Positions 1 to 64,000 of a stretch of 64,000 nucleotides of DNA are shown here, piece after piece. The notes under the pieces were generated by a model. That model searched no databases. It saw nothing but the letters and a program-made list of their open reading frames with translations, and had not been told where the DNA came from. A program made the position numbers and the translations under genes. The stretch is from Owenia fusiformis. Taxonomy: Eukaryota > Annelida > Polychaeta > Sabellida > Oweniidae. Where the stretch lies: contig CAIIXF020000006.1 in assembly GCA_903813345.2 (NCBI GenBank), positions 29,519,936 through 29,583,935 of the forward strand, written 5' to 3'. Every line of letters starts with the position of its first letter. The stretch's first letter is position 1.

Positions 1-418
1 ATCAGGGCTCGTTCAAGGCTGTACCTGAATAATGTGAATTTGAGACCAATTTTGAGATCAATTTTTCAAATTTTGGACTTGTTTAAAACCTTTAACTTCA
101 TTAAAACCCATCTAAACTATGTTTTACATCTTAGTTCCACACTATAAAACCATAAATATCATCATAGAGGGATTGATCTAGAACCTATAGGGGTCAGTCA
201 TGGCTATACCTGGAATTCGTAAATTTGAAACCTTATATTTACAATTTTTCAAATTTTGGACTTGTTTAAAACCTTTAACTTCCTTAAAACCCATCTAAAT
301 TGTGTTTTACATCTTAGTTCCACATGGCAAAACCATAAATATCATCATAGAGGGATGGATCTAGAACCTATAGGGGTCAGCCATGGCTATACCTGGAATT
401 CGTAAATTTGGAACCTTA
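1..418. repeat. Tandem ~183-bp repeat, first dimer
   Basis: Two head-to-tail copies of a ~183-bp unit. The marker GTTTAAAACCTTTAACTT recurs at about 81 and 264, and AACCTATAGGGGTCAG and TACCTGGAATTCGTAAATTT recur with the same spacing. Two further copies of the same unit, in the same orientation, lie at 2624-2955. Identity between copies is high, so the array is young or homogenised. No coding potential is seen. Confidence 0.85.
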
Positions 419-2623
419 TTCACCTTTCCACAAAGTAAAGAAAATCGATAATTTCCGGCGCGCTGATTGGTTGTATGCAAATGAGTCAAATCAATGACGT
501 CAATGGTAGAAAGTTTTGAAGAATTAGTACAGCCAGCATAGGAATATTTTGAATAAACTACAATAAAAAGGATTCTATTTGCCAGATGCACAAATTATTT
601 TTAATCAAATATGAAATATGGACGGGGCACTTTGATTCCGAACCTTATGTAATTTAAATTAATCATTTTTGACAGAACTATTGTTTATTAAGACTTCTGA
701 GATCTTCACATACCCGGGCTCACGTATCTCGTGCGATTGTAAACAAAAAAATGTAAATTGTGAAGTTACAAACAACTCGGTTTTATGGTTAAATGGTTGT
801 ATGTCGTAGTAAGAAGTTCCGTCAGAAATTCACCATGAGTGACATTCGCGCAAACGAAACCAATCGAATTGAAACACGATTTGTTTGACTTTTTTATTGA
901 GGATCGATCCCGTTGTTACGCGGTATATGGCATACATTCATGGTTGCGCGGTATTTGTGATACGGGTGAATATGCCATACTCACCTGCGGTATATGGCAT
1001 ATTCCGCAGGTGAGTATGCGATATTCCGCAGTGAATATGCGATACATTGATTTCAGTGAATACCCGATACTCACCTGCGGAATATGTCATACTCACTTGC
1101 GGAATATGCCATATACCGCAGGTGAATATGACATATACCGCAGGTGAAAACGTGATACAGAAAGCCTTGATTTGATTGGTTGCGAGAATCGACTCTAAAT
1201 GTAAAACTACGCTGGATTAGTTAGTGCGTCAAGTACTTATATATGAATCCTGGATTGATATAGAAAGTTTATTACGAGATTGGTGACTGATACTTCTGCT
1301 AAGTTGATATATTCGATACGCAGCTCTATTGATTCAGTAATCATTATAATAATTTATAACGTATACTTATTCGTTCAATTAACAATTGCGTACTTCCGTA
1401 TCGCGTTCTCATTGGTTAGTGTGTATGTCATATACCGCAGGTGAATCTGTCATACACCGCAAGTGAATATGCCATATTCGTTGCGGAATATGACATATTT
1501 TTGTATCGTGTTTACCGCATAACACCCGTCTCCATAATACACATTAACAAAATATTTTCAAAAGCATGCATGAATATGTTATGGTAACTAAAACCATGGG
1601 CTTTCAAGATCATGAAAGCCCATGACTAAACTAACTTTCTTTTCATTGGAACTTTTTCCAGTTGCAATTTCAGTAAAAACGTACAACGGGTTTCTCGCTA
1701 AACGCAACTGGGCCTAATTAAAAAACCTTCATTTCATCCTCCAAACTCGGAGAACGCCCATTGGCTATTAAAAAGATAACTTCGAAGCCAAATTTTCTAT
1801 CCAAGAAGCTAGACTTAAACCATTACTTATTATTTACCAAATGAAATTTGTTCATAATACATACATGTATACGATATCGTTACCTTTTGGTATTAATTCG
1901 CCATCAGCGATGTCAATAACGATCAGCAATGTCAACATATCATCAATAAATATTATAGATACACGAATCTTTCCGATGATCATTATTCAAAACTGATCAT
2001 CACATAACTAATTTATCCTATGACAAGTGAGGTTTCACAAGTGAAGTTTTCAAGACACCCTGCATATTCAGGTTTGTTTTCTAAGCGTTCTCATTATTTT
2101 CGAGAAATCCATCACATTTTGGCTAAGAAAAATTCTACGGTCTGCTGGATCTATTTTGACAGTTTTGCTTTAGCAAGATATTCTAACAAATTGACTGTTT
2201 CTACATTGAAAAAACATTTTCCCGGGAATATTTGGATCGGGAGATACGCAGAGGGAAATATACATTGGAATATATCAATTCTATATTCCGATGTTTTCAT
2301 GTATAATATTTTCAAGATACGATCTTACAGGTATATATGACTTGCAGAAATAGATAGGAAGTAATCGTGTTTAGTTAATTGAATTATGGGAGTAGTGAAG
2401 TCAATGATTAAATGAATAAGAGCAAATGTTTTTAATTTGAACAGGTCATTTATCAAATGACACTGAAGATTTACTTAAAATAGATTGTCTGTCTATATAT
2501 TTTTATGCATGAGAGACATGTTATAATGTTTGTTTTTCGCGGGAAAAAGTTTCTCCCATTGACGTCACAGATTTTTAAGCGGCTCATTATAATATTCATG
2601 AGCTGACTTTATGGAAAGGTGAA
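419..2623. mobile_element. 2.2-kb inverted-repeat element inserted in the 183-bp array
   Basis: The ends are inverted: TTCACCTTTCCA at 419-430 and TGGAAAGGTGAA at 2612-2623. Similarity continues inward in a broken way, with a TGACGTCAATGG-type motif and a GAGAAA motif near both ends. The 183-bp repeat stops at the left end and resumes at the right end. Intact repeat copies read CCTTATATTTAC across the junction, so they serve as an empty site. I see no transposase; the ORF at 2020-2340 resembles nothing I know. The superfamily cannot be named. Confidence 0.6.
920..1515. repeat. Degenerate palindromic array of CGCAGGTGAATATG
   Basis: A motif close to CGCAGGTGAATATGCCATAT recurs many times at 920-1145 and again at 1425-1510, in both orientations, so the array reads almost the same on both strands. 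It lies inside the 419-2623 element and is probably its subterminal repeat. The ORF at 839-1147 is a by-product of the array. Confidence 0.7.
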
Positions 2624-2955
2624 TATTTACAATTTTTCAAATTTTGGACTGTTTAAAACCTTTAACTTCCTTAAAACCCATCTAAATTATGTTTTACATC
2701 TTAGTTCCACATGGCAAAACCATAAATATCATCACAGAGGGATGGATCTAGAAACTATAGGGGTCAGCCATGGCTATACCTGGAATTCGTAAATTTGAAA
2801 CCTTATATTTACAATTTTTCAAATTTTGGACTGTTTAAAACCTTTAACTTCCTTAAAACCCATCTAAATTATGTTTTACATCTTAGTTTCACACTATAAA
2901 ACCATAAATATCACCATAGAGGGATGGATCTAGAAATTATAAGGGTCAGCTATAG
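2624..2955. repeat. Tandem ~183-bp repeat, second dimer
   Basis: Two more copies of the 183-bp unit at 1-418, in the same orientation, with markers at about 2651 and 2833. The similarity ends near 2955, just beyond the candidate last exon of the sirtuin gene. Confidence 0.8.
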
Positions 2956-3110
2956 TCATACACAAAATCCAGCTGTCAAAAATGTCAAATTTTTCGAAAA
3001 ATCAACAATTTTTTGCTCAGCTCCTACCTCTTCCATGGCTTTGCATCTTTCAGGGTTACTAACCCTGCTATTGGGCACTTCACATGAATTTTTCCAGCCT
3101 CTTACAGTGT
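2956..3110 (-). CDS. Candidate last exon of the SIRT3-like gene (uncertain)
   Basis: Exon 8 of the sirtuin ends in phase 1 at 3767. The minus strand then offers a good acceptor after 3111, with a pyrimidine-rich tract and a CTAAC branch-like site. It opens a frame of 51 codons starting Asp-Thr-Val-Arg-Gly-Trp and stopping at 2956. The resulting protein would have 403 residues, close to human SIRT3 (399). However, the frame lacks the usual closing helix that ends Leu-Gly-Trp. A rival acceptor at 3391 would give only a seven-residue tail. Neither choice is proven. Confidence 0.3.
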
Positions 3111-3766
3111 CTAATTGAAAAGTTAGAATCAAAATAGTAAGAAAATGAGTCACGAATTTGCCCCCTTGGGTACATACTTTGTACTAATTTTCAAATTCTT
3201 TAGGAGTTATCAGCATCAATTATACTGCAAGTGATTCATATATATAATATCTATTTATGTCACTTACAAACATCAAAATATCTAAGGTTATTTAGTGTGA
3301 ACAATTTTTTTCCCAGGGTGGGGTGTTTTTGGGGGGTGGGGGGCTAACTCCTCAAAAAAAAGAACTTCCTACCACTCTGTGAAGCTATCACCTAGGTGGA
3401 AGTTTCATCCAAGACTCTCCCCTAACTGAAAATGCTGCCAAACCAACTATACACCATTTATTGAGAATTTTCCTCCTCGCCCCTTGAGTAAATGCCTTTA
3501 TTTAAACCCAAATCAAGCTTGGTTTGGGTTTGATACACTGAAATTGATCAACATTAACTCCTCTTTTAAATCAAATGTGTCTGAATGTTATCTTCTCATT
3601 CATAAACTTATCTTTGGGGAGCATATCTTATGGAGATTTGAACTACGACCTTGCCTTCATTCTCAAGTCAAAAGAAATGTTACAATACAGAAAGGCATAA
3701 TGAGTAACAGATTAGTTTTTGCAGTGTTCTACCAACTTGGGGCTTTTATATTACATGTATTTTTAC

Positions 3767-6700
3767 CTTCAGCTATGACGTCATTCATGCGTTTCCTCTT
3801 AGCGAATGGACCAACAGCTTTCATATTGAATAGTAGCCTTGGCACATACATTCTTGTGGAGTCCACAATGCCAGCAAATGGCTCCACCTATATAGAAATA
3901 CAAATCTATGAAATTGTTGATACGCAGTTGTTACGGTACATAATAGAAGGATTTAGGTACAAGATTTAGATGTAGTAGTAGAACTTTGAGAAGTGTCAAA
4001 TGTCACCACCATTTGTTACAGATGCCAACCGCCGATCACAAACCACTGTCACAAAAAACAGAGGCCATGATGATATGTCACCACTTTTTGGTGGTGACAT
4101 AACAAGCATATAGAGAAGTAACTCTCACCTCTAATGATGTGCCCATAACTATAAGCAGATCAGCTAGAGGGAAATCCTTCAGGTAATAGTAGAACCTCTT
4201 AGGCAGATCTTCCCCAAAGAATACAATGTCTGGCTTGACAATGCCCTGTAAGAGATACATAGAATGATAAGCGTATCCCAGCTCATTCTTCTATTGGGGT
4301 CTATTGATATAAGACCCATCACAATCTCCAGTTTGCATAGTAGTTTTATTCATCAATTTTATCAATGTTCAGTGTACAGGCAACTGAGACCCATACAGGT
4401 ATATACGTATAGTTACATACGATTATATTCCATAATTATAATATAATCTAAGGTATAAGATCCTCCAAAATATAAGGTAGTTAAGGTATTCATGTTAACA
4501 ACTTCCTTTCCCAAAGTTGATCGGTCAAGATAAGATATACATATAAGATCCCAAAACATTAAGTATAACAGATTACATTTCTGATAGACTCCCTCTATTG
4601 AGCCTCATGCGGTTTTGATGGAAATATTAATATAAATATTAATGATTTTTAGAAAGCATATTTCAAATACACTGTACTATGAAAGTAACCTGTGGTTTAT
4701 ATCTCAATTATAAATTGTTTAATAATTTTATTCGTTTTATCATTTTATTTATAATTATAAACATTGATTACAATAACAGAGTAATAACAAGATTTTTTAG
4801 TAAATAAATTGACCCTAAGACTTTGAAAAGATATGCAACAAAACTTTTCAATAAAACTGCTCTTACTTTGTTTTAAATCTTATCTAAATGTAAAAGCTGT
4901 ATATAATTGTAGACCTCTCTTGAGGTCAACTGGCAAAATTGTGTACCAATGCTGTAAACCTTGAAAGTACTGAAGGTTTTTGTTTTACCATCATCCCTAC
5001 ATGCCCTAACATGGCCCAAAAATATTCCTCAAGTTATACATACCATACAACCTCTCCTCTTACACTTTGGTAGCTTGCCTGCATAGATAGTGTCCTGAAA
5101 GAACAGCAACAGCTTAATATATGCACCTAGTTAACAGTTAATTTATTAAGTCATAAGATGAACAAGGATTGCTGGAATCCAACTGGAATAAATCGTAGTG
5201 ACATTTTTAATATGTCTTTTAAATAATTTGTATGGTTGATACTTAAGAAATATGCAACATATGGTCGGTGACCTTATGGATTTGTAACAATAGGCTGCTA
5301 CAGTAACTCTGTTGTCTTGTGCCATACATTAATAATTCACAAATTATGATGCTTGGGGCAAAGAAACAGAATCTACGGTCTGATTTTTTCACGAAAAAGT
5401 CACATAGTATGAAGCAGGTATTTTGAGAGTGAGATAATGTAATAACAATAGTACACTGACCCTTATCTCCTCCCCTTTGTGGGGAAAGCTGCATTGCACA
5501 CAAGAAGCAGTCAGAAATGACCCATGAGCAGAAACTATCTTCTCTGGAGGTATCCCTGCCACTGCAATGTAAAACACTCTACATGTAAGATTTTTCAAAA
5601 AGTGAACCCCCCTTGACAAATCCTGGCTACGGGCCTGACACTTATATTTTAAGTTCAGTTAAACCTGACATAATGATATAATCTAATATCTACGCAATGT
5701 TTGACTTTAATAGCATTAGTGATGTAAACATGTATATCTAAACATTATAATTTTTTTTATAAGTTACAAAGGTACCATTTTTAAGTCGTCTGTCACTTTC
5801 TGTCATCCCTTTATCTTTCTAAACAATATGCATTTGAATATGACCCAAATAATAATAACTAATTCATTGAACTTTAAAAAAACTTACGTCCTTCAAGACC
5901 ATCTATATTTTGTGTATACATTCTCAAAAGCAATCCTTTCTCATATAACATCCTAACAAAATAATGCACGTAATTTGGCTGGTATTTCCCTGGGTATAAC
6001 TCCTTAGCAAGCTCGAAAAATGGTCTTGGGTTGCGGTGGAAATAGTCTATATCAAATATTGCCTCTGGGTAGGGTATGCTGTACTTCTTTAGGTTATCAT
6101 ACAGTCCTGTTCCAGGTGTCCTGTAAGATAGGCTAACATTAATAAATACAAGATCTTCAGATTATCATACAGTCCTGTTCAAGGTGTCCTGTAAGATAGG
6201 CTAACATTAATAAATACAGGATCATCAGGTTATCAGGTTATCATACAGTCCTGTTCCAGGGGTCCTGTAAGATAGGCTAACATTAATAAATACAGGATCA
6301 TCAGGTTATCATACAGTCCTGTTCCAGGGGTCCTGTAAGATAGGCTAATATTAATAAATACAGAACCATCATTCTCTAAAGGGGTCTGATAAACCTGGCT
6401 ATTAAAATTGTACGATAACATAAATATGTTACAATTTTAGAAAGAGGGGCCTATTAAGATATTGTATAAAGATCCACTGACATACTTTAATAACGTATAG
6501 AACAACCCTGAAATATATCATGGTAAAGTCAACACTTTTAATATCTGATGTACAAAACTGACCTGAAATCTGGTATGCCACTAGGGGTGGATATTCCCGC
6601 ACCTGCCATGACAACAATATTTTTTGCTCGTTTGCTGGTGATGTACCTGGCCACGTCTTCTAGGTTATGACAGGTAACAGCATTAGTGGAGTACTTCCTA

Positions 6701-9700
6701 GTTGTGCTGCTGAAATATATACAAGGGTTATGTACTGGGAGGTTTTGGATATACCCTATATTGAAAACCAACCGTACATAACTGGTGTATCTCATACTAG
6801 AGTGGGTTTGAGGTTCCACCTTTTCAAATGACAAGGTAAGCCTATACTGTAAAAGCGCAATTTATATTTAACATTTTCATAATATTCCTTTCATTCAATA
6901 CAATGAAATTGAAACATTTAAACTTTTAAAAAAAATTTAAACTTTGAAAGTTTAAAACTTTAAATGAGCAGGATGGATATATTATATCTGCCCGCATTTG
7001 ACCTGGAGCGGACATATACAATATATCCTGCCTGCCTCAGATATGATATCTATTCCCGAGTGATATTTACCCCAAACCCACTCAAGTATGAGAAACATCA
7101 CTTTATGTACTGGATTATATTATTAATATATCCCATTCATTATGTTGTGATTTAAGATTTGATATTTTCAGAAAAGATGTCTATTTATTGTAAAAATTAT
7201 ATTTCATTATCTAAAATATCTCAGGATTATTTGGGATGAGATTTACAGCTATTAGGCTATTAACCCTTTAGGGCAAAATATTCATTCAATGTGCATTATA
7301 CTTCTGTACTTGGTGTTACAACTTCAAAGAGCACATCCGACTCACCTTGATTTACTATTAGATTTATTTTTAGACTGGGTTCTGTCGTTTATTGATAGAT
7401 TTTTTAATCTGTCATTCAACGATGATTCTGAGTTTACTCTTGGAAGACTGGCCTTTGGTTTACCACCAGCTGTGGTCGTAGTCGCTGTTTTAAACGTCCT
7501 GGTTTGCGTATTACTTGGGCTTGCATTAGTGGACTTCGCCCTGGGAGGACGTGGAGGCTTAGCATTGATTTTCCTTGTTGACCCTATAAATAGATGAGAG
7601 TAAGTAAATCTGCTTTTGGATAATGTTTGTTTAAAGCTTTTGTATGTGGAAAACACCTTTGTTACCTCAAAATAGTGAATTAATTATGGCAGTGTTCCTT
7701 GCAATGCAATTCCTTATAGTGGTCCTTCACAGGTTTTACTGCACATGTCTTTAGGCAAGTCTACTGGGGGAATTATCATGGCTAGTTGATATTTTATAAA
7801 TAACTAAGGCAATTTCTTTTAATTTACCCTATTTTTTCTTTTTTCTGTACTTAGGTGCATAAATGCACCTCAGGGGCTTTATTTATACATCTGAGATTTG
7901 TCACTGACCAAGAGATGCATTTGCTGCCATATTAAATTTGGCTGAGTTGAGAGTTCAAAACCTCCAAATCTGGAGTTTTTTGCTTTTTCTCGGAGTTCCT
8001 TACCTTAATCAAAAAAATTCTTGCACCATTACATTGCTCGCTACTTGACTTCAAAATGGTTATGGTTTTGCTGGGGTAAATAATGGTATTTTGATCAAGT
8101 TATTACATTGATTTCACGAAGCGATGGTCAAACTTTACAATTTATTCACTGAACAAAATGTGACAATGCAAGGAACAACCCAGGTTATTTACTTTTCGAA
8201 CCTATATGTTATCATCATGCCAAAATCTTGAATGCCTACAGGAAGTGGGCCCATTTGAATTAATTTTAATAAATCATGATTTTTATTTCTCATATGACTA
8301 AAGCCCGGTATACACCAATGGGGCAAAATCCCACTTGTCCCATCGAGTCCCACCTTGCCCCATCGAATCCCAATTTGCCCCATCGAATCTCACGAAGTCC
8401 CATGGGACCTTGATGACTTTGCCCAATCTTGTCCCATGGAGTCCCATCAAGCCCCATGGAGTCCCATAAAATCCCACCGTGCCCCATTGGTGTATGTCGG
8501 GTTTCACACAACACGTCATATGATCGAAAATCCCACGATGCCTCATGGAAAGAATGAATATGTTCATTCTCGATGGGACTCCATGGGATTTTGCCTCATC
8601 TTGCCCCATCGAGTCCCACCGAGTCCCACGTGGGACCTTATGGGACCTCGTGGGACTCGATGGGGCAAAATCCCACGGACCTGTGCAATATCGTCCATTC
8701 TTGACTCGCTTTGATAATGTTTCTTTATCTCGTCTACGACTCGATAAAAAAGAATTATCAAAGCTCATCAAGAATGAACGATCTTGCACAGGTACTCATA
8801 TAAGAACCTTTATATCTGGGGATTGGAAGAAATCAACCCCAGTGGTTCAAAATTTTTTTCAACTTTGCCAAATTTAATACACATTAAACACCAGCCCTAG
8901 TGTATTAAAACCCCAAAAGTCAAAGTCACTAGGGGCAGGGCACCCCATCTATTCTGCACATAGAAATATAGTTCAACGTCGTTAAACTCAATAACGGCGT
9001 TCTTTACTACTAGGAATTTTCTTGGCCGTTATTGGGTAATTAACCTCTTTACTATTCTTTCCTTTATTGCAAGTTCTAGATCCATCAAAACCATTTTTCC
9101 ATGATAACATGCATCTGACACTTGACAATAATATAAAAACACATAACATCAAGCGATTTAACACAATATTATTGTGCTAAATGTTCATTTATTCATTAAA
9201 ATGAGGCTACACGTACCTATCTCTAAAATGACATTTCTTCATGTCCGTCATTGTGTCTGTTCGTCCCGGGTTAAAATTAAACAATAGCGAAACGAAATTG
9301 TTGTCAAACAGATTGATAATTATTATCTCGGGATAAAAAGATCAATTTTGAGGATAACAGGCATCATTGATTGATTTATATAGCGCGTGTATACACGCAA
9401 AATAGTTATTGATTGCAAAACTACTGTTTGTTAATGCAGTGCCACAATGACGTTAGTCAGTTAATTTCTGATATGATTTGCAATTTCGATGTTACCAGAA
9501 CTGACCGACATTATCGTTATATTCCAAACCTGTCTCTAATATTTTCGTAATTATGCATCAAAAGGGTCTAAGGGCGATACGTGATGGTGTGTATGTATTC
9601 ATAAGGTATGTATGCATGCTTGAATCACATTCTTTATGTAATATTACTATGTTCTCAGGGTTTAATTAGTTCCGCTTGTCGCAACCCGTGGAACGATTAA

Positions 9701-9983
9701 ATTAACGCATCAAAGGCAAAATGATCATGGAGGTTAGACCTAGCCAGTGCCATAAGATATGTCAGATAAGAAACGAATTCCAGGCTAGGTCTAATGCTGT
9801 TGGACTAATAGAAATAATGACTATGGAGGGGGGATTCTTCTGTTCACCCACCGAAAGGTTAAAGATGAGATTCAATGCACAAAAACATAAACAAATATTT
9901 AAAGATAAAAGAAAAAGCTGATAAGATTACTCACCACCTAGTGGAAGTTTGTTTTTTACTGTTGCCATGACAATTCGTAGCAT
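3767..9983 (-). CDS. SIRT3: SIRT3-type mitochondrial NAD-dependent deacylase, 8 exons joined
   Basis: NAD-dependent protein-lysine deacylase, predicted to act in mitochondria. Exons (minus strand): 9983-9935, 7583-7346, 6709-6563, 6120-5888, 5561-5461, 5094-5044, 4245-4129, 3887-3767. All junctions are GT-AG and in phase, giving 352 codons plus one base. The N-terminus ([15 protein letters not shown]) is basic, with no acidic residue for about 65 positions, as in a mitochondrial presequence. The catalytic core shows [20 protein letters not shown], the AHGSF histidine, [17 protein letters not shown] and VEPFA. Zinc cysteines are Cys-x2-Cys, then after 20 residues Cys-x4-Cys. TQNIDG, rather than TQNIDT, and the PYPEAIF block point to SIRT3 over SIRT2. 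Exon 1 rests only on phase, donor and leader character. The C-terminus is unresolved. Confidence 0.88.
4001..4099. mobile_element. Short MITE with TGTCACCACC ends
   Basis: TGTCACCACC at 4001 is answered by GGTGGTGACA ending at 4099. Internally it shares GTTACAGATGCCAA and a GCCACAAAA-like stretch with a second copy at 42406-42513. It lies in intron 7 of the sirtuin gene, 29 bp past the exon 7 donor. Confidence 0.6.
6091..6365. repeat. Four tandem ~70-bp copies of a sirtuin splice acceptor
   Basis: The unit runs from TTATCATACAGTCCTGTT through the acceptor (CTGTAAGATAGG as read on the plus strand) to AATAAATACAGGATCATCAG. It occurs about four times. Each copy carries, on the minus strand, a CTTACAG acceptor and the first codons of sirtuin exon 4 (Thr-Pro-Gly-Thr-Gly-Leu-Tyr-Asp-Asn). 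Only the copy nearest the exon, with the acceptor ending at 6121, leads into the full exon. Confidence 0.85.
8305..8504. repeat. CCCATCGAGT-type repeat with inverted ends
   Basis: The ends ATACACCAATGGGGCA (about 8310) and TGCCCCATTGGTGTAT (about 8478-8495) are inverted. Between them a decamer-like unit (TCCCATCGA, TCCCATGGA, GCCCCATCGA) repeats in both orientations. Overlapping glycine/tryptophan-rich ORFs on both strands are artefacts of this repeat. It lies in sirtuin intron 1. Confidence 0.65.
8575..8790. repeat. Two adjacent hairpins built from the same GGGAC motif
   Basis: TTGCCCCATCGAGTCCCAC near 8600 is answered by GTGGGACTCGATGGGGCAA near 8650 around a GTCCCACGTGGGAC centre. Directly beside it, CCTGTGCAATATCG near 8679 is answered by CGATCTTGCACAGG ending near 8791, a ~113-bp imperfect hairpin with TTTGATAA/TTATCAAA stems. 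Both lie in sirtuin intron 1. They may be one composite palindromic element. Confidence 0.6.
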
Positions 9984-10319
9984 TTTCTTCCACAGAAGAC
10001 AGCTTCGTTTCAGAAAATTGATCCGACCACACCAACATATATATTTTCTGCAGCAGACATGTAGCCATGAAACATTATGTTGATATTAGTCACGTTTCGA
10101 TGATTATATTGCCATATCACTCCAGTAATTGACTATTTATTTGAAAAATTAAGAAAAGTGAAAAATATTCAAAAGTATCTTTCCGGAAGTACGATTGAAT
10201 TTTGGACTCACGAAATTCGCCAAGAACCAAAGCAAAAGGCGTCGTGCCACCACTTACCATATTCTATGGCCACTTTGAGTCGTATCTCGTACCCACGTAC
10301 GCGGACCATGATACAGTCT

Positions 10320-10830
10320 TTGAAGGGTTTAAATTTTAAAATATTAAGATTATCTAATCACCTGTGCAGACCTCTATCGTTATGGCCATATTTTCATTGG
10401 TTATGGGGGGGGGGGGGGGGTGCGATCGCACCATCGCACCCTCTCTTAGCTACGCCTATGACATTGTAAGACATAACAATTTACAATTCAGTGGACATTT
10501 TGTCATAAATTGGGATAACTTAAATTATGATTAATAATCAAAATTTTACACGTTGCATCATGCAAATTAACACACGTCACCTCTCTGCTAAAGCAACGAT
10601 AGCTATTTACAGATTTAAATCATAATCAAAACAATTCACGTACCAACATACGAACTATTGAAAATAGAGTAAGATTGATTTGTCTTGTTTTTCAAATCGT
10701 CTTACAATGTCATTGGCGTAGCCAGGTGGGGGTGCGAACGCACCCCCCCCCTCCCCCTTCATTACCAATGGAAATATGACCAAGATGATAGAGGAAGAAA
10801 AGAGCCTTAAAATGCTTTTTATTTGAAGCT
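10320..10830. mobile_element. Fold-back element with GTGCGATCGCACC modules
   Basis: The left arm (CCATATTTTCATTGGTTATG, a G run, GTGCGATCGCACC, then GCTACGCCTATGACATTG) is answered by an inverted right arm at 10703-10800 (CAATGTCATTGGCGTAGCC, GTGCGAACGCACC, a C run, CATTACCAATGGAAATATG). The outer limits are soft. Related modules occur near 11520, 15040, 22500-22620 and 53694-53760. Confidence 0.55.
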
Positions 10831-10844
10831 TCCAGAGCTGTCAA

Positions 10845-10950
10845 GTGTCCCGCGAATGGCTGGATTATCCCGCGAATTTGATCAAAATTAGGCTTATTCG
10901 CGTGTCCCGCAATGTCCCGCGAAGTCCCGCAAATGTGGTTTTGACCTCCG
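10845..10950. repeat. TCCCGCGAAT short-unit repeat
   Basis: TCCCGCGAATGG, TCCCGCGAATTT, TCCCGCAATG and TCCCGCGAAG follow one another. A larger block of the same motif is at 12845-13150. The motif is close to GTCCCGCGAAAT and gives false low-complexity ORFs. Confidence 0.7.
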
Positions 10951-11278
10951 CGAATTTCCGAAATTGTTGCAATCCCCTATATTGTGATTATCTTATCTTA
11001 TATAAGAAGCCAAGTTTTTGCACTTTTGAGGAGTAAAGTTTACCTAATTTTAAGTACCTAGCATCATGGGCTTTCAATTAGAAGCCCATGCTAGCATGCT
11101 GTTGTTTGGTATCAAAATAAAGAGGAAGGGTTCAACTTTCATTTTAATTACGAAAATAGGGATGTAGGTCAAAAATAGTTCTAACGTTGGCCTTTTTACT
11201 ATCCGTGTGGCCTTCATCTCAGAACTGAGCAAATGTTAGCAAACGCGAGTTACAATAAATGGACGCTGATATCTAGAA

Positions 11279-11800
11279 AGGGTTCAGTTGTAGAAAAACC
11301 GGGTACCGGGTAGTAAATCCTCCATGCTGGGTTCAAACTTGGTACCTGGTACCCAGTCAAAAAACGGGTACCCAAAAAACGAAAAATACGAATATATAAC
11401 ATAATTAGATTATGAGAAAACGTGTAAGATTTGTTTTGAATTCACAAAAATGTATGCATCCTTCAAAATTTAGCTAGAAGCTTCAAATAAAAAGCATATT
11501 TAAGGCTCTTTTCTTCCTCCCCCCCCCCTTCATTACCAAGGGAAATATGACCATGATGATAGAGGACGAAAAGAGCCTTAAAATGCTTTTTCTTTGAAGC
11601 TTCTAGCTCAATTTTGAAGGAAGTTACATACATTTTTGTAAATTCAAAACAAATCTTACACGTTTTCTAATGATCTAATTATGTTGTAGCCTATATTCGT
11701 ATATTTCGTTTTTGGGTACCCGGTTTTTATGACCGGGTACCAAGTTTGAACCCAGCATGGAGGATTTACTACCCGGTACCCGTTTTTTTCTACAAACCCT
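11279..11800. mobile_element. 522-bp fold-back element with 8-bp target duplication
   Basis: Arms of about 230 bp are inverted: AGGGTT, TGTAGAAAAA, CCGGGTACCGGGTAGTAAAT and CATGCTGGGTTCAAACTTGG on the left match their complements on the right up to AACCCT at 11800. The element is flanked by ATCTAGAA at 11271-11278 and again at 11801-11808, an 8-bp duplication as made by hAT-type transposases. The centre holds a C run and a GAAATATGACCATGATGATA module. There is no ORF. Confidence 0.8.
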
Positions 11801-12645
11801 ATCTAGAAAAGTAACCCCATTCCCTATAATTTGATGTAGATTAATCGAACCCCTATATCATGGGCTTTCAATTGAAAGAAAATGCCTACAGTATATGAAT
11901 AGGTACATTTTAATATATAACATTATGGGGGTAAGCGTTTCATAGTTGTTCACGACGCCAGAAATGCAAAGTATTGTTCCGAATTTTTGAATTTCGTGTT
12001 AGATTACGGTACTCACACCTGAAGCATGGTTTTTGCTTTTGAAAAATTACAATAAAGTTTAATACTATTCCTATACGTATTTTGTGAAATTGTGTTGACG
12101 TTTATTTAAGTTACAATACAACGGTGCATTGTATTTGATTAATCAGTATTTGGAACATTGCACAAAATTTGTCCAATATTTCACTGCGCATGCGCAGACC
12201 CATTACTTCCGGTTTTCGAAAGCCTATGGGATTTATAATGGAGACATTTTTCGAACGCTTACTGTGCGAATGATATTGATTTGCCACCTTAGTCATCTCA
12301 GGTTTCTATAACTAGACATCAACCTTTACTGATTTAACATGTTTTAAGCAATGTACACATGCACACTTTTCGGCCAATTTGTTTTGAAAAAATCATGAGG
12401 AATTCATGCATGACTCCATTGAAATCCATTAGAAATGGCGTCAAAATGGTGAAATGAGGATATTCAACGATCTGGTAGAGGTACTTAAAATCATATGGTA
12501 TCTTAGTCATCTCAGGTTTCTGTAACTTTGAAGGTAGATCTGTTTGATTCCGTTGAGATTAGAATCCTCATACCTTTAACTTTTCGGCGCATTTCAAACA
12601 AAATATGTTAACTTTTGGTGATATAACTGGTTCATTACATTCGAA

Positions 12646-12734
12646 TGACGTCAAAATAAAACAAGACAATCTCAGTTTCTATGGCACTGACGTCATGACG
12701 TCAGATTTATCTTAAGATCTCAAATATGACGTCA
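12646..12734. promoter_or_regulatory. Cluster of four perfect TGACGTCA (CRE) sites
   Basis: TGACGTCA occurs at 12646-12653, 12688-12695, 12696-12703 and 12727-12734; the middle two abut. The octamer is the full consensus site for CREB/ATF factors. No gene start is visible nearby, so a regulatory role is unproven. Confidence 0.5.
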
Positions 12735-12844
12735 TGTTTAATCAATGAATGACATCTATCGGCTATTCGACCAATTCTGTGCAATGAGTTTGATTTAAGT
12801 ACTTTTACACGCTTTTACATTAGTCCCAATCACGCAAATCCTTG

Positions 12845-13150
12845 AATGTCCCGGGACATCCTGCAAATTTAAGTGAATGTCCCGCGAAATCCCGCAAATG
12901 TAGGGCACTTTGTCTAAAAAATCTGTCCCTCTATCAAGTTTTTGGTGTTAAACCTGTTAACTATCCCGCAATTAGGGTGTTTGTCCCTCGAATGGTCTCG
13001 CGAAATCCCGCGAATTTAAGAAAAAAAGTTGGCCTATTAGCGCAATCACGCAAATCCCTTAAATGTCCCGCGAAATCCCGCGAATTTAGTAGATGTCCCG
13101 CAAAATCCCGCGAATTTTGGGCACTGGGTCTAAAAAATCTGTCCCGCGAG
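12845..13150. repeat. GTCCCGCGAAATC repeat block
   Basis: A degenerate unit near AATGTCCCGCGAAATCCCGC is repeated about ten times, interrupted by AGGGCACTTTGTCTAAAAAA-like spacers that also repeat (about 12900 and 13120). The 108-codon frame across it is an artefact. Confidence 0.7.
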
Positions 13151-14896
13151 AAAATCTTTAGGGGTTGACAGTACTAGTGCTGAATTGTAGATTTGTAGCA
13201 TTACACTCATATGTCTACATACAATGTATGTCTACCGGTCCAGAGTCCCGTCCAGAGTCTACCCAGTTTCTTGTCATAAAATAAGGCCAGCATTGCAAAA
13301 TTGTTTATCTTTGCTGTTTTATCCATAATATGATCAAAATTGCGCAATAGACTAGATGCAATAGAAATAATCTTGCTTTTCTTCATTAAAAATTCAATCA
13401 AACCACTGTAATGCATAAAAAACGTTGCCTACGATCGGTATGTATTCAAAACCCAGGATTCAAAATCGAATGATATAATTTGAGGTTAGGCCTACAAATA
13501 TGGTTGGTCTTTTTAATTTACACAAATGATATGGTCGGTGTTTTACTGGAGTTTCTCGCGAATAGGCCCATGGGTGTTTATTTGAAAGACGGGTGTTATG
13601 AAAACGTTTTTCCCCGCTTTATAAAGCCCCATGGACGATCATCATAAAATACTTCTTAACATGGGCTCTCAATAGAAGGCAACTTCCCATACATCATACA
13701 TAGGCTTTGTCTTCGGTTTTCAAAATGGGATTTTCCGTCCTAATATCTTGTCTTTTAAGGCTTGTCTACGACATTGATTCATCTGAAATTTTCAGGGATA
13801 TCTTCTGTTTCGAAATTTAGAATTAGCAGGAATAGTTTTTTGGCATACGTTAGGGCGGCCTTTTATTTTTGGTCCTAATTAATCTTGTCTGTCGAGGCTT
13901 GTCTACATGTATGACGGGTGCTATATTGTTCACCATGTGTCTTTGTTAGTTTAATGTACAATGCAAAAGTGTGCTTTGAGACATGATTTATTTCTTAAAT
14001 AAGTTTTAAAGATATGATACTGTATTTGGATGGCAAAAATTAACTGAAAGCAATGGATACCATGAACACAAAAGGGAACTATAACATGGAGAACACTAAT
14101 TTTTGAATCTGGAGGTTTTGGAAGATTTGTTTTCTGATTACTTTATTATGTAATCTTATGTAACTCTATGTAATTTTTTTTTGTTATGTAATCTTATGTA
14201 ACATTACGTGTAATTATACAATATACTTTCTACAGCTCCAAACACTTTTTTGTTGTTTCACTTATTTAAGAACCTACTGATTCATTGAAATGAAAAGATT
14301 TTCTTTCGGATGAAAATGAGGTCAGAGTAAGTTAATGTATACAACTGTATACTTGACTCTAAAGATAGTCAAACAATTTTTGTTAAATATATTTAGAAAT
14401 ATATTTGAATGTTTTAAAAAATTAAAGAAAGGTACCCCTTTCATGATTGTTCTTTGACTAAATGGCTTTTAGCATCTACGGCAGTGACCCATGATTTCAT
14501 GAACAAAATCGTACATGTGTCCATTCTTTTTCGACTCACTATAAAGATCTAGAGCCGGGGGACAGACATGAGAGTGAATGTATCTCTGGGATGCATTGAC
14601 TAACTTTTCTATCGGAGAGAGGAGTTCATCATGATAAATCATGACACCTCATTTCTTCTCAGCCCTGAGTGAAATAGAAAGATTCCGAATGAGTAGGTTT
14701 GTGACTGGTAGACGGAGACTGCCTGCCAACCCCCCCCCCCCCCCCGTTCTGTATATCTGCTCGGATTAGGGAGAAAGCAACGAGTCCTCAACATCACCCT
14801 ACAATACACTTTACCTAACAAACTATACATGTTAACAACAATATGGTTGCACTAAAACATCCAAAACTATATACCATTTTAAAGTTAATTTGCTTC

Positions 14897-15075
14897 AAAA
14901 TAGGGTTTGTAGAAAAAACCGGGTACCGGGTAGTAAATCCTACATGCTGGGTTCAAACTTAGTACCCGGTACCCGGTCGAAAAGAGAATTTTAAGGCTCT
15001 TTTCTTCCTCTATCATCATGGTCATATTTTCATTGGTTATGCGGGGGGGGCGGTGCGATCGCACCCCTCCTGGCT
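14897..15075. mobile_element. Truncated copy of the GGGTACC fold-back family
   Basis: It begins AGGGTTTGTAGAAAAAACCG and continues through the GGGTACCGGGTAGTAAATCC tip seen at 11279. It then jumps to the internal module (TTAAGGCTCTTTTCTTCCTC and ATGGTCATATTTTCATTGG) and ends in a G run plus GTGCGATCGCACCCC. It is a hybrid or internally deleted copy. Confidence 0.6.
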
Positions 15076-16588
15076 TTAAGCCCTTACTTAAACGTATACT
15101 TGTTACAAAAAGCGAAAGGAGTTAGCTAAGTGAAGTGTAGACTTAACAAGAAGAGACATATGCATACTTTAAAAAAAGCCAACATTTTCGATAGGGCTTC
15201 ATTGCTATTTCAACTTATAAATAACAATCCCTTTTCAAAACTGGCATACCGGTAAATACAATAAATCTCATTAAATTATTTTCGCTATACAGGGTATAAC
15301 TGTGTAGCAATAGACACTTATATGAGCCCCTGACATAATGAATGATTGATCGTAAACAGCAGTAAGCTATCACCTACATTGAACTTTTTGAAAAAGTGGT
15401 TTTAGAAGACATAGAAAAAAATTCAATTTTTCATGAAGTTTTTGACACCTGAGTGAGTCATGATGACATCACTTAGGTTGCAAAATATTTTTGATATACC
15501 ACGGACCTGAAAGTCCGTGGATATACTAAAACATTGAAGTGGCACATTAGATATGGCATTTTATTATTGAAATAGTGCGTCCTATTTTCAAACTTGATTT
15601 CATGGGGACTTTAACCAGTTAGTCACCTTTGATCCTTTGATTTGTTTATTTTTTCAAATTTTGGTCAAGTAGATTCGACAAAATTGTGTGAATTATTTTG
15701 AAAATTCCTAATTTCAAACATATTAGGTTTTTACTATTTCAAAATTTTATTTAAAGAATTTATCCCTATCATCGCCAGGAGTCAAACAAGGATTCCCTAT
15801 GTATTATAAAACATACTAGTAATGAAGTCCTGATAAAAATGCTCTAGCATAAAAGTTTATCATTCATTTTGGACAATATTTTCAGAGTAACTGGGTCATT
15901 TATTTCCTCATTATAGGTTATAAAAATTTTAGATGTTGGTAACAAATATTTCTGAAGTTATGGTTGCTATGGTAACCTCAATAACACTATTCGAACTTTA
16001 TCTCAAATAGGATTTCACAGTTGGATTCAGTTTTTCAGATTTTCAATATAAGATGTGATGTTTATCTTAGCTCAAGTCCTGAATCAAGTGCCTTTACTAT
16101 GGGGTAGTAAAAGTGTGATTATAGAATTTTCTGTTCAGCAATCATCCCTGCTGTATGGGCATAAAAATTATGTAAAAATCTCAGGTGATTTCCAGCATTT
16201 TTATGAGAACTTCTGGATCGGCCTATATGTTCGCTTGGCCTATATAGGCTGAAATTGCCAGATCTAATTACACATCGATTGCCATGGCAGGAAAAGAACT
16301 TGGCACAGTGCTGATTTTACCACCTTTCATAATGGTCATGATTTCTCAGTCATCCGTGACAATTACCCAATGATCTAAGTACCATATGATGGAGGAAAAA
16401 TCAGGCTTTTGGCTGCTTTGTGTTTCGGAAAAATTGCTCGGGATTCTAAATCTGACTTTGAAGTTGGGTAGACTTTTTTGTGGACGCCCTGTAGTTTCGC
16501 TTAACAAACTCATTTATCAACTTAAGGTAGCTAAGTCACATGTACTAAACTTGAAACAGCAGTGACAAGCGCAAGTGAAGTTAGCAAA

Positions 16589-17219
16589 ATGGATTTTTCT
16601 GGCAAATGTGTTGTGGTGACAGGTTCTAACAGCGGTATTGGAAGAGCAACAGCCTTACTCTTTGCAAAGCGTGGCGCTAATGTCCTTCTCCATGGACGTA
16701 ACCAAGAAAGATTGCAGGAAACTGTTGATGAGTGCAAAAGAATTGGCAGACAAGATGCCAAATTTCCATCTATACTAGGTGATGTGAGGAATGATGAAAT
16801 GCTACAGAAGATCCTTGCCACTGTTAATGAACAATTCGAACGACTCGATATACTCGTTAATAACGCTGGTGCTGTAACTGGTGACGAACTTCAATGCGGT
16901 AACATGAAAAACTTCGATTCACATATAGACCTTCTTTTGAAGGTACCGATACATCTATCCCAAATGTGTTTGCCCATGCTCGAAAAATACAAAGGAAATA
17001 TAGTGAATGTGTCTAGTATTTGGAGCACTTGCCCCGCCCCTGGTTTTTCATATTATTGTATAGCCAAAGCAGGACTTGATATGTTTACAAAGTGCGCAGC
17101 CCTCGAGTATGGTCAGAAAGGAGTTCGTGTCAACTCCATTAATCCTGGTTATGTTCCGACAAATGTGATGAGAAGGGCAATTGAAAGGGAAATTACAGAC
17201 AAAGAGATGGATGAAATTT
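16589..17219 (+). CDS. Short-chain dehydrogenase/reductase, exon 1
   Basis: NAD(P)-dependent oxidoreductase of the classical SDR family; the substrate cannot be told. The ATG at 16589 (AAAATGG context) opens 210 codons. The nucleotide-binding turn TGSNSGIG is near residues 10-17, LVNNAG near 90, the catalytic serine in VNVSSIW, and the active-site pair in YCIAK (Tyr-x3-Lys), followed by VRVNSINPGYVPT. A classical SDR has about 250-280 residues, so only the last ~50 are missing. The exon ends at a strong donor (T|GTAAGT, phase 1). The family's C-terminal block is recognisable at 18987-19185 but does not join in frame. Confidence 0.85.
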
Positions 17220-17752
17220 GTAAGTCTCTGCATGTAATTGTCATAACCATTTATTAATAACTAAGTCTTACTCTTTGAGTTTCTAATTAACTCAAGAATT
17301 CTCGTGCGGATTGTGAAGTCCTAGGTATTTTGTTTTATTTTTCAAAATTGTTCCTTTGTTCCTTAAACTACTATAATATTATCCTCATCACTAAACAATT
17401 CAAACTTTGATACAGTTATTGGGTTAGGTCACCACCAAGAATTGATGATGCATTGTTATAGCGTTTTATTTGCCTTTGTTGCATTGTGTCACGTTAAGAT
17501 CTAGGTATAGTGATGCAAAATTGACAGAAATAAAAGCAGAATGAACTTTAATGTCTTGCAATTAATAACGTGGGTGCAAAAATGACAGAAATAAAAGCAG
17601 AGTGGAGTTTTGATGTTCTGAAATTGATGACTTCATTAAAATTTAAATAAACCTAGAAATCACCCTGACTAGTTTCGATCAATTTTATTTGTCCAGTCTA
17701 TCATATTTGTCACCAGGATCACAATGGTCAAGGTGGGAGAAGGCTATTCATT

Positions 17753-18630
17753 ATACACCCCCCTCCATAAGTTTGGCAACCTTTTTTCTCCATTAAACTA
17801 CGTGTTAAAGCCTCTTTACGTTTGAATTTTTATTTACTTAACCGGCGATGAAATAACTTATGATATTGATGGAAACGTAACTTGACTTTATTTCCAATAC
17901 CTCCAAATTTTCTTATTTTTTTCCTCAATTACAATAGGTCGAAAATTGATGATAAATTTGATGAATTTTTGAAAATCGTCATTTTCATGTAATCCAATGG
18001 GAAATGGAGGGTTCAGGGCAAATCAGAAATCAGGATATCTTTTCAGTAAAAGATTCAGCAAAAAATATCTTCATATAGAAAATTGAATTGTCTAATTTTT
18101 TTAACACTAAGTGTTTAGTTTATTTGATGAATATTAAAGTTACAGCGCTTCAAAGTCATTTTTGAAAATTATTTTTCGCCTCCTGTGTTATTTCAATGGG
18201 AGAGGTTTTTCGAAAAACAATTTTGACTTTAAAGCCCTATAACTTTGTTGAACCTGAAGAAACATATCAATTTTTTGTTAAATAAAGTTCGCAAATTCAA
18301 TTTCCTGCCTAACTCGTATTTTTTGCAAGGACTCGGATGGATGGATATTCTGTCATATGACTTGCGGCAAACCTACCATTTCCCATTGGTTAACATGGGA
18401 ATGTCGATTTTCAAAAATTCATCAAATTCATCATCAATTTTCGACCTATTGTAATTGAGGAAAAAATTGAGAAAATTTGGAGGTATTGGAATTAAAGTCA
18501 AATTACGTTTCCATCAATAGTATAAGTATTTTCATCGCAGGTTAAGTAAATAAAAATTCAAAGGTAAAGAGGCTTTAACACGTAGTTCAATGGGGGGAAA
18601 AGGTTGCCAAACTTATGGAGGGGAGTGTAT
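17753..18630. mobile_element. 878-bp fold-back element in the SDR intron
   Basis: The left end ATACACCCCCCTCCATAAGT is answered at 18611-18630 by the near-complement of ACTTATGGAGGGGAGTGTAT. The arms run about 250 bp each (GTTTGGCAACC, ACGTGTTAAAGCCTCTTTAC, CAATTTTCGACCTATTGTAA on the right arm) around a ~370-bp middle. A fragment of its middle plus one tip reappears at 25160-25240. Confidence 0.8.
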
Positions 18631-18986
18631 ACATTTTTTTCGCTTATCTATTTATATATTTATTTTTGTCAGCCTTTGTTTCAGGCAGTTTTCGAAAAAA
18701 CGAAATTCCGACACTCAAACGGCAGTATGTATTCTAGAAGATCTATTGAACGACCTCTCCCATTTCTTTTGATTATTTTTTACTCAAAAGGTGGTTTCAT
18801 TCTCAACAAATAAAATTGTTTGAATGTCAAAAGAAAGGTAATACATTTAATAGAAAAAATCTAAATATCCATATTGCATCCGCTTACTCTAACTATAGTT
18901 AGAAAATAATAATTTGTCTGTATTTATTATTCGTTGATAAATACAGTTGTCTCATTTGTTATTATTCTAAATGTTCTTACTTACAG

Positions 18987-19185
18987 AAAACGCGTTTGTA
19001 TCAGTAAATCCTCTGAATAAGTACAGTATGTAACAGTCGAGGAATGTGCAAAGATGATAGTGCATATAGCCTCTGACGATGCATCCATGCTGAATGGACA
19101 TTGCTTGGTCCATGATGGGGGAGTGTCTCTTACAGCTATTCGTAAGACAACATTGGAGCGTATTGCAGAAGTGGCACAGAGGTGA
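18987..19185 (+). pseudogene. SDR C-terminal exon, out of frame (decayed or mis-assembled)
   Basis: The end of the SDR fold is clear: VTVEECAKM, IASDDAS and GHCLVHDGG in one frame from 19030 to the TGA at 19183-19185. Upstream, the frame after the acceptor at 18986 gives NAFVSVNPLNKYSM and then stops, one base out of step with VTVEE. Joining exon 1 (phase 1) to 18987 also makes TAA at the junction. An alternative phase-0 acceptor at 19026 gives Tyr-Val-Thr-Val-Glu but does not fit the exon 1 donor without an unseen exon. It is either a pseudogene, a sequencing error, or a gene with an extra small exon. Confidence 0.6.
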
Positions 19186-19226
19186 TGTGTTTTTATGCTT
19201 TGTGTCTCTTCCCCTTTATACATTAT

Positions 19227-19395
19227 CACTGGTACTCATTTAGTTACGCTGACGATACGTCAGCGTAACAAGATGGAAGAACTTCCGGGCTTCGTTTTCG
19301 GTAAGATATTTATATTTATCGATTCTACACCACTTATGAGTCAAGTTGTTTACAACATATGACGTATCGTCAGCGTAACTAGGTGAGTACCAGTG
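19227..19395. mobile_element. MITE, CACTGGTACTCA ends, 5-bp target duplication
   Basis: A 169-bp palindromic element. CACTGGTACTCA and TTACGCTGACGATACGTC are answered by GACGTATCGTCAGCGTAA and GAGTACCAGTG. ATTAT precedes and follows it (19222-19226, 19396-19400). No ORF. Confidence 0.85.
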
Positions 19396-19426
19396 ATTAT
19401 CCTCCTCCATAGATTTTACCTTTATT

Positions 19427-19651
19427 CACAGGCTGGTATCGAAAGATTTTCCCGCTGTGACGGAGCATATTATTTTTCATAAAAACACTAGGAAAACCAC
19501 ACAATTTATTTTGTAACTCATATGTTTCGTTATATCAAAGAAAATTACTTAGTAAGTATGAGTAAACTTTAAATTGTGAAGTATTCTTAGTGTTTTTATG
19601 AAAAATAGAATGCTCCGTCACAGCGGACAAATCTTTCGATACCAGCCTGTG
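19427..19651. mobile_element. MITE, CACAGGCTGGTATCG ends, 5-bp target duplication
   Basis: A 225-bp palindromic element. CACAGGCTGGTATCGAAAGA and CCGCTGTGACGGAGCAT are answered by ATGCTCCGTCACAGCGG and TCTTTCGATACCAGCCTGTG. TTATT lies on both sides. It sits 31 bp from the previous MITE. Confidence 0.85.
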
Positions 19652-20247
19652 TTATTGAGGATGGGGAGAGAAGCAACACAAAGACTTGGCCATAGCAATT
19701 TCAATTTGCTAATCATTACATTTCAAACTAGCTGTATGCTTCAAAAGGAACTAACATAAGGCTATGGTCCTTCACGATAAAGACTTATATTAAGCAAAGT
19801 ACCTTCATCAATTATGGAAAACAGTAAAATGATATTGTGCTACCGATACACCATACTGATTTATTCTCTAACAAACTATATACCCAAAGCACACTTTATT
19901 TAACTGAACTATATTTTTGCAATTAGATTTGTAGTTTAAATTAGTGTAGCGTAGTTTTGTATATTTTGTATCTTGTAAACTGTATTGATTGAAAATCATA
20001 AGCTATCTAAAACACTGTGTAAAAGTAAACAGGCGACATACATGTATAACATCATGTCTGCCGCTGATGTAATAAGAATTAATAAACTACTTAATAAACT
20101 AGACTTCAATATTCTTATATAATGTATTAAACTTTATCGTTTGTGACCTTGTTGTTTTATAATTATGTAAATAGTGTTGATAAGGAATACTGTTTTGAAG
20201 AGTCTTGAGAAAACTCATGTCAAAAACCAATATTGCATTATAACTAC

Positions 20248-21404
20248 CACTGGTGATCCGCTCGATTACGCTGGTTACCGAAACGGTTCGTTTTGGTAAC
20301 AAAATGTCGGAACGTCGAAGGTACGATTTTTCTTTTTTCCTTATTTTAAGCGTTGTAGGCAGAATCCCCACGACGTTTTTTCTCGCAAACGTATATCAGT
20401 ATCATATGTTTTAGAAAATGTACATGTTTGCGAAAAATAGCTCAGAGAGGAACAGAATCGTCGATTTAATTCCTCACTTAAAGGAACATTCCTGGCCAAA
20501 CCTTTTCTATCCTGACGTGATAGTTATAATCAAATATATACTTTCCATATTTAGCAAAACATGGGGAAATGTTTTAATATAGTCAATATTGATAATTTAA
20601 AAATGTAGTGCACATTTCCAGTTAGCTGCCATCTTTTAAGATTTTACTCAGGAAGTGATGTCATCGACTCTCAACTTTCATGACCTTGCATATAACAGTA
20701 TAGGAAAATAGCACAATATCACTTCTAGACGAGTGATCCTTACTTTATGCGCAAAAATATGTTCAGAGCTTGTCAGCTTAGAATAAAAGAAGATACTTTC
20801 AGAAGGATTAAATCATAAGACAAAATTGAAAAAGAATATTCAGCTGGTTTTGTAATTCTTAATAGCTCCTTGTAGTGTTATATGCAAAGTTGAGAGTCGA
20901 TGACATCACTTCCTGAGTGAAATATTAAAAGATGGCAGCCTACTGGAATTCGGCACTACATTTTCAAGTGATCAATATTGACCATGTCAAAACATTTTTC
21001 CATGTTTTGCTAAATATGGAAAGTATATATATGGTTATAGCTACCATATTAGGAGAGAAATGGTCTGGCCAGGAATATTCCTTTAAGTTAAATAAACGGT
21101 TTGGGTTAAAAGTGCAGATCTTAACTATTTTTTCGAAAAACCGTTTATGTAACTTAAGTGAGGAATTAAATCGAAGATTCTGTCGTATTCTGAACTATTT
21201 GTTTGCAAATATGTACATTTTCTTAAACATATGATACTGATACACGTTTGTGTTAAAAATGTCGTAAGAATTCTGCCTACAACGTGTGAAATAAGGAAAA
21301 AAGAAAAATCGTACCGTTTATGTAACTTAAGTGAGGAATTAAACCGACGATTATACCAAAACGAACCGTTTCGGTAACCAGCGTAATCGAGTGGATCACC
21401 AGTG
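20248..21404. mobile_element. MITE, CACTGGTGATCC ends, carrying a nested insertion
   Basis: The outer ends CACTGGTGATCCGCTCGATT and AATCGAGTGGATCACCAGTG are inverted, with the inner motif GGTAACAAAATGTCGGAACG. ACTAC flanks both ends. The length is inflated by the 601-bp TTAA-flanked element at 20482-21082. Relatives are at 34143-34367 and 49704-50232. Confidence 0.85.
20482..21082. mobile_element. TTAA-flanked 601-bp fold-back element (piggyBac-like MITE)
   Basis: The ends AGGAACATTCCTGGCC and GGCCAGGAATATTCCT are inverted and flanked by TTAA at 20478-20481 and 21083-21086. The arms extend inward about 200 bp (GATGGCAGC, GTGATGTCATCGACTCTCAA). The related MITE at 49704 shows the uninterrupted site, CTCATTTAAGTTACATAAAC. 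TTAA duplication is the hallmark of piggyBac-type transposition. Confidence 0.8.
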
Positions 21405-23611
21405 ACTACACTACTTCCAAAGGATTACTCCACAAAGGGCGCTGTTAAAAAGGTGGACAAAAATCTAATTTAATTTGCACTGATTTATCAGTGCAATCAC
21501 CATCGAAAATGTTTAGGCTTTATGTTTTATCTTGTGTGTATATATTTTTCCTTAAATTATCTAAATGCATGTTTACAAATGGGATTTTATTAAACATGTT
21601 AAAGATATTATGTCAAAATACAGAGTGGTCCAAAAAAGGTGAACCTTTGTAACAAGCTATATCTAAGTTATTACTTATTATGCATTAATGGGCTGATATT
21701 CTCACATGTTTTAGAAGAAGGTCTAAAGTATTGTGGGTAACATAACGGTCACTTAGTCCTCTAAAGTATTTGAAAATATTAGCCCAGAATGCAAGTAATA
21801 TCTGAAATTTAACTTGTTACAAGCACAGGGGCTTGTCTCGAGGCGTCGGGCAAGCCCTCCGATGAGTGTGTACTGCTTATTAAGAGAAAAAGGGTGGTCG
21901 ATTTTGATGCTACCTGAAATTTGTAGAAAATGATTGTTAGATATATCCAGTAAAAATATATGAAAAATAAATTCAGCAATGACATTAATTTAGTTATGAT
22001 AACATCACTTACAAGTATTTATTACAGGTCGTCGAGACCATTGTTGCTTGATTTATAGCAAAAACGTTGATTTGTGCCTGTTGATGGCCTTGCGCCTTTT
22101 TTAATAGATCTCATACCTTAGATGCGTATCGTTTCAGAAAAAATCCCAGAAAACCTAACATATTCTACCATACCGTGCGCCTATCCATTTAGCAATTCAA
22201 TAGTAAACTTTTTCTTGAAAAAATAAATCTTCCAGATTTGTTTAATTTCCTAGCAGAAATTGCCTGCTCCCCCCCCCCCTCCGTCCCATATTCACGATCA
22301 CCGGGCGCGTAAGTGTGTAAGGAAGTGATTAAAATGCAAAACACGGCAATTTTCACCCTCAAATAGTTCAGAAGACAACATAATCGTCGATTTAATTCGA
22401 TATATATCACCCGCTCACCTCAGATATCAATTACATGTCATTTACCTATAACACTACTAAGTACTAAGTATTATAACCAATAAAAATAGAACCATGAGAT
22501 AGAAGAAAAGAACTTTAAAATGCTTTTTTTTATTTGAAGCTTCTTGCTGAATTTTGAAGGATGCATCAACTTTTGTAAAATTCATTACAAATATTTTTTG
22601 GCTTGTTTACGCCACCCCCCCCCCCTGACTGAAAGCTGGTGTATTGTAAAGTGTATATAGACTCGATGCTCTCTTGGATTCAGTCACATGTACTGCCATT
22701 CATCCATGGGCAGATCCCAGATAAAATTCTCCCTGCGGGGTATGTCTGCTGCGTTCTTTGGGTATCCAATTAGTTTTGAACTTACTCATCGTTTAATGTT
22801 ATTGAATTGAATCATGTGCAAATAAAACAATTGGGATAATATATTATCGGTTCCCTAATCCCTACCCCTTCTAATAGAGAATGTACGGTGTACATGGTTG
22901 GATAGAAACGGACACATTACGTCATCGATCAACATCTAGGCTTTAATGATGAAACTTCGAACAGGTGGGAAGTATTGGAGTATTCACAGGTGTTCTTTTA
23001 TGTCCTCACGGTAAAGCCTAACATCAATACTTCTATCGGGGATTGATCATATTTAATACTTAACATTCATATTCCACCAACATCAAGTCTCAAAGTGTTA
23101 CCTTAATGATCACTGTATTACTTTCATTGCGTAGCTCCCTAGAGAAATACAGAATTTCCAATCCCCAATATTCAATTGATTTTCGATCGAACTTTATTCT
23201 TGGAGATCGGCAGGGTAAATAAATGAATACGTAAATTAGGAGAATATATTGACTGGAAACCAACTGGATATATTTACATTATACTTTGATGAGATTATTG
23301 GCTAAGGCCTACCTGGACTTATTCTGGTTATGAATTAATTTATATTATTCAGGTTAGAAAATTTATTTTTGTTTTACTTATGACTTAAATTAGGAAAACA
23401 TAATCTCTGAGAAAAAGCAGCAATATTTGAATCATAATTATGTCTCGGATCATCACTTATATATTCCGAAGAAATAAATGAATATTAAAATAAACATGGA
23501 TATTAAAACATAGAAACTATTTTAAATGTTACTATAGGAAATAAAAATACGATACAAAAGTGACATTTATTATTACGGATATATCGAAACGGTCAGAAGT
23601 GATCAAACGCC
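21405..23611. other. 2.2 kb without a recognisable gene, upstream of the channel gene
   Basis: It contains a fragment of the CACTGGTGATCC MITE interior (AGTTCAGAAGACAACATAAT near 22365), a piece of the GGGTACC fold-back family (AAAATGCTTTTTTTTATTTG near 22517 and the C run at 22610), and otherwise AT-rich DNA. The channel promoter probably lies at its right end, but I see no clear TATA box or initiator. Confidence 0.6.
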
Positions 23612-26600
23612 ATGGCAGACAGAAGTCGAGCGTCGATGGACTCTACGAGCTCAGAGGGAGCGGCCAGTATCAGCAGTCGGGGGAGCCGCTCCCATAGTCT
23701 CGCATTCACCACGCGTAACTCCCTCGCCCCCAAAATGTCCATGGCCCCGAGTAATTTCAGTAAAAGCGAGAACAAAGTCATCATAAACGTTGGCGGTATC
23801 AGATACGAAACGTTTAAAACAACTCTGAAAAACATCCCAGATACCAGGCTGTCATGGCTGACTGATTCTTCGGCCGGTAGCAATGATTACGATCCGGTGT
23901 CGAAAGAATATTTTTTCGATCGCCATCCAGGTATTTTTAATATGATCATGAACTATTACCGTACAGGGAAGCTACACGCGCCAACTGATGTATGTGGCCC
24001 ATTGTTTGAAGAGGAATTGTCATTCTGGGGAATTGACGAGAAGCAAATCGAACCATGTTGTTGGATGACTTACAGGTAACATTTACATAAACTTTATACG
24101 TCCACAAGGTGCGATAAATTATACTTTGCATGCAATTTTGATTCAAAGTACTATACATGACATAGCCGTAGGGACCGGGGGTTCGATGCGTTCGGACGAA
24201 CCCCCGGTCGGGATTTCTCCCAAAAAAATATTTGTGGAAAAATTCATTGCAATAACCAGAAACATATATTCAATTTATATGACCAGTAGGAAAAAATAGT
24301 AAAGGAAGAGGTTTGAGTATTGGCAAATATCCCTATGGTCATAATGAATCATTCTTAGGTGTAACATGAAGAATAGAATGCTATAATACTTTGGAAAATA
24401 TTAAAGTGCTGGGGCACACATAAGCTGAGATAGGGATCATTTCATGATTCTCGTCATTAATGATAAAATCAGCGGAACTGTGATAGAAAATAAAATGTTT
24501 TCAAAGTTTTTTATTTTCAATTCAAAGAAAGCACAACAAATAAGTTTTTCAGCATTATTTGTTCTTTATTTGTTGCAAGGCATTGCAATTTAAGAGAGAT
24601 GTTTAATGTTAGAGCCTACAGAGCACAGTGGATATTTTGTTATTTCAATTTTTTTTTTTAAATTTCAGCCTATGTTTCATTCCATTAATACAATACTATT
24701 TGTCATCTGTCACTTCTATCGTCAGTACCAATTGAGAGTATTCGTGCAGCCATTACGACTTTTATTGTGCGCCATGATTAAATAAGTATTACATTCTTCA
24801 AAAATATTTGCTTTTGAATATACTAGTATTCAGAAACTAACTGTAAGTTCATGAGGTCATTATGAACTCCTCTATTACAAAATGAAATGGCAGATAAAAT
24901 TATTTTGATTTGGATTCTTTTCAAAAATCATCTAAAAGTGTGGGAATAGCATGCCAGAATTTGACATAATGTATCTTTGAATGATGAATTGGGAATGACG
25001 ATTTTTCAATGGTAGCTCGTTAAAAAATATGTTCCTTAGAGATATGTATATGTAATTTGCCCTTTACAAAAGTTGTCTCAATGTATGCTAACCCTTGATT
25101 TGGATTTCATTGAACAATTAAACAATTGTTATATAAAATGTATGATTTTGCTACCAGAATTCAATATCTTTCAGTAAAAGATTCACCAAAAACTATTTCA
25201 ATATAGAAAATCAAATTGTTGCCAAACTTTTGGAGGGGTGTAAATTGTATGTACAAAAAAACTTTTATGTGAGGTACACCGATGAAGGGGGAGATTTGTG
25301 GATACATAAAAAATCGAACCCCTGGTCACCAATTGCTGACTACGCCACTGCATGAGTCCATTAAATGCGATTCAAATATGCCAATAGAAGCTGTCCCAGC
25401 CAATCAACTTAGAGCATTTCAGTGCATTAATTCAAAGTATATGGTCAACTGAGCAGAAACATTATTATACAGTGCATTATGGTTCCATAATGAATTTAGC
25501 AACACATTATTGGTAAAAAATGACGTGGCGATTACATACACTCATTGTCTTCAATTACCAATATAACAAGGAATGATACGGGATTATCTATTCTTAAATA
25601 GATATAGAACAAAAATGATGCTACTTAGCCTATCCGAACTAAGAGATGAAATACCTCAAAATACCTTTAATCTGCGCTCCCTTGGATCATCAAATCTAAA
25701 CCAAAATACCATGATATCACATCATATTTTATCATAAATAGCATATGGGGGGGGGGGCAATAATTGTCTAAGTACTTTACTCTCTCATGAGCTATCCATT
25801 TTTGAATAACCAAAGCACAAATAGAGCGAGTCCAATTGCTAAATATACTCTATGTTTTGTATTAGATGTCAAATGAACTTGAAATACGATATTCTAATTT
25901 ACAGAACCCATAGAGACGCCGAAGAGACGCTGGCGGAGTTTGAACAGGATATGGAAGAAGAGGACGACGACGAAGACGAAGACATTGCGGCGAGATTTGG
26001 TTAGTGCAATGACTTCTTTATTAATTTTACCAAATATATTCAAAAGAATTAGTGTACCAAGCATGAACAAAGGTCAACATTAGACACACATCTTTAGCTC
26101 GTTACAGCTCCAATGGAAGAGTACTGGGACGGAAATCCAGGGATCCGGGTATCTTGCCCGATGAGGTATTTTTGATTTTCTATTTACAGGCAAATGGGTA
26201 TGGAAACGTCATGTGTATTTCTATGTCCCAATTTGCCTTCTTGTGCGTAGGTCCTAATTTTAGTGATTTTATGTGCATTTGTATGTCCCCTTTCTAACTT
26301 CAGGAATCGAGGAAGTGATAGAAGAGGACCTGACATGGTGGCAGCGGAACAAATCTAAACTTTGGAACCTCCTAGATGACCCAGGGTATTCCAAAGCCGC
26401 GCAGGTCATCGCCTTTATCTCCATGTTCTCTGTCATCTTTTCCATCATTTTGTTCGTTTGCGAGACGCATTTATTGTTCCGGGTCCCCAGTAATGAGACG
26501 TTCCATGCGGAAAACAATATAACATGGGACAGAAACTGGAATAACACAGAGAAACGGTTGTATACGAAAGCCCACCCTGTACTGGACTATCTAGATTACT

Positions 26601-27418
26601 ATGTCTGTACAGTTTACTTCACACTTGAGTTGATCATAAGAATAATAAGCTGTCCCGACAAAAAGGTATTCTTCAAGAGCGTCACAACGTGGGTGGATAT
26701 CATTTCCATTGTCCCCGTCTATATAAACCTCATCATAGTGACTGTAGATTCCACTCTAACCGAGACGCATCCTGCAGTGATTGCCTTAAAGGTATTAAGA
26801 ATCGTTCGTATTCTACGGATAATGAAACTGACAAAGCATATAAGCGGATTGGTGATTCTGGTACACACAATCAGGGCCAGTTTACAAGAACTGCTTCTTC
26901 TCATATTGTTCATCTGCTTTGGAATGTTAACATTCGCCTGCTTGATTTATTATCTCGAGCAGATCGACGAAGATCCTCAAAACTCGTTCACGAGTATTCC
27001 TATAGGTTTCTGGTGGGCAATCGTTACCATGACAACCCTAGGTTACGGCGACAAGTACCCGCGCTCCGTCTATGGCTACATGTTGGGAAGTATCTGTTCC
27101 ATCTGTGGTGTGCTCGTCATCGCGCTACCCGTTCCCGTCATTGTCAATAACTTTGCGTTGTACTACTCCCACGCCCAAGCAAGGCTTAAACTGCCCAAAA
27201 AGCGGAAGAAATATTTAGTGGGCAACGATCTAAAGATGGAGGTGGCACCAGTTGATGATGACATGGACTTAGATAAAACCGATAAGGACGACGATTCAGT
27301 GCTGTCTATTGAGCCGCCCAAGAAAATGTCAGACCTACTACGGAAGAACAGCAATGGCAGTCAAAACAGTGCAGATAGTGGTATAGCAAAATCAGGTTCG
27401 ATACATGAAGAATTTTAG
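23612..27418 (+). CDS. Shaw/Kv3-type voltage-gated potassium channel, 3 exons
   Basis: Pore-forming subunit of a plasma-membrane voltage-gated K+ channel (tetramer). Exons 23612-24075, 25905-25999 and 26304-27418 join in phase into 557 codons. The start has a strong context (CGCCATGG). Residues ~54-155 form the T1 domain, with [10 protein letters not shown] and a complete HX5CX20CC zinc motif typical of non-Shaker Kv channels. Exon 2 encodes an acidic linker. Exon 3 has S1-S6: S4 reads [18 protein letters not shown], the pore [15 protein letters not shown], and S6 has the PVPV bend. [17 protein letters not shown] after S6 is the Kv3/Shaw signature. Two oddities are TLGYGD instead of TVGYGD and Lys at the first S4 charge. 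The tail after S6 is rich in Asp, Lys and Ser. An alternative tail may lie at 34556-35742. Confidence 0.93.
25160..25245. repeat. Fragment of the 17753-18630 fold-back element
   Basis: TCTTTCAGTAAAAGATTCA and AATATAGAAAATCAAATTG match the middle of the element in the SDR intron (18038-18090). GTTGCCAAACTTTTGGAGGG matches its right tip. The two pieces are joined directly, so this is a deleted copy. It lies in channel intron 1. Confidence 0.65.
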
Positions 27419-27540
27419 TATAATCCTGCGATCTGGTAAATCTATGCTCAATGAATTAGTAGATTTGTAACGACATATGTGAATAGAAATTAGATGAGTA
27501 AATATGTCTGGGTGAATCAATAAGAACAGATTTTACAGGA

Positions 27541-28447
27541 TAACAGTCAATGTGCCAGGAAGAGAGTCAATGTGTCAGGATGAGAGTTAAAGTGTCACGA
27601 TGAGAATCAATGTGTAGAAATTATAGTCGGTGTGTCTGGGTAAGAGTCATTGTGTCTAGATGAGAGTCAGTGTGTCAAAATGACAGTCAATGTGTCTGAG
27701 TGAGCGTTAATGTGTCTGGGTGAGTCTATCAATCTGTTGATGCGAAAGTCAATGCGTTAAAGTGACAGTCAAAATGTCAGCTTTATAATCAAAGAAGAGA
27801 GTGGATGAGTCAGGATTAGAGTCAATATGAGAGTCAATGTATAAGGGATGAGAGGCAATGTGTTAGGATGAGAGTCAATGTATAAGGATGAGAATCAATG
27901 TATAAGGGGTAAGAGTCAATGTATAAGGACGAGAGTCAATGTATAAGGATGAGAATCAATGTATAAGGGGTGAGAGTCAATGTATAAGGACGAGAGTCAA
28001 TATATAAGGATGAGAGTCAATGTAGAAGGATGAGAGTCAATGTATAAGGACGACAGTCAATGTATGAGGGATGGCAGTCAATGTTTAAGGATGAGAGGCA
28101 ATGTATAAGGGACGAGAGGCAATGTATAAGGGACGAGAGTCAATGTATAAGGGCCAATGTATAAGGGATGAGAGTCAATGTATAAGGATGGGAGTGAATG
28201 TATAAGGATAAGAGTCAATGTTTAAGGATGCAAGGAAATGTGTCAGGATGAGAGGCAATGTATAAAGATGAAAGGCAGTGTGTCAGGATAAGAGTCAATG
28301 TATAAGGGATGAGAGTCAATGTATAAGGGTCAATCTAAGGGATGAGAGTCAATGTATAAGGATAAGAGTCAATGTTTAAGGATGCAAGGAAATGTGTAAG
28401 GATGAGAGTCAATGTATAAGGATGGGAGTCAATGTATAAGGATGAGA
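27541..28447. repeat. ~20-bp minisatellite after the channel stop codon
   Basis: About 45 diverged copies of GTCAATGTATAAGGATGAGA. The first third uses GTGTCAGGATGAGA variants and the rest GTATAAGG variants, so two sub-families expanded in turn. There are no spacers, so it is not a CRISPR array. It starts 123 bp after the TAG of the channel gene. Confidence 0.9.
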
Positions 28448-30049
28448 GTATTCTGTACAATATCAAGTTCATGTCTTTTTATTTCTCTCTCAAACAGTTT
28501 AAAACAGAATTTGAGTTAACACTACCATAACAGCATTCTCCTCGCAGGTGTTGTCAAATCAATACCAGGGAGGAAATACTAATAGACGAGTAGGGATTTG
28601 CAAAAAATAAAATAAAAAAGGATCGACTGACCCTGTTGGGTTTCTTGGTATTTTTGGAAAGCTGTGCATCACCACAACGTCTTCTACTTAATAAGAAGTT
28701 CTGAAAATGGTCCCGTTGCCATGGAAACGGACGCTGAATAAAATACCCGCTGTTAACAGTATTTGAATTACCAATAACATGTTTTGCTATATAACTATTC
28801 CATTTCTTATCCGTTTTACATAATCTTGGTACCAAATGAAAGCATGTTGAGTGCCCTTTCAGATAAAGTATAATTTATGCAAATCAGCTCATTTGCATAT
28901 CTTCTGTGACGTCATAATTGTGATTTTTCCTAATATTTTGAGCAAGTTATTAAAATACATGTTATAAATACCCCTTTGAATTAAATAAGTGTAGTAAAGT
29001 TGAATATATTCATAAAATACAAATGTAGGAGAAACAGGCTTTATTTTGATATATATAACATATCTCAATCCGTTTAAGCGATATAGCCTACGTCCTTTTA
29101 ATTAGTACATAACTGGAAAAATAACAGCAAAAGTAGACCTATTTTATGGTACAACTTGTATTTTACAAAATATGAACTAGACTTATGTAAATTATGGGGG
29201 GTTGAGACGGTAAACGCTTATATTAGCAGGTAAATCTCAGACCATACTGGGTATCTTTAGAAAGCTAAGTCTCTACTATATCTTCCACACAATGAGAAGT
29301 TCTGAAAATTGCGCCGTTGCCATGGAAACGGACGCCGATTAAAATACCTGCTATTAATAGTATTAATATCACCAATAACATGTTTTATTTTATAACTTCT
29401 CTATTTCTTATCCATTTTAAATAATCTTGGTACCAAATGAAGCCATGTCGAATGCCTTTTCAGAAAAATTATAATTCATGCAAATTAGTTCATTTGCATA
29501 TCTTTTGTGACGTCATAATTGCAATTTTTCCTCATATTTTTTAGCAAGTTATTAAAATACATGGGATAAATAACCCCTTTAAATTATATAATTGAAGTAA
29601 AATTGAATATCTTCATTGAACACAAATGTAGCCTAGACAGACGTTATTGAGATATATAGATCAAATTTCAATCAGTCTGGGAGATATAGCCTCCGTCTTT
29701 TTAATTAGTACATAACTGGTAAAATACAGCAAAAATAGACCTATTTATGGTATTTTACAAAATATAAACCAGTCTCATATAAATTATGGGTGCTGAGATG
29801 GAAAACGCTGATATTAACAGGTAAACCCCAGACCTATTGGGTCTCTTGGTATCTTTAGAAAGCTAAGCATCTTTACTCAATCTTCCACATAATGAGACAT
29901 TCTGTAATTGGTCCCATTGCTATAGAAACGGACTAATAAAAACAAATAAAAATTATACACTAGGTATTGGCAATATCGTGATCATGAACGAAAATGTTTG
30001 TCTCATAACTTTCCTATTTATTATCCATTTTGACTAATATTGGAATCAA

Positions 30050-31145
30050 ATGAAAGTTCGTTATTTCAGTTACATAATAACATGCATACTGTCACCACGA
30101 CAGCCAAGGGCTTCAAATATGTTGTGCCTACATGGCTCATACATGGGGCATCTTAATATAAAATGTTCAATTGTTTCAGTTTCACAAAGGTTACACAATA
30201 TACAGGGTGTCAAAAAACAACGGCACCCCCCTCTACAGCAAAAAGTCCTGAATATTTCATATCATGTCATACATCATTTGAAAGATAATTTAATTCTGGA
30301 GTTACTCCTCAAATTTTCATTTATTTAAACTTTATATTAAAAAAGCTACATTGTTTTTAAGTTTGCTACTTCGGTACTTTGTTTGCTGCTCTGTTACTGG
30401 TTAAAGGTCAAATCTTCAGAAAGTGGAATATGAAAGAATTAGCCCAGATTTCAACTGCACTGAACATATGGGTTCAGTTCTGAAAAACAGGGTATAGGAA
30501 CTGATGGACGAAGAGCCTCTTGAAAAAAGAGACAATGAGGATGTATTTCTGAAGAATTTGAGGAAAGTGCTTAGAGGATTATGCAATGCTACACATTTAT
30601 CTGAATTTCTATTGAAATCATATCCGTCCAGATAAGCTGCTGTTTGAGCAGCAACTGGTGGTCATACCAACTACTAAGAATCAGCTGTAAATCTGTGAAA
30701 TTATATGACATAAAGCTGAAATTTCTCAGGTAACTCCAGAATTAAATTGTCTTTAAAATGAGATATGACACACCATGTAACATTTAGCACTTTTTGCTGT
30801 AGAAGGGGGTGCCGTTGTTTTTTGACACCCTGTACATCGTTTTGAACCATTGAAGTTGTTCGTATTTAATACATGGGCGTTACATACCAATTGCATCATA
30901 GTTTTACACTGGCTTTGACATTTGGGAAATTTCTGACAAATCACCCACCATATGCAAGGTTTTAAGTCTGTGAAATAGTCACGTAGGTATAACAGTTTGC
31001 CATAACATGAGCATTGCAAGAAAAATTGCCTGACCTCGACGGATCTTAGAGCATTGACAATTTGCAGTCTCCATGACCGCTTCGACGGAAGATATCCAGA
31101 GTCCAGCGCATTTTTAACCAGATTTTCAATTCCTAGCATTTTGGT
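30050..31145 (-). pseudogene. LINE reverse-transcriptase C-terminus relic, split by a MITE
   Basis: On the minus strand, 30195-30070 reads CNLCETETIEHFILRCPMY, the Cys/His cluster found after the reverse transcriptase of non-LTR retrotransposons. Upstream, 31139-30834 gives a frame with QFFLQCSCYGKLLYLRDYF and further Cys residues that runs into the inserted element. It is an inactive fragment in the loop of the 28582-33209 element. Confidence 0.55.
30203..30832. mobile_element. 630-bp TA-flanked element with Tc1/mariner-like ends
   Basis: CAGGGTGTCAAAAAACAACG at 30203 is answered by CGTTGTTTTTTGACACCCTG ending at 30832. TA flanks both ends (30201-30202 and 30833-30834). The inverted arms run about 100 bp. 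The target is the LINE relic. The interior shows no recognisable transposase. Confidence 0.8.
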
Positions 31146-34142
31146 CTTAAGAAAAATGCGCCGGATAGGAGAGAAAATATCGACTTGGTTGCCATTGTAG
31201 TACCCCCTGTATATTTTATCAGGGGGGTATAAGAAATGCTCTGTAGAGAGTTGCCCAATTTGTGTAAATTTGGAAATATTTGAGCAATTGTGTAAAACAA
31301 TGTCATATCTTGTGAAAAGTGTTCAAATTAGACAGGTTAATTTTTCGAACATGAGTGTTCACTATTCGAATTTGGAGGTGGTCAGATTTCAGGATATGCC
31401 TTCGATTGAGGCAGACTAATACTTTTCCTAAAATACCACAAAATATATGTATAGTTTGGTTTATATCACTCAGGAATGAATAATTGAACTATTTAAAGAG
31501 GTACATTCTATATTTCCTATCCTGGTGGAAATCTACTCTATTTATCAAAATGATGACGTGTTGAGTTACATTCATCATATCAATATGGAGATATGACAGG
31601 TTTACTACACTTGTTTAATAGAAGAGGATTTATGACATATATAATAAGTTGATAAAAATGGTATAAAAATATCAAATATGACGTCACAAAGGCTATGCAA
31701 ATGAGCTAATTTGCATAAAATTGTAATTTACCTGGTAGGGCCTACAATATGCTTTCATTTGGTACCAAAATTATTTAAAACGGATAAGAAATGAAAGAGT
31801 TATACAAAGAGGTTATTTGTGATTTAAATAGTGTTATTAGCAGGTATTTTAATTAGTGTATGTTTCCATGGCAACGGGACCATTTTCAGAACGTCTCATT
31901 ATGTAGAAGATGTAGTCGAGATGCTTAGCTGTCAAAATATATCATCAGGGTCTGGGGTCTACCTGCTAATATCAGTGTTTTCCATATCAGGCCCACATAT
32001 TTTATTTAAGGCTGGCTCATATTTGGTAAAATACCATAAAATAGGTCTTCATTTTGCTGTTTATTTTCCAGCTATGTTCTAATTAAAAAAGATGTAGACC
32101 ATATCATCTAGACCGTTTGAACTATGTTCTATATATCAAAATAAAGCCTGTCTGTCCCATATGTATCTTCTATGAAAATATTACATGCTTACTGCGCTTA
32201 TTTATTTCAAGTCGATATTTATAATATTATATTTTAATAACTTGCTCAAAATATTAGGAAAATGGCAATTATGACGTCACAAAAGATATGCAGATGAGCT
32301 TATTTGCATAAATTATACTTTATCTGAAAGGGCATTCAACATGCTTTCATTTGGTACCACGATTATTTAAAATGGATAAGAAATGGAAAAGTTATAAAAT
32401 AAAACATGTTATTAGTGATTTAAGTACTGTTATTTTAATCAGCGTCCATTTCCATGGCAACGGGACCATTTTCAGATTTTAGCATTATGTGGAATTTGTA
32501 GTAGAGATGCTTAGCTTTCTAAAGATACCTAGAGACCCAGTAGGGTCTGGGAGTAACCTGCTAATATCAGTGTTTTCCATCTCAAGCCCAGATAATTTAT
32601 ATAAGGCTGGCTCATATTTTGTAATGTACCATAAAATAGGTCTACGTTTAGCTGTATATTTTCCAGCTATGGACTAATTAAAAAGGATGTAGGCTTTATC
32701 ATCTAGACTGATTGAGCTATGTTCTATATATCAAAATAAAGCCTGTCTGTCCTACATTTATATTCTCTGAAGATATTACACTTTTTACTACGCTTATTTA
32801 ATTCAAGGTGGGTATATATAACATGTATTTTAAAATTTGCTCAAAATATTAGGAAAATTGCAATTATGGCGTCACAAAAGATATGCAAATGAGATAATTT
32901 GCATAAATTATACTTTATTCGAAAGGGCACTCAACATGCTTTCATTTGGTACCAACATTATTTAAAACGAATAAGAAATGGAAAAGTTATAAAATAAAAC
33001 ATGTTATTGGTGATTTAAATACTGTTAATAGTAGGTATTTTAATCAGCGTCCGTTTCCATGGCAACGGGACCATTTTCAGAACTTCTCATTATTTGGAAT
33101 ATGCAGTAGATATGTTCAGCTTTCCAAAAATACCAAGAAACCGAACAGGGTCAGTCGATCCTTTTATTTCTTTAAATAAGCACTTTTTGGCAAATCCCTA
33201 CTCGTCTATAAGGTATAGCATATATCCATCTCTTCCACAACAAACAAATAAAGGACATGATCAATACAGGCAGTCAATATACACAAGTAATCAAACAAAT
33301 AAGGCTGAATATATCTTACAGAATTGCATTGATCCAAGGGCAAAGCCAGGCCTCACTAAAATTTTGCAGAAAAATATTTATTCCCAATTTTTTTCAATCG
33401 AAATTGTGAAGTTCAGTGGATTGATTATCCTATTTGGCTTTACTTTCATGATCCTCACTTCAGAACAGTTAGATATACTCATGATACTGACTGTGCTAAT
33501 TATTCAAGGAAAATTGCACTTTTGTTTGTGATTAGGACAAAACAAGTATCTATTATACTGTTATAGTTTTTTTTATTATTATTAAAGAGAGAATCAGATA
33601 TAGCGAGCAGGCTAAACAAAAAATTGTTTCAATTTTAAAATATTTTTGGCTCATGTCATTCCTTGTCATGTCTATTTTCTAAAAATCACAAAAGTGCATA
33701 CTTTATTCAAGGAAAACTAAAGATTTTTACAATAATGAATTATTTTTCTATAAGAATGGTTACCATTCTTATTATTTGGGAGAATTTAAACATTTTTCAC
33801 CCATTTTTGCACCTTGAATCATTAATAACTTCACCAATTTATAACATATTGTGAATCTTTTGGGAGATATTGTTTTAGATATTGTAAGGAATAGATTGGT
33901 AGGTCAATTATACAAGCTGCTTGTAATTTTGTCACCCCCTATAGATCTGATTCTGCCTTTAATAACCATAAATATGTATCCAGTGATATTTTTCTTATTT
34001 TATTCATTTTTGTATATGACATAAGAAAAGACAGAATATTCTGAGAAAAAGATAAGGGTTTGATATTTGAATGTGAAAAAATAAAGGTATGTGCAAGTAT
34101 TTAAAGCAGCTAACATTATCTCAATCTGAAAGTTGTCAAGCA

Positions 34143-34367
34143 CACTGGTGATCCACTCGATTACGCTGGTTACCAAAACGGTTCGTTTTGGTAACAAAAT
34201 GTCGGAACATCGAAGGTGCGATTTTTCTCTTTTCCTTATTTTACACCTTATAGGCAGAATTCCCACGACATTTTTGAACACAAACGTGTATCAGTATCAT
34301 ATGTTTAAGAAATTGTACATTTTAACGGTCGTTTTGGTAATCAGCGTAATCGAGTGGATCACCAGTG
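34143..34367. mobile_element. MITE, CACTGGTGATCC family, short copy
   Basis: CACTGGTGATCCACTCGATT and AATCGAGTGGATCACCAGTG are inverted, with AACGGTTCGTTTTGGTAACA inside. The flanks AAGCA and ATGCA match in four of five positions, consistent with a slightly mutated 5-bp duplication. Confidence 0.8.
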
Positions 34368-34555
34368 ATGCAGCTCTGCCATAGTGTTCTTTGCCATTTT
34401 GAAAAAATATTGTTTTGACAACTGTGTTATCATCCTAACAGTTACTTACATCAAAACTTTATACCTGTTTCTGTTACCATGGAGAACTCTGATTTAGCAT
34501 TTTGATTGGTTAAATTAGGATATACTGCATTCTGATTGGTTATTTTGTGTTTCAG

Positions 34556-35742
34556 TGACATCTATGCCCAACCAGGCAAACAATTCTAAAGAGAAAAATG
34601 TCATCAATGATCCAAAAGGTAAGAACAAAAATACTGCATTTTCAATCATTTTACCTTGAATGGAGGTACCAACATATAAGCCTACGTGGCATACATATAA
34701 ACATCATATAATTCATGGGATTACACGGGATATCGCTTTTCAAGGGTGAATTTAAGTATTATCCGTTATAAATCGTACTATGTTCTATTTGTTTAACCAT
34801 CATAGCTCTTTTTAGATATGACTATTCACATGTTAACCAAATGATTCCTTGTGAATTTCATATGAAAATATTGGACTAGGCCTAATTTCGCAAAAATATT
34901 GGTGAAGAATATATAAAATGATTAACTAGTTCGAAAGTCACCATAACTACAACTGAGTTAATATATCCCATATTTCAGGAATAAGTGTTGTGTTTACGGA
35001 TGAGCAAACAAAGGAGCCTGTTAGCTTCCGGAACAAACCCAGAATTCCCCCAAAGATAGCACCCATGATGATCCAGCTAGGGGGGTCAAGATCCAATAAA
35101 CCAGGTGGAAAATCAGACAAATCTGGGGGTAAATCGGACAAATCTGGGGGTAAAACCGAAAAACCTGGGAAAGCAAAAGGTGCCAGTGGTAAATTAATCT
35201 TTAAATACGTATTTAAAATATTCTCAAAATGATGAATTTTATATGGCATATTCTTGTCAGTATTTAACATTGACATCAATGGACAATTTTACGAAATATT
35301 GAATTCATAATGAAGTAAAATCTTAGGAAATTCAGACCTTGTGAAAATTGGATGAGTATTTATCTATTCTGGAAACCAATATTACAATTAACTGTGTTAA
35401 ACCAGGTGACGTCTCAGATTGAAGTCTAGTGAAATTTATAATGTTCATATGGAAAACAAGGGTCAATAATTCTATCACTGTAATTATAACAACCATTTTT
35501 ACCAATGGCAATAATTCTACAACCATAGATGAGCCTCGATTTGTATTTCAACTTAACATTGTCGTTCGTCAGTAAAATATATTTGAAACTGAGATCAGAT
35601 CCAATCCAATCCAGTGGTAAAAGATAAAAGTGCACCATGAATTAACAAATATTTTACTCTATATATTGTACTTGTAGATGACGGTGGAATGACAGTCAGT
35701 TTTGGTGGAGGCGGATCATCAAGTAAATTCAAGAAATCCTGA
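34556..35742 (+). CDS. Three-exon coding tail, possibly an alternative channel C-terminus
   Basis: Exons 34556-34618, 34979-35188 and 35678-35742 are linked by phase-1 GT-AG introns and end in TGA. The text is basic, with repeated GGKSDKS-type units, FTDEQTKEPVSFRNKP, and a Gly/Ser-rich end closing in KFKKS. I recognise no family. The first exon needs a phase-1 donor upstream. Exon 3 of the potassium channel offers phase-1 GT sites near 27382 and 27395, so splicing from the channel is possible; Kv3 genes are known for alternative C-termini at this point. It could equally be the end of an unrelated gene. AATAAA at 36157 suits as its poly(A) signal. Confidence 0.5.
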
Positions 35743-36156
35743 TACTAAGACTGCTTAAAATAAAGTGACAATTTAACAGTTGTCAGTGTGAACTGATTGT
35801 ATCATAAAGAATATTGAAAATTCTGATTCAATAGGCCTACTGCTAATGTTATGTGAAAGTACTAGTATAGTTCTTCACTGGAGTAAAATCCAGGGCCTCA
35901 CTGATCTGAAGATTTATTCTAGGGTTAACCCAAGAATCAAGTCTTCATGAACCCAAATGAATGAATCTCAGTTTCGTTTAGACCAAGCAGAATGAATTTT
36001 CATACACTCTAGAAGTATACTGATAACATTAAAAATATTTTATATTATAAATATAGTTTTGTTTTCCTATATATTCCATTGTACATACATGGGAAGTGTA
36101 ATTATATGTAATGTATTGTGTATGTATATACAGATTGACTGTACATGAAATATGAG

Positions 36157-36162
36157 AATAAA
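36157..36162 (+). terminator. Poly(A) signal AATAAA, plus strand
   Basis: AATAAA within GAGAATAAATGCATTGCC, about 415 bp after the TGA at 35742. It is the likely transcript end for the 34556-35742 exons, and it converges on the NCAPH2 end at 36932. Confidence 0.45.
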
Positions 36163-36560
36163 TGCATTGCCATGACGATAAGACACAATTAGTATATTTC
36201 TCTTGTTCCTACAACACCTTACAGTAGTCCCTACTTTTCTCGAAAAGTTGAATACAAAATTAGGAAAATGTTATTTTAAAATTGAACTGAAATATATTTT
36301 TTTTTAAATCATTTCATATGTAAATATCCATGTACTTATATAGCCTATTTTGATAATTGTGATCATGAATAAATTACCCCCAAAAATTATTCTCATGCCA
36401 ATCTACCTTAAAATCAAATCATACTATTACATCAATAGTACATGAGACAGATCAAAACTTCATTACTAAAATAAAGTTGGACATGAAATTATTGTGCAGT
36501 ATTGATTCAAAGTTTAAAGTAGTGTAATGAATGATCAGTCGGGTCTCTATCCATGAAAGC

Positions 36561-36810
36561 TTAAGGCCCCCTCACATATGAACGAATCCCCAAACACAGT
36601 CTTGCGATGTCAATTCTGGCAGGTGGGAACGTGTACATACAAACCGAAGCGCATCTTTGCGCATTCTTCTGAATCTTTCCGAAGGGATACTTACACATAC
36701 GAACACCTCAATGATGTACAACGTACACATACTAATGGGAACGAATTTTACTCGATTCCTATTCGCAAGACTGCATTTAGTGGATTCGTTCATATGTGAG
36801 GGGGGCTTTA
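36561..36810. mobile_element. 250-bp MITE, TTAAGGCCCCCTCACATATG ends
   Basis: TTAAGGCCCCCTCACATATG and AACGAATCC on the left are answered by GGATTCGTT and CATATGTGAGGGGGGCTTTA on the right. The outer TTAA/TTTA hints at a TTAA duplication with one change. It lies between the convergent ends of the two transcription units. Confidence 0.8.
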
Positions 36811-36931
36811 TGAACACTGGAATAACATTGTTTCAATCTTCATTACAATGTTTTTCTTATGTTTTAGGTGGACATTACCTCCTCTATAAGCTATCCTCAA
36901 TGCCCAAAAAATTGATATTTTGATCCAGTTC

Positions 36932-36937
36932 TTTATT
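36932..36937 (-). terminator. Poly(A) signal for NCAPH2
   Basis: AATAAA on the minus strand within GATGATAATAAAGAACTG, 235 bp after the NCAPH2 stop codon. Confidence 0.5.
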
Positions 36938-37171
36938 ATCATCTTCTGCTTTGTCACGTTTTAAGAAGAACATGAACTACTAAGAAATTCATGTATATCA
37001 AGTCTGTCAAACATTTAGTCTGTTTTTAATAAAATAAGCCTCAATATATTTCAAAGGATATTAGCATCTTCCCAGGAACCGAGTACCAGAATATGCAAGC
37101 ATTCAAATTCTCAATAGCATGATCTGTTCATTACCAGTTTCGACTGAATCATCCTGATGAAATAAAAGTAT

Positions 37172-40100
37172 TCAATCTTTGATAGATGGCGCTCTGTATT
37201 CTTGTAGCTCTTCATAGTGCCGCCTGGTGGAGATAAGTTTTACAAACATTGTGTCGACAGCCTGGTCTCCTTCTCCTTCCGCCCCTACTTCAACATTATT
37301 ATTGTTCGCCTGGAAAAATATTAATTTCATTTTATTTACTTTACTTTAGTAATTAATAATTCTGAGTTACTTATTGCCATTTGAGATCCATGTTGATCAT
37401 GTTATTTATTTATTTCAAAAATGTTTGAATGACAGAATTAGACGGAATTATTTAAAATACGTTTTTGACCTCCATCCTTTATATTTACCTTTGAGGTAAT
37501 ATCATTTTATACAGGGCTTGTGGAGTTACATGTACTGCATATAGATTCATTACAAAGCATAAAAGCCACAATAATTATTATTTATGGACAAAGGATTTAC
37601 ATGAAGACATACCAGTTGTAGAGTAGCTAAGAATAACCTAGCAATCTCGTATGACTTTTTATTTTTGACCATATTTCTGAATGGGATTTTTGAAGCTTTG
37701 CCACTGAAGGAGTTGATGACTGTTGACCCGTATGTATGGATGTCGTATGGCCCATGTTCCTCCTGGAATATAAGAACAGTGTATTTATTTTGAGAACTCC
37801 TGAACCAGAGATTCAAAATTACTTTGGAAAATGTAAATCTCAACTTTTACTTCTTATATTTGAGAACAGTAGCTCTAAAGGCTCATCAAAAAATGAAACA
37901 AGACACACAGTGATAAATATCGCACTTTGAAGAGCAAACTGGCCACCATGCAATTTACGCAGCATGGCCAAAACCTAATCAGACCTTGGCACTAGTCTGC
38001 TCTTGCATCTGTAAACATTTCAAGTTGACAAGGTTAGCGGTTTTCCTGCAATTTTGATGACAAGAATTTATTTGTAGTCTTGAACTTTGGGAAAATTTAG
38101 ATAACATCGTTTGTGACCTAATTTGATGACCTTCGACCTTGAAAATTTCACTTTTTCAGACCTCAGTACGTGTTTTGTAATTAAGCTGACCTAAATTTAA
38201 ATCCAAAATATCAATTTAGAAAATCAACTTTTTTGACCTTTTCAAGGTCACTGAAGGTGAATGAAAGGTCAAATCTGAAATCTAAGGTCAGATTTGAACT
38301 TCTGTGAACTTGTAGATGTTTAAAAAAAAAAAAATTGGTCAATTTGGAGGTGGTTGAAAAATTCAAAATGGCCGCCAAATTGAAAAATTCAAAATGGCCA
38401 CCATGTAATTCAGCCAGCATACCCAAAACCAAGATCTTGGCAATAGTCTGCTCTTGCATCTGTAAAAATTTCAAGTTGAACGGATAAGTGGTTTTCCTGG
38501 AATTTTGATGACAAGATTTGTTGAAAAATTCAAAATGGCCGCCACGTAGTTTACCCAGCATGCCCTAAACCTAATCAGATCTTGGCACTAGTCTGCTATT
38601 GCATGTGTAAAAATTTCAAGTTGAACAGGTTAGCGGTTTTCTTGGAATTTTGATGACAAGAATTGATTTGTAGTCTCAAACTTTGAGAAACTTGGATAAC
38701 ATCATTTTTGACCTAGTTTAATGACCTTGACCTTCGACCTTGAAAATTTCACTTTTTCAGACCTCAGTAGGTGTTTTGTAATTAAGCTGACCTAAATTTA
38801 AATCCAAAATATCAATTTAGAAAATCAACTTTTTGGACCTTTTCAAGGTCATTGAAGGTTAATGAAAGGTCAAATCTGAAATCTAAGGTCAGATTTGAAC
38901 TTCTGTGAACTTGTAGATGTTTTTAAAATAAAAATTTGGTCAATTTGGAGCAAGTTGAAAAATTCAAAATGGCCGCCAAATTGAAAAATTCAAAATGGCC
39001 ACCATGTAATTCAGCCAGCATACCTAAAACCTAATCAGATCTTGGCAATAGTCTGCTCTTGCATCTGTAAAAATTTCAAGTTGAACGGATAAGTGGTTTT
39101 CCTGGAATTTTGATGACAAGATTTGTTGAAAAATTCAAAATGGCCGCCACGTAGTTTACCCAGCATGCCCTTAACTTAATCAGATCTTGGTACTAGTCTG
39201 CTCTTGCATCTGTAAAAATTTCAAGTTGAACAGGTAAGCAGTTATCCTGGAAATTTGATGACAAGATTTGGTTTATGTCCCGCCCGCCCGCCCAACAGCA
39301 CAAGACGACGACAATATAGCACTTTTTCAAAGTGCGATAACAAAAGCAATATCAACACAAGTTGTCATTCTACTGCAAACAACTTCAAATGAACAATCTC
39401 TAACTCAAACACAGATTTCAGTCTCATCATCGTAATGAAACAGATCCAAATCAAATGTACGGCCATGGGTTCACTTTACCCATGACTCAAGAAATTAATG
39501 ATTTTTCAAGATGTTTATAAGAAAATGATTTTTTAAGAATTTTTTTTATAAGAAAATGAGTTAACAAGCAACATAACATAAGCATGAAATAAGAATCACT
39601 GACCTCCTCTTGTAGCTTTGGTAATAAATTATTTTCCCACTCAGAGACTCTCTTAGACAGATCAGTGTGTTGTGCATACATCTGGGCACTAGCCAAGAAA
39701 CCATCCTTTAAATACATATACAGGAACATTTAAGGATTAATTTGTATAATATATGTTTTTTATTATGCATTAAATAAAGTATACAAATTATTAGATTAAA
39801 AATGAAATTCTAATTGTCAACTGAAAAAAATGATGAGTAGTTTTACAGGTTATGGAAGAATAGTTCAAAATTAATTTTTGTAAAAATTATGTTGAAGTGA
39901 CATTTCCATTTAGTTTTTAAATTTTTTTTTGAAAGTGCAGAACTACATTGATGTAGTAATCTTACCACATGGTGCCTAACTAAGTCCTCATAACTCTGTA
40001 CTACTGGACCACACCTCTCTATTGTCTCTCCCAGATCTAAAACACATAGCCTTACATTGTATATTTTTTAACAATACAACACACCGTAAGCTGGGTGCAG

Positions 40101-43100
40101 GAGCACAGTGCATTATAGCTGTTTGCCACACTCTAATTTGGGGTAGGAATCATACAAGTGAAATACAGGAAGATCCAAATATGAAACCTTTCAATTTTGG
40201 AATAACTTTTTGGGGTCACCCTGCAAGGAATAGTTTTTCAGAGTAAGGTGTGAGTTGATTGAACTTATACAAGTTCTTACATTGACAGTATAGTACATTC
40301 GAACATGACTGTATTCACGCCTTCTATAAACTGTAAACAAAGTCAACATTTCACGCGGGGTATATTCGCGAACATTGCCCCTGGCAATACGTGTAAAGTG
40401 TGACATCATAATGGCGGACCATAATGAATATTCGAAACATTTTGGTGAGTTTTCATGTTCGAATCGTAATATAGACCTCAGAGCAGGTGTAATATAGTCG
40501 AATACACACCTTAGGGCTAGGCACAAATGCTTTCGAACCCATCACTCCCTTCAGTCGTTCAGGGTACAGAAAACGTTTGTGCCTAGCCCTGCGGTGTATT
40601 CGACACTATATTACCCCTGCTCTTCGGTCTATATTTTTCTTAATTATATTAAAATGAAATGGTTTCAACTCTAGCTGATGCAAGTTCTCGATCCCTTGGC
40701 GCTCTTATTGGAAAATATTACTCTATTAATGGACTTCATTATTCGACATTCACAAAGATGTATTATGCATCCGTTATCCCCATCATGGATTACGCGGCTG
40801 GAGTTTGGGGCTATAGAATACGACAAACCAAATACTGTCCAAAACCGTGCCATAAGAACATTTATGGGCTTAGGGAAATATGCTCCCATTCCGGCTATGT
40901 ATGGAGATATAGGCTGGAAACCACCATGTGTTAGGCACCATGTTGAAATGGCTCGTTTATTCATCCGACTTAGTAGAATGCCAAGAACAAGAATTACTCG
41001 AAGAATATTTGACTTTGACTATGCCAATGCTGAAAAAGGCCATAGAGGATGGTGTAAAGAGGTTAAAGATATATTTAAAAATTCTAACCTCTTAAACCTC
41101 TATAATGAACATTTCTTCAATAATTCAAGTGCAAGGTCAACATTAAAAACTGTAAAAGATTCTGAAATGAATCCCTTTATACATAAATGGACAGTTCAAA
41201 TAACTTCAATGCCAAAGTTACGTACATATAAGTTAATTAAAGACAATTTTGGTACAGAGGATTATATAAAATTATTTTTATCAAGGAATCAAAGATCTGT
41301 TATTGCTAGAATTCGGTCAGGTACTCTTCACCTGAACATAGAAACTGGTCGATATAAAGGCCTTGCTGTTGAACAAAGACTCTGTGAGGCATGTAAATGT
41401 GGACAAATAGAAAATGAGAAACATTCGTTTTCTCCTAGAATGCTCTTGTTACAAAGATTTGAGAAAAACTATAATCAGACCCCCAATGGTTCATGATAAT
41501 CAAGATTTACTGAAACATCTTCTTTCAAATAAAAATTGTGTAAAACTTACAGCAAAATTTATAATGTCAGCGCTTGAAAAACGACAAAAAATTGTAATTA
41601 TATGTATATGTATTTGTATAGTGCCTCATAAGCCTGATAAGGCTGGGTGCCGATTAAGCTGCCTGGCACTTAAATAATAAATAAATAAATAAAAAAAATA
41701 AAAATAAATATATTGATGCCTAGTTAGTAGTTACCTAATGGTTCCACTCGCTCATGAGGGTCAGTTATGTCTCCTAGCAATGCTCCTATGTCATCGTCTC
41801 CATCATCAGAGGGGGCTCCAAAATTACCATCGCCTGCAATGCAAAATTTAGCCACTGTACTGCTTGAACATAGGAATATATTTATATGACCAATGTTTTC
41901 TTCTTGTCATCAAATCCTGACCGAAGAATATCAAAATATGCCAATTTTTATAATGTTTCTCATTTTCAAATGGGTGTCAATTGTCAGTGGGTTTCCAGGT
42001 GCATGGGTGAGTTTTCAAAATCTTTATTGGGTTCATCAACATTGTCTTCAATGCTTTGAATCAATGCTTAATGTTGAAACTTACCTGCAACATGATCTTC
42101 TTCCCCTTCATTATCCTCTCTTTCTTTATCCTCAGCCTCGGCTAACTCCTCAAGGCGATCTTGAGCAGCCTGCAATACACTTGTTCATGTACACACATTT
42201 TGAAAAAATGAATGATAACAAAAGAGAGATAACAAAAAAGAACATTAATTTATGAGGAAAAATAGAGAATTGCAATTTCCTATTGTTTCAAATCTCAAAA
42301 TATTGCCCCACTTGTTATATCTAATTTTCTATGAAACATAATTTTTGATATAAGCATCATCATTTATGACATTATATGATTTAAACAAGGGATTAACATC
42401 CAAAATGTCACCACCTGCCATGCGTTACAGATGCCAAACTTTGAATGCCAACCAACTGCTGCCACAAAAAAGTTGGAGATCAAAACAACATGTCATCACT
42501 TTTGGTGGTGACATAACAATCAGAGCAATAGTAGCATGCAATATGTACATGTTTATTTCAGAAAATGTAAAAAAACAAATATGTCATAAACCATGAACTG
42601 AAAGTACATTTTGTCAATTGTATGTCTTTGAGATTGAGCAAAACAATCTTTCAAACAGATACAGAAATAGCAATTTCCGTTAATTGCAGGACCCCTATTG
42701 TATTAAAGATGGAACTAAAATGAAAACTTTTTCACTTTACCAGTTTTTTACGGTGCTGTTTTAGTATTGCTTGTCTCCTTTTGAACTCATCCCAGTATAA
42801 ATCTTCAAACTCGGGAAATGTTGGCCGCTTCAGAGGATTCTTCGGAAACTTGCTTCTCTGAGCATAAACTAAAATAGATGTATAAAATAAATAAAACACG
42901 AACCTGTAAAAATCGCTACAGGGATTTCATTACAATTTCTGACAACATGCAAACTGATTGAAAACAACTATCAATGTCATGCGATATTACAATTTCAACA
43001 TAGAAACAGTTTCTATTAATTCTATATTGTTCAAAACAACTGACGATTTGTAGCTTTACTGATTTTTATATTGTTTTGTTTTTGATTTTTTGTAATTTTT

Positions 43101-46100
43101 ATTTAGAATAAATAATTTCAATAAAAAAAGAAAATTGCCTGTTGCTAGTGATGCCCATGTAGTACAAAATCTTTTTTATCTCAATGGGCATCATAAGAAA
43201 TTATCATCTCCCAATAATCTCTTAGATATATGATTACCAAATAGGCTAAAATGGGCGCTTAAAGAGTCTCAAGTTAGCATGATGTGTGATCTGCTGTACA
43301 TTCATTCAATGTAGTGAGGAATTAACTATAACGCTTTGGAGCCATGATTTTTTAAAAAGTGATTATATTTCAATTAGGGCACCGAACCCTCTGTGTGTGT
43401 TTTACTCCATTGTCTTATTATTTTTAAAGGGAAGGGAAAGTTTTGTCCCTTAAACTTGATAATAAGTTAGAATAAAGATACATCTTTCAATCCAACTTCA
43501 TTTTATTGTTCTATCATTATCCCCTTAATTGTTATTGAGCCCCAGGTTTTGCATTGGAACTGGACCACGGAGCTGCCATTTCAACCGTAAAGTGGTTCTT
43601 TACGACATTGTTATGACGTCATTGATGCCAGATTGATGCCTTGGCATTCCCAAAGTTTTGTGGCGCCATTTTTGAATCAAAAAATAAATGCCGAGTTGTT
43701 GCCATTCCAAAACCAAATAAATCATTTTAAAGGAACTAAAATAATACGTATATACCACCCATAATAAAGAACGATTTCAATAGAATATTAACGACGGCAT
43801 TTTCGGAATTGCTTTTTACCTATCTAGACATGGAATGTAGGTTACATTTATTCGTTATTTACACTTGAAATAATCTGGGATTCGTGACTTTTTAACTTTC
43901 ATTAGGTCTAGCGCTAAATGCGAACACAGAATGCTTATTCTATCAGGCAAATGCAAATTATTTTAATAAAACATAATAAAATTAATTCAACCAACCCATC
44001 TTGAACTTCCAAGAATGCAATCCCGGTGATGATTTAATTTGCTAGTCTCATTACAAAAATACGTGTTCGTACTTTAATATTCATTGCATTTATGTTTATC
44101 TTTAACACAAGTATTTGCAGAAAATTTTAAAATTGAATTTTAGAAACGTATTCAATTACTATCATGGATTCTTAGCCTCACGTCACATTTTTACGGGGAC
44201 CGTACGTCTATCATTTCTGCAGTAAGTAAAATTTCTACGGTTGCCTTAGTATTTCTGCAGTCAGATAATTTAGCAGTCACATTTGCTAAGATAGCGGCGT
44301 ATTTTGATTATGAGTAAAAACAACGATTCCCGTACGGCTGTAGGGCGGCCCTACGATGTGCGTAGTTTTTCTTGAAGGCATCCACAAAGGGTTCTATGGT
44401 TCGGAAAGGTCAATTGTACCCTATGAAATCCAAGCGCAGCTGCAAGTCGACCGTGAACCCGACGCACGGCCGCCGTGGGACCTACGGTTTGGCTGCTGCT
44501 TGTTGATATCTACGGTGACCACAGGAAAGAAAAAGTTATAACTCCGACTCTACGCCCTATAAAACTTGATATGCCGTGTACGTAGACCGCAAGGTGACCT
44601 TAAGGCGACTGTAGTTTTCCTATGTTTGCCGCAAAAATTTACTGATTTCAGGGAAATACGGTCGACGTGCGGTCGCATTGAGCAAATGTGACTAAAGCTT
44701 TTAAAGTTCCACTTAGTTTAGAGGAAACGATATGGAAAAACAAAAGGTTGTATACCATTAAATTGAAAATCATTATTTGGAAAAAACTTTAGAACTGTAC
44801 TTACCACGGATGTTATATAATTAAATTAGAGCTCGAAATCAGGAATAAATATATATTAAAATAAATGAAATATCTAATTGGCCCCATCGTCTCCCCGCAT
44901 CACTGAATGTTAAACATTACGTATTATTCTTTGAAATATGACAGTGGCATGTCCTTGTAAATCTATTGCCAAACTTAATATTTAGGAGATTGACATTCAC
45001 ATAAGTATCATTTAGACGACGTCGATTTTTCGTTTTTGTTTGCGTTTTTCATCAGAATTTAAATGATTAAACACTGTAAGGAGTTACTGTTTCATTGGAT
45101 TTTACTACTTTTCGTTTTATTTCTTTCATTCTCCAATATCCACCTATTCATATTTGAATAGAATACTACAGATTGAAGAAATCTACCATTATGATTAGGT
45201 AAGAAAGCAATTGCAGCAGTTTGCTTATTTGCCGACATATACCTTATCAATATATAAAATAATTCTAGTGGATATTCTCAAGTGGAATATAATGCGATGA
45301 CTTTTCAGTCAAAACCAATTAAATTCCGAATCGCCGATATCTCATAAGTTTAGTGATTTTTCTACCTAGCCTATACTATATCACATTGGAGAAAATAAAT
45401 ACAAACATTTGAAAAAAGACATTGCAACAATTCAATTTCTATGAAGAATATACTGAAACAACCTCTCCAAATATATAATGATATGGACATGAACATGCAG
45501 CAACAATGTTAAGCGGACAGAAATAGTTATAAAATAGCAGTGAAATGTGTTCTATTTCTGCGATCCGAGTATGACGTGCGACACTTCCCAGGCATCAATT
45601 TTAAGGCATCAATGACGTCATTGATACATAACAATGGTGGCATCCGCAGCAATCCAGATATGGGTACTTTGAACTTGAATTATATATTAGTTCAAACACG
45701 ATATGTCCAATGAGGGAGCTGAAGTGATAGATGATGGTTATAAGTAGTCAGCGTATAAATTAGAACATGAAACTTCGCATTCCCTTTAAATGGATACTTA
45801 CATTCTCTTTCTATGAACTGGTCAATGGGTTCTAACTCTTTCATTTTCTGTGGCGATTTCTTTCGTTTCCGCTTTGTTGTGTCTGTTTCCAGGGAGGGTG
45901 GAATCTTGAATGGTCTCCCTGGTAACAAAGATAATATAACAAGATAAGATAAGATCTTGATAAGATAACAAGATAATATCAGCATTTGCATTTTGTAATC
46001 AATGAATTTGATTTACACTTGATCTTTAAAAATGTTGATTTGGAAATGGCCCACAAGTCCTGAACAAAGTGATATTTTAGGAAATTAACATTTTTGAAAT

Positions 46101-49100
46101 AATATTTAGATAACTTTTAGAGAAAGAGAGTGTCATTCCATTTACCTTTTTTAAATGGTTTTTCTTCTATAGTAACTTGATGTGGGTCCAAGATTTGCCA
46201 TGGGTTCACATATGGTTTGACTGGGACTACTTTCTTCTTCTCTTGTCTCTGTACTACCTCCTCTACAGGGGCTATGGGGTTCTCATCTTCTAAATCAGGG
46301 GGACCCAGATCCATACCGCCATTATCCTCATCCACTGAAAGGCCAATCATAAAATGAAATGTAACACATTTTGCTGAATAAATGTAAAAATACTTCACAA
46401 GAGATATAAATATATATCTCAACAATATGGGAAAATACTGAAACATTATCATGTATCAATTGTTTTGAGGTGGGTTTAATGTCTTCAAGAATTTTTTTAG
46501 GGCCTGTTATAATGAGAAACTGCAAGGCCTGCGTTGGCTCTAAATCAATACTTACTGCTTATATCTTGTGGTATGCCCAATCCTTCATCCTCCATGGCTT
46601 CCTCTGCTTGACGAACCTCTACAAACACCAAATTTTGCATAATGATTCATTCAAACAAGTTGTAAACCTGAACTCAACACGTCTCAGATTCATTTTTTCT
46701 TTTTATTGCGAGATAATTACATTTTACAATTTAAAAACCATTTCAAATACATTTATATGAGCTAAAATAATCACAGTAAGGAAGTCTGGATGTTCCCATA
46801 CTAAGTCTTTTTCATTCTTTTTTATGAGAAAATGTAAGGAATCTCTGCATACATTTATTTGTTTCAGCTATTAAGACTGACGTTTATAAGAGCCGTATTT
46901 GAAATAACTTATAATGCATTTAAAACTTGTCAACATATTTCAATTGAAAATGCACTGAAATGAAATCCTCAAAATTGTCTGAATTATGGAAAAAAAGAAA
47001 TGGAATTTTTTTACATTTGAGGGGTCATGAATCTAATGCTAAGTCAAAATTTATCTGTATACCTGGTGGAATGGGGGGTTTGGTAAAAGGTGTTGATGTA
47101 GGTAAACGATTGAAGGAGTCATCCAGGAACGACAGATGTGACATGTCCAGCAGCATCGTACCAGTAGGATGGATATTACATGTATTCATTTTGAAGTCAT
47201 TACGACTACCTAGGATTTCACCTGTCCGACTGAAAATACATTTTCTACTTGTGATGCGATGTTCAACATAAAAGAAGTTAACTGTTTACTTCAAAGTTTT
47301 ACAAGAAAATTAATTTGGATCTGACTAAGCTGTGTAACTATGCAACGTGATTTGTAAACAGAGGACAAATTAATATGAATTTGTCAAGATTAGCTAAGCA
47401 TGGAGGCTAAAATGCTCGTGTAATGTTCATGTCTGGTTAGTATCTTGGTTTTGCATGCTCTCATAAAATTATTTCATAATCATGAGTATGGAAATGAAGC
47501 TGTCTATGTTACTTTCTTACCTAAGCAATGGATTTGCTCCCTTTTCCCCCTCTTCTAAGGGAACTAAAGCCATAGGAGTTCTAGGCACCACATGCACTGC
47601 ATGAGCATCATGCTCCCCAATGTCATTTTTCATATCAATGTTATTATGTTCCTTAATGTCATCAAGTGTCAGGAACTCCTCATCTTCATCATCCTTTGTG
47701 TGAGGAGCATCAGCATCTTTGCCGTCAGCATCCACTGATGGCCCTTGTTTCTGAGTCCTGGAATAAAAAGGCCACGCAATCTTTAGATCGTTACACCAGG
47801 GGAAAAGGCAAAGTTCAATGAATATATTAGTTAATTGAGGTTAGACTCGGGTATTACAGTATCTGTCAAATGATCAAAAAGTGAAGAATCACAATTTTGC
47901 TTTTTTTAATATGAGTACCCAAAACATATTTAATATTTATGATAATTTTCCCTGAATTAAGTTTGACTTAAAGTTATATGGAAAATATTTAGGTCAATCT
48001 AGCAGAAAATGGATTCTTCAGCACTTACTTTTTATTCGCTAAGAGATCAAGAGCTTGGTAGACAAGACTATACAGGTACTCAACCTAAAAACAGAAAAAA
48101 TGGTTTGATTTGGGCAGCCCTTTCACTTTCACCTAAGCAAAGGTAGTGAAACTCCAAAAGAGCAGGTGAAAACTAAAAACTAAAATGAAAATATACGAAT
48201 ATAAAATGACCAAACAGAGCTCTACAGGAGAGGTAAGGAAACACTCATAATTCAAAATGAAAAAATAAAGTGAACTTATACAAGGGTCGATCCAGATATT
48301 CTGATAAAAATGCTCTCCTTTTTTGATTTTTGGGAGTTATAACATCAAACTTGCACAAAATTAGGATAATTTAATTGCTCTTAAAATATATAAGTTTAGT
48401 CAACATACGGGCACTAATGCGTTGCTAGGGTAAAAAATTGGTAACCATGCAAACGGGACCTGGGACAAGTAGCTTTTCTGCCTCTTCATATTTTGTCTTA
48501 ACATACTTTTATATCCATTATGACCCATTTTAGATTCAAATATTCTTCAATTAGCATTTTAGCAGGTGCACCTACAATCAATTAAGTGTTTTGTGACATC
48601 ACAACAGACAATTGTCCATTCTGAGCAAATAGAAGCTGGCTCCAAATTCAAATCACTTGAGCAAGTTTGCAGGTATTGAGAATCCATCTGAGAAAATGAA
48701 TAAACATTGCCCTGTCAGAGATCTGACTGACTTCATCCTCCACCACGATAATGCCCCATCTCATCAAAGTGAATGTGTGCAAACTGCTATTTATATCAGA
48801 GAGAGAGCATGGGTATGGAGCTGCTCGGTCATCCCCCATATTCCCCTGATTTAGCGCCATTGGATTTTGCGATTTTTGGGAAACTGAAGAGTGACCTCAA
48901 AGGCAGGCATTTTCATGATGTCAATGTGATGAAACAGGCAGTTATGGGTTCCCTGCACACCAACTTCCCTGACTGCAATGATGTATATACTCGCTGGGTT
49001 GATAGACATAGACGATGTGTGGCTGCACAGGGACATTATTTTGAGCGCATGCGTAAATAAAGGACATAATAGTTGATTAAATCAGTCTGTGAGACTCTTG

Positions 49101-50614
49101 ATTTTGTAGCTAAACCTTTATTCTAGTTTTATTGTCCCAGGTGCCGTTACCATGGCAACGAAAAAGTTCTCCCGTGAGGAGAGTTATAAAGGAATAAAAT
49201 TTATATTTTTATATCTTTTGCCAAAATGAATTATCTTTTGTCTGTTCAAATTACAAGTAATAACTTCCAAAAATAAAGAAATGAGAGCATTTTTATCAGA
49301 ATATCTGGATCGACCCTTGTATAACTGGTTTTCAGTCCCTTTAAGACCAAACATTAACCTAATGGTTTATAAAAGAATAATTTGTCCAACTATTCCTCGT
49401 AAATATAATGTTGACCATTTCCCAAATTTTCTGTCATCATCAAGAAATATAACTTGGTGAAAGATGGAAGTCCAGTGAATTGTTTAATATTCTCAATGTA
49501 CCTTTTTACTGTAAACACATGCAGAACCTTGAATCACAAGTGCAGCCTCTGCAAAGTTTAATGTTGTCAAACCATCATCAAAAGTAATTCTAATTGTGTC
49601 TATCTGGAAACAACAAAATAATGAAAATATGATATATTTAATTTAGTGACATCTTTTTAAGACATATTCCACAATAATGACTAATCATCACATACAACTT
49701 TAGCACTGGTGATCCACTCGTTTACGCCGAATGAACCGTTTTGGTAACAAAATGTCGGAACATCTGAAAGGTACGATTTTTCTCGTTTCCTTATTTTACA
49801 CGTTGTAGGCAGAATTCCCACAACATTTTTTAACACAAACGTGTATCAGTATCATAAGTTTAAGAAAGTGTACATATTTGCGAACAAATAGTTCAGAAGA
49901 CAACAGAATCGTCGATTTACTTCCTCATTTAAGTTACATAAACGGTTTGGGTTAAAAGTGCAGATCTTAACTGTTTTTCGAAAAACCGTTTCTGTAACTT
50001 AAGTGAGGAAGTAAATCGACGATTCTCTTGTCCTCTGAGCTATTTTTTAGCAAACATGTACATTTTCTAAAACATATGATACTGATGCACGTTGTGAGAA
50101 AAAACATCGTGGGGATTCTGCCTACAACGCGTGAAATAAGGAAAAAAGAAAAATCGTGTCTTCGACGTTCCGACATTTTGTTACCAAAACGGTTCGTTTT
50201 GGTAACCAGCGTAATCCAGTGGATCACCAGTGTTTAGGCATTATAAGCAATGATTACCCAAATAAAATCCTCATTTTAGTGTTTAATCGTGGAAATTCCT
50301 TTTGGCAAAAGAACTCTCAACGCTATTGCATAGTTGGTCCTAAAAGTGTTTGTTTTTATAAATTAAATCTAAAATTGAAATAAATTAGACAATTTAAATC
50401 TACAATAGACAGGAGAAGAGCTGTTCATATATTTTCATTTCTATATACTATTAGTTTATATAAATTCTTACATCCATGTCAGGCATACATAACTTACCTC
50501 ACCAAGATATGAGGTCAAATCTCCAGCAATGTCTATATCCCAGTTCTTTGTCAGGTCTCTGATTGGCTGGAGCAGGTGGCCGAAGCGCTGCTCCAAATCA
50601 TTGCCCTGAGACAT
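37172..50614 (-). CDS. NCAPH2: Condensin-2 complex subunit H2 (kleisin), complete, 15 exons
   Basis: Kleisin of the nuclear condensin II complex, bridging SMC2/SMC4 and the HEAT subunits during chromosome compaction. Exons (minus): 50614-50498, 49603-49502, 48084-48029, 47757-47521, 47229-47063, 46618-46556, 46334-46146, 45918-45802, 42868-42741, 42169-42085, 41833-41735, 40036-39966, 39705-39604, 37762-37613, 37309-37172. All joins are GT-AG and in phase, totalling 606 residues (human 605). Conserved blocks: [13 protein letters not shown] at the N-terminus, [47 protein letters not shown] with KPFKKGRP in the middle, YEDLVRHHV, and PYDIHTYG in the C-terminal winged-helix region. Acidic stretches lie between domains. 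It is divergent from LMF2, with starts 2.6 kb apart. Confidence 0.96.
37930..39310. repeat. 605-bp tandem duplication with GGCCGCC motifs
   Basis: The block TTTTGATGACAAGAAT to TTCAAAATGGCCGCCACG is repeated with a 604-605-bp period (38027/38631, 38486/39091), plus partial copies. ATTCAAAATGGCCGCCA and AAAAATTTCAAGTTGAAC recur inside each unit. It fills NCAPH2 intron 13 and ends in CCCGCCCGCCCGCCC at about 39281. Confidence 0.8.
40468..40634. mobile_element. 167-bp hairpin MITE in an NCAPH2 intron
   Basis: AATATAGACCTCAGAGCAGG, TCGAATACACACC and GGGCTAGGCACAAA are answered by TTTGTGCCTAGCCC, GGTGTATTCGA and CGGTCTATATT around a ~40-bp loop. It abuts the LINE fragment at 40640. Confidence 0.75.
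40640..41711 (+). pseudogene. 5'-truncated LINE, C-terminal part, two frameshifts
   Basis: Fragment of the ORF2 of a non-LTR retrotransposon: the region after the reverse transcriptase fingers, with [18 protein letters not shown] in frame one. It continues in the next frame with [20 protein letters not shown] and [11 protein letters not shown], then [14 protein letters not shown]. After another shift it gives [13 protein letters not shown]. The Cys/His pattern and ENEKHFLLEC are typical of this class. It ends in TAAATAAATAAATAAA, a microsatellite-like tail as in CR1/L2-type LINEs. It lies antisense in NCAPH2 intron 11, its tail 24 bp from the exon 11 donor. It is not functional. Confidence 0.85.
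42406..42513. mobile_element. Second copy of the TGTCACCACC MITE
   Basis: TGTCACCACC and GGTGGTGACA ends, with CGTTACAGATGCCAAACTTT inside, as in the sirtuin-intron copy at 4001-4099. It lies in NCAPH2 intron 9. Confidence 0.6.
42869..45801. other. 2.9-kb NCAPH2 intron 8 with a CpG-rich core
   Basis: No nested gene is recognised. Inverted-like stretches near 43606-43660 (ATTGTTATGACGTCATTGAT, TTGATGCC) and 45590-45640 (the complement) may be the ends of a ~2-kb element. The middle (about 44190-44680) is unusually CpG-rich, with CTACGG, GTACGG and TACGTAG motifs repeated in both orientations. The ORF at 44356-44541 lies in this part and resembles nothing. Confidence 0.5.
48281..49319 (+). mobile_element. 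Mariner-type DNA transposon relic, 1.04 kb
   Basis: The ends CAAGGGTCGATCCAGATATT and AATATCTGGATCGACCCTTG are perfectly inverted and flanked by TA (48279-48280, 49320-49321). Plus-strand transposase remains are split over two frames: HHDNAPSH with the second catalytic Asp, then [15 protein letters not shown] with the third. It ends with HYFERMRK and a stop at 49060. The N-terminal DNA-binding part and the first catalytic Asp are missing, and the element is shorter than the ~1.3 kb of intact mariners. It lies in NCAPH2 intron 2. Confidence 0.9.
49704..50232. mobile_element. MITE, CACTGGTGATCC family, 529-bp copy
   Basis: CACTGGTGATCCACTCG and TGGATCACCAGTG ends, with long inner inverted arms (GGTAACAAAATGTCGGAACA, AACAGAATCGTCGATTTACT). 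The TTTAG duplication is perfect on both sides. It carries the uninterrupted TTTAAGTTACATAAAC site that is broken in the 20248 copy. It lies in NCAPH2 intron 1. Confidence 0.85.
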
Positions 50615-52039
50615 ACCTAGACTCTATAGTTGGCAACTTTGCGCTTAGCCGATATATACAGAGCTAGAGAAAATATAAAAGACACTTGAAATACAAAAAG
50701 AAAATATGGTTTCAACAATAAACAAGAATATACTTATAATCATTCCATTTATATTGTTTTCATTAAATGTTATCACTCTCACTAGCAAAACGTTCAAGTC
50801 ATCTTCACAAAAATATTGACCTTGTTTGTTTAATCAAGTCTCACCATTATACATGCAATTCTTTTAACCTTATTGACAAAAAAAGATTTCCTATGATTTC
50901 CCAAGCGTTTAAAAGGCCTCCAGATGTTCAGAAAACTTTGAAAAACACTTGATAGAGAGCACAGATTCATTTAGTTACATTGTTGAAACTAACTTATTGT
51001 AAATATTAATTCCTCATGTTTGAAGAGCTCTCATGAGAGGTATAACTTTGTCTACATCCGGGTTCTTTCCCATTGGATTACACAGGAGTGCGATTTTCAA
51101 TGCTGCACTAAAGCTTTATTAAACATTTATGTAGTGTTGCATTTGCACAAATGATAGATATGTATGATATTAAGATATACAACAAGGCTTTTTGAACTAT
51201 AATCCCCAAATCCGAAGAAATCTTTAGTTTGAAATGCTGTCCAACTCCAGTGACGTCACTGATTTCCCACAAATTGCTCAGACGCCATTGAAGATCGAAA
51301 AAATATAAATAATGTAACTTTGAATATCAGATTATCTTTCTGATTATCGAATAGATTGGATCATGAAACTATGCTCGAGCGCTGGTGGAATATCGGAGGC
51401 TGAGAAACTGTCATTTTTGTTTCACGCTAGTTTTATCAGAATTTGTTGAAATTTTGTTCGAGTAATCTTTCGCCAATATGATGTTATACAGTACATACGC
51501 TATGATGAAATCCTCGACCAATGAAATTAGCGGATCGTGACCTTTGACTTTGAAATCTCCGGATGTTTCGTTAAGAGTAATCGACTCGTTCGGCGGGCCA
51601 ATGAAATTGTGTCCCTTCCAAAATCCAAAGCGATGCATCATGGGAGATATTTATGTAAATTACCATCTGAACTCTTATCGCGAATATGTCTATTGAAATT
51701 ATAGGTGCATTCATGCACCCTCTGGGTCTCTGAGGATCGTGTTGGCCCCAGGGGTGCATAACGTGCAATGTAAATTTATCAAATTTAAGAAATGCTGAAA
51801 ACTCCGGATTTGATGTTTTTGACTTTTCTCCCAAGATCTTACCTCAATCTTGAAAATTCTTTCACCACTGGATAGCGGGACCAAAAATCTTCAAAATGAA
51901 CCCATAAATGCCTCGCTTTATTACAGTAATTATGTGTAATCGTTGCAGATAAGACGAAATTGCATTTCTGACCGGTCTTCTTGACATTTTCGCTGACCTA
52001 ATTTCAAGTGCGCATGCGTTGCATAAATCAGTGTGATGA

Positions 52040-52235
52040 TCACGTGACGTGACGTAATTTGATGATCACGTGTTGTAATGTTTTCCAATAACCAGTTGGT
52101 AAAACTGCTATAGTGGATTCTTGATTCAATATGTTTTGTTATCACGTCTTGTAACTGTTCTGGCTTCAAATCAAATCCAAACTTTGGTTTTATGTTATGC
52201 GAATAGAGATCATTGATTTCTTCCATCGAATACAT
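52040..52235 (-). pseudogene. RecQ-like helicase N-terminal fragment, frameshifted
   Basis: From the ATG at 52235 the minus strand reads FGFDLKPEQLQDVITKHIES, and after a one-base shift STIAVLPTGYWKT. This matches motif 0 and Walker A of RecQ-type helicases (LKPEQ, LPTGYGKS), with the key GK glycine changed to Trp. The frame then stops. It is a relic of a helicase gene or of a helicase-bearing mobile element. Confidence 0.5.
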
Positions 52236-52559
52236 GATGGTCGAATGAATGATATAAACTCTGTATAGTTAAATAGATGGCAGTAATATTCAATGGCTAC
52301 TCTCGTCAAATCTCGTGAGAATAGAAGCCGCCATAAAGATTTTGTGAACAGTAGCGACAAACGGCGATTTTGCTACAAAATTAGCACAATTCAACCTTCT
52401 ACAACCACAAAGCTATGGTAATTTTTTGTATAAATCATCAATGTATCCATTTTGTTTATATTTCTCTGTAAATGACGCAGAGATTCTAAGCAGAAGATTA
52501 AAATAAAGTGAACCGTCAAAAATAATCAAGAAAAACTTAGATTGGCATGAATTTACAAG

Positions 52560-52622
52560 GATAAACACCGCCTCTAATGCAAGTCCTTACGACAATCCAA
52601 CGCATTAGAGGCGGTGTTCACC
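52560..52622. repeat. Left copy of an inverted repeat around LMF2 exon 1
   Basis: CACCGCCTCTAATGCAAGTC and CATTAGAGGCGGTGTTCACC form a hairpin. The segment from TGCAAGTCCTTACGACAATC to TTCACCGTCT returns in inverted form at 53388-53437, beyond LMF2 exon 1. Confidence 0.75.
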
Positions 52623-53218
52623 GTCTATTGAAATTATTGAAAATCATTGCTGATTCTGACAACTACCAGTTTTGGGCATTCTATCATCTATTTGAATGAT
52701 GGTAGACGAAACACAGTGGTAAACTGAAGGTATTTTTTCTTGCTGTCATGTCTGTTATATATGTAGACGTCTTACTCAACGCAATCATGGTAATAACTGA
52801 ATATATTGAAATATTTACTTACTTTTCTGATCCCGCCATTTATTTCAGAAATTACAACTCTTAGAAAGACAACCTTTCATTGGTCAAAAACAGGAAAATT
52901 TTAATGAACCAATCAAATCAACGGATACATAAAAAATAGTCCAGTCGAATATAATATTCCGCGTTCGTAGAATAATACTTTTCCCATCATGTAACACCAT
53001 TTACGTCAGATAAAACATCATAGATATGATTATAAGATCATAAGACTGCTATGTAAATTAATCAATATAAATTTGTAGACTTTTTTCAACACAGTTTAGA
53101 AGAATTATTTTTCTTGTCAAGGGTTCAGAAAAAGGTGCTCTTCGCCCCACTGATCAATTTTTGGAGAAAATATTGTCTCTAATATTTGTGCTATTTGCAC
53201 TTTTTGTGGAGGTGAACC

Positions 53219-56200
53219 ATGGCTAGTATTGGCATGACCCGTGATCTGTTTCTTTGGTGGATGTCTGGAATATATTTATGCGCATTTGCATCTTTGTATA
53301 TACAAATACCAGGTAAAGTTAGCTATTAGCCATTGTTTCTAGCCAACTTCTAGAGACTTCTGAACATGTGAATCTGTTCAGTGCTAGACGGTGAACACCG
53401 CCTCTAATGCGTTTGATTGTCGTAAGGACTTGCAACACGATCCTCAGAGACCCAGAGGGTGCATGAATGCATCTAGTTCAGTGCATGTCAATATTGTTTT
53501 GTATGTATGTGCATTTTGAGAAACCACACAGTGTTATACTTTCTAGAGTAGATCTAAATGTAGATCTAGGATGTACTGAACTTCAGCTCGCCACATTTAT
53601 ATACGTTACATTTATTGGAGAAGCTGAGCAAAGAACTATAACCCTGCATACATGTACAGTTCATTTTATATATAGAGGATATAGTCTAATCGCACCCCCT
53701 GACTAAGAGCTGGCTATGCCCCTGTGTACCATAGGCATAGCCAGGGGGTGCGATGGGAAATTTAGCGATCGCGATGGGTGATGGGTGGATACTGTGCTTA
53801 TGCTACATGGTTAATGAACAATTACAACCCATGTCATTGTTTTATTTCATCAGTTAAACCTAAAAAATAAGAAATCAAAAGATCATTGTGCAATAATATG
53901 TAAAAAATATATTCCTATTGTACATAAATCACAATTGTATATCATGGATTGCTTCTAGTTTGGCTAATAAAGTATGTGGCCTCTTATATTTTGATGCTTC
54001 TCTGCCATAGTATTTTCAAAAAGATGAACATGGCTTTAAATTACAAGAGATAGGCTTATTGCACATAAAACTAAATAATCTGAAATATACAAATGTCATT
54101 TTTGTACAATATGAATAAATTTTTTTGTTCGCCAATAAGGGGGGGGGGGGTAAGATCGTGGCATAAGCAAGGGAAGATTTGTTTTGAATTTCTTCTGCTA
54201 TCTAATTGTTCAGTCAACCATGAAGCATAAGCACAATGTTCAACAGAAAATAGAGGAGTGTCAAAACTAATTATTTTCTGCTAAGAAACACATTTCAGAG
54301 TTCAGTGGATCTTCAATATTTTGGTCTCAATATTAGACCATCTTACTTAATCAATACACTATAAAGCAGCAGACAACTAATCTATGTTGTGATTTGTTGA
54401 TACATTGAGCTCTTCCCCTTATGGATTGGCTCTACTATTAGTGCACTACCCAGTCTTTTTAACAAACTCCTGTGTACTACCGTAATCAGTAATGGTAAAC
54501 TCTTACTTCCATTCCTAGACTCATCCAGAAACGAATGTTAAACTTTCTTCAATATTTAATATAACTTTCTCACCAGACATGGTTGACTGATATGTCAGCA
54601 AATGAAATGATCATAATACATGTTTCAGGCCTTTACGGAGACAATGGGATCTTGCCAGCAAAGCTTGTCGTCAGAGATAGTAAGTTAATTTTTAATTTTA
54701 TATTTTTATGGTGTGAGCATGACACACATATATGTTTTGAAAAACATTCATTACATCTTTATTAAAGCTGTACTATTTTGTACATTTTTTACAGTAGAAT
54801 TTGATTAAAACCTAAAACTTTAAGGTGCTCCATTTAAAGTAACAATATGAAACCAATGACAGCTTTGACTATTTTTACATTTATTATTTTACTTTAATGT
54901 CGAAAAGTGGTTGATCTTTAACATTTATTGTTTCAGAAGCAAAAGATGTGAATGATTTCTTCAAAGGGAGCCCAACCCTGCTGAGTCTTACTCCCTACTT
55001 AGGTCTGACCACACAGCAGGGTATGGAGTTCCTGACATTTGGGGGCATCCTCGTTTCTTTCCTGATGTTCATCTCCAAACCTCAGAGAAGTTGCGCAGGA
55101 TTCTTCCTGCTTTGGGCACTCTATTTCTCAGTTTATCAGGTAAAGTTACTCTACAATATGCAAAGTGCCTCAATGCATTAACTATTCTATTTTGCTGATT
55201 GAAATAAGTTATTTTTTAAAAGCACATTACAAACAAATACATGTACATGTATATTGTAACATGAAAGGTTTTAATACATCCTAGACATTTTAATTATATT
55301 ATTTACTTGTGTTTATTGGTTCAAAATAGTTAATGTTTTTGAATGGAATATTTTGTATTTGATTTTGTTGTTGAATAATTATGAGAATTGGTGTTTTTCA
55401 GGTTGGGCAGACTTTCCTCTGGTTCCAATGGTATGTATTTTTGAGAATCATTATTTAAAAATATGTATTTAATTTTTTGTTGGCTTACACCTTATGGATT
55501 ATCCACTTGTCTGTCCATCTGTCTGTTACCCTTTGCATTCATTATCCCATCGAACGAAGTTCGGAGGGATATAGGGAACGCCTCCGTCCGTCCGTACGTA
55601 CGTCTGTACGTACGTCCGTCCGTCCATCCGTCCGTCTGTCCGTCCGTCCGGGCAATAACTCAAATACGGTTGGCCAGATTTTGTTCATATTTTGTACACA
55701 TATACCCTATGGGGTTAGAAGTTCTGCTCGAAAGCCGATTTTCAAAATGGCCGCTCATTTCAAAATGGCGGCCATTTTAGTGACGATTTTACAGTAATTT
55801 AGGTGCAATATGTAAAACTGTAATAGCAATATGTTTTAAATGTAAAAAGATTATAAAGGACTTTAATAATGCTACAAATGTAGATATTAAAGAAGCACAT
55901 GGCAGCCATCTTGAAAAATGGCGGCCTTTACTCGTCATTTTACGATTTTTGCTGTAACTCAAAAAGTAGTGGAGCGATTTTGTTCATATTTGGTATGTGG
56001 ATACTATAAGCATTGCACACTGTCTAAAGACACTTTTGGTAGAAGGCAGCCATTTTTCAAAATGGCCGCCATTTTAACGTATTTTACTATAACTCGAAAA
56101 GTAGTGGAGCGATTTTTTTCATATTTGGTATGTTAATACTATAAGCATGGCACACTGTCCTATGACACTTTTGGTAGAAGGCGGCCATTTTGAAATTTTT

Positions 56201-58379
56201 TTTGAAAAATGGCCGCCATTTTAACATATTTCACTATAACTTGAAAAGTAGTGGAGCGATTTTGTTCATATTTGGTATGTGAATACTATAAGCATGGCAC
56301 ATTGTCCTATGACACTTTTGGTAGAAGGTGGCCATTTTGAAAACAATTTTGAAAAATGGCCGCCATTTTAACGTATTTTACTATAACTCGAAAAGTAGTG
56401 GAGCGATTTTGTTCATAATTGATATGTGAATACTATAAGCATGGCACATTGTCTAATAAAACTTTAGGGAGTAGTCGGTCATTTTGAAAAATGGCCACCA
56501 TTTTTATGTGTGTTATTTTACAAGCATGTGTGCGATTTTTCAAAAATTTTAGAGGTGGCTACTTAAAAGCATATTATTTCTTCTGATGACAACTTGGCTA
56601 GTGAGCAACCATTTTGAAAATGGTGGCCTTTCTGGTGTGTTGTTTTATGATATTTGCGCTTCGTTTGTAAAAATGCCAGCCATTTCTGTTCGATGGGATT
56701 CGCTACGCTTTGGCGTTGCCGTTGTTCTGGTTTGGCTTCACTTCTTAAAAGAGAGCTTCGTCTTCACTCTTTCAAACTAAAATAAACCTGTGAACTCACC
56801 GCACCAATCAATGTTCTTCAGCCAAATTTGACCGACGTTCTTTATATGGTCATTCCTTCTGACGTCATCGTTTAGCCCGGAATTGACTAATGATATGTGC
56901 ATATTTAGTAAGAACGCATTTGGCGTATGTTTCTTCAAGCTCGCTGATTGGTGGAAGGTCAGCGCGTAGGTCAAAAGTAATTTACCCAAACTGTCACCGG
57001 TACCCGTCGTGGGGGCGGGGCTACTAAACTGTAATATGGTCTCTACTAGGCAGAGTGTAGTTTAACTAGACTCTGCACGCAGGGTATCTGTCTGTACATT
57101 CATCTGTATGTCTTCCAAACTTGAGAACAAGACAAATGAGAACTGCCATTTGTTCAATATACAGAGTTGTTCCACTTTCCAGAATTATTAAGTGCATATA
57201 AACAATATACTACTGTAGTACATGTACTTATCAGTGAATCAAAACAAAGCTATATTATTTCATTTCAGGGACATATTACTTCTTGAAGCTGGCTTCCTTA
57301 CAGCATTGCTAGCCCCTATCAATATAAAGCTGTTCCGGTGGAGTGTAATTGGTTATAACCAACATGATCATGTGACGCTGTGGCTCGTCAAGTGGCTTCT
57401 CTTCAGGCTCATGTTCGCATCTGGTGTCGTCAAACTCACGTCACATTGTCCAACATGGTGGGGACTAACAGGTACTAGCAAATACATTCTTTCTGAGTTT
57501 TAGTTTTTTCATTAACACAGTTATATTACTATTAAATTCTTAATCATGACCCTCTATAATTACAACCCCTCTGATAATCTTTATTTATTGCTATTATTAA
57601 AAAACTTTTTGATATTTGTTGATTATCTGTTTGATGTAATAAATATTTCCTTAAATTGGAATTAATCATTGAGCATTTTAATTTAACCAGAAATGGTGAC
57701 ATATTGTTATAGTTCCAAACTCTCTCTCTTTTTTGGACAATGTTCAGCGGTTGGTGTTTGTAACAAATGACAGGTGGTGAAATTTTGCATGTTAATACCT
57801 CATTTAATACTTTGTACATGTAATAAGCCACAAATCTGAACTTGGATTTATGTTTTTCAGCTCTCACTTATCACTATGAGACTCAGGTGAGTATTTTTCA
57901 TTAAAGTTTTTCATGTGTGTAATATTTAAACTAGTATTGATATACGTAATTTAACAAAGGATGGCTTGGCTATATTCACTATCAACATTATCAACAGTTC
58001 CAACCCATGTTATGGGCCTATTAAACAATGTTAAGAGCAAATGAATTTGAAATTCATAATTATGATGTAGAAATTTTAAACTTTTACTCCTGTTTGTATA
58101 TACTCGTATGAATATGAAGAAAATGACAGAAACGTATCTTTTTAAAAATTGGTCCACCCAATGTTTCTTCAAATTCATGGTTTTTATGTACCTGTCCTGC
58201 ATATTTTTCATCTTGTTCATTTTCAGTGTATTCCAACTCCAGCAGCTTGGTACCTTCATCAGTTACCCGAGTGGTTTCAGAAGTTCAGTGTGGTGGCAAC
58301 ATACGTCATAGAGATACCCATCCCATTCTTGTTCTTCGCTCCAGTCAGAGCTCTAAGGCTATTTAGCTTTTATTCACAG
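53219..58379 (+). CDS. LMF2: Lipase maturation factor 2, first seven exons (3' part not found)
   Basis: ER multi-pass membrane protein of the lipase maturation factor family; LMF1 is needed for folding of lipoprotein lipase, while the role of LMF2 is less clear. Exons 53219-53312, 54629-54679, 54937-55139, 55402-55430, 57269-57471, 57861-57886 and 58227-58379 join in phase into 253 residues. Landmarks are [84 protein letters not shown] and [16 protein letters not shown]. These are family blocks in the right order. Human LMF2 has about 700 residues, so roughly 450 are missing. No later exon is seen before the palindrome at 59261 or after it. The gene is divergent from NCAPH2. Confidence 0.93.
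53388..53475. repeat. Right copy of the inverted repeat, fused to a second repeat
   Basis: AGACGGTGAACACCGCCTCT through GTCGTAAGGACTTG is the inverted copy of 52577-52622. It continues directly into CAACACGATCCTCAGAGACC and GAGGGTGCATGAATGCA, which is the inverted copy of 51703-51746. Confidence 0.7.
53690..53765. repeat. Inverted GCACCCCCTG module
   Basis: ATCGCACCCCCTGACTAAGA, GCTGGCTATGCC and the mirror GGCATAGCCAGGGGGTGCGAT form a hairpin of the GTGCGATCGCACC type seen at 10400, 10740 and 15050. It lies in LMF2 intron 1. Confidence 0.6.
55555..56500. repeat. CCGT microsatellite followed by ~148-bp GGCCGCC repeats
   Basis: CCGTCCGTCCGTACGTACGT-type sequence at about 55585-55650 leads into four to five copies of a ~148-bp unit containing AATGGCCGCCATTTTAACGT, AAAAGTAGTGGAGCGATTTT and TACTATAAGCATGGCACA (markers near 56061, 56209 and 56356). 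It fills LMF2 intron 4. Several ORFs here are artefacts. Confidence 0.85.
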
Positions 58380-59260
58380 GTAAGTTTCATAATAGTAGTT
58401 TCATATGCTTCCCTAGAATTGAACATCTCCAAGCTCTTTTAATTATAGATCATTTTTTATTCTTACCTTTGTCTAAAAATCCCTTTTCTGTCTTCAAAAA
58501 GCTATTACATTATTTTCACATTCAAACTTTCATAAAATGCCTATATTGACCGAATTTGAGATTATTGAGATATGGTAGTAAGAGTAGACTATGCTGATTG
58601 GGATTTAGGGTAGTGATAATTTTTCAACTAAAGTTAAATTGCACCTGAGAAGATCCCTGCATGGGAAAAGTAGGCACGAACATGTTCCTAATAAGGAGTT
58701 AGGGATATGAAAACTTTATATGATAAATATGCTGGCTACAAGCCTAAGGTATTTCAGTCAGATTATAATTATCTTGCATTTTTATGTTTTGAAAAATGGA
58801 AATGCAATGAATCAAAAAATGATTAGAGATAAGTCTGGGACAAAGAGTTGAATCCAGCATAGAAAATCCATTAAAATCAAAAATGGGAGTATGGGATCGG
58901 GAATGGGGTTAAACATCTGTCCTCACCTGATGAATTCACTATTATTCCTATTTCGGAGTACACATATTTTCCATTTACATCAATGATGAAATTAACATTT
59001 GATATTTTCAAAAATCACAATCAAGCTATTGTAATTTTAGCAAAATCATGTTAATCAAAAGTAAAAAAGTGTGTTGTATTTTAATGGTATGTTATGTCTC
59101 TCAGACTGTCTTGTTTAGCTTTAAAACATTGCCAATAAGTAAATCCCTTCCATGGAGATAAGTAACATAAGCTGATATTGAAGAAAAATGATTTTGGTGC
59201 AAGATGTCATGTCGGATTAAAATGGCTAAATCCATAGTTCATAATTATGGTTATTGCCAA

Positions 59261-62200
59261 TTGTATCAGATGCTGGCACAGTTTTGCCGGAAGTTTGCAA
59301 GAAGTAACTTTTGGCAATGCAGTATGTTAGAGTAACCTAGTAGGTGTAAGAAAATATAAGGTGATGGCCTTTAAAGTGGTAAAAACAATTTTCACGGCCG
59401 AATTGGACTTCAATTCCTGCGATTTCAGGGGGTACTATAAGACTATTTCATAACATAAAGGATATAGTTGCTATTGTTCTGTTTTCTACAGCACACATTA
59501 CTAGTCCAAAGATGAATAATATCCTAAAGTTATAGGCCGATATCTGTATTAGTCTCAGAAATATTGCAATTAATAGGAAAAATATGCAATTTTAGTCATT
59601 TTTAAGTCTCGCGTATCTTATATTTGTAGCTTCCAGCAAAAGATGGCAGCTTAAATAGCTCAAAATTGTTTTCTAAAAACTAATTCAAGCTTTGTTTGAT
59701 ATTGTAATACAATTATAATAATGATAATGTACTATTTATGATTTTTAATATGACTTTATAGTACCCTACCCCTGGAAAGTGGGCGTGGTCAATGTTATCA
59801 TTTTGCAGCATACAATTAAAAACTAATATTGATAGAAAGCAAATCAATGCATTTTTAACATTTTCACTTGTTACTTGACATTGTAATTCATTCATTACTA
59901 AAATATAGGACTCAACATATTTTATATATACGTTTTCAATTTTGTACAATGTACTAGTATCATGATGAAATCTAATAGGCTGGTTCATTTTCAGTGTTCA
60001 CTAGGCTAATGCATGAAATGTAAGTCACAGTGTTTCCATATTACCTTTGCAATGAGAAAGTACCACGAAGACTACATAATATGAGCAGTTTCAAGGTCCT
60101 AATACTAATACTTACCGATCTATCGGCGTTCAAAAATAGAGAAAGCTGTCGTGAGTGCAGTTTTAACTAACTTTGAACTGAAACTGCTGCTTAATGAATA
60201 TTTTTCTCAACATCTTTGACTTTTTTAGACCCCAAACATAAGATACCAAGACATAATGCTACCAAGTTCTGATATTGGAAGTTTCAGAGCTCTAGATCAA
60301 ATATTCACTTCTGCATGTACTTTTAAAAAGAGGCAAAAGGACAAAAAACCTGTCAGATATCGTGAAAAATATGAAAGATGCACCATTCAGAACAATTTAT
60401 CTCTTAAATGTTACTTTTATTTGACATAATTTCTGATTCTGCCTCCAGTTAGTACCACCAATAATACATATGAGAAGACTTTAACGTCATAGTAAGTGGA
60501 AGTACAGATCTATTGGCTTCTGAAAATGGGAAAAGCTGTAGCAAGTATGTTTTTCACCAGTTTTTCATCTAAGACTGCAACTTTCTGAATTTTCTTTTTA
60601 CAAACTGCACAGTAAGACCAAAGACATTAAAGGAAACCTGGTCATTGTACCACCAATAATAAGTAAAAATAATGTGTTTACTTTAATTCCAAGGCATCTG
60701 AATTGATAAATAAATGAAATCAGTACTTTATTGTATTTTGGGACAAAATTCACTGTTTGAATGCTTAAGCTTGACATCACAGTATCAAGTGAAAGATACG
60801 TTGTTATATACAGCTATATATCACTTTAACTGACTTTACTCTTCAATTTGAAATATGCCTGGCCATTTTTAGAAAAATGCGACGGAGGGCAAAGAGGGTG
60901 CATGGTATAATTGGTAATTAAGCTCTTCTAGAGTTTAAAGCTCCCACAATTTTTAAAAACGAAATGGAGAATAACATGTGAAAGTATAGGATGGACTAAT
61001 TGTTCCAAGAAAGTTTTTGAAAGTAACATTGCATGAAATATTTAAGCAAGAGATATGTTCCAAAATACTTTCAGGTAGAAATAAAGCTCCGTAATGTAAA
61101 AACAATGTATTCTCAGTATTCAATAATAACATTCTTTATAGGTTTTTTGGTCTTAAGCATATCAGTGATTATCCCATGGTTGCAAGGATATAGATCGAAT
61201 ATCACATGAAGATATATTTGATATGTGGATCAAGTTATAATATTTTAGCAAAAAGTTCACAAACCATCGAATATCACTTTTAAACTATCGAATATCACGT
61301 CTTAAAAAGTGATATTCGGTGGTTTGAAAAGTGATATTCGATGGTTTCGAATTTTTTCAAAAAAAAATTTCTTTTTACATTTTTTAATTATTTTCAAAAA
61401 TATTAAAAAAAAATTTCAACATTTTTTCACAATTTTTTTTCAATTATTTTTTCAAATTTTTTCTCGAATTATATTTTTCACATTTTTTCAAAAATATCAA
61501 TTATATCCACTCATGGATACAAATATCTTCACTCACTCGCTGCGCTCACTCATGAAAATATCAATATCCACTCTTGGATATAAATGATATTTTTTCAAAA
61601 CCATAGGATATTCCTATATTATATCAATTCGGATGCTGAAGTCACTATAATACGAGATGTAACTCCTAGTAAGCACTTCAAGTTTCAGTTCTAAATAAAA
61701 TACAGTTTAGTTAAAAAATTGTTAAGAATACATACATTTTTTCACAATCACAATTTCACCATTTCTGACTGTATTTTGCATATTTTTAGGTGTCAATGGT
61801 TCAATGATTATTTGATATACGGTAACCTCCTGAAATTACTGTCATATATATTTGGTGGTACAGTGATATGGAATCCTGTCTTTTGGGGTCTCACGGAATT
61901 CTTGTTTTAGAGAAGAAAATCCTGAAAGCTGCAGTTTAATATTATGAATTATAGGTGAAAATTGCACTTGCTACACTGCTTCTCCCATTTTTATATGCTA
62001 ATAAATCTGTAACTACACTTACTATGACCTTAAGTCTACTCATATGTATTATTGGTATTACTAACTAGAGGCAGAATCAGAAATTATGGTAAATAAAAGT
62101 AAAATTTAAGAGATAAATTGTTCTGAATAGTGCATTTTATCACATTTTTTCGTGATATCTGACTGCATTTTGTGTCTTTTTAAGAGTCCATGTAGATATG

Positions 62201-63397
62201 AATACTTGATCTAGAGCTCTGAAATTTTCAATACCAGAATTTGGAAGCACTATGTCTTGATATCCTGTGTTTGGACTCTAACCAAATTACAGTTGTTGAG
62301 AAAAAAAATTCATAAGTAGCAGTTTTAATTCAAAATTAGTTGAAACAGCACTCAAGACAGCTTTCCTCATTTTTGAAAGCCGATAGATCGGCAAGCATTT
62401 ACACCATGATCTTGAATCTGGGCATACATATTCTTAATGGCACTATCTCATTGCCCAGATATTGTGGAAACATTGTGACTTATATTCCATGTGATAGTAA
62501 GCAATGAAAATGGACTTGTTGCATTGTGGCGGACCCCATACAAAACAAACATAGGGGTATGGGGGGGGGGGGGGGGTTAAACGTTGATCAGTTCTGCTAT
62601 TTTTTGTGGCTATTGGTCATATAGTAGATCATTTTGTCAAAAGGTAAGGGTGATTCGAGAAAAAGTTTGTAAATTGAAACAGCCTATTAGATTTCATTAT
62701 GATACATTGTACAAAATTGAAATCGTATATATAAAATATGTAGAGTCCTATATTTTAATAATAAATGAATTACATTGTCAAGTAACAAGTGAAGATGTTT
62801 TATATGCATTGATTTGCTTTCTATCAATACAAGTTTTTAATTGTATGCTGCAAAATGATAACATTGACCACGTCCACTTTCCAGGGGTAGGGTACTTTAA
62901 AGTCATATTAAAAATCATAAATAGTACATTATCATCATTATAATTGTATTACAATATCAAACAAAGCTTGAATTAGTTTTTAGAAAACAATTTTGAGCTA
63001 TTTAAGCTGCCATCTTTTGCTGGAAGCTACAAATATAAGATACGCGAGACTTAAAAATGACTAAAATTGCGTATTTTTTTCCTATTAATTGCAATATTTC
63101 TGAGACTAATACAGATATCGGCCTATAACTTTAGGATATTATTCATCTTTGGACTAGTAATGTGTGCTGTAGAAAGCAGAACAATAGCAACTATATCCTT
63201 TATGTTATGAAATAGTCTTATAGTACCCCCTGAAATCGCAGGAATTGAAGTCCAATTCGGCCGTGAAAATTGTTTTTACCACTTTAAAGGCCATCACCTT
63301 ATATTTTCTTACACCTACTAGGTTACTCTAACATACTGCATTGCCAAAAGTTACTTCTTGCAAACTTCCGGCAAAACTGTGCCAGCATCTGATACAA
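59261..63397. mobile_element. 4.1-kb near-palindrome in or after LMF2
   Basis: TTGTATCAGATGCTGGCACA at 59261 is answered by its complement ending at 63397. The first ~740 bp of the arms are very similar (TTTTGCCGGAAGTTTGCAAG, TTTCAGGGGGTACTATAAGA, CCCTACCCCTGGAAAGTGGG). The following ~600 bp are recognisable but diverged (CGATCTATCGGC, CAGAGCTCTAGATCAA). The centre near 61265-61345 is itself a small palindrome (AAACCATCGAATATCAC and complement). The right arm carries an extra G run at 62561. No transposase and no flanking duplication are visible. Confidence 0.85.
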
Positions 63398-63475
63398 ATA
63401 AACAAAGTGTCAGTTTATGGATCTGTATAGACAATGTCACAACAGCACTATTTCTTGCAAAATAAAATATCACAT

Positions 63476-63481
63476 TTTATT
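63476..63481 (-). terminator. Poly(A) signal for the right-edge gene
   Basis: AATAAA on the minus strand (GACTAATAAAATGTG), 184 bp after the TGA at 63665-63667. Confidence 0.45.
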
Positions 63482-63664
63482 AGTCTTAAGTAGATAAATA
63501 TATTGGTTCAAATAAACCCTATGCAATCATGAAGTTAATTGTAATGAAGTGCTGATAACTTCATTTTCTTTCATAATTATTCCTCTAAATATCTTTTCTC
63601 AAATGTTGCTCTTTGTCTTTTCATGTCTTTGAAAATAGTATTGACCCTTTTGTCACATTTTATT

Positions 63665-64000
63665 TCACTGCAATGCTATAGAGTAAATGGCACCTTGACT
63701 GAATGATGTTAGTTCTTGCATGATATCCTTGATCTGATTAAATAGTTCATGTGCACTTTGGGGCTCTGTGGTCCTCACAGTCGTCGATATGATATAGTCA
63801 TACATGGCTGCATTTAACTTCCGTTCAATCAACACAACGCCATTTTCAATAGTTGCATATGTCAGATCTCTCCAGTCAATACGACTTTTGACAAAATCCT
63901 GTATCCGCGCAAGCAGTTTTTCAAATAGTCCATCAGGCACTTGAATTGGGAATGTATATGTGAGTTCTTGCTCGGTATGGTCACTAGGCAACTCAGGCGG
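63665..64000 (-). CDS. Last exon of a gene entering from the right; COR-domain-like
   Basis: An open minus-strand frame runs from the window edge to a TGA at 63665, about 111 codons, with no in-frame ATG needed inside the window. It contains YTFPIQVPDGLFEKLLARI, KSRIDWRDLTY, GVVLIERKL and IKDIMQELTSF, and ends in YSIALQ. The PxGLFxxLLARI and WRD pattern recalls the C-terminal part of COR domains in LRR-Roc-COR proteins such as MFHAS1-like ones. This is pattern memory, not alignment. It is read from the opposite strand to LMF2. Confidence 0.5.
   Translation of the reverse strand, partial: PPELPSDHTEQELTYTFPIQVPDGLFEKLLARIQDFVKSRIDWRDLTYATIENGVVLIERKLNAAMYDYIISTTVRTTEPQSAHELFNQIKDIMQELTSFSQGAIYSIALQ

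Follow-up and report, generated by a model that had tools for sequence, protein, structure and literature searches.

The combination of CAC-starting ends and 5-bp target site duplications (TSDs) is known from relatives of the enzyme behind the antibody genes. The heptamer of Transib elements and of the RSS has the consensus CACWRTG, and the ends of hopper, transib2 and Hztransib agree in their first three bases, CAC. CAC ends and 5-bp TSDs are common to Transib, ProtoRAG and the RAGL elements of protostomes, whose end consensus is given as CACTWMCAAACKTYKBB, and derivatives consisting of TIRs only are described from Pinctada imbricata and several deuterostomes (PMC7204232). The Drosophila Transib elements hopper and transib2 are reported to combine the target motif CCANTGG with a 5-bp TSD (PMC3276498), and ProtoRAG, Transib and RAG are described as favouring GC at their target sites (PMC8289069).

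We analysed a window of 64 kb (the whole stretch of DNA under study), which is part of contig C6 in an assembly of 498 Mb. An earlier, sequence-only reading of this window had proposed that it holds five CAC-tipped elements, four of them between perfect 5-bp repeats and a fifth with repeats matching in four of five bases. Read directly in the raw sequence, all five elements and all five pairs of flanks were confirmed (Table 1). They fall into three families, which we call A (the element at 19227), B (19427) and C (20248, 34143 and 49704).

Table 1. Elements in the window, with their ends and flanking repeats
Element	Position	Strand	TIR or boundary	Ends in raw sequence	Flanking repeats
Family A MITE, deletion derivative, 169 bp	19227-19395	.	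CACTGGTACTCA	CACTGGTACTCA...TGAGTACCAGTG	ATTAT at 19222-19226 and 19396-19400
Family B palindromic MITE, 225 bp	19427-19651	.	CACAGGCTGGTATCGAAAG	CACAGGCTGGTATCG...CGATACCAGCCTGTG	TTATT at 19422-19426 and 19652-19656
Family C palindromic MITE, split by nested element	20248-21404	.	CACTGGTGATCCRCTCGATTACGCTGG	CACTGGTGATCC...GGATCACCAGTG	ACTAC at 20243-20247 and 21405-21409
Nested palindromic element of another kind, 601 bp	20482-21082	.	AGGAACATTCCTGG...CCAGGAATATTCCT	AGGAAYATTCCTGGCCA	TTAA at 20478-20481 and 21083-21086
Family C deletion derivative, 225 bp	34143-34367	.		CACTGGTGATCC...GGATCACCAGTG	AAGCA/ATGCA, 4 of 5
Family C near full-length palindromic MITE, 529 bp	49704-50232	.		CACTGGTGATCC...GGATCACCAGTG	TTTAG at 49699-49703 and 50233-50237

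One of the five needed revision. The ends and the TSD assigned to the element at 20248 were right, but its apparent length of 1157 bp is not a true length: it consists of a family-C element of about 550 bp and the 601-bp insert. Without the insert it measures 552 bp and shares 87-88% identity with three intact copies used for comparison. We rejected it as a longer member of the family, the extra length being a palindromic element at TTAA. The element at 49704 is 97.2% identical to a consensus built from 20 family-C copies plus itself.

From the window, a scan for inverted ends that start with CAC, agree at 12 or more of 14 positions, lie 40-3000 bp apart and are flanked by an exact 5-bp TSD recovered exactly the four named elements with perfect repeats; each of 20 dinucleotide shuffles of the window gave none. 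With CAC ends and a TSD length of 3, 6, 7 or 8 bp, no pairs were found in the window. A length of 4 bp gave two pairs, one at 51716-53461 and one inside the element at 34143; a length of 2 bp gave five, three of which are again the named elements. When the CAC condition was dropped, a scan run without a shuffle control returned seven pairs with a 5-bp TSD, namely the four named elements and three others. The end sequence CACTGGTGATCC occurs six times in the window with at most one mismatch, against 0.12 occurrences expected.

All of these families extend far beyond the window. The end of family C reads CACTGGTGATCCACTCGATTACGCTGG, and the 27-bp end gave 2,477 matches in the genome with at most two mismatches, compared with none for a reversed-pattern control. 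First-look candidates number 1,708 for family B and 294 for family A, rough counts for which 40 candidates each were scored. Family A ends in CACTGGTACTCA(CC)TAGTTACGCTG and shares both CACTGGT and TTACGCTG with family C; family B ends in CACAGGCTGGTATCGAAAG and has no visible similarity to A or C beyond CAC-W-GG. A pattern for families of the C layout also revealed a fourth, older family, E, with 10 ends reading CACTGGTACTCCACTCGATTACGC and degenerate palindromic bodies. The four families A, B, C and E have CACWGG in common, in part because the search for copies started from these ends. The consensus of each of the four begins with CAC, and single copies deviate, such as locus L077, which reads CATTGG. 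The elements are short, non-coding and present in high copy number, with TIRs and TSDs and a homogeneous interior. Genome-wide, copy number and paired ends support the proposal that these MITE families are non-autonomous, with tips of CAC and TSDs of 5 bp. A narrow literature search based on the end sequences returned no earlier description of them.

Full-length copies of A, B and C are palindromes across nearly their entire length. In one copy of each, self-complementarity reached 93% for A (538 bp), 88% for B (828 bp) and 88% for C (537 bp), compared with 61-62% for shuffled sequence; the copies in the window, which are mostly deletion derivatives, reached 69-85%. Family C is homogeneous in length, at 534-539 bp in 20 copies, and the identity of these copies to their consensus is 97.8-99.6%, a range biased towards young copies because they were best BLAST hits. 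Internally deleted size classes are common (68-517 bp in C, 225-1103 bp in B). In their near-complete inverted repeat, their lack of coding sequence and their high copy number, the families resemble the long palindromic, foldback-like MITEs. We conclude that they are real, numerous and, for C, young, and in kind ordinary palindromic MITEs.

Just inside the end, A and C carry a similar region with an ATG, AACAAGATGGAAGAAC... and AACAAAATGTCGGAAC..., with a possible splice-donor GT after each; judged by sequence, the region may be what is left of the parent element's first exon. A pattern on this conserved region matched nine places in the genome. Reading frames in eight family-B elements were at most 118 amino acids long, with the exception of a 194-amino-acid frame in locus L083 that sits in a stretch (434-1015) absent from the other B copies.

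The sequence-only reading stood to fail if most copies had a TSD of another length, which did not prove to be the case. We paired ends in loci L009-L118 and in the window, which gave a sample of 50 elements, and found an exact 5-bp TSD in 35 and a match of at least four of five bases in 41. The remaining exact repeats were 6 bp in three elements, 7 bp in one and 4 bp in one; ten had no exact repeat. When flanks were re-paired at random, a 5-bp match arose in 143 of 10,000 pairs. By family, exact 5-bp TSDs flank 29 of 38 elements in C (including L109, which has one E-type end), 4 of 7 in B, 2 of 4 in A and the single E element not at all. These figures apply to paired elements: outside the 50, a second end was not recognised in 5 of 18 family-C pattern loci, 9 of 12 A, 2 of 8 B and 8 of 10 E loci, and five A-like loci added later, also outside the sample, gave no further exact 5-bp case.

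The insertion sites also show a preference. Among the 35 exact cases, C stands directly to the left of the TSD in 20 and G directly to the right in 21, so that 41 of 70 half-sites carry the C or G (binomial p ~1e-14 against a preset background of 17.3%), with both together in just 10 of 35. The other flank positions within six bases are without a comparable C/G bias and show weaker A/T excesses only. The TSDs themselves are AT-rich, with a GC content of 24.6% over 175 bases, versus 31.1% in the outer flanks and 34.6% in the window.

These families, whose ends, size classes, palindromy, copy number, predominant 5-bp TSD and target preference are described above, have almost certainly spread as MITEs that were excised and mobilised in trans. 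With respect to the superfamily behind them, a Transib-like transposase is slightly favoured, on the strength of the CAC tips, the 5-bp TSD and a C-N5-G target that retains the outer bases of CCANTGG. The elements share CAC, a 5-bp TSD and the outer C and G beside it with hopper, transib2 and Hztransib; they differ from Transib in having CACWGG in place of the canonical heptamer, AT-rich TSDs and non-coding palindromic bodies, with no transposase linked to them. Specifically, CACTGGT and CACAGGC fit the heptamer (CACWR) at bases 1-5, but not at bases 6-7, and the inner CA/TG of the C-CANTG-G motif is absent from the TSDs. The comparison with protostome RAGL elements and ProtoRAG is similar: CAC ends and 5-bp TSDs are shared, whereas those elements have the longer end consensus cited above, GC-biased TSDs and RAG1L/RAG2L genes, and here the ends read CACWGG, the TSDs are AT-rich and the RAG1 model found no match above cut-off in the genome. 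The earlier label of Transib/RAG-like thus rests on CAC, 5 bp and C-N5-G; heptamer bases 6-7 and the GC bias of the target do not fit it, and in this genome the RAG1-like transposon that is best defined has other ends. We regard it as a reasonable lead, not as a statement of membership.

Stated in full, the favoured mechanism would run as follows. A transposase supplied in trans would bind the CACWGG ends of a MITE and, in A and C, would also recognise the inner block that the two families share. It would excise the hairpin-shaped element by cut-and-paste and reinsert it through a 5-bp staggered cut, preferably at C-N5-G sites. This transposase would belong to the Transib/RAG1 side of the CACTA-Mirage-Chapaev-Transib (CMCT) group, in a branch that reads CACWGG and not the canonical heptamer. 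As a whole, the proposal that a CACWGG-binding transposase of this side with a 5-bp stagger moves palindromic MITEs in trans is tentative; we consider it quite possible, if short of probable. That it defines a separate Transib/RAG1 branch, with CACWGG ends, C-N5-G sites, AT-rich 5-bp TSDs and amplified hairpin MITEs in an animal-like, perhaps annelid, genome, is a doubtful extension of the same idea.

To find an autonomous partner, we searched for the ends next to other interiors. In the sampled part of the assembly, we found no autonomous element of any superfamily with these ends. An exclusion pattern that demands family-C ends with a different interior gave 194 matches, and 18 of the 100 listed were examined: 12 proved to be MITEs with lengths of 68-517 bp, and for the other 6 the first threshold revealed no second end (one of them, L052, was paired later). 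Inspection by eye of these six single-ended stretches revealed no transposase-like reading frame. A pattern search for variant A layouts found 8 ends, 5 of which were examined; three are copies of one segment, which holds one element of about 281 bp with both ends and no 5-bp TSD (ATACC/ATCGA), and two are without a second end. The corresponding pattern for family B, with no mismatch allowed, had no match genome-wide. Ten family-A loci (L067-L076), picked mainly for one listed arm, included nine without a second end within 1.3 kb, and we considered these as candidate large elements. We rejected them in that role: the sequences diverge inward, their mutual similarity ending beyond about 260-450 bp, with a short shared stretch at about 611-678 added by L073. 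Because their similarity ends there, we take these copies to be palindromes truncated or rearranged near the centre.

The genome does encode RAG1-like proteins. The RAG1 Pfam model PF12940 has three hits in the genome, all below cut-off and all from one family, whose 729-amino-acid frame matched PDB structures of RAG1 with an E value of 0.0016 at best; the alignments span what we take to be the regions of RAG1 D708, the CxxC pair and E962. Two copies of this transposon (C8 and C1) share a block of 5.4 kb, and its edges read CATATCGAGATTTT...AAAATCTCGATATG in the C8, C1 and C483 copies, while the outer flanks are unrelated. This arrangement suggests that the element inserts in CATATG and duplicates ATAT (or TA), with neither a CAC tip nor a 5-bp TSD. 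Since it ends in CATATCGAG at CATATG sites, we rejected this best-defined RAG1-like transposon as the partner of the MITEs. A perfect family-C end, located upstream of the C8 element at a distance of about 6.7 kb, is not an end of that element, because it lies outside the block common to the C8 and C1 copies. A second RAG1-like group (L036-L039) carries DUF1280 in both proteins tested and a zf-AD N-terminus in one; in a single copy (L039), the gene lies between inverted ends CTCAAATGCC that have ATAT next to them. Across 11 RAG1-like loci, two of them extended upstream, no A, B or C end lies beside the transposase. The CATATG-associated transposon may be worth a study of its own.

The main rival to a Transib-like transposase is one of the hAT5 type. 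The hAT5 group of the hAT superfamily is stated to produce 5-bp rather than 8-bp TSDs (Kapitonov and Jurka 2007, as cited in PMC12730594), which is the length found here; the element named hAT-5 in PMC6004678 is a different one, described with an 8-bp TSD. Transposases of this superfamily are abundant in the genome, where the hAT dimerisation domain PF05699 has 138 matches. The ends of the MITEs, CACTGGTNCTCA, also resemble some hAT ends except at base 3, as in the vertebrate hAT MITEs with CAGTGGTTCTCA. However, hAT ends in general follow YARNG, with A or G at position 3, and that position is C in every family consensus here. We examined 29 of the 138 loci and found no A, B or C end in any of them; the nearest approach, a B-like stretch with four mismatches in L062, was rejected, as it begins CCC and sits within the element. 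The hAT ends that could be defined are canonical: three loci with both ends have TAGGG or TAGAG and 8-bp TSDs, and two multi-copy groups, for which 3' ends only were read, have TAGAG and CAGAG. The literature searched yielded no end sequences of hAT5; the likeness of the MITEs to this group concerns the length of the TSD, while their CAC is set against the rule for hAT ends at large. We consider mobilisation by hAT5 unlikely, its standing as main rival notwithstanding.

A partner from some other or undescribed superfamily, such as a relative of EnSpm or Chapaev with an unusual 5-bp stagger, is likewise rather improbable. CAC tips are common to EnSpm, Chapaev and Transib, and the genome holds at least two groups of RAG1-like proteins, the best-defined of which has a non-Transib target, which indicates that the CMCT-type elements here are not of the textbook kind. 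On the other hand, the TSDs of EnSpm, Mirage and Chapaev are 2-4 bp long, and 5 bp clearly predominates in our sample. For EnSpm, CAC ends and a 3-bp TSD are given in PMC12730594. Finally, short repeats are easily spotted by eye, but the notion that the 5-bp repeats and inverted ends are products of chance or alignment is refuted to near certainty by the 0 of 20 shuffles, the 35 of 50 elements against 143 of 10,000 re-paired flanks and the empty reversed-pattern control.

What these MITEs reveal depends on the transposase behind them. If it is Transib-like, as slightly favoured above, the families would show which part of the heptamer system is constrained (CAC together with a 5-bp target flanked by C and G) and which is free to drift, a question that bears on how RAG acquired its signal sequences. 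A separate branch, if true, would mean that the heptamer rule of the RSS has been relaxed in nature beyond CAC. If the transposase is of the hAT5 type, CAC plus 5 bp would not be diagnostic of Transib, and the automatic classification of MITEs would call for caution.

Two further sets of repeats came to light. Sequence beginning CACTGGCGGATY... stands at both ends of an element at 47-204 in locus L043, around which no TSD was recognised, and forms a single end of another that terminates at 821 in L091; these elements represent a possible further CACTGG family. The window also contains large inverted repeats that are not CAC elements: at 59261-63397, with arms of 376 bp (96% identical) and 325 bp (99%); at 17752-18631, with arms of 288 bp (89%); and at 28609-33172, with many arms of about 77-90% identity.
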